Notes under the pieces: generated by a model
What the model was told of the DNA's origin: nothing
Database searches by the model: none
What the model saw: the letters and a program-made list of their open reading frames with translations, nothing else
Program-made: the position numbers and the translations under genes
Assembly: GCA_022113835.1 (NCBI GenBank)
Contig: JAILWY010000024.1
Coordinates: forward strand, 8,436,501 to 8,500,500
Length of the DNA stretch: 64,000 bases
Reading direction: 5' to 3'
From: Atopsyche davidsoni
Taxonomy: Eukaryota; Arthropoda; Insecta; Trichoptera; Hydrobiosidae
Part shown: piece by piece, positions 1 through 64,000 of the stretch
How positions within the stretch are numbered: the first letter of the stretch is position 1
Layout of the letters: the number at the start of each line of letters is the position of its first letter

Positions 1-1138
1 CTAAAAGATGTATAGAATACATAATAATAATATTTTTATGCATTTATTAAACTACCAATGTGATGTATTTGATAAAAGAACATGTTAATTATTACAACGA
101 AAATAAATATTCTATCTCTGTGAGTAATTTTTTAGTATATTTTCATCTCCCCCTCTATCTCATTTAAAAAAATAATTCAATTAATCCAATGTTTGATTTA
201 CAATAACAATCTACTGTAAATCAAATCAATAAGGTGCAAATACCTTGTCAAGCAATCTTGACAAGTAAATCAAGATTGTCTTGTTAAATCTATTTATGTT
301 GTATTCATGATTTGATCTTTGGTACCAGTGTTCATATAATTAGAATTTGAATAAAATAATATCTTTGTGAATTGTATTTCCACAAAAATAATTGACACAA
401 AAACAATTTTTTAAATTAAATTAGGGTGTCGAAAGTATTATCAGATTAGATATTTTGTATACCATCACTTTAAAAGTTGGCATTCATATCAGAATCATTT
501 CTGTATCATCACATCCCAATTGTAAGTACTTATTGAATCATTTCTAGTTATTAGTTTTTTTATTATTAATTTTTGTAACATTGCCTTTAATTGTAATGTA
601 AATGGCCTTTTATAAAGTAATAATTGAATAACGTCGGTTATATTTTTGTACTTGTACATTTTGCGATACCATAGCAAATGGTTTGTGATTTCAATGTGCC
701 ACTTAAATAGGTAGAGATCAAATATTTATTAGTAAAGATCAAAATGATTTTATAAAAATAATTTCAGAATACATAAAAACGTATAACAAAGTATTTATTT
801 TAGTAAAATAATTAGAAACAAATCTTTTTTTATAAGATATATAATTTTTTATTAATAGTATACTTGTCTTCGAAGAAAATATTTTTTAATATTAGTACAA
901 CTACTCGTTCACAGAGTGCACTTCACACGCGTCGGTAATGCAGTTTTCTTGTTGAATCGTAGTTGCTTAATTGTACGATAGATGTCACTAATTGTTTTTA
1001 TTTTGATTATCAGTATTTTATATTTTTAAAAGCGTTTTTTGTAAAGAGTTTTGTACATATTTAATGTTGTTGTACAATGTATGAAATAGACATCAATTTA
1101 TGGTTTACTTATGATTTGCATGTTTTTTGGTTGAATAG

Positions 1139-1284
1139 TTATTATAGCAACATCTAAATCATCATCGCCGAATCCGTCGCCAAATGACCAGCTGACTGTG
1201 GACCATCCTTTCTACTATGCGTTGATCAATACACAACGAATGACAATGTTTGTTGGGTGCGTTTTGGAGCCACAACTGGAATAA
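1139..1284 (+). CDS. Serpin RCL cassette exon 1 (first of the large array)
   Basis: This is an alternative 3' exon of a serpin-1-type gene. The acceptor is ...gttgaatag. Joined to one base (A) of the preceding constant exon it reads IIIATSKSSSPN..., then VDHPFYYALI and a stop. The D-H-P-F-Y-Y block matches the serpin signature of strand s4B/s5B. With the hinge of the constant exon at 40791-40935, residue 7 (Lys) is the predicted P1 and residue 8 (Ser) P1', which suggests a trypsin-like target. A possible donor (AAG/GTTTTT) lies about 20 nt after the stop. A near copy is at 43648, with an almost completely different loop. Confidence 0.85.
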
Positions 1285-1556
1285 TGCAAATAATTATACT
1301 AAAAAGGTTTTTATGATATTAGTTCTTGTACAACATCAGTGGGTGTCGTGCAAGAATTAATGTCACATCAGTTTAATAGCTGGAGTTACCGAAGACATAA
1401 GTAAACTCAAACAGAATATTGATAATTCAGTTTTATTGTGTTTAGAAGAAAATTGTTACTCAATATCAAACAAATATGCAAATAGCCATAGGAAAGAGAA
1501 GCAGAACTTCTAATTCAACATAAAATATATTACTTACATTTTTTTTCATTCTACAG

Positions 1557-1693
1557 TTCTCGACGGAATGGGAGGCTCTAGTCTCTATGCATCGAAGAAG
1601 ATTAAATTTATCGCAGAAAAACCGTTCATATTTATGCTTATCAACGATGATAATGATGTTATATTTCAAGGACGTGTATCAAAACCAAAATAA
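1557..1693 (+). CDS. Serpin RCL cassette exon 2
   Basis: The acceptor is ttctacag and the phase is the same one-base split codon as in the other cassettes. The loop reads ILDGMGGSSLYA (predicted P1/P1' Gly/Ser). It is followed by FIAEKPFIFMLI, a diverged serpin signature in which EK replaces DH, and it ends RVSKPK. It lacks the F-S-G-K/S ending of later cassettes and has F-Q-G-R-V instead, closer to ordinary serpin C-termini. It is duplicated at 44057 with three or four residue changes. Confidence 0.82.
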
Positions 1694-2585
1694 CCACACA
1701 CCATTGCATGTACTGCAAGATTCAACTCAATGATTTTATAACAGTCAACTTTGAAATTTGAGAGGTGTATTTTTTTATCGATATCTCCAGTAAATAAAAC
1801 CATTTTATAAAGCACTCAACTTCCACTCGCCTTTACTCCAACTTTTTTACAATAGACTGCCACAAAAATTAAGCTCTAATTTTAGTTTATAGTATTTCAT
1901 AAACAAATCAAGTTGCTTTATGATACATTTATTTTTTTTAAAGTCTTATTATTTACTTAAACTTTGATTTACTGTATAATTCTAAATTTAATGTTTTATT
2001 TAAATAAAAAGTTTATACTGATATTTGAAGTATATATCATTTTTGAAGTAACAATGCACAACATACAAATACACATCAGCAACATAAGAATTTAAAACTA
2101 TACAGAAATTAAATAAAAACATTATTATTAAGTAGACTTAGTTTTATGTAATAAATCCATACAGATTATAATTTATTATTCAATGCTAGTAACTCTTACA
2201 CAGTAAAGTGGTTAGAAGTCAATATTAGTACAACTATTCGTTCACAGAGAGCAGTACAAGTGTCCATAATAAAGTTTATTTTCTTTTATTGTAGTTGTTC
2301 TACTAAACAATAGATGTCACTATATATAATAATTTTTTATTATTTTTATAACACCAAATATATAAAATAAGTATAAAGAACGTTTTTAAATAAAAACAAC
2401 ATGCAGTTATATTAAGATACGCAAATAGGTTTTATCTAATATCTAGAGAGAGCAGTAATCTCTCTATGAGGATTTTGATTTGATGTAACAACAAATTTTT
2501 AATGATAACAATTTATTTATATTTATGAATTTATCACACTTTGACCTTTTGCAAATTATCTGAAATTACTTATACCGTTGCTGAA

Positions 2586-2617
2586 TATAAGCAAATAGCG
2601 TGGAATATTTCTTCAGT
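2586..2617 (+). promoter_or_regulatory. Candidate core promoter (TATA-like plus insect initiator)
   Basis: TATAA at 2586-2590 lies 29 bp upstream of the A in TCAGTT (2613-2618), the arthropod initiator consensus. This spacing is right for a TATA/Inr promoter. It precedes a short ORF at 2682. No transcript evidence is available, so this is inference from motif spacing. Confidence 0.45.
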
Positions 2618-2681
2618 TTAAAGTCTGTCTCATGTGTGAAGTGGCACAGAGGAAAGTTCCAAGTGCTATAGAGTGAACAAA

Positions 2682-2801
2682 ATGTTTTGCCTTGTGGTTG
2701 CCTTTCTCCTCGTGCTCTCGCTCTTGACTTGTCTACTCATGCTGGCCAGCCTCATGATCTCGGGGATTGCCAGCGCCTCTCTCAATATCACTCTTCAATG
2801 A
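2682..2801 (+). CDS. Small hydrophobic 39-residue peptide, unknown function
   Basis: A single-exon ORF starts MFCLVVAFLLVLSLLTCLLM and continues with a second hydrophobic run rich in L, A, S and I, ending SLNITLQ. Almost the whole product is membrane-like: either a signal peptide with a very short tail or a single-pass micropeptide. It is preceded by a good TATA/initiator pair (2586-2617) and a 5' leader of about 67 nt, and followed by AATAAA at 2913. Its GC content is much higher than the surroundings. It lies between serpin cassettes and is not in their phase. It could instead be a 5' signal-peptide exon, but no convincing donor lies in frame. I do not recognise it. Confidence 0.4.
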   Translation: MFCLVVAFLLVLSLLTCLLMLASLMISGIASASLNITLQ

Positions 2802-2912
2802 TGACACCTGTATGTACAAGGCTATTCAATACACTTCTAGAGTAATACATCAACTCTTAATTTTTTCTTCATATAATCAGACAGCCTTTACATAAGGCTA
2901 GCGAGAATCAAA

Positions 2913-2918
2913 AATAAA
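2913..2918 (+). terminator. Poly(A) signal after the 39-residue ORF
   Basis: AATAAA lies about 110 nt after the stop of the small ORF. In AT-rich DNA such hexamers are frequent, so its weight comes only from its place after a promoter-like pair and an ORF. Confidence 0.3.
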
Positions 2919-3966
2919 TATCAGTTTGAATAGACTGAAGCTATTTTCATTTTAAAAAAATTTCCCTAATAAATAGAATTTTTAATTTATTCTAATTATT
3001 AAAATTCTCCCCCATTGATACAAGGCAGACTTTCAATATCGTGTGGTTTTTTAATATTTGTTTAGCTCTACCTAATTTAATCAGAGTTAATCTACTTATG
3101 AAATTAATTTTTTGAAAATAAGTTTGCTCAGGGCTTATTAAAAAGTAATAAATGAAATCATATGTGATGTTTTTAAATAAAAATTCTTTTGTAAATTTTC
3201 TATGTTTTTGTTTTTATTTGTGACTGGTTTTGCCCACCTATCTCATTATATATATATATATATAGAGACGTGGAAAAATTACAACACGAATTTTGATTTA
3301 AAAATATCAAAGTGGAATTCCACTGAGCACTTTCTGTCGAAAATATTGAAAACATATTTACCAGCTAAGAAGAGTTGTTCATTGAAAATGAGATCAAAGG
3401 TTGTGAGAAAACATAATTATTAAAATAAAACTCAATTATACCTCAATATTGGAAAATGATGCCCATTTTGTCTTGCATGACAAATTTATTTTATATTGAT
3501 TGGTAATGAAAGAAAATAATTGTGATAAAAAAGTTGTGATTTCTTAATACATGCTTGTCGTAAAAAATATTATATTTCAATAATGAAGGATATTCTAAGT
3601 GTTCAGGCGATGTTGCTTGGTATTTTAAAAAAATTACTCGCTCGCAATGACATACACAAACACAAATTCTAAATGACTGATTAAATTGAATGTTAATTAC
3701 AAAGTTGTCAAATACATCTCAAATATTGCATGAAATAATATTTAATAACATCATGTGCAGAATGTTTATCAGGAAAATAACATTTTATTAAATTCATCTG
3801 ACCTATTTAACCGCTTCGTAATCACTGTTCAATTAAAGCAGTCTGGTAATATATTTGTTGAATATAGCGTATTCTTTAATTAAATGATACTTAGCTTTGT
3901 CAAGTAAGAGTAATGTTAAGAAAACATAATTATCTACAATAAAAAGTACTTTTACAATCTTTATAG
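2919..3966. other. Intronic stretch with no gene seen
   Basis: AT-rich sequence between cassettes. It holds a short (TA)n run at 3248-3264 and, at about 3290-3355, a copy of a dispersed repeat end (TGGAATTCCACYRAG...) that recurs near 5585, 33215 and, decayed, 39540. An ORF at 3202-3423 has no recognisable homology and no serpin signature. Confidence 0.5.
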
Positions 3967-4100
3967 TGGTCCAAATAGTTCATCTGTCGTTGCAAATATC
4001 TCCACAAAAAACTACATTCCTCGCTGAGCACCCGTTCCTCTTCATCTTACGAACGGAACAAGGAACGTTGGTTTTCAAAGGAAAGTTCAATGGAAAATAA
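3967..4100 (+). CDS. Serpin RCL cassette exon 3
   Basis: The acceptor is aatctttatag, with one-base-phase entry. The loop is MVQIVHLSLQIS (predicted P1/P1' Leu/Ser, chymotrypsin-like), followed by FLAEHPFLFILRT and VFKGKFNGK then stop. It is 44 residues long, as expected for a serpin-1 exon-9 variant. It is separated from cassette 2 by 2.3 kb that contains the small hydrophobic ORF. Confidence 0.87.
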
Positions 4101-4557
4101 AAATCAGGAGTTAATGTTTTTCTCATTGAATGGTTTGTACAAAGAGTGGTTACATTTTTATGGTGGATGGTGGAGAACAGTTAGTATTATTTGCCCTTTC
4201 AGATGGTTATGACTTCTTTTCCTCTTGCTCTTGCATTCAGCCTTTTGTGGGTTTTTGTATTTAGTTAGTTTTACATTTTAAAGATGTCAACTGTTGAATT
4301 ATTAAACATTTCTGATTATATGTGAACACTAACTAATGAATTTGAAAACATTTTTGTACATATTTTTAGCAATTTTAGTGCACAAAAGTAATAATCTTCT
4401 CAAGAAAAACAAATCCACCATATTTTACTAACATTTTTTTATGTTGCAAACTTTTATTTTATATAAACTGCACACATTATAGTATTTCTTGTATTGCGTT
4501 CCGTACGATGAAGCGAACACTCGTGTTCTGTAAGAAGCACATTTATGGTTGTTACAG

Positions 4558-4691
4558 GCGTCTTAATAGCTCTTCAGTCGTCGGCATCATTCTTCCGAAA
4601 TCCAACTTTCCATGCTACTCATCCATTCTACTTCGCCTTGAGAACGACACAAGGAAAATTCGTATTCAACGGAAAATTTATTGGAAATTAA
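4558..4691 (+). CDS. Serpin RCL cassette exon 4
   Basis: The acceptor is tggttgttacag. The loop is SVLIALQSSASF (predicted P1/P1' Gln/Ser, an unusual P1). It is followed by FHATHPFYFALRT and FVFNGKFIGN, then stop. The signature has Thr-His in place of Asp-His before P-F. Length and phase match the other cassettes. Confidence 0.86.
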
Positions 4692-5677
4692 AAATCAAGA
4701 AATAAAAAGCTAAATGGTTTGTTATTAAAAAGGATTATTGTTAAATGGTTAAGGTTGCGGTGAAACGCACGAAACGCAAAATATTTCAAATTTAACTAAT
4801 AAGTAATTATAAGTAAATTTATTATATCATTCCCTAACCTTTATTGCAAACCTAGTGTCCTTAATTTGACAAATTATATTATTTATTATTTCAGATTTCT
4901 TATACACCCAAATTATCTACAAAAACTTTTTACTATCATTTTTTACGTTCATAGTTTTATGTACCAAATTTACACCCAAAAAAATAAGCAAGTGAATAGT
5001 TTTTTTTATCTTTCACTTTTATTTTTATTTCACTAATAATATTAGATAATGTTTTTAAACGATAAATATCACTACTAAATATTGAACACGTTTACCATAA
5101 ATATTTTTGTTAAATTCACGTATATCGAAGTTAATTTCAAAACAGAAATATCTATAACAGATGCATCTAAAGATAAAAAACTAGTCCACTTATTTAAAGA
5201 TGAATTTATTAAAACCGCTTATTCTTAGTGGAAGGATGAGCCATATTAGGAAGAAATGACGATACGCAGTATTACGACAGGGAACACTCATCAACATATT
5301 TGAACAGATTCACAGACACACACTTTGACTATTGCATAAACGTGTCCCTATGTTGTGTAGAGTGTAAAACTCCTGAAAAAAAATAATTGTGTTTAGTTAT
5401 GTTATAAAAAAATCATATATTTATTGAATTTAGTTTTTTTAAGTACTATATTGTATTTTAAATAATAAGTAAAATACTTGAGTGATTTTTCCACATATAG
5501 ATTTTTATTGCCAACGTGAAAGGTTGGCGAAACCGGTCGCCAATAAAAATCTATATGTAGAAAAATAGTAATATTTAAAATATCAAAATGGAATTCCACC
5601 AAGTACTCCCTGTCAAAAATATTTAATTTCTACTATATTGTGTATTATAAATAGTTTTTTTTTTGGTATTTTTATAG
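4692..5677. other. Intron between cassettes with a dispersed repeat
   Basis: No coding signal. Around 5480-5640 is a repeat with a self-complementary centre (CCAACGTGAAAGGTTGGCG; ATAGATTTTTATTG and its complement on either side) and the TGGAATTCCACC end also found near 3310 and 33215. This is probably a small non-autonomous element. Confidence 0.45.
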
Positions 5678-5808
5678 CTATTGTAGAAATGACTTTATCC
5701 AGCTTTAGACCCAAACGTAAATTTACGTTCCATGCCAAGCACCCTTTCTGCTTCCTCTTAAAAACCAAGGAAGAACTCATTTTCAACGGGAAGTTTGCTG
5801 GATTGTAA
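5678..5808 (+). CDS. Serpin RCL cassette exon 5
   Basis: The acceptor is ggtatttttatag. The loop is TIVEMTLSSFRP (predicted P1/P1' Leu/Ser), followed by FHAKHPFCFLLKT and IFNGKFAGL, then stop. It shares the F-N-G-K-F ending with cassette 4, so the two are likely close relatives. Confidence 0.87.
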
Positions 5809-6410
5809 AAAAAACAGAGCCAGGTTATTCCTTGAATGGTTTTTTATTGAATGGCACGCTTAGTGCGGGAATGGTAGAATGTACAATTGATTAGCTTCAA
5901 TATTTTTCGCTTTCTTTAGGGAACTACTATTAATGTTTGCTTTTAGTAGATTGTTGGACGTGAGTTTATATATAATTTTTAATTCTTTATTATTTGCTTG
6001 GCTATGCACTAATCAGTAAATTGTGTGTTATTTTTAAAACACTGCAAGAATTGAAAGGTTGACACAACCTTGACGTGGCATAACACTCGAGCACTAAATC
6101 TTACAAGCGTTTGAGGACATCTTAAAATTGTACAAGGTGTTTTTACCTTAGAGTTAAAATTCTGGTAAAGGTTTGACTAATGGGATCGAAGCAAATTGAC
6201 ATTTTCATATGGTAGTTTAAAATGAAGAGTATGTTATCATTTTACATATTCATTCAGTTTAACGTAACCTGCGTAAAGCTGGGTGCTTACTTGAGGACTC
6301 ATTTAATCATTTCAAAAAAGTTCTCTCGTGCCAGGAGGGAGCATGGTGAAATAAGACGTAAGATTAATTCACACAATGCGGGGGCTAACTTCCTCATGTT
6401 TTGTTCTAAG

Positions 6411-6538
6411 ATGCAATAATCGCCCCCGGCTCGACCCTGGAGGGGCCCCCTATTCTGGTAGTCCAGCACCCGTTTTATTTCGGCATTCGGGCACAGAAGG
6501 GAGATTTCATTTTCTCCGGAAAATATACCGGGAAATAA
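6411..6538 (+). CDS. Serpin RCL cassette exon 6
   Basis: The acceptor is ttttgttctaag. The loop is NAIIAPGSTLEG (predicted P1/P1' Gly/Ser, elastase-like), then PPILVVQHPFYFGIRAQ and FIFSGKYTGK, then stop. It is GC-richer than its neighbours in the loop (a CCCCCGG run). An ORF start further upstream at 6222 is in a different frame. Confidence 0.85.
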
Positions 6539-6744
6539 GGCAAGGCTGAATTTACACAATAGGTTGATAATTAATTCAGAAAAAGATTTCTTTGTTGTCT
6601 CTGTAGGTCTTATTAACCTGACTTCCTTTAACTAACATAAAACATTTTAAAATGATCTGGATTGGTTTGGTTAGAGCTCTCACCAATGATTATTACTGAA
6701 TATTTATATTATACAGATATTTGAAAGGAAAAACAAACTTTACA

Positions 6745-6903
6745 TCGGTAGGATTCGAACCCACACTTCATGGTTATATGCAATTTTAGCAAACTAGGTA
6801 CATTGATTCCGCACCTGTATATAACGAGTCACCTCGGCGCTGTGGCTTAATTGGTAGAGCACTCCAAGTGAGGTGCGGGTCGAGTCTCACCGTTGCCAAT
6901 TGG
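6745..6903 (+). repeat. tRNA-derived SINE-like element
   Basis: At 6841-6900 is a tRNA-like head with A-box-like TGGCTTAATTGGTAGAGC and B-box-like GGGTCGAGTCTCA. Just upstream, at 6752-6772, is an inverted T-arm motif (GGATTCGAACCC). The two facing tRNA-like halves resemble the other foldback SINE-like elements in this window (32962, 55716, 62735). The element is too degenerate to be a working tRNA gene. Confidence 0.5.
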
Positions 6904-7341
6904 TGAAACTAGTAAAAATATTTCATTTATTTATACAATAAATATCATTTATTGCTATTTTTAATTTGTTGTATTTATTATTTTTCTACTTGTATGATCG
7001 TATGCTACTGCTATTTAAGAATGTTTACACCCACAATTTATACAAAAAATTACAAATCGACACACTAAACCTAATTTTTACTATTCTTACATGCACATAT
7101 TATCTCTGTACACACTAGATTATATTTAGAGCAAGAAATATTAATTGTTGACAATCATAAAGTAATTCAATGTAATAATCTGAAAATGATAATTATCTGA
7201 TATCTCTAAATTATCACAATTCACGGGAAGATTATTTACTGGTATAGATTATCATTAAGAATAACTGTATTGTTTTCTGTAGTTTATAGTTCTTATAAGT
7301 TAAACTTCAAGTTAAAAACAATATTCGTGTTACTTCAAAAG

Positions 7342-7451
7342 GTTTTGAAATTGTCGCGGTATCCTATTTCAAGCCTGACGGGTTTGTAGTGGAACATCCA
7401 TTCTATTTCTGTCATCGAGCACTAAATGGTCAGATTGTGTTCTCTAGATAA
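7342..7451 (+). pseudogene. Truncated serpin RCL cassette (premature stop)
   Basis: This is closely related to the next cassette at 7630. The acceptor is ttacttcaaaag. The loop is SFEIVAVSYFKP (P1/P1' Val/Ser), followed by VVEHPFYFCHRA and IVFSR, then TAA. Aligned with its neighbour, the codons for G-K have become AGA TAA, and a one-base insertion follows. The last five or six residues of the final strand are therefore lost. It may be a dead cassette, or a product missing the C-terminal tip. Confidence 0.75.
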
Positions 7452-7629
7452 CACCCCCGGGGTGTAAAATAAGTCTGAAGAAGCCCTCGAAAGGTCAAAG
7501 TGCTCACAAACAAAAATTATCATAACCTCTTAGCCGTTTGGCTATTTACTTTTGTTGTATAAAATAAGGGTTAAATAGCGATGTCCAAATATTTTAACGC
7601 TTAAAGCAATGTTATTATTTCTTCAAAAG

Positions 7630-7754
7630 GTTTTCAAATTGTACCGGCAATATATATCGAGCCAGATAAGTTTATAGCTGAACATCCATTCTATTTCTGT
7701 CTCCGAGCACAGAATGGTCAAATTATCTTCTCTGGAAAACATGCCGGGGTGTGA
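7630..7754 (+). CDS. Serpin RCL cassette exon 7
   Basis: The acceptor is atttcttcaaaag. The loop is SFQIVPAIYIEP (residue 7 Ala, residue 8 Ile), then FIAEHPFYFCLRAQ and FSGKHAGV, then TGA. A donor-like AAG/GTTGGA lies 7 nt after the stop. It is an intact sister of the broken cassette at 7342; the two share the intron end as well. Confidence 0.86.
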
Positions 7755-7980
7755 AACAAGGTTGGAAATAGTGATAATATTGGCTTTTGAATTCCAAATT
7801 GTTAGGCTTTCTGTATATGTATTAAAATATATATTAATGTGAATGGATATTTCACCAACATTATTGTGATGCCAGTTCCTTCATCAAAAAAATAATGTCC
7901 AAGAACTGCTGTATCTTTAATACCTTTAAATATTATACTGTAGTTTTAACATGTAATTTCTCGTAGAAATATTAGCTTTC

Positions 7981-8065
7981 CAAGCTCGAGTAGAACATTC
8001 TGTCCATTCTTAAAACTAATGAAAATATGACTCGTGATTGCTTTCTTCTCCGGTGGCGGGTGGCT
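7981..8065 (+). pseudogene. Decayed serpin cassette relic
   Basis: The run TAGAACATTCTGTCCATTC is followed by TTAAAACTAATGAAAAT and CTTCTCCGGTGG. This resembles the cassette core (E-H-S-F-Y-F-I-L-K-T-N-E-N ... F-S-G) with small deletions and stops. No usable acceptor or open frame remains. The call rests on short patches of similarity and is tentative. Confidence 0.35.
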
Positions 8066-8568
8066 GGTGCACATTTTATGCTGGGGATCTATTTATTTTT
8101 TGGTAGAGAGAAAAACATTTGATAAATTAACAATGTCAAGTCTGGAGACCACGATGGATGTGACAGGATTTTTTGAGAAGTCACACGCGCTGTTACTCAA
8201 CTGAATTAGCAATAAACTAATATCATTCTGTTATTTAGTCGTTCTTTTTAAGGTTATACCCAAGTAAACAACGAAAGGCCAGTAATCAATCGGTTGTCAG
8301 TTGTGTGCATTACATCATTACACATTTTCATCCATTAGTTGACAATTTATTTACACATCACTCCAAGTGCTTTGATATGAGCTGAGGTTGTCTCCGATGC
8401 TGTTGTGAGGATATCTCTGTTGAGTGGAATACAATGATTAAATATTTAGATGGTGTTTTACTATTGTATTTTCTACATGGCTTCTTTTCTAAATTTTAGT
8501 GATGTTCCAACTTTTCATTTCATTTTCATGTTTATATCGTATAATGTTTTATATGTATTTATTTACAG

Positions 8569-8699
8569 CATTTATGATAGTGCCTATAAGTATGCCGATT
8601 TATCAAAGTTTTCATGCAGAGCACCCGTTCATGTTCCATATCGTAGACAGAAAAAATCTCAAAATCGAGATGTTTAGAGGAAAGTTCACGGGAGTCTAG
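8569..8699 (+). CDS. Serpin RCL cassette exon 8 (MPI subfamily)
   Basis: The acceptor is tatttatttacag. The loop is TFMIVPISMPIY (predicted P1/P1' Ile/Ser, elastase-like), then FHAEHPFMFHIVDR and EMFRGKFTGV, then stop. This is one of four cassettes sharing the MPI loop core, the H-I-V-D-R-[KR]-N motif and the R-G-K-F ending (8569, 9887, 12099, 12779). A TGCATG hexamer lies about 184 nt after the stop. Confidence 0.88.
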
Positions 8700-9282
8700 T
8701 CGAAATCGCGGCTTGTCTCTGACCTCCGACGAAAACAGAAGGATTGCTTAAAGTAGTTTACTATGAAAAACATTATAAAGCAAATTAATGAAAACATGCC
8801 AACCAAAAAATGTAAATAACATCTATTTTAAATGTGAATTATTTAACCATTTTATATGTTGCGTGTTAAACTACTAAAGCACTGCATGCCTTGAAAACTA
8901 TAGTTAATTAATAAATAATTAGTCCGTGTTCACAACCGTGCAGGTATTTTTGGTTTGCAATAGGGCTTTAGATGGTCGATTAACATGATTATATCGATTG
9001 ACAAATTTGTAAAACCAAACCTTTTATTAGAATGTGAGCTCAGAAGTAAGCTGCTGGAGTTGTAGTATTTAGTTACCCAAAGCTTTATTTTTTGCTGCTT
9101 ACACTTATATCAGTTTCAGTTCTATTCTTATTCATTTTCGATTCTAAGCGTGTTACAGATCTTATTAGATAAATTTATGGTATATTTCGGTAATTCTTGT
9201 TAAATTGATACCCAAGACATTGTCGGGTGCACTCTAGCGTGGATGAAATTACCATTGCATTTATTGTGTGCATTGTTTCCAG

Positions 9283-9449
9283 CAGTTGTGTTAGTGCATC
9301 TGATATGGAAAAAATCAGTTTACAAATTCAATGCCAACTACCCGTTTGCGTTTCACATCATTCACAGAAGAAAAGATAAGAGGGTGGTCTTCAGCGGCAA
9401 GTGTGCCGGCGCTCAACTGTGTGCTTTTCTTTTGCTTCAGGCAAACTAG
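9283..9449 (+). CDS. Serpin RCL cassette exon 9 with extended C-terminus
   Basis: The acceptor is tgtgcattgtttccag. The loop is TVVLVHLIWKKS (residue 7 Leu), then NANYPFAFHIIHR and VVFSGK. The ending is CAGAQLCAFLLLQAN, about 12 residues longer than typical cassettes. The H of H-P-F is replaced by Y. It is a sister of the cassette at 13439, which also has a lengthened, Cys-containing tail. The tail is hydrophobic; whether it is tolerated in a folded serpin is unknown. Confidence 0.83.
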
Positions 9450-9886
9450 GGACTTGTACTTTAACATTGCGTTTTTACTTTTTGACTTCCGGCGGTATTC
9501 TTATTTGCTGTACCCTAACCGAGTTTTGGTTCAAAATGCTCACCGACTTTGAGGTCTTTCAAACAGAGCTAAAAATCTTTACTGATGCAGGCTTTCTGTG
9601 ATTGTGCAAAGAGGCAAATGTTAGAAACGTAGTCCATGAAAAGACAGTCTCGTACTTTATTGGAAGTCTACGAGACCCACCTAGTCTACAAAGAGAATAG
9701 AAAGAACAGACAATATATCTATGATAATTTTATATAACGACCAATTGGAATATTTGATTCCCAGAGAGTCAATTCCTTATGATCTTTTTGTCTTCAGTTT
9801 TTCACCAATGACCACAAAGCCTTTCTATCTAATGACGTAAGAAATATGGACTAGTACCGTAATGTTTTAAATGTATTTATTTACAG

Positions 9887-10017
9887 CATTTATGAAAATG
9901 CCTATAAGTAGCCGGAGAAATCGAAGATTCCACGCAGCGCACCCGTTCATGTTCTGTATCGTAGACAGAAGGAATCTCAAAATTGAGACGTTTAGAGGAA
10001 AATTCACGGGTGTCTAG
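9887..10017 (+). CDS. Serpin RCL cassette exon 10 (MPI subfamily)
   Basis: The acceptor is tatttatttacag. The loop is TFMKMPISSRRN (predicted P1/P1' Ile/Ser), then FHAAHPFMFCIVDR and ETFRGKFTGV, then stop. It differs from its relatives at 8569, 12099 and 12779 mainly in residues 4-12, the loop. A TGCATG lies about 180 nt downstream of the stop (10197-10202). Confidence 0.88.
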
Positions 10018-10391
10018 TCTACAACCCCATCTTAAACTGAATGGTACACCAAAGTAGCGTTATTTAAATGTTGTCTATGAAAAACATTGCAAAGCAAATG
10101 AATGAAAACATGGCAACTAAAAAATGCAATTAACATCAATTTTCAAAATGCATTATTTATCCATTTTATATGTTGCCTGTCAAACTACTAAAGCACTGCA
10201 TGCCCTCTTGTCCCTGGCTGCATCTCTGTTGCTGACTGGTGACTAAACAAAGTTTATGTTTACCACAAATATTTCACACAGCTTAACAGACAACAATACA
10301 AAATTATGGGAACCAGTGGCTCGCTGTTCCATACAAAAGTGTTATATTGTACTTTATACGTTTAAATTTATTTGATTATTTCTGCCAAAAG

Positions 10392-10513
10392 ACCTAATCG
10401 TCGCTGAGAGCTATATTGTACCAGCGAGGTTCACAGCCGATCACCCATTCCGTTTCTGCCTTCGAACACAGAATGGACAGATTGTATTCACCGGAAAGAA
10501 CGTTGGCATATAA
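10392..10513 (+). CDS. Serpin RCL cassette exon 11
   Basis: The acceptor is tatttctgccaaaag. The loop is NLIVAESYIVPA (residue 7 Ser), then FTADHPFRFCLRTQ and VFTGKNVGI, then stop. A donor AAG/GTCAGA lies 6 nt after the stop. It belongs with the cassettes at 7630 and 11396 (F-C-L-R-[AT]-Q motif). Confidence 0.86.
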
Positions 10514-11395
10514 AACAAGGTCAGAGATGGTAAAAATATGAACTTGCTTGATTTCGCGGTGTTGGTCTTATAGATTAATTCATTATTCGTAGCTAGATTA
10601 CGAGTTATAATAAAAATTATCCTTGAGCATGCACATTAAGAAGGTTACGGGTTCGAAAATAAAAACAGTACAAAAGCTCAAACTCTGAATATTTGATATT
10701 AACTCCAAACCCATGGCTGTCTATTTTGATTTATATTCACGCTGCTGCTGTCAACCGTGTGGCTGACTGCAGATACTGATCTTAGTGCCCACTATATGGG
10801 CTGATTCCAAACTTGTCACAGACTTTTAAACCTATCGTTTCAATTGATATATTAAAATAAAAGATTACTAAAAATAATATCCTCTTCTCAGAATGATAGT
10901 TATAATCACACCACAAATCCAATGAATTTTTGAAAAATGCTGATTTTTTTCAGTCATATTTTTTTGAAGTCTATAGTATAAAGTGAAATGGTCACCAAAC
11001 TTCTATGAGGAGAGGCACCAGAAAAAGAAGATATAGTAATAAGAATAACAGTTGAAAAATCTGTAACACGTTTACAAATCACCCAGTATAACGAATGTTC
11101 TTTTTAACTATCAACTCATTTTCAGTGAAAGTATGTCTGTGCGGTCGCTTGTGTTTCATAAATTGTTTTCCTGGGTGAATTTTCTCAGAAGTTTACTGCG
11201 TCACGTTTCTACATTTCGGTACTGGAGCCATTTTCAAAGATTTTGATTCTTGAATATTGCTCCAGTGACAGAGTGAGTCAAAGCATTGGGTCAACAATCA
11301 ATTTGGACCTTGTTGATCCATGAAAATAAGTCCACCAATAACGATCGTCCAAACATGCGAATATACCTTAAGCATAAATTTTTGTAAAGTTTTAG

Positions 11396-11511
11396 TCTTA
11401 GCTGATTCATTGGTTGTATCCAAGACGCTTAAAGCCGATCACCCTTTTTATTTCTGCCTTCGAACACAAAAAGGACAAACTGTGTTCTCTGGAAAATACT
11501 CCGGAATGTAA
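11396..11511 (+). CDS. Serpin RCL cassette exon 12
   Basis: The acceptor is tgtaaagttttag. The loop is ILADSLVVSKTL, shorter than most, then KADHPFYFCLRTQ and VFSGKYSGM, then stop. A clear donor AAAG/GTAGGA lies 6 nt after the stop, which supports splicing on to a shared 3' exon. Confidence 0.87.
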
Positions 11512-11813
11512 GGAAAGGTAGGAAATACAAGAAAAAAATCTTAGTACATTCTAAATTACTAAAAACTAAATGCATGATTGTATAATAATTTTAATAAGCA
11601 TTTGATGTAACCTATCCCTCACTATAGGGCGCTATCTCAGCTTATAACCTCGCACATACGTCTTTCGTAACTATTGATTTGTAATATAATTATAAATTAG
11701 GTCTTAGGCTACGTTGAGCTGTTATAACTTGCCTGGCATTTCATTTGTGGTTTTAAAGCTGAGCGAACTGCTCCGAATTCTGGTTTGGTCAACCCTTAAT
11801 AGGACACTTCACT

Positions 11814-11817
<4 letters not shown>

Positions 11818-11894
<77 letters not shown>
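11818..11894. repeat. (TA)n microsatellite
   Basis: An almost pure TA dinucleotide run of about 38 units, with a second short run at 11899-11911. Reading-frame calls through it are spurious. Similar TA tracts occur near cassettes 13-14 (12607-12668), at 13289-13400 and at 14234-14262. Confidence 0.95.
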
Positions 11895-11895
<1 letters not shown>

Positions 11896-12098
11896 AATAT
11901 ATATATATATACGTGTAGTTTTTAATGTTACATTTATATACATCATCTTTTCTTGACATGTATTTCCAATTGAACAGTCAATTATAGTGTGAGGTTTTTT
12001 TATTAATTCTGTATAATTGTAGATCTTTGAGCCATCACTCGTGGTGGCTTCAGAAAGTTCCACTCATATACAAGTATTTTTTATATATTTATTTACAG

Positions 12099-12229
12099 CA
12101 TCTATACCAATGGTTATGAGTATGCCGATATATCGACGATTCCAAGCAGCACACCCGTTCATGTTCCATATTGTAGACAGAAGAAATCCAAAGATCGAGA
12201 TATTTAGAGGAAAATTCATGGGAGTCTAG
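12099..12229 (+). CDS. Serpin RCL cassette exon 13 (MPI subfamily)
   Basis: The acceptor is tatttatttacag. The loop is TSIPMVMSMPIY (predicted P1/P1' Met/Ser), then FQAAHPFMFHIVDR and EIFRGKFMGV, then stop. Intron sequence on both sides resembles that of the other MPI cassettes. TGCATG is at 12415-12420. Confidence 0.88.
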
Positions 12230-12590
12230 TCAAAATCACAGCTTGTCTTTGACCTCCGATGAAAATTGAAGGGTATTTGAATAGTTTTCATAGCTAACAT
12301 TGAATGATAGAAACAAATGAAAACACGATAACTAAAAGAATGCCATGTTTTAGTTATCATCACAAAAAGCATTATTTTTCATTCAATGTGTTGTTTATCA
12401 AAGCATTAACGCACTGCATGCCCTAAAAACTGTAATAAATACATATTTACGTATTTCAATATTAAGGTCTCATTATGTTTTACGTATCTACGTATTACGT
12501 ATACATACAAATGTATGGCCGAATAAGTGAAACTAGCCCAGGATAGCAATATTTTTTATGAAATGGTAACCGATCTCATACGGAGAGAGG

Positions 12591-12668
<78 letters not shown>
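12591..12668. repeat. (CA)n-(TA)n microsatellite
   Basis: About eight CA units pass into a long TA run just upstream of the cassette at 12779. It follows a short piece of a dispersed repeat (GAAATGGTAACCGATCTCATACGG), a family that recurs near 10990, 13250, 22960, 55370 and 60090. Confidence 0.9.
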
Positions 12669-12778
12669 GTGAGGTTTGTTTACTAATTCTGCATAATTGG
12701 AGACCTTTTAAGCATCCCTCGTAGTGGCATTTTAATGTTCCACTCATATAAAAGTGTCTATTATGTATTTGTTTGCAG

Positions 12779-12909
12779 TGGCTCGGCCAGTGCTTATGAG
12801 TAGGCCGATATATCGACGATTCCACGCAGCGCACCCGTTCATGTTCCATATCGTAGACAGAAAAAATCTCAAAATTGAGACATTTAAAGGAAAGTTCACG
12901 AGTGCCTAG
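12779..12909 (+). CDS. Serpin RCL cassette exon 14 (MPI subfamily)
   Basis: The acceptor is tatttgtttgcag. The loop is MARPVLMSRPIY (predicted P1/P1' Met/Ser), then FHAAHPFMFHIVDR and ETFKGKFTSA, then stop. It has lost the Gly of the usual K-F-T-G ending. It lies only 0.55 kb after the previous family member. Confidence 0.87.
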
Positions 12910-13285
12910 TCAAAATCGCAGCTTGTCTCTGACCTCCGACGAAAACAAAAGGGTACTTTGAATATTGAATAAAAGCGTTATTTGAATGGTTTTCACTGTT
13001 ATCATCACCAAAACACATTATTTTACATTTAATGTGTTTTTTATTAAAGCATTAACGCAAAGCATGCCCTAAAAACTGTAATTAATACATATTTATGCAT
13101 TTCAATATTTAAGTCTCGTTATGCAGTATGTACCTACGTATTACGCATTGTATACATACTATACATAATTACGTATTATATACAATGATATGTATGGAAA
13201 TATGGCCGAATAAGTGGAATGACCCAGGTTAGGAATATATTTGATGAAATGGTCATCGACCTCCTATGGGGAAAGGTGAGGGAAG

Positions 13286-13288
<3 letters not shown>

Positions 13289-13354
<66 letters not shown>

Positions 13355-13356
13355 AA

Positions 13357-13400
<44 letters not shown>
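13289..13400. repeat. Compound (TA)n microsatellite
   Basis: Two TA runs separated by a short ACACATAAAA-type interruption, ending about 35 nt before the next cassette acceptor. Translated frames across it give Tyr-Ile repeats on both strands and are artefacts. Confidence 0.93.
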
Positions 13401-13405
<5 letters not shown>

Positions 13406-13438
13406 CAAAAATATACGTATACATAACATTGTTTCCAG

Positions 13439-13596
13439 CAGTTGTGGTAAATCATCTGGTATGGGAAGAACCGGTTTACAAATTCAATGCCAACCACCCG
13501 TTTGTGTTTCACGTCATTCACGGAAAAACAGGCAAGACGGTGATTTTCAGCGGCAAGTTCCAAGGTCCAAGCTGTCTTTTGAAATGTCGATGGTGA
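13439..13596 (+). CDS. Serpin RCL cassette exon 15 with extended C-terminus
   Basis: The acceptor is ttgtttccag. The loop is [12 protein letters not shown] (residue 7 Leu), then [13 protein letters not shown] and VIFSGKF. A longer tail ends [11 protein letters not shown], with two Cys residues. It is a sister of the cassette at 9283; between them the loop has turned from basic (WKK) to acidic (WEE). Confidence 0.85.
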
Positions 13597-14094
13597 TTTT
13601 GTATTACATTCCAGCAAAATTCTTTCACGTTCCTCAACTGCTTGGTTTTCTCTGGGAACTCGTACTTTTACATTGCGTTTTAACTAGCTTGCCGACTTAT
13701 GGTTTCAGAACATTTTTTTTAAATTTACCGGGAGGGTGTTTGAATACTCACGTAAATCTACGACATATGAGGTTAATTGTTATACGCCATATTTGACCAA
13801 CAAATACGATCGGCTAGGTGATTATGATAATTTTTGTGTGTCAATGCTTTGACATATAGCTGGGTCTGTAGCTGACATATGTCAGCAATGTATAATATTA
13901 ATATTACATATTGCTGAACCTTTATCGGTCATCCTGTAATGTATTTTTTTATAATATATGTTCATAGCTGTGCCTGTGTTTTTACATTATTTGCATTTTT
14001 ATAATATCACAAATTGTTGAACCTGTATTGGTCATCACGTTATATAGTTTTAGCATTTCGCACAGTTTAAGGTCAACATATAATAATACATGTG

Positions 14095-14206
14095 GCTGTG
14101 CCAGTTTCCATCATTAAACCTTAAAAATGCCACCCAGCCATACAAATTCTACATCATTCAAAATAATACATCTGTTTTATTTAGTGGAAATTATCAAGCG
14201 GTATAA
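14095..14206 (+). pseudogene. Decayed serpin cassette
   Basis: The start GCTGTGCCAGTTTCC reads as a loop T-V-P-V-S in cassette phase, but it lacks an AG acceptor and soon meets a stop. In another frame the end reads QPYKFYIIQNN and VLFSGNYQAV, then stop, which is recognisably the cassette core with H-P-F changed to Q-P-Y. Broken by acceptor loss, a stop and a frameshift. Confidence 0.55.
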
Positions 14207-14229
14207 ATTTTAAAGTAATAAAATAATTG

Positions 14230-14270
<41 letters not shown>

Positions 14271-14351
14271 TAGTCTTGGATGCCAGTCTTCTAATGCTTA
14301 GGTTTGGCGGTTTTAATATTTGAAGAACTATAACACAATTATCTATTGCAG

Positions 14352-14485
14352 CTGTCATAATGGGAAGATCTGGTAATATAAGGCTTAAAATCAAGATTCA
14401 GGTCGACCATCCTTTCCTATTTCACATTATTAACAATCAAGATAAAACTCCAGTCTTCAGTGGATCTTTCAAGGGGAATGACTAA
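14352..14485 (+). CDS. Serpin RCL cassette exon 16
   Basis: The acceptor is tatctattgcag. The loop is TVIMGRSGNIRL (residues 6-7 Arg-Ser, so P1 could be Arg if the loop is one shorter), then VDHPFLFHIINN and VFSGSFKGND, then TAA. A donor CAAG/GTACAG lies at about 14509. AATAAA overlaps the stop region by chance. Confidence 0.86.
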
Positions 14486-15534
14486 TAAAGCAAAGTCTAC
14501 CTCTCAAGGTACAGGATCGATGTTGCGATGAACTTGAGACTTTCAGACAGACTATTTGAGCATCAGCATGGTTCGTATCACTTTGCGAGTCAAACTTTTA
14601 GAGATATGTGCCACAATTTAGTGTGTTTGTGTTGATCTCAGAGTAAATCTGTTCTGATAAGTCTCAAATAGCTTTTTGTGTAAAAAGTGTGTCTGTGTTG
14701 TGTGCTCATTGTTTGAAGTTTGAACTGAACCGCACATGTAGTAATGTCATCACATATAATGTTATAATGCTTTCAAAAAGTAAGCGTTTTTGCCAATTTG
14801 TCTCTCCTAAATATTAGTCATCAGGGTCACATCTATTCAGTTGTAGGCAAAGGTTTTTATAATTTATTTATCTAACATTTACAACTATTGTAAACCTTAG
14901 AAGTGATCATTGCTTATTTTGTGGAGAAAATAAATATGAAACATCAATGAGAAAGAAAATACAAAAATTCTCAAAAATGTTTTAAAAAAGGTGTTGTAAT
15001 TAACGGCTAGTGAAACTAAAAGACTTTATTTCACTCCTCATTAACAATTAACTCCTCATAACATTATGTGTGGATTTTTTTTTTCTAGAGTACATCGTTC
15101 CGCAAGCGTTTTATTATTATATATAAATCTTTGAATTGTTAGGATTTCCTAATATTACAATATGCATTTGCTTTGAAGCGTGAAATTCCTTCTTCATTAA
15201 ATGGATCTTGCTCATGAAGCGTGTATATTAATACAAATATATATTTGTGAATATCTTTATTAAAAATTGTTAAGAAGAACAATTTTATTAATTGAAAAGA
15301 TTGAATAATTGCATCAGAAATTTTGAAATTGCCTTCTTTGCATAAATCTTAATGATGATAACCTTTTGTATTATATCAATGTTTTTGTTTTAAGGTATTT
15401 CAACATATTAATAATCGCAGCTCCAAGTCTATTAACGTGGTGTGTTCAGACTTGTCATCATGATGAGGATACTTCCCATATTTGTTTGAACATTTTGAGT
15501 GCAATTTGTGTTAAAATAAAAATATATTTTGCAG
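14486..15534. other. Intron before the duplicated cassette pair
   Basis: No cassette or other gene is seen. From about 15114 on, this is the left part of a roughly 1.35-kb unit duplicated at 18416-19775. Confidence 0.6.
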
Positions 15535-16465
15535 TCATTGTTACACAATGGAGGTCGGGACATGTTCTCAAACGACGGACCACATTTGTAGCAGATCGTC
15601 CATTCTACTTCATCCTTAAAACTAAAGACCACACCCACATCTTCTCTGGATCCTATTCAGGTCACTGAGAGAATCTTTAAGTACGTGCAATATGGGTTGT
15701 CATATTTGGAAATATTATATCAATACAAAATACCTAACTATAATTATATTGATCGCAAATTTGCCAAGTTAGCATGATTGGAGAATGATTATGCATAAAT
15801 ACATAAAATAATAATTTTTATCTATTTAAGCATTTTTATTTTTAAAAATTAACAAATCATTTTACGGCACTTATAAACTTAACTATTTTAATAAGATATA
15901 AGGAAAATTATGAAGGGATTTCACTTAATTATTTAGATATTTTGTGAATAAAATATGTTAGTGTAATATTTAGTAAATATAAATATAAGGATTATTTTAC
16001 TTAAAATAAATATCACTGCTGATGAATATTTTCGTTTAGTTTAGGAAAAACAAGCTGTTGTTGAATATTAAGCTATACCAGTGAATATCGGCGAAATCTC
16101 ACAAAAACTACTGATTATGGCTACACCATTGTTCAATTTGTTGAACGAGACGTCAATTTGTTGATACGTGTGTGGGCCGCTTTAGCTAAATGCAACAAAT
16201 TCGTTTTCAAACTATTATTTTAAACGATCGCCCTTAAAAAACTAGGTGAAAAATGTGAATCTAAGGTGTTAATTAGCAAATATGTTTGTTTTTTAAAATT
16301 GTTGTTATTGAAAATTTAAATAAATACTTTTTGCAGCAATATTGATGGGTAGGATGTCAGCGCCACGTTTCCAACGAGTCCGGTCAACTTTCGTAGCAGA
16401 TCGTTCATTCTACTTCATCCTTAAAACCAAAGACAATACCCAAATTTTCTCAGGATCATATTTAG
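15114..16465 (+). repeat. Tandem duplication unit A (two cassettes)
   Basis: About 1.35 kb closely matches 18416-19770 (unit B), including introns. It carries the cassettes at 15535 and 16337. Unit A ends abruptly inside its second cassette, where Helitron sequence begins. The two units differ at few positions outside the loop of the first cassette and small indels. Confidence 0.85.
15535..15668 (+). CDS. Serpin RCL cassette exon 17
   Basis: The acceptor is atatattttgcag. The loop is IIVTQWRSGHVL (predicted P1/P1' Arg/Ser, trypsin-like), then FVADRPFYFILKT and IFSGSYSGH, then TGA. A strong donor TTTAA/GTACGT lies 13 nt after the stop (15681), so the exon probably runs 15535-15680. This fits the serpin signature pattern exactly. 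Confidence 0.9.
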
Positions 16466-16473
16466 TGAGATGA
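16337..16473 (+). CDS. Serpin RCL cassette exon 18, tail rewritten by a Helitron
   Basis: The acceptor is actttttgcag. The loop is TILMGRMSAPRF (predicted P1/P1' Met/Ser), then FVADRSFYFILKT and IFSGSYL. It is the same as the cassette at 19639 up to Leu. From about 16466 the sequence is Helitron-derived and supplies a new ending, V-R-stop, in place of G-R-stop. The normal downstream donor is lost, so splicing to a 3' exon may fail. Confidence 0.75.
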
Positions 16474-18415
16474 ATCTTTCGTAAGCTTTCGTTTTGTACC
16501 ATCAGTTGGATGAAGGTGTGAAGTTCTGTGATATATTTGGCCTTGAACTTTGAAGCAGAGTGGCCCTGATTCTACCACTGGACCTGTTAATTTAGCTCCC
16601 ATTGATGCAAAAGATATAATGTTATTGTATGATCTTATTTTTCTTTTGAAATTTTCATTATAAAAATTTTCTGGATTTGACATAATATCCTTTAAATATA
16701 CTGGGGAAATAGGCCTTGGTGGTAGTTTCACTTTACCTTTGTGACAGCAATCGTTGAACTTTCCATCTGATGGTTTTTCTGCTTGAAAATGTAAAGCATT
16801 GCAGAATCGACAGGTCACATTAATTAATCCGAAGACAAACGCAGCGTTCGCTGTGCATCAGTTTCTTTTTGTCTTGAGGTCGATGCACGTACTCGAATTT
16901 TAACCTCCTCAGACCTGACTTTTTATTTTTTAGTCATGTTATCTATGAAAACGTGTATCCCCAATATCGTGTTCCAATACATTCGGACATCCAATGATAA
17001 TATGCAGAGCGAATAAAACTTGAAACTCGTGGGTGTTTGTATTTTTAAATGAAAGGTTATTTTTTTTAATCTTTTTTTTCAAAATCCGAATCTTTGATGT
17101 ACCGCTTGAAATATTTCATGGGACTTGTTAATTCGGTATCATTTACTTCCATAACTGTTCATTCCAAGTAACATTTGGAAGAGTAAATGGCTGTCTAGAA
17201 TATCTTATATTATTTTTCACATTTAGTATTTTTTCGCCATTTAGTATTTGATCCCAAATATCAGCAGTCAGAACCATTTGGTTTGAATGTTCTAAATATT
17301 AAAAAATAACTAAATAACAAAAAAGTTGTAATTAATTTAAAAAAAGAAAAAAAATTTTAAAATATACTTTATAATAATATAAATTATCAAATTTCACGTG
17401 ATAATAATTTAAATCACATTAGAATCTTTGAAAATAATAAAAGTTGGCAAACTGACGTTTGACTAACGTCGGACCGAATGTACATTCTAATGTACACTTA
17501 AGTTTGATGTCAAGTCATGGTATGATACACTACAGTTTACAATGAAATTTTGATTCAAACCAATAAAAACAGCCTTGCTTGTAATATCATACAACGATAA
17601 TTTATTGTAATTGACTTTATAATAACAAAACAACGAAAATAAAATGTGACGAAATTGGACTGACGCGCCCGACCTGTAACATCTTGCAAGAATGACATAT
17701 AATACAAATATTACTCGATAGATGAGAACATTTGCAAAACAAAACGAAGTAATATAATGCGCATAACGATGTACAAAAGTTCCTAATGTAAATAAGTCGA
17801 AATAAGTCCTTTAACAGAAGGTCTGAAGTTGATGTACATTACAATAGGGTCTGAGGAGGTTAAGAAGACGCTGCTCACGTTTTCCTTCCAACTCATTGCT
17901 TGACATTTATGTCACATTTCGTGTCACAAACAACACATCACTTTTCACTGTACTTTTATTTATTTGATGCAGTCTTTATCACGTTCAATTGTGCAATTCT
18001 TTTTGAATTACGTTTTCTGTGCGTAGAAGGTGTTATTTTGAGTTATTAATGATGTGATTAATAATTTCTAATGCAATTCGATAAAAAAATAGAGATGGCA
18101 TTTGTGTAAAACTGACATAAGCTGGAAATTTCTTAGAAGCATCCAAAATTTGTTTTTTTTGTAAAAGTTCTAAATTTGAAATTCTCGCGGTGAAGAATAG
18201 AATCATATAATTCGTACATATTGAAACTCGCTAAAGCATATTTTATAGCCTTATTAAATTAGTTTTTAAATAAAAATATTATCCTATCGTCTTGAAATTC
18301 GGCACATAGCTGCGGAAAAATTTACTAAACTTATGTGCAAAAAATCAGCGTTGTATCTTTTAAGATATTCTATAGAGAAGCAAAAGATAAAACATACACA
18401 CACACACAATGGCTA
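16466..18415 (-). mobile_element. Helitron fragment (rep/helicase-like N-terminal part)
   Basis: On the minus strand, 16462-16818 encodes TCRFCNALHFQAEKP, then KIRSYNN, FASMGAKLTG and CFKVQGQIYHRTS. This is the Helitron helicase-like N-terminal domain. A second copy, on the + strand, lies at 28109-29190. The left part (18060-18415) matches the 5' portion of that copy. A MITE with a TTAA target site is nested inside (16904-17859). The fragment separates duplication units A and B. Confidence 0.8.
16904..17859. mobile_element. TTAA-flanked MITE nested in the Helitron
   Basis: The ends are inverted CCTCCTCAGACC repeats, flanked by TTAA on both sides (16900-16903 and 17860-17863). The other Helitron copy (near 28665) shows the unoccupied site, with cttc-TAAA-aattcg where this copy has cttc-TTAA...TTAA-aattcg. 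This proves a clean insertion of about 956 bp. The TTAA target duplication suggests piggyBac-type mobilisation. No transposase is inside. Confidence 0.8.
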
Positions 18416-18845
18416 TTATATATATTAGATATAAATCTTTGAATTGTTAGGATTTCCTAATATTACAATATGCATTTGCTTTGAAGAGTTAAATTCCTTC
18501 TTCATTAAATGGATCTTGCTCATGAAGCGTGTATATTAATACAAATATATATTTGTGAATATCTTTATTAAAAATTGTTAAGAAGAACAATTTTATTAAT
18601 TGAAAAGATTGAATAATTGCATCAGAAATTTTGAAATTACCTTCTTTGCATAAATCTTATTGATGATAACCTTTTGTATTATATCAAAGTTTTTGCTTTA
18701 AGGTATTTCAACATATTAATAATCGCAGCTCCAAGTCTATTAACGTGGTGTGTTTAGACTTGTCATCTCCATGATGAGGATACTTCCCATATTTGTTTGG
18801 ACATTTTGAGTGCAATTTGTGTTAAAATAAAAATATATTTTGCAG

Positions 18846-18976
18846 TCATTATAAAAAGGAGGTTGGGACATGTTTTCAAACGACGGACCACATTTGTAGC
18901 AGACCGCCCATTCTACTTCATCCTTAAAACTAAAGACCACACCCACATCTTCTCTGGATCCTATTCAGGTCACTGA
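18846..18976 (+). CDS. Serpin RCL cassette exon 19
   Basis: The acceptor is atatattttgcag. The loop is IIIKRRLGHVFK (residue 7 Leu, residue 8 Gly; basic P4-P2), then FVADRPFYFILKT and IFSGSYSGH, then TGA. The donor TTTAA/GTACGT is at 18989. It is a duplicate of the cassette at 15535, but the first 20 or so bases differ heavily with a 3-nt length change, while the rest is almost identical. Confidence 0.9.
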
Positions 18977-19638
18977 GAGAATCTTTAAGTACGTGCAATA
19001 TGGGTTGTCATATTTGGAAATATTATATCAATACAAAATACCTAACTATAATTATATTGATCGCAAATTTGCCAAGTTAGCATGATTGGAGAATGATTAT
19101 CCATAAATACATAAAATAATAATTTTTATCTATTTAAGCATTTTTATTTTTAAAAATTAACAAATCATTTTACGGCACTTATAACTATTTTAATAAGATA
19201 TAAGGAAAATTATGAAGGGATTTCACTTAATTACTTAGATATTTTGTGAATAAAATATGTTAGTGTAATATTTAGTAAATATAAATATAAGGATTATTTT
19301 ACTTTAAATAAATATCACTGCTGATGAATATTTTCGTTTAGTTTAGGAAAAACAAGCTGTTGTTGAATATTAAGCTATACCTGTGAATATCGGCGAAATC
19401 TCACAAAAACTACTGATTATGGCTACACCATTGTTCAATTTGTTGAACGAGACGTCAATTTGTTGATACGTGTGTGGGCCGCTTTAGCTAAATGCAACAA
19501 ATTCGTTTTCAAACTATTATTTTAAACGATCGCCCTTAAAAAACTAGGTGAAAAATGTGAATCTAAGGTGTTAATTAGCAAATATGTTTGTTTTTTAAAA
19601 TTGTTGTGATTGAAAATTTAAATAAATACTTTTTGCAG

Positions 19639-19775
19639 CAATATTGATGGGTAGGATGTCAGCGCCACGTTTCCAACGAGTCCGGTCAACTTTCGTAGCA
19701 GATCGTTCATTCTACTTCATCCTTAAAACCAAAGACAATACCCAAATTTTCTCAGGATCATATTTAGGCCGCTAA
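19639..19775 (+). CDS. Serpin RCL cassette exon 20
   Basis: The acceptor is actttttgcag. The loop is TILMGRMSAPRF (predicted P1/P1' Met/Ser), then FVADRSFYFILKT and IFSGSYLGR, then TAA. A donor TAG/GTACAA lies about 17 nt after the stop. The Pro of the signature is Ser, as in the cassettes at 23243, 24051 and 24806. Confidence 0.9.
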
Positions 19776-21075
19776 AAGGAGTTTTGCGTAGGTACAAGGA
19801 GCTATGTAATTCGAGAACAGTGCATCCAGACAAAGAGCTTTGTCACTGGCCCTTGTCATTTTACATCAGCCCCATTGAGCACGACATGAACCATTTCATG
19901 CTAATTATACAATACCATACAACAGGCATGAACCTAATTTAGCTTCACTCAAGCCAATCAAATGTGAATATTTAATACACATAATGTATATTTTATATAT
20001 TATAATAATTTGTTATTTATAAGCATAATAAACATCATTCAAACAACAAACAAATCAATCAGTTAAATATAATAAAGAAAACCTTTATATATACCTTTAT
20101 TATACTATATATATGATATATTGATTTATGTAGTCTTATATTTCATATGAATGTAAGTACCTGTACATACCTTATTTCTTATTCTGACCTATAAAACAAT
20201 AACATTTTGGAGCTATTTCTGGAACATCATCAAACATAGTTTAAAAAAAACACTGAATTTCTTAATAGACTTAGTCGATTGCACACGCAAAGTTCTGACC
20301 TTTCAGATTATATTAATCTTAAGTGTTAAGAATAACTAAGCTGCTTGTTACATTTATTAGTAATTTATGTAATACATACTTATTGTATATTCTTATACAA
20401 TAAACAATAAGTATGTAAATAGCTACATTTTTACATGCTATCCAACATCTCATTTGTGATGTTTCATGGTATAGATAATACATTTAAATAACCATATAAC
20501 GATTGAACGTCAATCAGATGCATATTTATTACCCATTACGGGTTTATTATATTATTACTAATATGATTAGGCACATTAGTTCACACATAGAAGATGATTA
20601 AAGAAATTATTAGAAAAATACCATCGTGATTTGTGTGGGATTTACTAATGTGCCTAATCATATTAGTAATAATATAAATTTTCATTTAAAAATTTAATTA
20701 GTGGTTTGAAGTGCATACACACAGTAAAATAAGTGATATAAAAATACATATTTAATTATTTGCAATATTAATATGTATTCAATTGTATCCAACTCGACAA
20801 TATCTAGAAACGTAACAAGTTGGATTTAGCAAAAAATATCCTTCTCCTTGCTTGGTTATTATCCGCTTGCAGCCCCCAAGCCTTAAAGAGTGGTGCGGTT
20901 ATTAGACTAGTCATTGTAATTAGCTGAGTTCGATCTTCGGAGTCTGGCCTATCGTGAGGTGGAGAAGCTTGAAAAGCCTTGCACACAACATCTACAATTT
21001 AGCATATATGTCTTACAATAAATAAGAGTATGTGTAGTAATTACTGCAAGTATAAATATATAAGATCATTTTCAG
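19776..21075. other. Intron with foldback element
   Basis: No cassette is seen. A 34-bp perfect inverted repeat lies at 20547-20580 and 20644-20677. A minus-strand ORF at 20804-20986 shows nothing recognisable. A short C-rich patch near 20870 (GCAGCCCCCAAGCC) is unexplained. Confidence 0.5.
20547..20677. repeat. 34-bp perfect inverted repeat, foldback SINE-like element
   Basis: The left arm (20547-20580, core ACTAATATGATTAGGCACA) and right arm (20644-20677) are exact reverse complements around a 63-nt spacer. The spacer begins like the SINE-like element at 32962-33130 (TTCACACATAGAAGATGATT). A transcript would fold into a long hairpin. Confidence 0.85.
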
Positions 21076-21218
21076 CAATAGTTTTGAGGAAGAAGATGAG
21101 GATACATAGAGCTCAAGGAGCATTTGTAGCAGATCGTCCATTCTACTTCTTCCTAAAAACTAATGAAAATACTCAAGTCTTCTCGGGTTCTTATTTAGGC
21201 TACGAAAAGAATATTTGA
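21076..21218 (+). CDS. Serpin RCL cassette exon 21
   Basis: The acceptor is tcattttcag. The loop is TIVLRKKMRIHR (residue 7 Lys, very basic), then FVADRPFYFFLKT and VFSGSYLGYEKNI, then TGA. The tail is five residues longer than usual because the stop after G-x is missing. A consensus donor GTAAGT follows the stop directly at 21219. Confidence 0.9.
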
Positions 21219-21581
21219 GTAAGTACGGTAGGTTTGTGATCGTACCAAAGACAGTGCCTCTGTGGAGAGAGCTTTATTTTACTGTGCCTTGCATTTTCGA
21301 TTGTTACGTCAGTTTGCCAGCCAAACAATTAACTCAGCATAGACAACCTCAAATACAACTTACATTTACAACAAGCATGATGTTACTTTTAGCTGAAAAA
21401 TTCATTAAAAAAAAGATCCCCAGAAATAATACACGTTACACTTATAATCATATTTTTCATGGTTTTTCATATAAACTAGGTAATATAGCCTAATCTTATT
21501 TTATATTTATGGAATAAAACAGCTTGCTTTGATTTCAAAGTCTGTAGAAGCCACTGATATATGTAAACACACATTTTGCAG

Positions 21582-21718
21582 TTGTAATGATGGCAGAAAG
21601 TATGACAGTGTATGTCGACCTGCATCAAGAAACTTTCATAGCTGATCATCCATTCTACTTCATTCTTAAAACTTCGGAAAATACTCAAGTCTTCTTGGGA
21701 ACTTATTCTGGTCTCTAA
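21582..21718 (+). CDS. Serpin RCL cassette exon 22
   Basis: The acceptor is cacattttgcag. The loop is IVMMAESMTVYV (residue 7 Ser), then FIADHPFYFILKT and VFLGTYSGL, then TAA. The donor AAAG/GTATCT follows at 21722. The loop is acidic and hydrophobic, in contrast with the basic loops on either side. Confidence 0.9.
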
Positions 21719-22342
21719 AAGGTATCTTAATGTACAAAATAAGTTATGATGGGGGAAAAATGCATTCACGCCTCAAGCTTTATTGTTACAAACTATTATG
21801 TCAGCTTTATTGGATTATTATAATGTTGAGAAGTGATAGCCTTTTTTTACAGTTGATCTTTTAACTTGTACTGCATTTCGCTCTACACTAACTCGTATAA
21901 CTAGGCCGTAAATCATTTACTAAAACAACTCCATAAACTATGATTTAACAATTAGCATCTGTTTTATAACTTTACAGCTTTGACGTCCAAATGTATAATT
22001 ACAAAATGAAATGCAGATTTTTATGTCAATAAATTACAAACTTCCAAGATATTCTTCTCTGTACAATAAATTACAACATTTCAACACAAATCCTTTGAAA
22101 TCCACTATAATATTTATAGCTGATTCGTTCAGTTTAGTAAACAATGACTTCAATCGATAGACTAAAAATTTATAATAGAAAGTTTAAAAAAAAAACGGTT
22201 TTTGTGCTCATTTAATAAAAAGTTTAAAAAAATTACTTATTTTTTTACTTTTATAATGATTTGGAAGAAATTTTTGAGTGAATTTTTAATTTTATAGATG
22301 CTTGCCGCATATAATTTTTTTAGATATTAATACATTTTACAG

Positions 22343-22483
22343 TGATGTTTGGAGGGTCATCGAGCATGTGTGGATTTTGTGTGTGAACTTCAAGGGAATT
22401 TAGGAACAGATCAATCGTTTTAATTCTTCCTTATAACTAAAAAATGCACTCAGGTTTTCTCTGGATCTTATTCTGATCATTAA
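22343..22483 (+). pseudogene. Broken serpin RCL cassette
   Basis: A good acceptor (tacattttacag) and correct phase give MMFGGSSSMCGF and then a stop. The core continues in another frame as TDQSF-stop-FFLITKK and TQVFSGSYSDH, then stop. One Tyr codon of the signature has become TAA and there is a frameshift in the loop. It is clearly a dead member of the F-S-G-S-Y group. Confidence 0.8.
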
Positions 22484-23242
22484 AACATGCGCTAAGTATA
22501 TGCGATTCAACTTGGTAGCAAAGCATCTGCAGCAATGGCTTTATACGATGGCCTTTATTATAGCCAATTATTTCGAATAATATGAATAATTCAAGTGTAT
22601 TATACAAGCCATATATTTATATTCAGACCTTTTGTAATAAATATTTTTTTTTGTATCCACATTTATTTTGATTTTTATAAATCTTTTATTATTCTAAATA
22701 AGAACCTCGGAATATATTAATATGTATTTTTGATCTAGTCAATTGTTAAAATTATTCAATACATCACATCTTTCTATCTGAAGCCAGACTAATCACGACA
22801 GTTTTAAAATTATTTAAATGGTCTCAACTTTGCTATGAAAGGAGGAAGTTTATATGGATGCGGAATTTGCGCCGTTGGCTGGAGGTCGGAAGTATGGCCG
22901 AATTGGTGGGATGAAATGATTAGATGAAATGAAATGAAAAATGTGTTCGATGAAATAGTCACCAACCTCCTATGAGGAGAGGCACCAGAAATAGAAGAAA
23001 CTTTCATTATCAAAACGCGTTTAAAAGAATGTTTTCCATTGTTGTCATTCCTGTCTCTTAATGTTTTTTGGTGTTAAAATACATTCAATGCATTAAATTT
23101 TACGTGTTTTTTTATTAGATTCTTGAACTGACTTTTTCATAACCTGCCATGTATATCTCTTCTTACACTTAAAAATCATTATGTGTATTACTATTTTTTA
23201 AATAACATGTTGTATTATACATGAGTATTAATACATTTGCAG

Positions 23243-23376
23243 TGATAATGATGAAAAAGAAGTGTGCACGTGGTATTCGTCATCGAGAGGCTTTTGTAGC
23301 AGATCATTCGTTTTACTTCATTCTCAAAACTGAACAAAATAATCAAATCTTCTTGGGATCCTATTCAGGTCACTGA
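23243..23376 (+). CDS. Serpin RCL cassette exon 23
   Basis: The acceptor is acatttgcag. The loop is MIMMKKKCARGI (residue 7 Lys, residue 8 Cys), then FVADHSFYFILKT and IFLGSYSGH, then TGA. The donor CTAA/GTACGT lies 11 nt after the stop. A Cys at the predicted P1' is unusual and could allow oxidation or disulphide trapping; that is speculation. Confidence 0.9.
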
Positions 23377-24050
23377 AACAAGTGCTAAGTACGTACAAGT
23401 GGAGTTATGATACTTGAAAATTGTATTTAAAAAAATCTTTATTTGTGTGATGTAGCAGCAAAGCATTTGTTGGTTTGGTCACAGGCATGAAGCTATCCTA
23501 ACCTAAAAACCCAGTGCACATGGAAATAGTACATACAAGTTTATTAAGAATAAGTTTTTTATTACTTAATGTGAATATTTGTTATTATTAAAACTATTTA
23601 GGCAATGTGCTTTTTATAGGCAACGACTGACTGATATTGGCCGAGAAGCCGTGCTTTAGAATTTAACATTTTAGTGGCAGCCATTAACAGTCACGATATG
23701 AATAAATACAAAATATATTTAATTTCCAGTATAAAAAACCAGTCATCTCATATTCATCGGCTTTCTTGCTGTATATTTTTTTTGTAGTGTAGTTTTGTAA
23801 AATGTTGCATGTTTTGTATTGTAAGTGTGATTAATATCTTGATTCACGTAAAAATTGTTGGGTAACTAAATAAAGCAATAAGTGCGTGTAAAATAAATGA
23901 TGCATCTTTATTATTAATTCAATATTAAATCATAAAACGTTGTTTGATGAAAATCTAGCATAGTAGATCTGATTTAAACATATAATCTTTGTGTCTAGAC
24001 AATTTTTTGATTGGAAGAATCGTGTAATTATATATAAATGCATTTTGTAG

Positions 24051-24190
24051 GAATTGTGGCAACATCAAGGATGGCATTTTATCTTCGACATCGAACAGAT
24101 TTCAAAGCAGATCATTCATTCTACTTTATCCTTAAAACTAAAGAAGCGCCTCACACTCAAGTATTTTGTGGATCTTATTCAGGACAATAA
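24051..24190 (+). CDS. Serpin RCL cassette exon 24
   Basis: The acceptor is gcattttgtag. The loop is RIVATSRMAFYL (residue 7 Arg, residue 8 Met; R-M resembles elastase/trypsin bait sites), then FKADHSFYFILKT and VFCGSYSGQ, then TAA. The donor GCAG/GTACAC lies about 17 nt after the stop. Confidence 0.9.
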
Positions 24191-24805
24191 ATAAGTCTCT
24201 AAGCAGGTACACAGCAAGTCACAATACACGGGAACAATGCATCCAAGCAGAGCTTTTTTATTGTGTAATGTCAGCTTCACTAGCCAATTGTTATGGATTG
24301 TTTAATGGAGACCTCATGTTCGCATCACTCCCGACAATCCGTTGACACCATTTCATTCATCGAAGCCTTTTAACTATCAGAAATTATTCTTTTGTCAAAA
24401 TATTAGTTCAGATGGGATTTGATATATTGAAGGGTTTCTAAAAGTACCCTTTCCCTAAAAGTTAGTACCCTAAAAGTTTCTTCTGAAAGTAAACAAAAAA
24501 AGACAGGTGATTAATTTTGCTGAGCATTATTTTTGGTTACTTATGTACTCCTTCATTTATTTATAAAGCTTGAATATCAAGTTGGGTTATTTAAAATTTA
24601 TAAATTGAAATAAAATTTTAGTATAAAAAATACATAAAAGAATAAGTCAAACTCCTAAGAGATTTGTTGGATGTATCGTCATTTTAATGGGTTTATGATA
24701 TTCATCGTTTGGAAACCTTTAAAATCATTTAAACTGCTAAAGTAGGTGGAAGCGTCTGTGTATACTGCGAGCATTGGCTTAGGCTGCAGCCGAATGTGTT
24801 TCCAG

Positions 24806-24945
24806 GAGTCATCGGGAGACACTTCACGTCAGCTCGCATACTTCCCAAGCGAGCGAGCTTCATAGCAGATCATTCTTTCTTCTTTGCGCTCAAAACTAAA
24901 CAAGGAAATTATCAAGTCTTCTCAGGATCTTACTTAGGCCATTAA
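24806..24945 (+). CDS. Serpin RCL cassette exon 25
   Basis: The acceptor is tgtgtttccag. The loop is RVIGRHFTSARI (residue 7 Phe, residue 8 Thr), then LPKRASFIADHSFFFALKT and VFSGSYLGH, then TAA. The donor TAG/GTACGA follows at once. It has higher GC in the loop half than neighbouring cassettes. Confidence 0.88.
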
Positions 24946-26307
24946 GTAGGTACGACATCACTTGTGAGTTTTGCTAGAGAAACACTTCATTGTCTCACTC
25001 AGTTTTCATACTTGCATGAAGGAAAATGAATATAACTGACAATTTCAGAAATTAATTATTTTGAACTGTCAGATTTACTTATGATTTCATCATTACTGTT
25101 TTCAGTTTCTATTTTTATATTATATATTCATATAAATTATATTTGTTTTATATTAGTATAAAGAACTTAGGCATATAATATTAAATTGCAATACAATCAT
25201 CATTTCATGAAATTAATTAATATATCTTGAATGAAATCTGCCTTCGTTGTATCAAAATTATGTGAAATGTTATAGCGAATGATAAATCTTTACAAGTATC
25301 ATGATAGGGTAGTTTATTGTCATTCGCCCATTCATTACTATTGTAATAGTTATTACATTATCAGTGGCAAGCAGGGAGATTGAAATCTGAGCAATGAATG
25401 AATGAAGTAATAATCTGCAAAATCTAGAGTTTTTTTTACTACAAACAAACTCATAATTAAATTGTGTATGTACTTGCTTCAATGAAAGAGTGGTATCAAA
25501 AATACTAAGTATAGTAAAAGTGTTAGGTTTATTCGGAAAGCACTTTAGATGAACATTCATAGCAGTTCAAGAAATGAGAAACCAAAACAAATTTTAAATA
25601 TCTATGCTAAGTTATGTTGAATTTCAGTGATTTTTTAAAATAAAATTCATCTGCGTAACACGAAATGCCGACTGAAGTAGTGAGGTACTCGACAATAGAA
25701 AAAAGAAATAAATTTAGCAAAATATGATAAAATATATTCAAACCACGATGCAAGGCACCAAATAACAGCAATATTAAATTGCCATAAAAATATATATTAA
25801 CTGTCTATTTATATTATTATATAAGTATGAAATAATTTTTAAATCTAATTTATTTTTAAATTGCTTGTATATTTACTGATTAGTTAAGATAATGCCTTTT
25901 TATTTTTAATAACTATTGAATAGTTTATTAAAAATGGTTTGGTTCATTTCCATCATTAAAAATAATTTTACTTAAATATTATAAGCAATATGGACAGAAC
26001 CCACCTTTTACTAATAAATCATTCAGTATATACATTAATAGTTTTAAGTCATATTCAAGTTCATAAGTCGCTATCAGCCGTGTTTCTGTTTAAGACTCGG
26101 AACATGCTAATGCCAAAGTTTTTTAGACAGGTGCAAGATGCTTCTATTCCAAAACTGTTTTGTCTTGCCTAAAAACAGGGAAGTTTATTCTAGAAAGCTC
26201 TTGCACCGAGATGAGCAGTTGCTCCCCTATTTTGGTATCAGCGTGCACTCGAGGGGGAAAACTTGAGTATGGCCAATACCTAAATGTGTTCTGCTTTTGA
26301 CACTCAG
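24946..26307. other. Intron with no gene seen
   Basis: AT-rich and without cassette signature. ORFs at 25270-25560 (minus) and 25990-26172 (plus) show no recognisable domain and no splice context. Confidence 0.5.
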
Positions 26308-26456
26308 CTGCTAGGATCGAGTCTCGGATGGCGATTGCCTTTGCCGAGGACTTCTGCGCTGACCATCCATTTTACTTTTTCATAAAGTCTAACCAAAATA
26401 AACACCAATTATCAGAAACAGTCTTTACTGGATCCTACGCAGGATATTGTTTATAA
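26308..26456 (+). CDS. Serpin RCL cassette exon 26 (last typical one)
   Basis: The acceptor is ttgacactcag. The loop is TARIESRMAIAF (residue 7 Arg, residue 8 Met), then FCADHPFYFFIKS, a three- to four-residue insertion KHQLSE, and VFTGSYAGYCL, then TAA. A donor ATAG/GTATCT is at 26465. It shares Arg-Met at residues 7-8 with the cassette at 24051. Confidence 0.87.
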
Positions 26457-26464
26457 TTACATAG

Positions 26465-27649
26465 GTATCTAAACTGAAAAAATAATTAAAAAATGATTTT
26501 GTCCGTTGCATTTTGACTGCTGAACAAATATGTATATTTGTAGGTACAATTCTTACGGTAAACAGGTATATAGTGATAATTGAATATTCAACACTCATAC
26601 TCGTAAATTGTACTATCTGATTGATTTTTTGTCAATGGGCTAGTCAATGTAAATTTCAATACAAAATATATATTATAAGCAAACCAATCAGACAAAAACG
26701 TAAACATACTATTGCAAATTTATTGTGATCTTTTTGTTAGTTTTACATTTAAACTTATATTTTTTATTCTTTACACTAATATAATATCTCTGGTTTAAGT
26801 TTAACTCGAAATAAAAAGTTTTCGTCAAAACTATCTCCATTTAAGCTTAAGCTTAAGCTGTTTCAGAGAGTGAAAAACACATTTCAACATGCTTCAGAAT
26901 AATTTCCCACAGATTTATGAGTGTCAAATGTTCAATTATCCCATATGCATCTCGTGTTATAAAATCTCTTTTGTTTGTTATATACGTATAATAGATATTT
27001 GAGAAATAAGTATTGTCAAATTGTTTGTGATGTTTATATTAAAAATTGTATTCGTTTTTGGGCCGTTAGTTTGAGTGTAACAATGAGTTTGATATTTACA
27101 GTTGTGTAATTGACAACATGATTTAATACAAAATTATTTTATTATTTTTAATTATTTACCCAATGTATGGTATTCAATACTTACTAACTATACATATTGG
27201 TGAAGGCACCAGCACTCACATACTTCATATTGCTACTTCTCTGCTTTTGTTATGTTGCATGCATATTTTCCTATTCTTTTTTTATAAACTGCATGACTGC
27301 ATGATATATTTTCTTTTTTTTATTTTATTTATAAATAAATTCTTTCTTTTGCAAAAATTTTCGAAGATACCAAAAACTCTAGATTCGATTTCTAGAAGGT
27401 CTTGTGCTTGATTTTAATAAATAAAAAAATATTCAAATGACCCCGTGTTTTTTTGATAATCAATAAAATAAACTTCTTATTCAAATTTAAACTTGAAAGT
27501 AATGTGAAATCTAAAATCATGATTTTTAATCTATCATGTCGCACTTGTAATTTTTTATACAATACATTGCAATAAGATAACTTACATTTTTAAAATGAAA
27601 TTCTGTTTGCATTAAAAATGACGATTCTAATATATTTTTATTTTTTCAG
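26465..27649. other. Intron before the terminal exon
   Basis: No cassette is seen. The part from about 27095 to 27310 is repeated at 44995-45190 directly after the short two-cassette array. An ORF at 27163-27411 is hydrophobic and lies across that duplicated segment; no homology is recognised. Confidence 0.5.
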
Positions 27650-27846
27650 GCGCAGCTATAATATTGTTAATTTCTCTGCATATTTTAATTTTCAATACAA
27701 CATTTAATAAAATTTTCATAGTAACAAAAACAAACGATGCAATACCTGGCAAGGAAATAATTAAACCTCTCTCAACGTCGTCATCTTTGAAAGAAATCTT
27801 CCCCAAGATGAAGGGATGGCTGTTCTTGTCAATACTAATAATTTAA
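27650..27846 (+). CDS. Terminal exon: divergent serpin cassette or shared 3' exon
   Basis: A strong acceptor (tttttattttttcag) opens a frame in cassette phase: SAAIILLISLHI..., then NKIFIVTKTND and IPGKEIIKP, which loosely matches the serpin C-terminal strands (F-I-V-T-K-T; G-K-x-I-x-P). A 25-residue tail ending LSILII follows. AATAAA lies 30 nt after the stop. Because typical cassettes have donors after their stops, this exon may also serve them as the common 3' UTR exon. Both roles are inferred. It has no H-P-F motif. Confidence 0.5.
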
Positions 27847-27875
27847 ACTACACCACAGTTATATCGTTACTATGA

Positions 27876-27881
27876 AATAAA
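27876..27881 (+). terminator. Poly(A) signal of the cassette array
   Basis: AATAAA follows the terminal exon and is trailed by a GT/T-rich stretch (TTGTCGTTTCTTTGG). No further cassette is found downstream until the second gene copy, which supports this as the transcript end. Confidence 0.5.
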
Positions 27882-28108
27882 TGAATTTTTAATTTACTGA
27901 TTGTCGTTTCTTTGGTCCCATTTTCCTTACTATCCTTGGCCCACAAATGCAACAAACTTGTTTGATAAAGTCTTATGTGTTTGGGTAAGTATCTTCAGAG
28001 CAGTGATCTTCAACTTTTCTAGTTCAGAAACGCGCAAACGGTATTATGAAAACTAAAAAAGTGAGAACAATTTTTCTTCAGACCTCAGAGTAATCTATAA
28101 TAATAATA

Positions 28109-29190
28109 TCCATTGTTTGTGTGTATGTTTCATTTTTTGGTTCTCTATAGAATATCTTAAAAGATACAACGCTGATTTTTTGCATGTAAGTTCAGTAAGT
28201 TTTTCCGCAGTTATGTGTCGAATTTCAAGACGGTAAAATAATATTTTCATTCTTAAACTAATTTAATAAAACTATAAAATATGCTTTAGCGAGTTTCAAT
28301 ATGTACGAATTATAGGATTCTGTTCACCGCGAGAATTCCAAATTTAGAATTTTTACAAAAAAACAAATTTTGATGCTTCTTAGAAATTTCCAGTTTATGT
28401 CAGCTTAACACAAGTACCAATTTTATTTTTTTATCGAAACTGCGTTAGAATTATTAATCACATAATTAATAACTCAAAATGCCTCCTAAAAAATAACACC
28501 GTCTACGCACAGCAAACGTAATTCAAAAATAATTGCACAATTGAACGTGATAAAGACTGCATCAAATAAAGAATAGTGCAGTGAAAATGATGCGTTGTTT
28601 GTGACACGAAATGTGACAGAAATGTCAAACAATGAATTGGAAGGAAAACGTGAGTAACGTCTTCTAAAAATTCGAGTACGTGCATCGACCTCAAGACAAA
28701 AAGAAACGGATACATAGCGAACGCAGCGTTTGTCCGCAATGAGAGTGCGTGTATCTACATCGAGACAAACAGAAACAGAAGAAACAATAAGACAACTCTC
28801 ACAGGAGCGTTTGATAGCGCTTGCTGTCCCAGAAAATATTACTGCACACAATTGTGGATTAATGAATGAGACCTGTCGATTCTGCAATGCTTTACATTTT
28901 CAAGCAGAAAAACCATCAGATGGAAAGTTCAACGATTACTGTCACAGAGGTAAAGTGAAAATACCAGCAAGGCCTATTTTCCCAGTAAAGGGTATTATGT
29001 CAAATCCAGAAAATATTTATAATGGAAATTTCAAAAGAAAAATAAGATCATACAATAACAGTATATATTTTGCATCATTGGAGCTAAATTAGCAGGTCCA
29101 GTAGCAGGATCAGGGCCATTCTGCTTCAAAGTTCAGGGCCAAATATATCACACAACTTCGCACCTCCATCCAACTGATGCTACAAAATGA
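28109..29190 (+). mobile_element. Helitron fragment, second copy
   Basis: It begins TCCATTGTTTGTGTGTATG. The ORF at 28730-29092 encodes TCRFCNALHFQAEKP, then KRKIRSYNN and FAS. After a frameshift near 29080 the reading continues with GAKLAGPVAGSG, CFKVQGQIYH and a stop at 29190. This is the N-terminal Helitron replication protein region. The frameshift and missing helicase part show it is not autonomous. The homologous copy is at 16466-18415, in the opposite orientation. Confidence 0.8.
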
Positions 29191-30200
29191 AAGCAAATAT
29201 TCATCTAATTGTCAGCCAAACATATGTTCAAACACTATTGCATCGTTCATCGAATGCGTCATTCTGTGACGGGCAAAGTTTCTAGTATCCAAATAATAAG
29301 CCTTCCAATAACCTAACGACTATGTTGTTTTATTTATATCAATATTATTTATCTATGAATGTATTTTCAAAAAACATTCGTGTATATTATCGGTAACACT
29401 ACCATTTTTTCATTTAAATATCTAATGTAGCCTCTCCTGACTGAAGGTGGCGACCTAGCATAGTGGCGAAACTATGAGCTAAAAAAAAACTTGGGAAAAC
29501 ACTAAAAATAAAAATGACCAATATATTTTGCATAGCTTAGACAAAAAATAATTAACATAGACAGTTATCAATCAAGTAATAACTGATAAGACTTGGAGTA
29601 AGCCGAGCGCCCCGCGGGACGGGCAGACGCCTGCTTTACCGACGCTTGGGAAGCGGGAAGTAGTTTGGCTCGCCGGCCACAGATGGCAGGCACCATTTGC
29701 TCATACCGAACACTCATAGATGTCGCTGTAAATTTAATTGAAAAAGGAAAATTGCATGATAAAAATAAATGGTTGTTAGTAGCAGTATATTTTTTATGTG
29801 AAAAAAAATAATCTGGAATGACAAGAACTCTGCCAGAACGGAAAGTGAATTACTCCAAAGGGGCAAGACAACTGATGACACCCTGGAAAGGGTCAAACCT
29901 AACCCCGACCTATCCCAAGAGATAAAATAACTATGACTTCCGATAGTAGTCACAGAATTATGCAAAATAAAAAAACTTAATCTAGTGTTCAGACTTGTTT
30001 GCTTCAATTATTTTAAAATATAAATCGCGAAGTTAATGTAATTCAGGGTTGAGTCAGAAACCTATCCGCTTACCTCTACTTAACCTAAATCGATTCCTTG
30101 GATACTGTGACAGATATTCCATCCCTATGGAATATCTGTCACAAAACCATTAAGGGCTAGTCTCATGAGAGAAATTTCTCGATCTCAGCTCCAACAAAAT
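29191..30200. other. Intergenic with a GC-rich patch
   Basis: At 29600-29700 a patch of high GC (AGCCGAGCGCCCCGCGGGAC and following) stands out from the AT-rich surroundings. No ORF explains it; it may be a transposon or SINE body. Near 30113-30140 is a perfect palindrome of ATTCCATCCCTATGGAATAT type (GTGACAGATATTCC with its complement). Confidence 0.4.
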
Positions 30201-30234
30201 CCATACATTTTTTGAATGATAATTACAAAGCTGA

Positions 30235-31010
30235 GTTGTGTCACAATATTTTGGAAAATACAGTTAGAGAGGGCAATTGCAAAATATTGAAAAAAGCATT
30301 GGAATGGCTAAACACCCACGCTGAAGCTGCACAGAAGGCACGCGTCTTCCATGCCTCGCATGTCCCTGCTGGGAGAGGCGATACGCTCTGAGCAACTAGA
30401 ATCTCTGAGAATTTTAATCGAGGATGGCGTTGACATTAACAAACATATCCAAGGTCAAGTAGCATATCCCATTCACGCCGCTGCCTACCGGAAATGGAAA
30501 GAAGGTTGTCTCTATCTAATTGACTGCAACGCCAATCTCCAAAACTATAACTCGGAAGGTCATAATATCTTACAAATCTATAAAATAACCACCAAAGACG
30601 TAAAACTAAATGCTTTACCGATCAAATGAACTCAGGACACTCCACTTTATATGGCAATAAAAAAAGAGATATGACGTGATTGATTTTTTGTTAGAAAAGT
30701 TTATGGCATGAATTTCATTGACTATCAAAGTTATACAGCTCGTCATTTAAGCATAGAATTTGATTTATCTCAATTATTTCAAATAACCTTGCTCGGTGGA
30801 AGTATGGACATAAGTAATAATGGGAAAATAACTCCATGACTGCTGCGATATATGATAGGTTTCCGATAAATGACTCATTCCATTGCTAATTAACCAAAGG
30901 TACCACAAAAAGCCTCAGAAAGACAATTAACGGTTATTGTATTGCTGTGCCCATGATGGAGGTTGATAATCATGTCAACCTCGTGCATGTTTCGGACAAC
31001 TTGGAGGTGG
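30235..31010 (+). pseudogene. Decayed ankyrin-repeat gene fragment
   Basis: Frames joined by shifts read NTVREGNCKILKKALEWL, then SLLGEAIRSEQLESLRILIE, DGVDINKHI, YPIHAAAYRKW and LYLIDCNANLQNYNSEG, and then, after stops, TPLYMAIKKEI and MNFIDYQSYTARHLS. These are ankyrin-repeat-like (T-P-L-x-x-A; A-x-x-x-G-x-x-x-x-L-x-x-L-L). At least three stops or frameshifts break it. The longest open part is 30351-30629. Its origin (host gene or mobile element) is not clear. Confidence 0.6.
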
Positions 31011-32639
31011 TGAATTTAATATTAGTATATTATTTTCTTATAATTTTTAAACTTAAGGCGTCTTATTTAGATTTTTCAGGAAAATCCCACTCGTGTCGTA
31101 AAAAAATATTTGAATACTAACCTACTACCTAACCTCACACCTATTTACTCCACCTACTCTAAATAAAAAAAAATATTTTTACTTAATTAGTATATGAAAA
31201 ATAAAATATATTAACTTAATTAGAATATGAAACAAAAATATATAAATTTAATTAGTATATGAAAAAATAATATATATCCATACCGTTAACAAGTTTCATA
31301 GTGTTTAGATGTAATACATTTTTATTTGTGTAAATAGTTAAATTCATTATAAAATCATTAATCCACAGTTGTCCTTAAGTGCAGTATATAATTCAATCAT
31401 TTTATTTTCATTGCATAATTGAATCTTTGCAAGTCTGAAGACATTGTAGGCGTTATCTTTCAATTTATAAGCAGCTAAGGCGGAGCTGAGATATACTATC
31501 TAACAGTTTATCTTCAGGTGGGCGAGCATTTTGTGTGACCTTACTGTATAAATGTATGCATTTTTATTGGTTTTAAAATATTTTCTTTAATATGCATATT
31601 AATATTGAAGCCAGATAATAGCTACTTTGGATATTGTTAAAATAATATAAAAAAATGATTTGCCAATAAATCAGATATGACATGATTAAAATTCAATAAC
31701 CAAAATACATTATACTAGACATAGACTAGGGTTCGAAGCCCATCTGTGTCGAAGATTATCTCATCATTTAAACATTGAATTATTTACCTATAATTTTTCT
31801 GCAGCTGTCTTTAGATTCAAATTAAACTTCACTGATGCTGGTCTCAGAAGTATGTATAACATTATCCTATCAATTTTAACATTGGATCTTAAAATATCGT
31901 CTATATGTGACTTAGTATGTTTTTCACAAGAATTCGTTTGAATGTAGGCATGCGTGGAAGATGAAATGAGATTGCGATTCGTTGGGGGATTCCTGGGGTG
32001 ATTCCTACTAACTGGACCGAAAATAGCCACAGGAATATAAATACACCCTCTCATTTATAAATTTATTGGAAATAGAAAAGATTTATTGGTTATGCTATCA
32101 AGCATTACAATCTATCTATTGATATTTCACGAAACTTTTATACTTTTGATACACTATCTATTTGATAAGTTATTTTTCGATAACTTTTATATCTTTTATC
32201 TTTAGAAGATATACAAATAACATTTTATAATGTACTATAAATTAAACTTTTATTTTTTTTTGAAATTTGGTATAAGTATGAAGTAAATAGACTGGTCTGT
32301 ACTTTGTTAATACTCGAGTACTAATTTCAGCCACACCTGTTTCAGATGGAGTCGTACTTCTTCTAATTTATCATTTTAATCATAAACCCTTTTGATACAT
32401 TCAATATTCAATTAATATTAATCATTAAATTATCACTCAAAAATGATAACTTCAAACTTTTCAAAAATACTATGTGCATTTATTTTAATGGTTAGAAATC
32501 AATCGCATAAAATATAACACACCGGAGCACCTGCTCAATGACCAGGTTATTTTCAATAAGTCTCCACTATTATTTCCTATTGCTAAATCACATCTTTCAA
32601 AAACCATTTACTGCGCAAAAACCTATTATTTACAGATAA

Positions 32640-32945
32640 ACACACTACAGGACAAACCCCAACACAGGATAACTGCTGCTACACCTCAAAGCCACTACTT
32701 TAAATAATTACCCCATTAATATAAAAACATTTGTTCACAAAAATTTGAAATTATATAGAATCCTCCACTTGTCAGGTACATTAAAATCACATTAGCCCTT
32801 ACCACCTGACAATCACTCTCTCTCTTTCCAACAACCTCTCCCTCTAACAATTGTTTACCTAATTGCTTATTATTATATAAAATCTCACTCTGTTTGATAA
32901 TGCCAACGAGAAACCGGTCACAAATAAAATCGAACATGTGGAAAA
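32640..32945. repeat. Dispersed element, copy 1
   Basis: About 300 bp matching 42583-42870 closely (GGATAACTGCTGCTACA... to ...CGAACATGTGGAAAATCACT). Its right end (AACCGGTCACAAATAAAA) resembles the repeat near 5520. Probably a non-autonomous transposon. Confidence 0.7.
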
Positions 32946-32961
32946 TCACTCAAATATTTTA

Positions 32962-33130
32962 CTAATATGATTAGGCACATTAGTTCACACATAGAAGATG
33001 ATTAAAGAAATTCTCAGAAAAATAACATCGTGATTTGTGTGGGATTTGAACCCACATCCCCAGGCTTGCATGCCCGGTGTACTGACCATTGAACTAACGA
33101 ACCAAATCCATTACGGGCTTATTAATAATA
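32962..33130 (-). repeat. tRNA-derived SINE-like element
   Basis: Read on the minus strand, 33041-33106 gives a tRNA-like fold: GTTAGTTCAATGGTCAG (A-box/D-arm), an anticodon-arm-like CGGGCATGCAAGCCTG, and GGGTTCAAATCCC (B-box/T-arm). It is flanked by the TAATATGATTAGGCACATTAG end shared with 20547. The loop would read TGC (Ala-like), but the acceptor stem is poor, so this is a SINE and not a tRNA gene. Confidence 0.65.
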
Positions 33131-33612
33131 TAATAAACCCGTAATGGGTAATAAACACGCACTTGATTGATGTTCAATCCAAAAAATAGACATCAAGTAT
33201 TTTACTCAAAAATATTAAAATGGAATTCCACCAAGTACTCTCAAAAATCAAAAATATTGAATTTCTTAAAGCATTTTATTAAGATATCTCTAGAAGCATG
33301 GGAATTTTGATTGCTGTATCGAATTCTGATACTAGTAATGGGCTATTATTTTGCTGTATTAAAAAATAAAAAAACCTCACATTTTTAAAAGTTTCACCTG
33401 ACATTGTTGGCAGTGACATAGTAAATGAAAACATGATACAATGGTGTTCATCTCGTGGTACAGTGCCGCAAAGAGTTGCAATTCTTAAGAGTCAGGCTTC
33501 ACTCATGGCTTCACTCACTTCAATCAAATGTTGTATACGTTGACTGCTTTCGGTTTATATGTTGTAGTTTTCATCAATGAGTATAAATTTATTTTGTTTG
33601 GTGTTATTCCAG

Positions 33613-33728
33613 GTTTCTTCCTTGTGACTTTGGTTGCCTTTGTGCACTCTGCTGCTACCAATATGGAAAATGAAAATGTCACTAAGCTGGCTGAGAGCAT
33701 CAGCAAATTTTCTGCTCAGTTTTACAAG
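33613..33728 (+). CDS. Serpin gene 2, constant exon A (signal peptide and helix A)
   Basis: The acceptor is gtgttattccag and the donor AAG/GTATGT. It encodes GFFLVTLVAFVHSAA (the end of a signal peptide), then NENVTKLAESISKFSAQFYK, the start of serpin helix A. The codon at the start is split (one base from an upstream exon), so the initiator Met is expected in an unseen 5' exon. An in-frame Met at 33528 exists if the AG is not used. Secreted insect serpins start in this way. Confidence 0.75.
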
Positions 33729-33829
33729 GTATGTAATTAATCTAACCATATCTTACCTAACCTTATAACATAGGCATAATGTAACCCGTTTTTTGTCATA
33801 TTTACCGATAGAGTCAAAACTCAGTTGGT

Positions 33830-33905
33830 CGGCTCAGTAGTAAAGATTGTCCATTCAGGTCAAAGTACACCGGTTCAATCCCTGTCATTGTTGGTGAGTT
33901 TGAAA
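33830..33905 (+). repeat. tRNA-like SINE remnant in intron
   Basis: GTTGGTCGGCTCAGTAGTAA (A-box-like) is followed by CACCGGTTCAATCCCTGTC (B-box-like). It lies in the first visible intron of serpin gene 2. Confidence 0.45.
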
Positions 33906-34031
33906 CTCACGTAATCGGGCTCAAGCTTGTTTTGGTGTGGTCGGAGATAATTTTATGTGGTATTATACATATCAGTTCAATTTATTTTAGTGACTAATAG
34001 TTGTGTACATTGGATCTGTTTCCTTGTGTAG

Positions 34032-34175
34032 GAGACTGCAGCCTTTATCCCCGGCAAGAACCTGGTCATGTCCCCGATGTCAGCCGAGATCGTGCTGGCC
34101 CTCCTATCGCTTGGGGCCAAAGGCGAGACTCTCAAGCAGATGAACACTGCTCTCTATCTCACCGACTCTGAATTC
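34032..34175 (+). CDS. Serpin gene 2, constant exon B
   Basis: The acceptor is tccttgtgtag and the donor TTC/GTAAGT; 48 codons in phase 0. It reads ETAAFIPGKNLVMSPMSAEI, then VLALLSLGAKGETLKQM and LYLTDSEF. N-[LV]-x-x-S-P-x-S and the L-x-x-L-G-A-x-G-x-T motif are the classical strand s6B/helix B region of serpins. Confidence 0.92.
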
Positions 34176-34966
34176 GTAAGTGTATAATTATAATTATAAA
34201 GAGTAACTTTGTATTTTTGTCTTCACTTTTGAGTTTATTGAAATTATTTGCATAACTAGTTTCGACCCAATGACCGGGTCATCATCAGGTGCAGGACTAA
34301 ACTATAAGCCAAATGTAAATGAAGATTATTTATAATAACCAAAAGATAAATACGTTTTCAAGTATTCACATTTGTTTATTGTATTACAGAAGCACTTGCT
34401 AGTAAGCACACATCCAATGCGACTGGTAAAAAAATTACTGCCAAATAAATAATTTTTGAAATAAACAATCAACACTAATTGGATAAAATCACAGAATATT
34501 AATTTTATAATGGAAAAAAAGTTTTATCCGCTTGTTTTAATTAAATTCATCAAATTGATTGTTGAACACAAAATAATTTACCATTTTATTTACCCTGAAA
34601 TGATCATAATCAATTAACCATTTTTTTCAATATTTTAACAGTAAAAATTTAAGTAGCAATATCCGTTTCAATTCGATTTTCAGTTTCAACTCAATGAAAA
34701 CTTCAATTCAATTAAGGTGGGTTTAATGTCAGATATTTCAGTGTGAAGTCGCCTCATTGTGACTATAAGGTCTTTGCATTCGAGTCCGGGTGAAGCAATA
34801 AGTTTTTTTTAATTCTGTTAAAATTATAGATTGTCTTTAGGATTAATAGGAAAGAAAACTCGATGTCTTGCGTCTTATATGCAACAAGGCCTGAGACGTA
34901 CTCAGCTGAACACATCTGTAGTTGAAAATGCAATTTTATTTCATGAATTGTATATTCGTTATTTAG
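34176..34966. other. Serpin gene 2 intron
   Basis: AT-rich. A tRNA-like remnant with GCATTCGAGTCCGGGTGAAG is near 34776-34795. No other feature is seen. Confidence 0.5.
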
Positions 34967-35176
34967 ACCAAGTCTGCATTCAAGCCTGCAATCAAGAAGC
35001 TGAACGAAACCCAAGGAGTGACCCTCAACATCGCCAATAAGGTATTCATCCCGGAAGGACCCACATATACGCCGACTAAGATCTTCAAGGATGATGCCGA
35101 GAGCGTGTTCCAGTCCGAAATAGAGAATGTCAACTTTGGAAATAATGTTCAAGCCGCAATAACCATCAATTCATGG
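34967..35176 (+). CDS. Serpin gene 2, constant exon C
   Basis: The acceptor is tcgttatttag and the donor TGG/GTAAGT; exactly 70 codons in phase 0. It reads TKSAFKPAIKKLNETQGVTL, then NIANKVFIPEG, KIFKDDAESVFQSEIENVNF and ITINSW. L-N-x-A-N-x-[IV]-[FY] and the V-x-N-V-[DN]-F / I-N-x-W motifs mark serpin strand s2A to helix F. A minus-strand ORF across it is a shadow. Confidence 0.94.
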
Positions 35177-35229
35177 GTAAGTTTATATTTTTGCATAGCA
35201 TGTATTGAGTTGACTACTTCATGCTAGAG

Positions 35230-35778
35230 CATGGGTGGCCAACTTTTTTCAGCAGCCGGGCCAGATTAAGGAAATGAGATTTCCTACCGGGCCGTACAAC
35301 AAAATTTCATTTAATATACAAAGCAAGCAAGAAATATAGTGTTTTTGAAGAAGAAACAACAAAAATGTTAATTAAACATATTAATTGGATTAGAGTTAGG
35401 CACTACAAAAATATATAATAAAAAATAAACAAAATATAATAAATTTTAGTGAGACGTCTGTTTTTTTTTCTCAGAAATAAGGGCATCAATGTTGATAACG
35501 ATTGATATTGTTGCTACACGCAAACAGTTTTCCAAATGCTTATCAGTAATTCGTTTTCTCATATGAGATTTAATATGCTTCATTCGAGTAAAAAGCTGTT
35601 CACACGAGTAAGTTTTTCCAAATAGCGAAATCATGGATAGAGCATGTTTGTATAATGCAGAATATTTCTCCTTGTCCAAATATGTTTTGTAAAACATATG
35701 CATATACCTATAATTATTTTTCATATGCCCCGCAGGCCAAAAGTAATCCTCCGCGGGCCGCGGCTTGTATCATAAAGA
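35230..35778 (-). mobile_element. hAT transposon remnant
   Basis: The minus-strand ORF 35446-35724 encodes YSALYKHALSMISLFGKTYS, then CEQLFTRMKHIKSHMRKR and HLENCLRVAT. This is the hAT C-terminal dimerisation region of the ZBED/GTF2I-repeat-like family. It is flanked by ATGCTAGAG at 35221-35229 and 35778-35786, consistent with an 8-bp hAT target duplication. The left end starts CATGGGTGGCCAAC; the right terminal repeat is eroded. The transposase N-terminus is missing. Confidence 0.75.
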
Positions 35779-36155
35779 TGCTAGAGTCATGTATCATAAA
35801 GAAAGAGCCACACCTACGAGTAGTTATAATAATAAATTATCATACTTTGAGATTCATATAAAAATACTAAGTAGTGCAAATGCCCTATATCATCAATAAG
35901 TAAGAGGTTTAAATATGTACAAACACGCTTGTGTCAGTCTTAAGAATATGCAATTTGCTTTTGAGTCACATATACAACATTTGTAGAGATTTGGATTCAA
36001 ATAATTTTCAATTGATTTCGGTCAGAGACTTCGATTGCAGCTAAGCTCTTAATTTCTCTCTCTCAATCTGATTTCACATGTGTCAAAAAATTTGTCTTAT
36101 GGCCTTTGCTATAAAACACACCTATGTGTGTAACATTTTAAATACTTTTCATCAG

Positions 36156-36395
36156 GTGGAGGATAAGACCAACAGTAAGATCAGGGATCTAGTGCAACCG
36201 TCATCCCTGAGTGACCATATCCGCCTGGTGCTCGTGAACGCCATCTACTTCAAGGGCCTCTGGGATCAGAAGTTCAAAAAGGAAGCCACCCGCAAGCGAG
36301 ACTTCTTCCTCAACGCCAAGGACAAGATAGAGGTGGACATGATGCACCAAAATAAAGTGTTCCCTTATGCTGAGATCAAAGAATGGGATGCCAAG
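36156..36395 (+). CDS. Serpin gene 2, constant exon D
   Basis: The acceptor is acttttcatcag and the donor AAG/GTAGCG; 80 codons in phase 0. It reads VEDKTNSKIRDLVQPSSL, then LVLVNAIYFKGLWDQKF, ATRKRDFF, VDMMHQNKVF and EWDAK. V-x-x-x-T-[NS]-x-K-I and L-V-L-V-N-A-I-Y-F-K-G are diagnostic serpin shutter/strand s3A motifs. Confidence 0.95.
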
Positions 36396-38912
36396 GTAGC
36401 GTAAATACTATTTACTCAATCGTAAAAGGAGACAGGTAAAACTATTATAAAAGTTTCAGAACTTAATTATCAAACAAAATAACATTAGTTTCATGGGTGC
36501 TAAAATGTGTCAATTTTTTTAATAATTCCGATATTGGTGCCATCATTTGTTGTTGGTTTATGCTCTCACAAAATTGCTTATTTTTTTCTAGAGCTTTCAT
36601 CTTCCATATTGCAGTTTGAAGCGATTGCAGAGGTAGCTTCAAACATTCTTGTTTTATGAGTTAGATATTTTCTAGGTTATTTTTTTTTATTTGCCAACGA
36701 TTATAAAATTCCATTGAACTTACACTGAATTAAATTATTTTAAAAACACGGAATCATAAAATTTCTGAAGTGATATAATTATTAAATTACTTGAAGTAAA
36801 TACACATAAAAACTACCTTTAACCGTAAAAATATTTGTTCTTTTGTGACGTTTCCACCCGTCTACCATAGTCTAATAATTTAAACGCTTAGTAAAATACG
36901 AGTATATCTGTGGAAAGTGCTTTCCTAACCAAATTCAAGAAATAAAAATGAACAGGGAGTCTGTAAGGCCGTCTCTAAACACAAACTCGAGCGCCAGCTG
37001 AAAGGAAATTTTAACTTTGGCTCTCCTGCAACGCTGAAAAACGGAAAAAATATAACCTTAAACCTAATATTTAAGATCTGTCCCAAATTTCATAATTTCA
37101 ATTCGCGTAGACCTCCACCAACTTATCCACCATAGTCGACTCCACATTGATTGCACTCGGTAATCAATACCACCCCTATAGAACATCTACATTAAAAGCC
37201 GCTAAGAATAGAGTTAACGATACAAATTTTTCGCCTCTCAGACTCCACCAAAAAATACTCGAAGTTAAGCCGAGTTTTGACTAAAGAAGATTCCTTAGTC
37301 CGAAGGTTTAATGTGATTCGAAAACGATTTTACTCTTTAAATTCAAGACAAATTTAAATGTAGAGTAACCGTCGTGAACCGCAAAGTCAGGAACTTGTGT
37401 ATTTTTATGTGAATATTTCTCGTGCAATTTTCAGGAATGGTTTTTTGTGTTTTCAGGAACTGATGAGGTTATTATATTTATCTCGTACTGAATTTCTGGA
37501 TCAAATTTTAGTGACTGAAACTGGTGTGCTGATGATTTTATCCCTCGGTGATTTTAAAGCTGTTTAATCCCCCTGTGTCCTTTGATTTAATTTGAATGAA
37601 TTTAATGTGCTGTTCTTGCTTTTCGGCTCACGACCATTACGGAAAAATATACGCCCAAATATTAATTTTCATGCGAGATATGTTTGACACGAGCAGTTCA
37701 CGTTTCTCAACCTAAGTTCATATCCTCTGCTAACCATGTAGAGACTAACGGCAACCATTAAAAACGGATCTCACGCTAATTTTAAAGCTGATACTTATAG
37801 ATATCAATCATCACACCGTCGAAATGGCCTCCGCTGAGCCAATAACGGAAATCGCCAGAAGACCATAAAATTAGGTTGACTAGCTCAAATCATGTTACGT
37901 TTTAATTTTGAGATCAGAATCTTCATGCAATCATGCTATTTCAAATTTATCCAGGAATCTATAGAGTACTAAATATACCTTCAAATTAAAATTATGCAGT
38001 TTATCTCCTTCTGAAAAATAGCACATTAGGAATAGGTTATAGTTCGTCGCAAATTCCCCGGATACTTGCTGCATTGAGCCTTACGGCAGAATCTAATTAA
38101 AAGAACATAATAATAATGTAACTCAGGCGAATTTTCTGAAAAGAAAAGATTTCACACCAAGCAAATACCTTTGTGGTCGGCCTAACTTAAAATATATATC
38201 TTTGGGCAAAAATCGAAGACGAGCCAAAACACGTGCAAGAAAACCGGCTGTCAACAATTAACTGAACATTCGAAATGGTCGGAATTTTCAGTATAAATGA
38301 GAAACATGAGTACCAACATGACGCCACAAAAATCGTTAATTGAATATACGTAACCCGCGAAAATTCAAAATTCGCGATACCTTTTGAACAGACTTCTTAT
38401 TTCTCAACTAATTATCCCGCCGGCAGCGCACTGATATTTTAATTATTTTACTATTGACCATCGCTCGGCCTTACCAATGCTTTTTAAAAACCATTGACTC
38501 GTGCTCGCATTTGAAAAACCCGGCTTAGCAAAATGCACTTAGTTTGATTGGCTTCCGAGCTCGACTCACTAATTAGTTGCTTCGCCTGGCCTCGCGCCCC
38601 CACCAGACCACCCCGGCACTGTACACTGCACAATAGGTGCACTGTACTATAGGTGCACTGTACAGTAGGTGCACTGCACAATAGGTGCACTGTACTATAG
38701 GTGCACTGTACAGTAGGTGCACTGCACAATAGGTGTACTGTACAATAAGTACGGCGCGCGGCAGTGTAGTTAAATATCTTTTTAAGAGTTCATTTTTCGT
38801 GTAATGGGATCTTTGATAGCGTCACACTTTTAATGGATATTTTATTTAATCAATAGATAATGTTTCACAAATCTATAATTTCAGTTACTAATAAGGTTGA
38901 TTTTGTGTTTAG
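36396..38912. other. Large serpin gene 2 intron
   Basis: 2.5 kb. From about 36950 to 38760 it is less AT-rich than its surroundings and has no coding signal, which suggests an inserted element. It ends with a 16-bp minisatellite (38624-38751). The translated frames through the minisatellite are artefacts. Confidence 0.5.
38624..38751. repeat. 16-bp minisatellite with 48-bp higher-order period
   Basis: Eight contiguous 16-bp units of the type CACTGYACWRTAGGTG. Variants recur in the order GCAC-AA, GTAC-TA, GTAC-AG, so three units make a 48-bp repeat, present about 2.3 times; the eighth unit is degenerate. The unit contains GTGCAC and partly self-complementary GTAC cores. Confidence 0.93.
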
Positions 38913-39122
38913 ATCATTGAGCTGCCATACGAAAAGAAGGAAATGTCCATGATCATCATCCTGCCTAATCAAGTGGAGGGTCTGTCTGCTCTGGAGGAGA
39001 AGCTCGCTGGAGGAGCCAACCTGAACGATGCCCTTAATCGTTTGGGCAAGATTAACGTGGAGCTGGCTCTGCCCATGTTCACGATTATGACTGAGCTCAA
39101 CCTCACTCAAATACTTCCCAAG
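38913..39122 (+). CDS. Serpin gene 2, constant exon E
   Basis: The acceptor is ttttgtgtttag and the donor AAG/GTAATT; 70 codons in phase 0. It reads IIELPYEKKEMSMIIILPNQ, then VEGLSALEEKL, INVELALPMFTIMTELNLTQ and ILPK. I-x-E-L-P-Y and S-M-[IV]-I-[IV]-L-P-N are standard serpin strands s2B-s3B. The usual P-K-F at the helix I approach is P-M-F here. Confidence 0.95.
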
Positions 39123-39594
39123 GTAATTCCGCCACTTTTACATAATGTCTACACTTTTCAACGGACATTTGAAAGGTATGTTTGTATGTTTTGGCAACCG
39201 TTGTCACGAGTTGATTCGGTTTCACGGGTGTTTTGCTGCTCGGTGTGTATATTACTTCGATGTTTCAGTCACCGTGCTCGGGCGCTCCCTGGAAATGGTC
39301 CAAAACGTCAGAGCAGTATAGTACAAGCAGCAAAATACCAAAGTATATTTGAAAAATCAGTGAAAGTTTGGTTGTGATGGAATACTAATATAATATTTAG
39401 GTATTACTAATGAAAAATGAAAATAAACATTTTTTGTTTTGTTTTGTGACTCTGTTGGCAAAACTAGCCACACAAAACAAAATAAAAAAATGTGGGAAAA
39501 CTAAAAATATTTTCTTTCTTTAAATGAAAAATACAAAACAATTTCAGAGTACTTTCTGCCAAAAAAATATTGAATATATTAATATTGTTTCCAC

Positions 39595-40706
39595 CAGGGG
39601 TGAGCAACCTTTTTAATCAACGGGCCAATTTTAATTTTAATTTTTACGCACATAAAGTAACACTTATTTATAATTTACAAAACTTTATTTATAATAAACA
39701 TAAGAATAAAAAAATATAAAATTTTAAAAAAAGTAAAGATTTTATATACAAATTGCAATGCAAAATAAAAACAAACAAGAAAAGAACAGAAATTTGGCAC
39801 TGTTTTTTCGATACAAGCTGATCAATATCAACCGGAATTGATGAGGTAGCAGCTTTCTAGTCGTGCATCACTCAGTCTTGATCGGTGGTCATTTTTTATC
39901 AATTTCATGGTTGAAAACAATTGTTCGCAAACATACGTACTTCCGAACAGAGACATCATTTGCTTTGCATTTTTCGTCAAAAGCGGAAATTTCTCGGGGC
40001 TCACATAAAATTTTCGATGTTTACTGAAAATTTTTTTTTTTTTTAAATCGCTATTATTCTGCATGTCGATCATTTCCATTTGAAAGTCTTCGGAAACTGT
40101 ATTCACATATATATTAAATGGCGAGGAAAACATTTTCATGGAAACCGCTGTCTTCTCAGCTTTGAACATTTGGAATCGTAAATGAAATTCGTTGATTAAA
40201 ATGTTGTGCGTATTTTTGAGAAGTAGTAACGTTTTCTTTTTCTAAATGTGGAAAGTGAGACGTGAGAGTGTGAGAGTTGCGCTCAAAGTCCTGAATTTTA
40301 TCATACAAATTGTGAATAAACTGTCCTTTGCCTTGAAGTTCCACATTAAGATCGTTGAGATGCTGAGTCATGTCGATAAGAAACCCAAAATCGCACATCC
40401 ATTATTTATTACCAAAATGAGTAATGGCATATCCCTTCATATCCAAGAATAATTGTATTTCGCTTTTTAAGTTGTATACTCTTTTTAGCATTGCACCTCT
40501 GCTAAGCCAACGTACTTCGGTATTAAAAACCACGTCGCCATATTCAGTTTCATATTTTGTTTCAGTTTTGTGTGTACTAACATTTTATTGTAACTAATTT
40601 TATAACAATATATTGATGGGAGAAAGTCGGTAAAATAAATTCAATTTTAAAAATGCTTGGCGGGCCGCATAAACATATTTAACGAGCCGCGTGTTGCTCA
40701 TCCCTG
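39595..40706 (-). mobile_element. hAT transposon remnant with target-site duplication
   Basis: The terminal inverted repeats are CAGGGGTGAGCAACC at the left and ...TGTTGCTCATCCCTG at the right. They are flanked by 8-bp direct repeats GTTTCCAC (39587-39594) and GTTTACAC (40707-40714), one mismatch. Minus-strand frames encode MMSLFGSTYVCEQLFSTMKL at 39828-40169 and a transposase middle part at 40156-40398, in different frames. It is internally deleted and frame-shifted, of the same family as 35230-35778. It sits in the intron just before the hinge exon. Confidence 0.88.
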
Positions 40707-40790
40707 GTTTACACTAATTGAACTACTGAGAACAATATTCTCTCATGGTGCGATGAAGACCACGATACAAATTAGAAATTTATCTTTTAG

Positions 40791-40935
40791 CTTGGATTCA
40801 GTCGCATCTTCACACATGGAGATGCTGAATTCGGTGGTATCCTCGAAAGCGACGAGCCCTTGCACGTGTCTAATGCTATCCAGATGGCCTTCATCAACGT
40901 GGATGAGAATGGAACCGAAGCAGGAGCTGCTACTA
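40791..40935 (+). CDS. Serpin gene 2, constant exon F (breach and hinge)
   Basis: The acceptor is atttatcttttag and the donor ACTA/GTAAGT; 48 codons plus one base. It reads LGFSRIFTHGDAEFGGIL, then LHVSNAIQMAFINVDENG and TEAGAAT. N-V-D-E-N-G-T-E-A-G-A-A-T is the RCL hinge (P15 Gly, P14 Thr, small residues P12-P9), typical of inhibitory serpins. The final single base A sets the phase that every cassette in the window matches, which ties the cassettes to this gene type. Confidence 0.95.
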
Positions 40936-41060
40936 GTAAGTCTTAGGTGGATTGCTTTCTTCTTTCTGTCGCTCATTACGTGAGATAAGAGTGACCATTA
41001 CTTGACAAACTGAACCACGACATTAGATGAAAAGTATAGAGTCAGAGGTTGCTCATCGTC

Positions 41061-41740
41061 TTAACACACTTTAGGCGGGTAACGTAGTATTACGTTTTTT
41101 TTTTATTGTTGCTGTAATGCGGGTCACGTAGTACTACGTTTTTATTGGTTTGACGCGAAAGGCGGGATAAGTAGTACTACGTTTCATGTTGGCTCCATGC
41201 AAAAGCTGGAACACATGCTAATATGTTTTTTTCAACGATTCCTGGAAACAAAATAGAAATCCTCATAATGGTTTTTTTTTGTTGTCTAAAATGCTTTCGC
41301 CGTTGATGTTAGTTGGTTGTTGATACAGATGTTTATCAAAAGGCTGGCGAAATGTTTGCGTATTCGTTTATTTAGATGAATTAGACAAGACAGAATTATA
41401 CGTGGTTACTTATACTGATTATACTGGTCAGTATAAGTTATAGTTATAGTTTAAGATTATACCGGTTATACTGATTGTCCTTCCGAGAATTTGGAAGTAG
41501 ACATAGAGGAACCGGGACCATCATCTACTCATATTTCATGCAGAAAAAATTCACCACGAGATTCACCAGGACGATTGAATTAGAAATAGAAAGAATAAAT
41601 TAGAAAGAATTATGAGAGACGGCAAAAAAAAATACCCCCAAAAACAGTGTCGTGTTTGTGCCGCTCATAAATTACGCAAAGACATGTGTTATATGTGTGA
41701 GTTTTGCCTTGTGCCCCTTCATAGGGGAAAGTGTTTTTAA
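41061..41740 (+). mobile_element. piggyBac-like transposon remnant
   Basis: TTAA followed by CACACTTTAGGCGGG (41061-41079) matches the end of the element at 61949. At 41605-41740 the frame reads QCRVCAAHKLRKDMCYMCEF, then CLVPLHRGKCF and stop. This is the C-terminal Cys-rich finger of piggyBac-type transposases. The catalytic part is deleted, and a dispersed repeat (AAAAGGCTGGCGAAATGTTT) occupies the middle. No right end was found. Confidence 0.7.
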
Positions 41741-43647
41741 GACTATCATACAAAAAAACGTTATTAAAAATATATAAACTAATTATTTAAAGTGTAATTT
41801 AAAAGTATTGAGCTAGTATAATGATTTATAAATAGTTTTAAGCATAATAAGTCATAAAATATATATAAATATTGTGTATAAAAGTGGTAAACATTTATTT
41901 TCGTTCCATCACATCAATCAAACGACAAAGCAATATACGGTAAGAATTTGTTTAAAATTTTGTGTAAAAATATTTAGTAGTTTTTGAGATATGTTTATCT
42001 TCATACGAGAGTAATTTTTCGCGCGAATTAAATATCGTTTCCGGAATAACTCCAAAAAAATGGTATTTTCATATTTCACTATTAAGTCGCTGGATGATAA
42101 ATCATAAGATTTTTTTGACAACAGTACTCACATAAAAACATAACCTTTTTGCTCCATTTGTATGAAGTTTGGGCAAATCTACTGGCTCTGAAGGTTGCAT
42201 TTATAACAATGAGTGTATTTGCTAAGAATAATATTTATTTTATTAGTTATTGGAAAATAAAACTTCAGAGTTAGGCTTCTTCTGATTACAATAAAATAAC
42301 AATTATTAGATTCGATTAATGAATACTTCATTAGGTCTAATATAGACCCAAACAGAGCAAAGACCGTTTATCCCAGAAAGAAAACATTAAGCTTTCTTTG
42401 AGTCAACCGGAACGAGTTGTTTACACAAGTAATTAAAGCTCTTTGGGAAATATACCGTTCTCGTCTATCCAGAGAATATAACAATCAATATGAAGTTAAA
42501 TTGATAATTTCAAATAACTATCAGTTTTTCATATTCTTAGAATAAAATATTATAGAGGAAATAGAAGAAATATTATAGAAGGATAACTGCTGCTACATCT
42601 CAAGCCACTACTTTAGATAATTACCCCATTAATATAAAAACATTTGCTCACAAAAATTTGCAATTATATGGAATCCTCCACTTGTCAGGTACATTAAAAT
42701 CACATTAGCCCTTATCACCTGACAATCACTCTCTCTCTTTCTAACAACCTCTCCCTCTAACAATTGTTTACCCAATTACTTATTATTATACTAAATCTCA
42801 CTCTGTTTGATAATGCCAACGCGAAAGGTTGTCGACACCGGTCACAAATAAAATCGAACATGTGGAAAATCACTCAAGTATTTTATAAAAAAAAATCAAA
42901 AATAATTGACACAAAAACAATATTTAATATTAAATTAGGGTGTCGAAAGTATTATCAGATTAGATATTTTGTATACCTTCACTTTAAAAGTTGGCATTCA
43001 TATCATCATTTCTGTATCATCACATCCCAATTGTAAGTACTTATTGAATGATTTTTTCTTTTATTAATTTTTGTAACTTTGCCTTTAATTGTAATGTGTA
43101 ATTAATTGTAATGGCCTTTTATACAGTAATATTTGAATAACGTCGGTTGTATTTTTGTACTTGTACATTCTGCAATAACATAGCAAATGCTTGGTGATTT
43201 CAATGTGCCACTTAAATAGGTAGAGATCAAATATTTATTAGTATGTAAAGATCTAAATGATTTTATAAAAATAATTTCAGAACACATAAAAACGTATAAC
43301 AAAATATTTATTTTGGTAAAATAATTAGAAACAAATCTTTTTTTTAAGATATATAATGTTTTATTAGTTGTATACTTGTCTTCGAAGAAAATATTGTTTT
43401 ATATTAGTACAACTGCTCGTTCACAGAGTGCACTTCACACGCGTCGGTAATGCAGTTTCCTTGTTGAATCGTAGTTGCTTAATTGAACGATAGATGTCAC
43501 TAATTGTTTTTATTTTGATTATCAGTATTTTATATTTTTAAAAGCGTTATTTGTAAAGAGTTTTGTACATATTTGGTGTTGTACACTGTATAAAATATAC
43601 ATCAATTTATGGTTTACTTTTGATTTGCATGTTTTTTGTTTGAATAG
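41741..43647. other. Intron between hinge exon and first cassette of serpin gene 2
   Basis: No coding exon is seen. 42583-42870 repeats the element at 32640-32945. From about 42898 on, it matches 383-1138 upstream of cassette 1 of the big array. Confidence 0.6.
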
Positions 43648-43784
43648 TTATAAATATCATTGAAGCATCGAAAGAACTACCAAAAACCCAGATGATTGTG
43701 GACCATCCCTTCTACTATGCGTTGATCAATACACAACGAATGACAATGTTTGTTGGACGCGTTTTGGAGCCACAACCGGAATAA
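43648..43784 (+). CDS. Serpin gene 2 RCL cassette 1
   Basis: The acceptor is gtttgaatag. The loop is IINIIEASKELP (predicted P1/P1' Ala/Ser, elastase-like), then VDHPFYYALI and VGRVLEPQPE, then stop. It is nearly identical to the cassette at 1139 in the intron, signature and tail, but the loop half is unrecognisably different and three codons shorter. It lies 2.7 kb after the hinge exon, and the phase fits. Confidence 0.9.
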
Positions 43785-44056
43785 TGCAAATAATTATACT
43801 AAAAAGGTTTTTATTACATTAGTTTTTGCACAACATCAGTGGGTGTCGTGCAAGAATTAATGTCACATCAGTTTAATAGCTGGAGTTACCGAAGACATAA
43901 GTAAACTCAAACAGAATATTGATAATTCAGTTTAATTGTGTTTAGAAGAATATTGTTACTCAATATCAAACAAATATGCAAATATCCATAGGAAAGAGAA
44001 ACAGAACTTCTAATTCAACATAAAATATATTACTTACATTTTTTTTCATTCTACAG

Positions 44057-44193
44057 TTCTCGACGGAATGAGAGGCTCTAGTCTCTATGCATCGAAGAAG
44101 ATTGAATTTATCGCAGAAAAACTGTTCATATTTATGCTTACCAACGATGATAATGATGTTATATTTCAAGGACGTGTATCAAAACCAAAATAA
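44057..44193 (+). CDS. Serpin gene 2 RCL cassette 2
   Basis: The acceptor is ttctacag. The loop is ILDGMRGSSLYA (predicted P1/P1' Gly/Ser), then FIAEKLFIFMLT and RVSKPK, then stop. Against its twin at 1557 it has P2 Gly to Arg, Lys to Glu, Ile to Thr, and Leu in place of the conserved signature Pro. That last change might weaken folding. Confidence 0.82.
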
Positions 44194-44994
44194 TCAACTA
44201 GTCACACACCATTGCATGTACTGCAAGATTCAAATTAATGATTTTATAACAGTCAACTTTGAAAGTTGAGAGGTGTATTTTTTTATCGACATCTCCAGTG
44301 AATAAAACCATTACTGTATTTCAGAATTGGTATATTTTATATTAAAGTACTCAACTTCCACTCGCCTATACTCCAACTTCTTTACAATAGACTGCCACAA
44401 AAATAAAGCTCTAATTTTAGTTTATAATATTTCATAAACAAATTGTTGTATTGATAAGCTAATCTTGCTACTGTAGATGTGGAGATGTTAATTAGACAAT
44501 TGAACCTACGATAACCTGAAAGATGTGTCATTAAAAGACAAACCTTTACTGAAGGATCCTGAAATTTAATTTGTTTACGATTGAATGACATGAATTTGAT
44601 ATTTGTCTTGTTTGGCTGATGGCTTACCAGCTAACAAATAAAACCCGAAATCCTCACATAAAAACCTTTTTGTACAAATGAAACTGCAATTCCATTTTTT
44701 TCTAATATATTTTAAAATATTATGATATGTTGTCATAAAAGTAAAACACCGAACAGACTCATTAACCGTGAATTATTTGTTATTTTTAATTATCATATGA
44801 ATGAGTATTTATCAAATTACTTTATGATACATTTATTTTTTGTTACAATCTTATTATTTACTTTAACTTTGATTTACTGTATAATTCTAAATTTAATGTT
44901 TTATTTAAAAGAAATAAAAAGTTTATACTGATATTTGAAGTATATATCATTTTTGAAGTAACAATGCACAAAATACGAATACCCATCAGTAAGT

Positions 44995-45190
44995 TTTGTA
45001 ATTGACAACATGATTTAATACAAAATTATTTTATTATATATAATTATTTACCCAATGTATGGTATTCAATACTTACTAACTATACATATTGGTGAAGGCA
45101 CCAGCACTCACATATTTCATATTGCTACTTCTTTGCTTTTGTTATGTTGTATGCATATTTCGTTTTCTTTGTTTATAAACTGCATGACTG
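44995..45190 (+). repeat. Segment matching the far end of the large array
   Basis: It matches about 27095-27310, the intron upstream of the terminal exon at 27650. The match stops at about 45190, where a dispersed repeat (GCCGTTGATGTTATGTTGC..., also at 41288 and 56570) takes over. The terminal exon itself is not found in this copy. Confidence 0.85.
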
Positions 45191-45195
45191 TTTTG

Positions 45196-47080
45196 CCGTT
45201 GATGTTATGTTGCTTATGATAATGGATGTAGATCAAAAGGCTGGCGAAATGTTTGCGTATTCGTTTATTAAGATGATGGACAAAAGAATATTACGTGGTT
45301 ACTAGTCGAGTGTCTGCGTCTCTCTGTTTGGGATTGCGTTATCGCTTCGGGTTGTAGGGTTGTTGTAAAATAGAAAGTCTCCACCTGAGGTAGGGGCGGA
45401 GCTTCACAAAACAAATAATGTAGCGTGTGTTTGCACTGACCGCCGCTACAGCACTATACGGATGATTAGGAGCAATAAAAAACCTGTTGCACAGTGATCC
45501 TGAGACTCTATGGGGCTATAGGTTGTAGGTAGATTGAATATTAAATGGCTGCTCCTGTGAAAGCCAGTAATCATCAAATTTATTCAAGCAGTCATTAAGG
45601 TATGAATGTGTTTTAGATGATGGTAAGTCATAATGGTCAATATAAAAATACACATATTTGCATAATTTATCTAAAATGCTTGAAAATATAATATATGTGT
45701 GTGGGAAAATATCTCAGATAAATTAAATATTTAATAATCTATGAAAAAACGCATGTTTATAAAACAGGCTGTTGGGCACATAAAAATATGCCAATATAGA
45801 ATAAAGGTGTTCCGTTTGAAGATATTTTTTTACTGAATGTTGTTGGCGTGTTGTAACTTTATTTGCAAAGCAAGGCACACATATTGTTTTGCATTTTAAA
45901 AAAAAAATAATAAAACACATTTCAAGGTGTTTCCTCACACCTCTAGATAGATAAATAAATATTTTTTTAGAATGATAAGATATGAAAATTTCCATTTTGT
46001 ATTACTATAACATGATATAAAATAAAGAATATTATATTGATGTCTTTGAATACAATATAAACAATTATTAAAATTAGACACGGTGTAACATATATTATAA
46101 TAGAAATGAAAGTGTTTTTTTTTTTCTATTAAAAAATAATAATACTGAATCAAAAACTTGTAACTAGTTGCTCAGTAATTCGTGATTGTAAATACTTGCC
46201 GAATACCAATTCTGGACAAGTTTAGACATAGTTTTTCATTTTCCAACAAAATTCACAAGGTAAAAAAAAAAAAAACCTTGGCAGCTATCGAACCAAAATA
46301 TCTCACAAGCTCATGTCATGCCATAGAGCACAATCTTAGAGCTGACGGAAAGAAATATTTAGATTTCTACATCCTTACATTGGTCACACTGATCCATGAC
46401 GTCGAATAACAATAGAATAAAGCAACTGTCAAGGGACTCGGCCTGCAACAAAATTGACTTCCAATTTATTTATATACGTATAACATACAAAAATGTGTGT
46501 TTAAATCAGTCGCATAGTAAAAAGTGAGTATCTTAAATATAGTGAATTTTAAATACCTGCATTTGGAGTGTAGTTATAGTTATTACTGAGTAATAAAGCA
46601 ATATTTCGTCTAAAATAAATATGTCCGAGAAAATGTGATATATCTATAAGAAAGTAGATAAGAGTATCTAAATAGAAGGTAAAAATACTAAAAATAAATA
46701 TTTACTGCTGTAAAAAAATTATTAAGACACACACTCATGATACCGTCGAAGAAGCTTGAGAGGCTTAATAATTTATAATGATCAACAGAAGCTGGTGATT
46801 ATTTTTGAATATTGAATAAATTCACACAACCCACACAAAATTACTTTGTACAATATAATTTTAGGTACACGATTTGAAGTATCCTCACAGCTACTTAGGT
46901 CAAAATGGTTAAGTTACTAGGAAGCATTTAAAATCTACCTGTTTCTCAATTGATTACCTAAAAACATTTATAAACCTTATGGGATCAACTATATATTTGA
47001 CAAAATGCAAAAACACAGCGAGCATATTGAAATTGAAAATGAACTATGAAGTGTTGTTTTTTAATCAGATGACGTGAGGA
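45196..47080. other. Intergenic, mostly repeats
   Basis: It starts with a dispersed repeat shared with 41288-41400 and 56570-56760 (GGCTGGCGAAATGTTTGCGT). The rest is AT-rich with poly(A)/(T) tracts and no supportable gene. The promoter and 5' UTR of the zinc-finger gene at 47081 must lie at the right end, but no clear TATA/initiator was found. Confidence 0.45.
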
Positions 47081-50000
47081 ATGGAAGGTGCTTGCCGCAC
47101 TTGCATGGGGAAAGAGACTCCGCTTTTGTCACTCTTCAGTGATGAGGGAGAGCTTCATCACATGACGACGTGTTGCACAGGCCTTGTGGTATACTATCTT
47201 ATTTTAACTATTATGTATATTCTGCATTGCAATTATAATTAGCAATAAAAATACTGTAACAACGCTTGAAATATTTATCTATGTATTTTGTGAATTGTTT
47301 CGAATTGGGTGTATAAAGTACTTTTTTTATTTAAAATAAAAAATTGTTAATCTTCATTAGATACATGAGGATGACGGACTTCCCAGAGGAATCTGTAGAT
47401 CTTGTTCCACAGAAGTGCTGCGCTGCTATTCCTTTAGAACTCGAGCCATCAGCTCTGATGCCCAGCTTCGCAAGGTTGTCTCAGCTCACCCTGCGGCTGC
47501 TGACAGCGATGGAGACGAAAGCGTTGTACTATTTGTTAATACAGGTATTAAAACGTAGCATTTTTTTTTCAAAATTAAAGGTGATTGCTTAGATCAAGGT
47601 CACAGGCCACTAGTCGGTACTCTGTTCAATGATCACTGAGAGCTTATCACATGTGCCACACATAATCATCATTACGAGGCTTGAAATGCTTTCCTGTCCT
47701 AACGATTTTGTTTTCTATGATTTAAATTTTCTTTTTCAGACGATTCCAGCGTATCTAACGATTGCAGTTCTTTCTTCAAAGGACAGCCAAAGGATGTGAT
47801 CCCTTCCGAAACCAAGTCCACCAATGAATCTGAAAGTACAAGAAGAAGCCCTAGAACTAATATTAAAAGATATCCTGTGATCAGAAATGCAAAGTTAAAG
47901 AGAAAAAAGTTGGACCAGAGTCGGAACAACCTTAGAATTGTCGCCATCAAAAAACACTTGCTAACGAAGTCTTCGAATTTCGAAACTGAATTGCCAAATC
48001 TTGACCATTCTGATAGAAAGATAGGAAACGAAAATCATGCAAGGAATGCCAATAGTTCTGAAGGAGATAGGTTAAATTTGGATGAAGATATAATAAAACT
48101 TAAGCAAAAGGTAAGACTCGAAGCAGTTTCTTTGTATGTATTATAAAGACATTAATTATGCTTTGCCGTGTTCTAACGTAATATTTCGGTATATCGTTAG
48201 TACTCAACGGTTCATGATCGCGTTAGGTATAGAAAATATTTAGTTCTTGTGGCAAGTTGGTGTCGCCAGGTACTGTCTATGGAGATTTCTCATGATAAAT
48301 ATGTATTTTTTTGACAGGTACCCAGAAAGCCAGGTAGTGTGGCATATGGCTGTCGCAAGTGCGATCAACATTTCTTGAGTTGGTCGGAGCTAGCCCGGCA
48401 CAACTCTCAACACTCTCCGACCAGTACCAGTCTCCGGCTCTGCTGCCGACACTGCGGAAAGGCCTTCATGCATCAGAGGTAAAGCATAAATTTTTTGACA
48501 CAGAGCAAACAGCAGCATGTAATTTCTTGAAAGGCATGCTGACAGGCCATTTAAAACAATAATTTGGTTGGTTCTACATCGATTTAAAATTTGCTGGTTT
48601 AAGACATGTCAATCCGCACATACGGCGTGAGCACAGCACGCTAGCCAGGTTCCAGTGCGGGTATTGCGAAAAGCGTTGGAACAACGTCAGGGACTTAAAG
48701 ATGCACATCTCCCAGCACTTACACTTCACAGGTACCAAGCATTCATTTTTAAATTAAAAATATACAATCTCAAAAGATAATCAAAATACAGTTTCTGAAA
48801 TTTTTTAAATTTAATATATTAGTATCTTCTTTATCAAAGTAGTAGAAGTTTCTTTTAGCTGCTGCCATGAATTAGTTTTATTCTGTATTATACTCATAAT
48901 AAATTTTTATAAGAACTTCTTTTTTAATTTATGATTTCAGAAACCTCGTTCTGTTTTAAAGACAACAGCATAGAGCCTCAGCAAGAAAGTCCAGATAATA
49001 TCATCAAGCTGGACTTGCCGACAGAGAATTTGATTCAGGATAATGGAATATATGCACAGGATACTGGAAAAGTCAAGGATTGTGCAGGAGACAAAAATCA
49101 TACGTCTAGCAATGTCCCCGTGGACATCAGGAACAAAGTGGCCGACTCACTGATCTGCTATGCCTGCCGACAATTATTCATCGACCTGGAGTCCCTGCAG
49201 GTAAATCAGCTCCTGTGAAGATTCATTATTAAGTATCGGCTCAAAATCTGAGTTTAGTATGCGAATTTTTTTTTTAAAACTCCAGGCTCACTTGATTGAA
49301 GCCCACATGATGGAAGAAGAAACCAATAAGAGCAGTCTCATGGCAGGAGAACACAACAGCTTCCAAATGAAAAATGAAGGTATGACAGATACCAAATGTT
49401 TTTTTGGACACAGGTAAGATTCGAACATACACTTCCATGGCTATTGTAACCGAGGGTTTTGTACAATTAAACCACTGCGGCACTGTAAGTAAGTGAGAAC
49501 TTAAATTGTCTGAATAATATTTGATAAATATGCGTGTCTCGCAGACATTTTATTAAAGTATGAATAAAGTTATATTTTACACTATATTAATTTTGTTGCA
49601 CTCCATTATTGAATGTAAGAGCTCTCGTTGTTTCATTGATAAATCTCAGTAATTTCTAAAACCATTTAGTTTTATTTTGATTATTTCTCATGAATAATAA
49701 ATCAAATATTTGTATTTTTGAAAGGTTACACTCTGGACATTACGACAAATCTACAATGCTTGGATTGCTCTGAGGTGTTAGATTCGGAGTCTTCGTTAGT
49801 TAATCACCGATTAAAAGAACACAGCCAAGTTGTTGATGCTAACCATTTACCAAACATAGACTCTCCAAGCAACCTGATATTCCAGTATGAAGAGCCAACT
49901 GTTGATGACAATATTAAAAAAAATCAGGATGACATCATGAACCAAGGTTTTAAGAAAATCAATTATATATATGTGTATATTTTTGCCCTATCTTGTAAAA

Positions 50001-53000
50001 TATGTTCTTTTAAAATCCATTTTGGAAATCCCAAAGTCCTGGTCTCCTCCAAGAAGATTCCTGATTAACACTGCTATTCTAATAATTTTGCCTGAAACAC
50101 GTTAGTGTTCCATTGCATCATCAAGTTATCTCATTTTTGGTGCAATGTGTACTTGTGGTTATTGTCTCTTTGCCAGTTCAAACATGCGATGCAGGTTCCA
50201 TAACCATTCTAGTCTGCCAATTTTAATTATATTATCTGCTTATTTATTAAAAAAGTAATAAATTAATCTGTTTATTAATATAATAAAGGAGTTCCTCTAG
50301 ATGCGTGGATGGTCAAAATGTAAAACAAATACTCTAGGCATCATCTCTTCAAGAAAAACAAATTATATTCTTAGTAAGTTTTCAAATAGTGCATTTGTTA
50401 CTGGTATAAATACAATTTTTTTTATTTCAGTAGTAATCGAAGTTACCGAAGAAAATAACAAAGAAATAGAAAGTGAGAAAAATGAATTTGATTTAGAAAA
50501 GAGTACTCAAGATATGTTTACAGTGGAATCAAAAAGTGATGAAAGCAAAACGAGAGACCTCTTCACAGATTTGAATGAAAAATCCAATGAAACCAAAAGT
50601 AAAGAGCAATGTATTTCATATCCAAGAAATCAATCATATTTCTGACATGGTAGTCATTAATCATCATTAAATCAATAATTAAATGATGATTAATGTAGAT
50701 GTATAGATAAATAATTGAATTTTTACTTTTCAGCACATCTTAAGGCCAAATTATCATGTGACATTTGCGGCAAGTGCTTCCACACGCCCAGCGCTCTGCA
50801 GCGACACAAGACCTCGCACGATCCCGACAAGCCTCACCACTGCCGATATGGTCGCTGCAAGTGGTCCTTTGCCTCTGAGCACGAGTTGGCGGTGCATATT
50901 AATATCAACCACTCGGGAGGCACGCACGAGTGTAGCTTCTGCCGCAAGCGCTTCCCGCAAGCACGCAACTTACGTCAGCACATGCGTCAGCACACGCCCG
51001 ACAAGAGATTTCACTGTCAGCACTGTAACAAAGGTGTGAATGTAAATCTATAGAACAAAGATTTTTTGTAACTTTTTCCCCTAAGTGTTATTATTCTGTG
51101 CAGATTATTAAAGTTTCATCAAGACGATAACTAGCTTTGAGCTTGATGATGTCTTCATTGGCAAAGAGATCTCACTTTTAATGATAAAATGAGCAGTCTC
51201 TGAAAACCACTGGGTTTTTTCTTATAACTTTTTAAAAGAAATTTATACTATTAAAAAAATATATACATTTTTATTTTAATTCGAAGCTTCAACTTCTACC
51301 AATCTGATGAGTTAGAAATATCGTAGACCAATGATTTTTGGCAAGATTTTGGTTTAGGATGACTTACAATGTTTTATAAAATAAATATATTTTTTACCTC
51401 ATTTTTTAATAAAATTATAATTTCCTTCATTAATATGATTTTCTCACTATAAACAATAAGGATTATTAAAAAATAGTCTATAACTATTAGGAAAGGCTAA
51501 TTTTTTTTGTTAATATGATTAAATTCTTACAGGATTCAATCACTTGCACCATCTGCAAAACCACGAGCGTGTCCACACGCAGGACCTGCCGTTCCTCTGT
51601 CAGGAGTGCGGGCGAGCATTTGCCACCCGAGACAGGTATATTAGGCATTATCACTTTTGCACAAATGTATAGATTAGATTATATGGATTCTTCAAGAATC
51701 CATGAAAATCATCTAATAAAAAAGTCATTACCTACACAGATGATGATGAAATATTTAATAGATCGACATTTTTTATTCACACATTTTCACATGTAACGAT
51801 GAGAAAAACCCACATCTCCCTACTATTGATGCCTGGTGCAGCAGCCCTATGAGCTATTGCCTTGTAACTGAGCGAGATTTTTAACCGTTAATCACATAAG
51901 TTACGCAAGTGCGTAACTTTCTTCTTTGTTTTGTGTTTAGCTGTATAACTGTATAGCTAAGAAAGTAAAAAAAAAAATATTAATCGTAGTTACAGAGCTG
52001 AAAAGAGCAGAAATTCGGTTAATATAAAAACCTTACTTTTAAGTTACCATATTTTTAGATAAATTTCAGTTAAATGTTCATTTGCAGATTAACTTTTCAT
52101 ATGAGAAGGCATTCAGACGTGCGTCCTTTTTCCTGCAACGATTGTGGCAAGCGATTCATCTCGATGACAGATCTCAAGGCTCACATGAAAACTCATTCTG
52201 GTATTCTCATTTGTTTGTTTTCTTTCACAATATGTAACATCATTTATAAATATTATTAATAAGAGTTCTTTGAGCTAGTGTAATTAATTTGAATGGCGTG
52301 TTTTGTATGATTTGTGTAGGAGAAAGACCGCACATGTGTTCAACATGTGGGAAAACATTCTCAGCACGTCACAGTCTGAATAAGCATGTGCGCTCGCAGC
52401 ACGCCAGCATTGGCAATGCCGGAGGAGCACTCGGGGGGTGCGGACTTTGTGGGGCTCAGCCTTCCAGCTTACAGGCCCTCGATCAGCATATGAAGGTACA
52501 GTATCCTTTTTATTTTATTTGTAAAATAAATAAGCGTATTGTTTACAGAAGTGTGGTTATCTGTATACCTTGTTTTGTTTTCACAGACTCATACTTGCCA
52601 GTACTTCTGTCCGCTGTGTCAGAAGGGATTCCCTTTGACCAGCGCTCTGGAGGCACACATCAGGACACATTCCATGGGAGACCGGTTAGATATTTGAAAT
52701 CTCCTTAATTTAGTCCTATCAAACTATTATATTATCTGATATATATTATTTATAGTAGTAACTTTTAAAGTTACTACTATAATTTTAAGAAACACCAAAT
52801 ATAATCAGTAATAAATTAATATTATTACGTTGGTGTTAGATCGCACGTGTGCAGTGAGTGTGGGGCAGCCTTCAATCGGGCTGAGCATCTGCGAGGCCAC
52901 GTGGCGCGCCGACACAGCAGTGCTCGACCCCTCACTTGCGCCCTTTGTCCTGCTGCCTTTCCGCGTGCACCTGATCTCGCTGCCCACCAGCGCACGCACT

Positions 53001-53948
53001 CCGGAGAGAAGCCTTACGTCTGCACGGTCAGTGTATCTATTATAAGCAGTAGTGGTCCTGATTTTTTGACTGAAAATTTTGATGGGAATTTACTCTTAGT
53101 CTTGTTATAAAGTGGGATAAATTTAAACTCAATTACTCTCAGCTAGGAGTCTATAACCACGCTACTCAGTGAGAGTAGGATGCTGTAAGTTAGCAAGTGA
53201 GAACGCTAGTCACCAAACCACGAGGAAGTTGAAATACTTGCTGATGTTGTGACGTTGCAGGAGTGCGGGCGGGGTTTTACGCAGTCAGGCGGCCTGCGAG
53301 TGCACTCCCGGTTGCACAGCGGGGAGCGGCCCTACATTTGTGGGGCTTGTCATCGCGCGCACCGTTCAGCGGGGGCCCTAGCAGCTCACATGCGCACACA
53401 CTGTACCCCGCATGTTGCCAATGCAACCGACCAGGTAGGTTTTTTTTTCATACGTTTCGTTACCATATTAATTTATTAATATGGTAACGATATATTAATT
53501 TAGTTCAACCTTTCACTATAGTAATACAGTTCATAATCTTAAAAGGCTTATAGTTTTGATTATTATTTATTTACCTATTTGAGTATTGAAATTAACCTCA
53601 AGCTAATAATAATTTTTACAGAAACATGAATCAGATCAAACTCCATCCGAAGTAAGCAGCATTGTTAATGCAGACGATTTGCAAGAAAAAGATCCTGAAT
53701 CGATTCTGACTATTCTCGAGATACAGCCTTCCCCCTCGGTGGACCTGCATGTCATGCAGAACATGCAAACGGAGATCACCGAGCAGGACGTGATAGCTCG
53801 AGTCAGTATGGAGAAAAGCTCAGTGGAGTTGCAGCACCTGGTGACTTCTGATAATCTGATACAGATTATTCAGAATGTGAACGAAGAAGGAATGGTTTAC
53901 GAACGTGAAGAAGATAGACATTTTGATATCCATCAAGGCATAGAATAG
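47081..53948 (+). CDS. ZAD plus 18-finger C2H2 zinc-finger protein (17 exons)
   Basis: Exons: 47081-47188, 47361-47544, 47740-48110, 48318-48478, 48604-48731, 48941-49200, 49286-49379, 49725-49946, 50431-50610, 50734-51033, 51533-51635, 52088-52200, 52320-52495, 52587-52684, 52840-53026, 53261-53434, 53622-53948. All phases agree and the sum is 1061 codons plus stop. Exons 1-2 encode a ZAD dimerisation domain (MEGACRTCM ... [19 protein letters not shown]-x2-C ... C-x2-C). Exon 3 is a basic linker. Exons 4-5 carry fingers 1-3, exons 6-8 degenerate fingers 4-5, exon 9 an acidic linker, and exons 10-16 fingers 6-18 with TGE[KR]P-like linkers. Exon 17 is an acidic tail. Several fingers are split by introns. 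Likely a nuclear DNA-binding regulator; the target is unknown. Out-of-frame Met ORFs over exons 2 and 15 are shadows. The donor of exon 8 (GTTTTA) is weak. Confidence 0.92.
49405..49490 (-). repeat. tRNA-like SINE remnant in zinc-finger gene intron
   Basis: Read on the minus strand it shows GCCGCAGTGGTTTAATTGTA (A-box-like) and TGTTCGAATCTTACC (B-box-like). It lies in intron 7. A similar, weaker remnant is in intron 15 near 53140-53225. Confidence 0.5.
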
Positions 53949-54518
53949 ATAAAGGATTGACAGATTATATCATTTTCATTAACTTTTTACTGAGTAGAAA
54001 TTGACTATCAGTTCTTAAGGATATTAAAAGAGATCAAGTAAATATCAGTGGTGTTGAGTAAGTTCAGAATTTGAGCTAGTAGTTTGCCTACTTAATAATG
54101 TTGGAAAAGATAAGGTACTGTCAATATCTGTCACATGATGCGTGACTCAAGTATGCCGCTTTTAGCCAGCACTTAAACCTAATGAAAATGATATTAATAG
54201 TGAAAAACTAGAGCAAGAAATTATATTTTATGGTGGAAACACAAGTGACCACAGTTTGTTGTCAAAGGCTTACCACTTAATACTGTAATTATATTATAGT
54301 AGACATTAAATTTATTTTAAGACAAAAAAAGACATTTTGTACACAGATCTGAATATTTTTAGTATTATTGGATAATTACTTTATTTTTTATGCCTATGAG
54401 TTTGTGATTTTTTTGAATTCTGAGAAAAAAGCTTATTTTTTTATTTATACAATGCAATTATATTTTTATAATTATTTGATTTTATTATTTGATAAGATCT
54501 GATTATATTTTTTATGTT

Positions 54519-54524
54519 AATAAA
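54519..54524 (+). terminator. Poly(A) signal of the zinc-finger gene
   Basis: AATAAA about 570 nt after the stop, followed by a GT-containing stretch (TCTCACTGTGG). It is the best-placed hexamer for a 3' UTR here; earlier variants cannot be excluded. Confidence 0.5.
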
Positions 54525-54869
54525 TATTATTCTCACTGTGGAAAGAAATCTCTATATTGTACTTAAAAAAGTATTTTTCACTCAATAAATATACACTTGT
54601 TTTTTATTTAGTATTTATTATTTTTTTTGTATTGCAATTCTTTTTTTACTATAGTATTTTATTGACACACTCGCTTACAAACCTTGAGGTCCCAAGTATG
54701 AATCCGCGAGGAGCTATAGGTTGTTTTCATTTCCGTAAAATTTATAAACTATCTCAAAATTCAAAGGTAAAGAAAAATTCTCTGATGAATATTTCTGATG
54801 AAAATCTAGGAAACTATAAGTCGGTTACGGTTGTAATTTCTCTTGTCTGCCTGCTTTTCGCAGACTAGT

Positions 54870-55715
54870 GTGGCTTTTAGACTTCGTGTTGTCTGGGCCT
54901 GAATTACTATTGATCATCGTTATGTTAACTGGCGGAATTAGAAAAGGTTTGAAGATGAAATAAGAAAAATAAATGACATTTTTCAAACATACATTGCAAT
55001 ATCCATACCTTTATTTATACACAATTTTTGGTTTATAAGTCTAAAAGAAAAATAAGAAACTTAATAATTACTAAACGTAATAATAGTATATTTTAAAAAA
55101 TTTCGCATTCAAAGATTTGTACCATTTGTTCTACGAAATTTCGTAGCATTTGCTATTTGAATGTAGACAAAGTTTTTAATTATACTTATATAGAGGGAGT
55201 TTCAGATCTAAACTTCAGAGCTTTGTAAGGAAAGGATATATAATAATGCTATTGGGCAGCAACAATACGCAGACTTTTCCTTCCAATAAAAAACTGCGGT
55301 GTAGACCCACTACACTATTTTTCCCATAGAAAATCATGAACACTGGCACAGCATGAGTATATGCTCAGTGAAATGGTCGCCGACCTCCTCTGAGGAGAGG
55401 CACCCGATGAAGAAGATAAGAGAGTATCGGAACGGTTGCGGGTTTACAAAATACGGTTGAGAAGTAATCGACTCGCCGGTATAGAGGAGGGTGAAGTTTT
55501 CGCAAGTGCCTCGGCGCGGAGGCTTTCCCGCTCGCGGGCGCGCCGGTGCTGCCGTGCGGCCCCCGATAACTGGAAGATTTACAATTCAGTATCGTGCCGA
55601 GTAGAAATAAAACCTCAGGGTGAATGTTGACAATCTTTCATGCGGTTCGGTAAATAATATTTGCTTAAAATTCAAGGGGCCGATATTGCATCTAAAAGAA
55701 AAAATATTATTAATA
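54870..55715. other. Intergenic with transposon-like repeat
   Basis: 55195-55430 is repeated in the opposite orientation at about 60065-60305. Both copies share GCCGACCTCCTCTGAGGAG, a motif family also seen inside the cassette array (10990, 13250, 22960). A GC-rich stretch near 55500-55570 has no clear coding function. Confidence 0.45.
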
Positions 55716-55966
55716 TGATTGAGTACATTTTTTTTACACATACCCGAGCTTACACGGCCGGTGCATTACCAATTATGCTAGCGAGCCACTTCCGGTAAGG
55801 TTGACAGGCTCAAAAGTCCAGTGCTTGCAAATTACTAAATAATGATTGGCCCGGGTACATTAGTTCATATGTAGAATGTGATTGTTAAAATGGCTCGCTA
55901 GCGTAGTCGGGAATGCACCGGCCGTGTAAGCATTTTAATGTGTGAAAAAAATGTACATAATCATAT
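55716..55966. repeat. Long foldback element (about 40-bp inverted core)
   Basis: 55749-55788 and 55891-55930 are inverted copies (core ACACGGCCGGTGCATTACC; TGGCTCGCTAGC), with a few mismatches. Outside these, GATTGAGTACATTTTTTTTAC and its near-complement at 55935-55966 extend the palindrome. The spacer contains the GTCCAGTGCTTGCAAATYACT motif shared with 62840. Confidence 0.8.
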
Positions 55967-56199
55967 TAAAATTGATAAACCTGTGTAGGTAAATATGTAA
56001 ATAGGACGTCCAATCCACAAAATATAATATTGATTTAAATTTTTTTTTTAATAAATTCTCGTTCATACTGTGCGGTCACGGAAATCGAGGAAAAAAGTCG
56101 TCGGGGAATAAGTGCGAGCTGTGGCGGCGCGGGGGTTTTCTCTGCGCTGGCAGCACTGCCACTTGTTTTGTTTTCAGACGCGACGGGCGCTGTCATGGC

Positions 56200-56400
56200 G
56201 CCGAGTCCGCGGCCGGGCCTCTTCCCGCGCCTCTTCCCGCGCCTCTTCCCGCGGCCCACTAGCCCGGCCCAGCCCCGGGCGCCGCGCTAGTGGGCAGTCC
56301 GCGCTATGCGACCTGCTCCTCCACCACCGGCTCCCCATGGCGGCCCCTCGGCCTCCTCGGCCTCCTCGGCCCCCCCAGGACAGCTCCGAGAGCGAGAACG
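56200..56400. repeat. Short GC-rich tandem repeats at a CpG-rich exon
   Basis: A 12-bp unit CTTCCCGCGCCT is repeated about three times at 56221-56257, and a 9-bp unit CGGCCTCCT about three times at 56347-56376. They lie in the 5' UTR and coding start of the exon at 56337 and encode Pro-Arg-Pro-Pro repeats there. Confidence 0.8.
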
Positions 56401-56459
56401 AGACGGAGCCCGCCCGAGTCTTCGTGCGGAAGATCTCCACGAAGAGCGGCAGCGGACCG
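56337..56459 (+). CDS. Probable first coding exon of an unidentified gene
   Basis: The ATG in CCCATGG context (good Kozak) begins MAAPRPPRPPRPP, then QDSSESENETEPARVFVRKI and STKSGSGP, ending at a consensus donor CCG/GTGAGT; 41 codons in phase 0. It sits in a 350-bp GC- and CpG-rich island amid AT-rich DNA, as expected of a 5' exon. The acidic S-E-x-E-x-E patch followed by a basic R-K-I-S-T-K segment suggests a nuclear or signalling protein, but I do not recognise the family. Downstream exons are probably beyond the window or at 63416. Confidence 0.55.
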
Positions 56460-56569
56460 GTGAGTGCCCTGCCCTCCTCTCCAGTCTCACTTCACTCGAG
56501 ATTACTGAACGAATACTCACCTGATATGACACTTTCGCCGAAGTATTATTGTCTCCGATGTCGTTGATG

Positions 56570-57240
56570 TGATGTTGTGGTTGCAGGATTGATGTACGGT
56601 TGGAAATCAGAAGGCTAGCGAAATATTTGCGTATTCGTAGTTTATTCAGTATAACTACACTGGGTAGAAATGTACGCGGTTACTGTCTCTCTGGAGAGGC
56701 GCGGGGAAGCCTCTTATACTCGTATAGGGTCCCGCTGCCTTTGTGGATAGCGCAAACAGGAAGAATCCCACGTATCGGGGGGTGTCTCGTTGCGAGGACA
56801 TCTCGCCTTTTGACTGACCGCTAATTACTATAGGTTTATGTCATTTTTAATAAAATATCTAATGGATTAAGGGTCGAATGTCACATTCCAACAGGCCGGA
56901 AGACACGTGTTCCGATGTAGGCACTAGCCCCTCCAATACGATCCGTGTGTCGGGGGTATCCGCAGTTTGCGCTTATTTATTGTGATTGTTGGAGGGATGG
57001 ATTTTTCATACTCGGGATTGAATCGCCAGCACTACTGACAAGCAATCGATCCGGGATGGATTCCGATAAGTGCAGGCGACAGGCAATACGTCAATCATTT
57101 TTGAACAAACACTAAATAACGATGCCCGGCACAAACGATAACCGCTTTAAAAAAAAGCGCTGTCGAAGGGCTCAGTTTCCCGGACCCTCTCCCTCTCGTG
57201 GCCTCGCGGGGGCACCCGGTCGCGCGCTGCATTAGCGTCC
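56570..57240. other. Intronic repeats after the GC-rich exon
   Basis: 56600-56760 belongs to the dispersed family with GGCTGGCGAAATGTTTGCGT (here GGCTAGCGAAATATTTGCGT) seen at 41330 and 45238. 57160-57240 is GC-rich (CGTGGCCTCGCGGGGGCACC). No exon is supported. Confidence 0.45.
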
Positions 57241-60060
57241 TGAACCTAGTTTACGGAATTGGCCAAGTGATAAAAGTTTTTTTAAACGTGCTACGATTAG
57301 CTGTTCATGAATATCGTATCGTAGCACTGGCGTAACTATCCCAAACCGTCGATTCTCGTAACGATTGGTTTTTTTTATACTCGGTAAATTTGCATTTATT
57401 ACCCATACATGCTATTTGCGTTAGCGATACGTTTTTGGGTAATCCATTTTCATACCAAACGACGAGAAAAATTATTAAAGTTAAAGTTAATATTAAAGTT
57501 AAATTAAAGTAAATATTAAAATAGCTCAGTTTAACTGAATTGTTTCTTGCCTGAATTGATTGCATCAAAACATATTGTAAACACTGTCGTGTGCTCCAAC
57601 CGAAGACTCGCTATCTCAATTGTGGACATTTACGGTAGTAATTACTTGAAGTGACTCGCTTTGAATGCAAGCCGAGGTTACACCATTATCTATTTGAAAC
57701 GGTCGCCTGAAAAAATAAATTTTAAGTGTTCCCACCGAGCAGGAAGCATTGCTCGCCATCAAATATCCTACGAGCGATTTAACGTTGGTGGGTCAATTTT
57801 CAAGTTTTTTTTGATAATTTTAGAAAATATGCGAAAAATCTGCACAAATAAAAATAATTTTGTGCAAAAAATAGATACATTCCATCTTCTACACATAACA
57901 TTTTTTTTATTTCTTATAAATTTATTTTTAATATGATAAACATGTGTTTTCCCGATTGAAGTTAAGGCATTTGGAGATTATATTGATTGACCTAAGCATT
58001 CAGGTGTCCTTTTTTTAATTGAAATTAAAAGATTACATACCCAACCTTTTTTTTTTTTACATACCTTTTTTTTTTTTTTTTTGGCAAGGGATTAGTTTAA
58101 AAAAAATTTAAAAAAACACTTTAATAAACTTTGGTTTTGAAAGGCCGTCATTTCAAGACTTTATTTGACCTTGAAAAAGAACCTCAGTTAAATGATAAAA
58201 AAATAGATAAATATATTTTTTTAATATTCTGTAAATAAAACCAACTTTCAATACAGAAAAACAAAGTGACAATTAAATAAATAAAATGACAATTCATCAA
58301 GTTGACTTTTTTTATAGATGCAGGTGGAATTCAAAACCGCTATATTATATTCGACCCTCGTGGTCCTGTATCTGAACAAAATTTTTAATCGTTATTTCAA
58401 ACGTCCAACCGATGCATAAACACTCGATGAATTGCGAAAATTTCCGTAAAAATGTAGTCTTAAGAACAAATGCTGCGTTTGAGAAGCAAACCATTGATAA
58501 ATTATGATTATAATTATTGAACATCTTATTGTTCATACAGGATTATTTTGATCGTAATAATTAAAACTACTTTTTAATTGTGAAAGAGTTATGGGGCCAG
58601 ACCGTAACAAGTGTAAGCTTGAATGTATATAATAAAAATAATCGAGAATTGTTAGCAATTGAATCGATCGCCTGAAAACACACGATAAGCACAGTGAACC
58701 TGTATGGGTTTATAATGCGGATTTTTACATTTTATGAAAATCATTGCCTTTATTTTAGTACTTTTACCGTCGTGCAAGTGTGAATCGATAGTCTGAAATC
58801 AAATTTTATGCCCAAACAAACTTGTAAGGGTAATAAATGTGAATGTATCAAAACGTATCAGACTATTCCTGTTCTAAACATACATGGTGGAATTCAGCAT
58901 GAATTTTCCTGCACAATAATTATTTCATCGTGTGATTTATGTATTTTTTTTATGTTCCCCGAACAAAATTGCGTGCTTAGATTTTGAACACACCACACGC
59001 CACTAATTCACTGCTAACCAGTGGCGTGCGGTGAGTTTTTTTTAGGTAACCTACAAAAAATATTTAAAATTATCTAGTTTGTAAAGTAAAAACCTCAAAA
59101 AATGTTTTTTATGTACATTTGTAGGTCATAAAAATATATTTGCTAAAAATCATACGATACTCTTTTACTGTCATGTAAGCTGCGACAATTTCATACAAAG
59201 CAACCCAGACGCTGTAGTGCAAAAATGAAACTGTTTTTCGATTAATTTAACAAATTCAAAATATTTTTATCGAGCAATATCTATATTAAATTTATTTTAT
59301 TCTTTTACTAAGCGTAACATGATTTGTTTACGATCGTTGTACACTGACCTTTTTTTTTTTTCTATATAATTGATTTTTGTGAAGACCGTCACAGTAAGTG
59401 CGATTTTGCCTATACAAGTTTTATTTATGATTGATATGATTAAGTACATTTTTTCACACATTGAAAATGATTAAAGAAACTCTCAGAAAAATATCATAAG
59501 ACATGGGACTCACACTTCGATATAGACCAGACACAAAACAGACTAAGTCAGACGTGGAACAGACTCTTAGACGTGGACTAAAAACAGAAACAGACAAAGA
59601 CCTAATCTAGAAAAAGCACGTGGCAAGGAAAATGGAGTACGGAAAATGAAACGTATTAGTGTAATGAACAAAGATATTAATTTTTAGTTTAAGTTTAAAT
59701 CAACCCGTGTTTGCAATTGAAAGGTATGTTTATGTTTTCGTAATGTGTCAGTAGTTAGTGCCTTCGGTCTACATCTACACGGTGACGATAAACAGTTTTC
59801 ACGTACAGGGTGTTGACATCGGACAGTCCGAATGCAATCGTGAAGCTCTTATTATAACTGAAATCAGATGAGTTTCTCGTGGTCCTCGCCGTGTTCTCTC
59901 CATGATCGGGAGACATCCGAGCTCAGAGACGTAACAATTTGTATAAATTTATAATAGTCTTCGGGTTTAAAAAGGAGGAAAGCCCTTCAAGCAATCCATC
60001 AATTTCTAGTGTAGGCTTTCTGCGATTTTTCTGCCCCGCCTGTGATTGCTTTCAACTGCT
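57241..60060. other. AT-rich stretch with no gene seen
   Basis: It contains poly(T) tracts at 58045-58080 and a half copy of the foldback SINE-like end at 59430-59520 (ACATTTTTTCACACATTGAAA). ORFs on both strands are short and unremarkable. Confidence 0.5.
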
Positions 60061-60064
60061 TTCA

Positions 60065-60305
60065 TACTGACTTATCATCTTCTTCTTCACCGGGTGCCTC
60101 TCCTCAGAGGAGGTTGGCGATCATCTCACTAAGCATATACTCATGCTGAATTAGTGTCCATGATTTTCTAAGGGAGAAATAGTGTAGTAGATCCCCGGGT
60201 CCTTGTACACCGCAGTTTTATATTGAAATGAAAAATCTGCATATTGCTGCTGGCCAATAGCATTATTATATAATCCGTTACGTACAAAGCTCTGGTGTTT
60301 ATATT
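60065..60305. repeat. Inverted copy of the element at 55195-55430
   Basis: It shares GGGTGCCTCTCCTCAGAGGA and a matching interior (start of alignment CCTCAGAGGAGGTTGGCGAT; end ACAAAGCTCTG). The two copies flank the GC-rich exon in opposite orientation. Confidence 0.7.
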
Positions 60306-60347
60306 TTAAACTCCTTCTGCAGCATGCTACAGAAACAATAACATGAA

Positions 60348-60363
60348 CCCCCCCCCCCCCCCC
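60348..60363. repeat. Homopolymer C run
   Basis: Sixteen consecutive C. Very unusual in this AT-rich DNA, and likely to vary in length or be a sequencing weak point. A second C-rich patch (GGCCCCTCTGGCCCCCCTGG) lies near 60640-60680. Confidence 0.9.
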
Positions 60364-60888
60364 TTTGATAAGGTACTTCCAGAGCACATCCCTCACAATC
60401 ATTCCAAGTCCACTACTCCATTACCGATCCTTTACACACGTTCAGGGTACAGAATGGCAGCCATGCACGACCAACATAATGGGGAGAGCGGGGAGGTTAC
60501 ATATTTTATATTATTTGTTGCGTGAATCACCCCGTATGTGTCTCAGTGCTGTGCGGTGTTGTACTTGTTATAAATTAAATTAATTGAAACGTGTTTACTT
60601 TTATTTATTGAAAATAAAGCGACGCTTCCAATCGGCCCCTGGCCCCTCTGGCCCCCCTGGCCCCCCTCCGCCCCCCCATTATTGTGATTTATTTTGATTG
60701 TGGCGCATGGGCATGAGCATGAGCTGCGCGGCCATGCCTGGAGTCTTGCACCGACTAGACTTTGTCTCAATCAAATATGTCCTCGCATTTTTATGATTGG
60801 ATTAGTCAATGCCTTCCCTTGAAAGAGGTACGCGTAGTGTGTGATGAGGTCTCAGTGGAGCTACAGGTTACAAGGTCTGCCTGTAGAC

Positions 60889-61451
60889 CAGAGGTTCCTA
60901 AACATTTTGTCCCGTTTTTGTAGTAACATTCACTAAAAAAAATCAATACTTTTAATGGAAGGGATGGGTCTGATGCTTTGATAGCAAATTTTCAATATTT
61001 GGCTTCAAATAAGTCAGATTTAACTTTAAATCTCCTCGCCCAATGATTTCCAACCTATTTCTTTTTTTTTGTAAGAAGAATGGTAACCGCACTGAAACCC
61101 CTTCCACGAGGAATGAAGATCGAAAAGCTATCAAAAACCTTGCGATAGTCCATAATGCAGAATAAATAGCAAGTATGTCACTCTGAAGCCAAAATTGGTG
61201 ATATCTCTTTCTAAACTGTACCTTCAGTTCTTCATTAGTGCTAATTTCGATCAGTTCTTCTTGTAGTATGACTTCCGATTCTTCAATGTAGCCGTATGGA
61301 TTGATAATCCACTGTGGTATTTTGGTGATGACCTGCTTAAATGGGATCCACTCTCGTAGACCCCCATTTACAGTTCATGGACCCCCAATTTAATTTTTCG
61401 GTGTCATCGACCCCTGGGGGTCGATATTGACCATTTTGGGAAATACCTATG
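60889..61451. mobile_element. Probable non-autonomous DNA transposon
   Basis: The left end CAGAGGTTCCTAAACATTTTG and right end CATTTTGGGAAATACCTATG are imperfect inverted repeats of the hAT type (CAGnGGTTCnnAAAC). The right part has the 'gacccccaatttaattttt' pattern seen also at the window's right edge. No target duplication is visible and the interior frames are broken. Confidence 0.5.
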
Positions 61452-61948
61452 TATTTAGGAAAAACCTATACTGTAGACGTACAATAATTGTTATATACTG
61501 ATCAGACTTGTTCACATATTTATTTACAAACTACCAGACACTGTATGCGAATCGTGCTCATGTTGTAGTCTGTTTCCGACGCCTCCAGGCTACAGGCTGG
61601 CCAGTGCTTTGCGTTGTAATATTGTTTAATGTAATAATTTATGGTTGATACAATGATTTCGAGGCACCGTGTACCGTGAGCTGCGGTAGAAGCTCAAGCT
61701 TTGATGTGATTCAACCTGTTTCAACATCATCTCCGCCGGGCCCTAATTCGCAAAAACTCCACAACAGGCACTTTCCAAACAATTATAATTTAATTACAAA
61801 GAAATCCCAAATCTTGATTGCTCCCTGGAGTATTGTTGGTATTTTGATTAAACAGTAAACATACAAAAAATCGTCTATATCTTTAAATTTAATAAATATA
61901 TGATTATTAGTATATTAATTATAAAAAAAATACTGAAATTATTATATA

Positions 61949-62408
61949 CACACTTTAGGCGGGTACCAAATTGACTAAACTGATGTGCGTAGCGGGCAAA
62001 ATTCGCGTAAAATTGCACGTGTGAAATCTTGTCTAATCTACACTCTTTGATTTGCATGTAGTCAGATAAATCGTTTCCTATAAAAAGTTGAATCACTTCA
62101 TAAACACTTTGCGGATTACTTGGCATCACAACAACACCACTTTGTCCTAAAAATTGTTAAATAATTGGAGGATTATCATTCTCTGACCACTCCACTTCTT
62201 CATTGTCACTTAGTTCAGAATCACTGGACAGTATTGGTGAAGTAAAGTTGACGAGTCCTAAGCAAACATTTCAAGCTGTAAACCTAAAGAATAAAATGAC
62301 GTTCTGCCGCTTTTAGAGTAAACACATTCAAAAACTTATTAATATGCGCCTCGCCTTCAGGCAGCAGTCCGCGAAACGGGTACTAGTACCCGCCCCGCCT
62401 TCAGTGTG
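61949..62408 (-). mobile_element. Internally deleted piggyBac-like element
   Basis: The termini CACACTTTAGGCGGG and ...CCCCGCCTTCAGTGTG are inverted. The minus strand carries SVYEVIQLFIGNDLSDYMQI at 61875-62129, resembling the N-terminal part of piggyBac-type transposases, preceded upstream by an acidic S-D-N-E-E-V-E-W segment. The left terminus matches 41065. TTAA is not intact at either edge. Confidence 0.6.
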
Positions 62409-62734
62409 TTTTAAAAAATGACTGATATTTTTGGGTGTTGCGCTGCTTGAGGTTTTTGTTATTCCGACGTGTCGGTCCCTACCCGGATAAACCGAGTTGG
62501 GAGTCCATTGGGGCTTTCAGCATAATTTCCACGCACGCTGTATCGCCCCGCAGTTCGTCGTCGGCGGCAGATCAATTTGGATACGAAAATTCCACAACTT
62601 AATCAACAGCGCGGCAGTGGCGCGCGCCGGGGGAGTGATTGATTCCTCGTGAAAATAAATTCACGGATAAAAATTAAATATTTTTATTCAATGATTATTT
62701 TTATATGTTTGCATAAAAAAACTTTGATTAGGCA

Positions 62735-63060
62735 TATTTTTTCACACATTGAAAATGATTTAAAGAAACTCTCAGAAAAATATCATCGTGACTTGTGTAG
62801 GATTCGAACCTACATCCCCTCGTTACTCTGGTTTAAAAAGTCCAGTGCTTGCAAATCACTAAATATTGGTTGGCCTGGGCGCATTGATTCGTGTTAAAAA
62901 TCAATTAATGGAGGTGACTCGTTAGTGTACAAGGATCAGTACACCGGCCATGTAAGCTTGGTGATGTTGGTTCGAATCCTACACAAGTCACGGTGATATT
63001 TTTCTGAGAGTTTCTTTAAATCATTTTCAATATGTGAAAAAATATGCCTCATCATATTAG
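62735..63060. repeat. Foldback pair of tRNA-like SINE ends
   Basis: The left arm, 62728-62815 (TTAGGCATATTTTTTCACAC ... GTAGGATTCGAACCTACA), is mirrored by the right arm at 62965-63053 (GGTTCGAATCCTACACAAGT ... GTGAAAAAATATGCC). Both arms include a B-box/T-arm-like motif, and the inner sequence is tRNA-like. Arms are about 85-90 bp with few mismatches, enough for a strong hairpin. Confidence 0.85.
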
Positions 63061-63415
63061 TAAGCAATATAAGCTTGTAAAGGTAATTAAAACGCACATT
63101 GATTGACGTTCAATCCACAAAATAGACATATAAAAAAACTTTGAACATTTCGTATCTATGTTTTGAGTAGCGTTTTTGTCGTGTTAGCTTAATTTCAAGT
63201 CCCTACCGAGTTTCCTCAGTACCAGCACCGAAACGCCGGAACCTCAAAAAATAATTTCAACGTAATATTTGTACTTGTTGCGTGCTTTGCAGCTTTATGT
63301 GAGTTGCTTGCCAGCGTTGAGACTCGCCGCACGCCACTGGGTGCCGTGCAGTGCTCTGAATCGGAAATTCACGTCAAAACTTTATCAATTAATCTTTCCC
63401 GTCGCTCGCAAAACA

Positions 63416-63472
63416 ATGGCAGCTCCCAGCGCCGCCGGGGCTGGGAGCTGGGAGCTCCACGCGGAGGCACAG
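63416..63472 (+). CDS. Weak candidate coding exon
   Basis: An ATG in AACAATGG context begins MAAPSAAGAGSWELHAEAQ, ending at a donor CAG/GTACAA in phase 0. The start MAAP resembles that of the exon at 56337. Alternatively, it is an internal exon using the AG at 63418-63423 in another frame. It is GC-rich compared with its surroundings. Without downstream exons it cannot be confirmed. Confidence 0.25.
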
Positions 63473-63547
63473 GTACAAACTCGACAGTCGTCACCGGTAA
63501 GCAGGTAGCTGATGAACACCGGGGGAACATTCTGTGTGCTTCTAGGT

Positions 63548-64000
63548 CAGTGGCTCTCAAACTTTTTTGGCCCACGGACCCTTTTTCATATTCAAAACTT
63601 GCCCACGGACCCCCTTTCATAGTCAAAACTTGCTCACGGACCCCCTTTCATAGTCAAAACTTGCCCACGGACCCCCTTTCATAGTCAAAACTTGCCTACG
63701 GACCCTGGGTGAAAAACTACATAAATTCATATTATAGACTAGTCGGTGCAAGTATCGACTCTATTGCGTTCCTATATTAACCTACCTGACTCACCGCGAT
63801 GCCTGTTATTACTTGTATTTTATGCACTTGTCTATATTTATATTTTACTTAGGACGTAAAAATTGCTAATAATAAAATATAAAAATTTATAAAAAATGTG
63901 TCACAATTTTTTTATTTTATATTAAACCTTGCGCGGACCCCCTGACGTTGTTCAGGGACCCCCAAATCGATTTTAATTTTCTAAGGACCCCCTGAATGAT
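63548..64000. mobile_element. hAT-type element end with 31-bp tandem repeats, cut by window edge
   Basis: CAGTGGCTCTCAAACTTTTTT at 63548 is a typical hAT terminal repeat. It is followed by about five copies of a 31-bp unit (63567-63712; core GCCCACGGACCCCCTTTCAT). 'GCGGACCCCCTGACG' motifs continue to the right edge, where the other end should be. No transposase is seen. Confidence 0.7.

Follow-up and report, generated by a model that had tools for sequence, protein, structure and literature searches.

Insect serpin genes that vary their reactive loops by alternative exons are already known, and the closest described systems are Drosophila Spn42Da (Spn4), lepidopteran serpin-1 (alaserpin) and PpSerpin-1 of the wasp Pteromalus puparum. 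Spn42Da has four loop exons, with isoforms A/B acting as a furin inhibitor, and its spliced exons keep the H-P-F and F.G anchors (PMC4006314). Serpin-1 is reported with 14 isoforms in Manduca, six in Cydia and four in Bombyx; the Cydia gene has ten exons and its variants differ only in the ninth, and variants of the moth gene have melanisation and Toll proteases as targets (PMC10671500). PpSerpin-1 has 21 C-terminal forms, all 21 of which were found by RT-PCR (PMC10513286). Here we describe a caddisfly gene of this kind, whose array of alternative exons is made up of two blocks of different descent.

The DNA analysed is a window of 64,000 nt (positions marked w) on contig JAILWY010000024.1 (forward-strand coordinates marked C24). 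The array consists of alternative exons for the reactive loop and C-terminus of a serpin, with 42 open cassettes over 38.4 kb (C24:8424519-8462956). Fifteen cassettes lie to the left of the window, where the array reaches 12 kb past the edge, and 27 lie inside (w1139-w26456), 26 at full length and one cut short (Table). A preliminary description had counted about 26 open cassettes in 1139..27846, every one with an acceptor, the same phase, a serpin signature and a stop. All 27 window cassettes do have an acceptor in the donor phase, show the serpin C-terminal motif and end in a stop of their own, but the item ending at 27846 has to be removed from the list: its acceptor is strong, its phase is correct and a stop is present, yet it lacks a serpin signature, its HMM score of 0.2 bits being reached by 194 of 1000 shuffles. 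To that description we add the cassettes left of the window and, inside it, another complete serpin body that has two cassettes.

The constant exons, which had been supposed to lie to the left, were found at C24:8418536-8422803, 13.7 kb outside the window. They encode a serpin body as far as the hinge EEGAEAAAAT; the last of them ends in a phase-1 donor, ACTG/GTAAGT; the start codon and first exon of this gene (gene 1) were not found. The body exons exceed the curated cut-off of PF00079, and gene 1 is a member of that family. Spliced to c28, the body matches Manduca alaserpin 1k9o (E 1.8e-85) over residues 25-390 and serpin K 1sek over a span that likewise starts at residue 25 and ends at 389-390; its matches to two caddisfly proteins are at 61-62%. 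An inhibitory hinge has glycine at P15 and small residues at P12-P9, and both this hinge and that of gene 2 (ENGTEAGAAT) fit the rule. With a hinge donor leaving one extra base and 42 in-phase cassettes, gene 1 fits an insect serpin with reactive-loop exon cassettes. The hinge exon would be spliced to one of the 42 cassettes at a time, and each cassette would complete the protein, beginning in the reactive loop near P7 and running through the last sheet strands to the stop. If expressed, the products would be inhibitors with a common body and different predicted protease baits. Our reading, one caddisfly serpin gene with one body, 42 alternative ends in two blocks and a partial copy (gene 2), has in our estimate a probability of about 0.88.

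Table. Window positions of the cassettes of gene 1, the exons of gene 2 and related features.
Feature	Position	Strand	Remark
c16	1139..1284	+	left block; VIIATSKSSS..; homologue of c43 in gene 2
c17	1557..1693	+	last of left block; homologue of c44
c18	3967..4100	+	first of right block
c19	4558..4691	+	
c20	5678..5808	+	
c21	6411..6538	+	AAG acceptor
c22	7342..7451	+	early stop, directly following QIVFSR; AAG acceptor
c23	7630..7754	+	AAG acceptor
c24	8569..8699	+	
c25	9283..9449	+	
c26	9887..10017	+	
c27	10392..10513	+	AAG acceptor; donor AAG/GTCAGA 6 nt past stop
c28	11390..11511	+	AAG acceptor; donor AAG/GTAGGA 6 nt past stop
c29	12099..12229	+	
c30	12779..12909	+	
c31	13439..13596	+	
possible cassette relic	14132..14206	+	degenerate, uncounted; weak match, no in-phase acceptor among listed candidates
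c32	14352..14485	+	
c33	15535..15668	+	
c34	16337..16473	+	
c35	18846..18976	+	recent duplicate of c33, loop changed
c36	19639..19775	+	recent duplicate of c34
c37	21076..21218	+	
c38	21582..21718	+	
broken cassette	22406..22480	+	stop within core, uncounted
c39	23243..23376	+	
c40	24051..24190	+	
c41	24806..24945	+	
c42	26308..26456	+	last of right block
candidate shared 3' noncoding exon	27103..27299	+	inferred; acceptor atttacag; 95% like w44992-45190 behind gene 2
alternative candidate shared last exon	27650..27846	+	inferred; exon-like, AAATAAA just after
gene 2 constant exon	33613..33728	+	signal-peptide-like stretch and body start
gene 2 constant exon	34032..34175	+	
gene 2 constant exon	34967..35176	+	
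gene 2 constant exon	36156..36395	+	
gene 2 constant exon	38913..39122	+	
gene 2 last constant exon	40791..40935	+	hinge GTEAGAAT; phase-1 donor ACTA/GTAAGT
c43	43648..43784	+	gene 2 cassette; loop rewritten relative to c16
c44	44057..44193	+	gene 2 cassette

A cassette HMM matches all 27 window cassettes at E 3e-10 or better, values flattered by training on most of these same cassettes, and its best reverse-strand match has E 0.5. Left of the window, 14 of 15 cassettes match at 2.3e-8 or better; c01, outside the training set, reaches only E 0.074. Looser H-P-F and F.G patterns are present in 41/42 and 40/42 cassettes. The acceptors, chosen by hand from a candidate list, are CAG in 32 cassettes, TAG in five and AAG in five. 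As a phase control, we counted CAG sites that follow a run rich in pyrimidines and lie 18-66 nt before the core match: 25/42 cassettes have one in the donor phase, against one cassette for each of the other two phases.

The right-block cassettes c18-c42 have a donor within 20 nt after the stop in 15/25 cases, against 17.5% of background positions (p 2.4e-6, with a donor weight matrix from general knowledge), and these fifteen probably splice on to a common noncoding last exon. No such excess was seen for c01-c17 (3/17, with 17.5% expected). The cassettes could instead be alternative terminal exons with their own polyadenylation sites, rather than internal exons before a common last exon, and the left block speaks for this; the right-block donors speak against it, as do the Cydia variants confined to the ninth of ten exons (PMC10671500). 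Moreover, polyadenylation signals within 150 nt behind the cassettes are not enriched but rarer (13/42) than at array background positions (54%). We regard terminal exons as unlikely. Neither a donor excess nor an enrichment of polyadenylation signals accounts for how transcripts of the left block would end. In docking-selector splicing, as in Dscam exon 6, one docking site pairs with a selector before each variant. Such a site was sought by duplex energy to the sequence, at most 500 nt long, that precedes each of 41 cassettes, using 22-nt windows (142 in the post-hinge intron, 54 behind c42, 142 controls) and shuffled windows. The best post-hinge window gained 1.76 kcal/mol over shuffles and the best control 1.54; windows paired with at most 14/41 introns and controls with 15, so no excess was found.

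Some of the 42 cassettes may be unused, given one truncated cassette and several decayed places. It could be argued that most are birth-and-death debris, a handful being spliced and the rest recent duplicates still open by youth or chance. The truncated c22, the broken cassette at w22406, the relic at w14132 and the recent tandem duplicates would fit such a history, as would the fast exon turnover described for relatives (PMC10513286), and further degenerate-looking places lie left of the window at about C24:8435410 and C24:8436181; our search targeted open cassettes and under-counts decayed ones. Nevertheless, 41/42 cassettes are full length with an in-phase acceptor although, averaged over 861 pairs, their loops are 24% and their cores 38% identical. 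Debris is thus a distinctly unlikely account, since unused exons so old should carry frameshifts and stops.

Gene 2 (w33613-44193) has a complete constant body (w33613-40935) and two cassettes, and is a partial tandem copy of gene 1 that holds only two left-block cassettes; it is without the whole right block. The two genes are about 80-92% identical in blocks. Within the array, w15115-16465 and w18423-19767 are 97.6% identical. Such repeats might be haplotype copies joined in tandem by the assembly, inflating the count, but the remaining cassettes are too diverged for alleles, the loops of c33 and c35 differ within the 97.6% pair, and gene 2 is rearranged with 63/354 residues changed, so that we consider an artefact very improbable. 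Positive selection on gene 2 received no support (nonsynonymous 79/830, synonymous 16/232, p 0.24). That every cassette belongs to a separate serpin gene with its own body has next to no likelihood and was dropped, refuted at the sensitivity of a genome-wide PF00079 search that found body exons in the region only at C24:8418973-8422808 and C24:8470550-8477437, one set before the array and one after it.

The cassette tree has two clades that are the two blocks, c01-c17 on the left and c18-c42 on the right (support 100/99). A cysteine at loop residue 7/8 occurs in 11/17 left and 1/25 right cassettes (p 2.9e-5). The first left cassette, c01, has a proprotein-convertase-type loop, VRMKR/S, which matches the pattern R-x-[KR]-R plus a small P1' and can be compared with VRMKRSL in a flea and with the lancelet loop NMMKR/S (PMC2556349). 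It ends in HDEF, which we read as a predicted ER retrieval signal; the corresponding tails are RDEF in the flea and RDEL and HDEL in moths. Among 115 relatives with a recognisable hinge, five are furin-type, and these include all four with an ER-type tail. A search of 52 database candidates with the C-terminal region of c01 yielded no match with an E of 1 or below, so that the kinship of c01 is argued from the furin-type isoforms.

These features make the left block resemble lepidopteran serpin-2 (antichymotrypsin-2) in sequence. Serpin-2 has a cysteine at loop residue 7/8 in 25/39 isoforms, against 0/30 in serpin-1; four of its isoforms are furin-type, and three of these have a DEL tail; judged by eye, it also shares with the caddisfly gene an internal methionine after the signal-peptide region. 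The right block appears more like serpin-1, whose loops its own resemble. The relatives came from 120 proteins, of which five without a recognisable hinge were dropped; 69 lepidopteran ones, labelled serpin-1 or serpin-2 by blastp to four reference bodies, entered the left/right comparison. A further 46 proteins were counted but kept out of it (15 from Coleoptera, 10 from Trichoptera, six from Diptera, four from Siphonaptera and 11 unnamed); the orders were all assigned from database names. The left HMM was preferred by 31/39 serpin-2 and 6/30 serpin-1 isoforms (35/39 and 11/30 with a second alignment setting, under which the counts were 32 and 13 for the loop alone and 30 and 9 for the core alone). 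Fisher p values come out too small here, since these isoforms each represent a cluster and are related by descent; of 120 random partitions, three matched the difference in fractions and none the difference in medians. Beetles also prefer the left HMM (14/15), so the left type may simply be the older one. The ten other caddisfly proteins, most of them seemingly other serpin genes, lean right (8/10).

Orthology of single loops to those of other insects is unproven, as the shuffle tests were mixed. For whole loops with residues shuffled within each (300 shuffles), a null that ignores position-specific composition, the best score of 37 was above the shuffles' 95% point (29) but below their maximum (46), and the 15th best, 24, exceeded every shuffle (maximum 15). 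When columns were shuffled instead and the first 11 residues compared, the best match (7/11) was at chance level (P 0.65), and ten cassettes had at least 6/11, against 5.3 expected (P 0.01).

A lepidopteran origin, and with it an identity of gene 1 as lepidopteran serpin-1, was considered and rejected: the body lies outside the Lepidoptera clade, and the COX1 sequence has its closest matches in Psilochorema (90%), a genus of Trichoptera, Hydrobiosidae, and in Apsilochorema (87-88%). The serpin matches likewise point to a caddisfly. In the body tree, lepidopteran serpin-1 and serpin-2 are sisters and the caddisfly gene falls outside their clade (100/98); no further gene of the clade was found in the caddisfly genome. 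Because of these two results, the unsplit state may have been kept in the caddisfly. We tentatively suggest, at somewhat less than even odds, that the caddisfly keeps a fused serpin-2-type and serpin-1-type state, that in moths and butterflies the body was duplicated and the blocks parcelled out, and that gene 2 is an independent split. The 42 cassettes in two blocks provide an outgroup for array growth and splitting, and also for how some old loops, the furin-type first cassette among them, were kept as others were rewritten. They make it testable whether one gene could serve ER/cytosolic and haemolymph roles through a single exon choice.

Compared with the known systems, the caddisfly gene has the splice logic and anchors of Spn42Da, and its c01 has an R-x-K-R/S loop and a DEL-like tail, but Spn42Da has four loop exons against 42. 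PpSerpin-1 shares the hinge-end splice with one extra G and a large expanded array, with half as many cassettes, and the passages describing it report no two-block structure (PMC10513286). Lepidopteran serpin-1 shares the serpin body, the inhibitory hinge and many alternative loop and C-terminus exons; the caddisfly gene differs in insect order, in having three times the cassettes of Manduca, which bears out the earlier estimate of at least twice the moth array (42 against 14; PMC10671500), and in its extra serpin-2-like block. The count exceeds the 4-21 found in print but is not in itself evidence of an exceptional array, database isoform clusters of other insects being as large or larger. 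Unlike in lepidopteran serpin-2, the serpin-2-like cassettes here share one body with a serpin-1-like block, and what is new is the coincidence of two cassette clades with two blocks in one gene.

The window contains the larger part of a single array of 42 open alternative serpin exons (c01-c42). Each of these cassettes begins at an AG acceptor, continues with a reactive loop of about 15-20 residues and the C-terminal core, and closes with its own stop; 27 lie within the window and 15 to its left, where about 30 kb more was read and where the array starts. The serpin C-terminal core profile revealed one long series on the + strand, the best - strand match having an E of only 0.5, and most cores contain [DE][HR]PF and F.G. 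All are full-length except c22, which is truncated, and four further sites, two inside the window and two left of it, appear to be broken or degenerate cassettes. The preliminary description had counted about 26 open cassettes, which agrees with the number of full-length cassettes (26) across the stretch it covered. The item it placed last, ending at w27846, shows splice features and a stop codon but lacks a serpin signature, and is not retained.

The motif series by itself puts the array beyond chance, and splice phase offers a second test, taken relative to the phase-1 donor of the hinge, the end of the constant body. CAG sites following a pyrimidine-rich stretch stand in the donor's phase in 25 of the 42 cassettes, versus 1 and 1 in the other phases; the corresponding counts are 31 versus 1 and 4 for YAG sites, and 36 versus 6 and 15 for any AG. 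One copy of each of two inverted repeat pairs sits between c34 and c35, probably as a mobile element within the array. Left of the window, an element like ACTCAGTGAGATT is common to c04, c05, c06, c11, c12 and c13 shortly upstream of the acceptor, for which a branch point, a regulatory element and shared descent are all candidates.

Features and their coordinates (w, position in the window; C24, contig JAILWY010000024.1)
Feature	Coordinates	Remark
Window	C24:8436501-8500500	genome 370.7 Mb
Gene 1 body, exons from genome-wide serpin search	C24:8418973-8422808	
Gene 1, six coding exons recovered	C24:8418536-8422803	354 residues, in-frame splice
Cassettes c01-c42	C24:8424519 to C24:8462956	38,438 bases
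Cassettes within window	w1139-26456	
Loop of c16 / of c43	w1139-1198 / w43648-43702	43% mismatch plus gaps
Inverted repeat pair	w16468-16830 / w28856-29206	87-90% alike; first copy probably mobile element
Inverted repeat pair	w17860-18430 / w28093-28668	87-90% alike; first copy probably mobile element
Candidate shared last exons	w27103 or w27650	
Sequences whose likenesses abut directly 3' of c43/c44	w1907-2082, w27100-27299	
Gene 2 body	w33613-40935	354 codons open; hinge ENGTEAGAAT, donor ACTA|GTAAGT
C2H2 zinc-finger-like coding stretches	w52274-53700	+ strand; by eye in translations
Inverted repeat pair	w55192-55416 / w60081-60318	83% alike
More distant serpins	G000:C6 near 78909, 5032814, 5071133, 5100778	matched exon also ends near hinge (profile about 330)

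The body of this gene (gene 1) ends in NEEGAEAAAAT, followed by the phase-1 donor, and together with c28 it gives a protein that matches Manduca alaserpin (1k9o) with an E-value of 1.8e-85. The start-codon exon was not found with the six coding exons recovered. The first of these encodes a signal-peptide-like stretch and then an internal Met (..VHSAATNMENEN..), at about the same place as a Met in several lepidopteran serpin-2 proteins, by eye; the product could thus have secreted and cytosolic forms. The nearest proteins belong to the caddisflies Arctopsyche grandis (Hydropsychidae; 62%) and Limnephilus flavicornis (61%), and named Lepidoptera among the listed matches are 41-49% identical. A COX1 taken from a short contig has Psilochorema bidens (Trichoptera, Hydrobiosidae; 90%) as its closest match, then two Apsilochorema (87-88%), with moths, flies and other insects behind at 83-86%. 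The proteins and the COX1 thus mark the animal as a caddisfly. Nearly full COX1 matches were seen on contigs C33, C46, C54, C61 and C75, which are either mitochondrial contigs or retained nuclear copies.

The preliminary description held that the constant exons are absent from the window. This is true of gene 1; a second complete body is nevertheless present there. Gene 2 is a tandem copy of gene 1, about 80-92% identical in blocks, with two cassettes, c43 copying c16 and c44 copying c17, and without c01-c15 and the entire right block (c18-c42). In a comparison of the two genes, the coding exons have no indels in 1065 bases, and the noncoding sequence has 52 in 4140 aligned bases. When the 63 residue differences were polarised, either outgroup assigned 36 to gene 2 and 7 to gene 1, or 21 and 2 where both outgroups concur. 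Gene 2 is thus kept open yet changes fast; its dN/dS above 1 was not significant (p 0.24). The loops of c16 and c43 are rewritten: they differ far more than their cores and flanks (3-6%), with sharp edges in surrounding DNA about 95% identical. A search of 93.5 kb yielded no source for the sequence of either loop. Among five other young pairs, c33/c35 has raised loop divergence (9% versus 1-3% around), and the remaining four are not clearly raised.

The tree of all 44 cassettes separates the left block (c01-c17, with c43 and c44) from the right block with support of 100/99, from few columns, a rough bootstrap and eight long branches, and its clades follow the chromosomal order exactly. In the left block, 11 of 17 cassettes have a Cys at position 7 or 8 of the loop (about P1/P1'), versus 1 of 25 in the right block. 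With a donor weight matrix of the generally known kind, a 5' splice site falls within 20 nt past the stop in 15/25 of c18-c42 (p 2.4e-6; background positions 17.5%) and in 3/17 of c01-c17; a provisional division at c20/c21, which predates the tree, gave 14/22 right and 4/20 left. Polyadenylation signals were not enriched behind the cassettes. Right-block cassettes are therefore probably internal exons, which would be spliced to a shared last exon.

The first cassette, c01, matched the cassette profile only at E 0.074, the profile having been trained on most of the 42 cassettes with c01 left out. It begins with VVGVRMKRSLVT and ends in SEHDEF, and its R-M-K-R|S is a proprotein-convertase-type site. 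A flea isoform combines a VRMKRSL loop with RDEF, and RTRR or RMRR is found in four serpin-2 isoforms from moths, of which three end in DEL. Excerpts of earlier reports describe NMMKR|S with KDEL in a lancelet inhibitor (PMC2556349) and R-R-K-R in Drosophila Spn42Da (PMC4006314). By these signals, the c01 product would be an ER-retained furin-type inhibitor.

In the body tree, lepidopteran serpin-1 and serpin-2 (19 rows) form one group (100/98) with the caddisfly gene outside, its position among the remaining rows having a support of just 51/59. Among the loci listed by the genome-wide search, whose counts are lower bounds, there is no further member of this clade, because the other serpin loci are just 23-50% identical to the body exon by exon, mostly about 27-38%. 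The more distant serpins of the table may have alternative ends too. Applied to moth isoforms, the left profile was preferred by serpin-2 (31/39; 35/39 in a rerun) and the right by serpin-1 (24/30; 19/30), and the Cys at residue 7/8 occurs in 25/39 serpin-2 versus 0/30 serpin-1 isoforms. Of 120 random partitions, none reached the difference in medians and 3 reached that in fractions. By this sorting, a fused ancestral gene may have carried both blocks, which would later have been parcelled out. Alternatively, right-type loops may have arisen late or more than once, given that 14/15 beetle isoforms prefer the left profile and 8/10 other caddisfly serpins the right.

Cassette serpins are an already known kind of gene. 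Excerpted counts are 14 for Manduca, 6 for Cydia and 4 for Bombyx (PMC10671500), and 21 for Pteromalus and 20 for Leptopilina, with a mean of 7.3 across 192 insect genes (PMC10513286). None of the running text consulted gives an array of 42, and none of the papers listed on serpins with caddisflies, docking sites or exon duplication names one. We do not claim the present array as the largest; isoform clusters in the protein database, which may include N-terminal variants, reach 77 on a single contig in Diabrotica, against 58 for Cydia, 42 for Harmonia and 27 for Arctopsyche.
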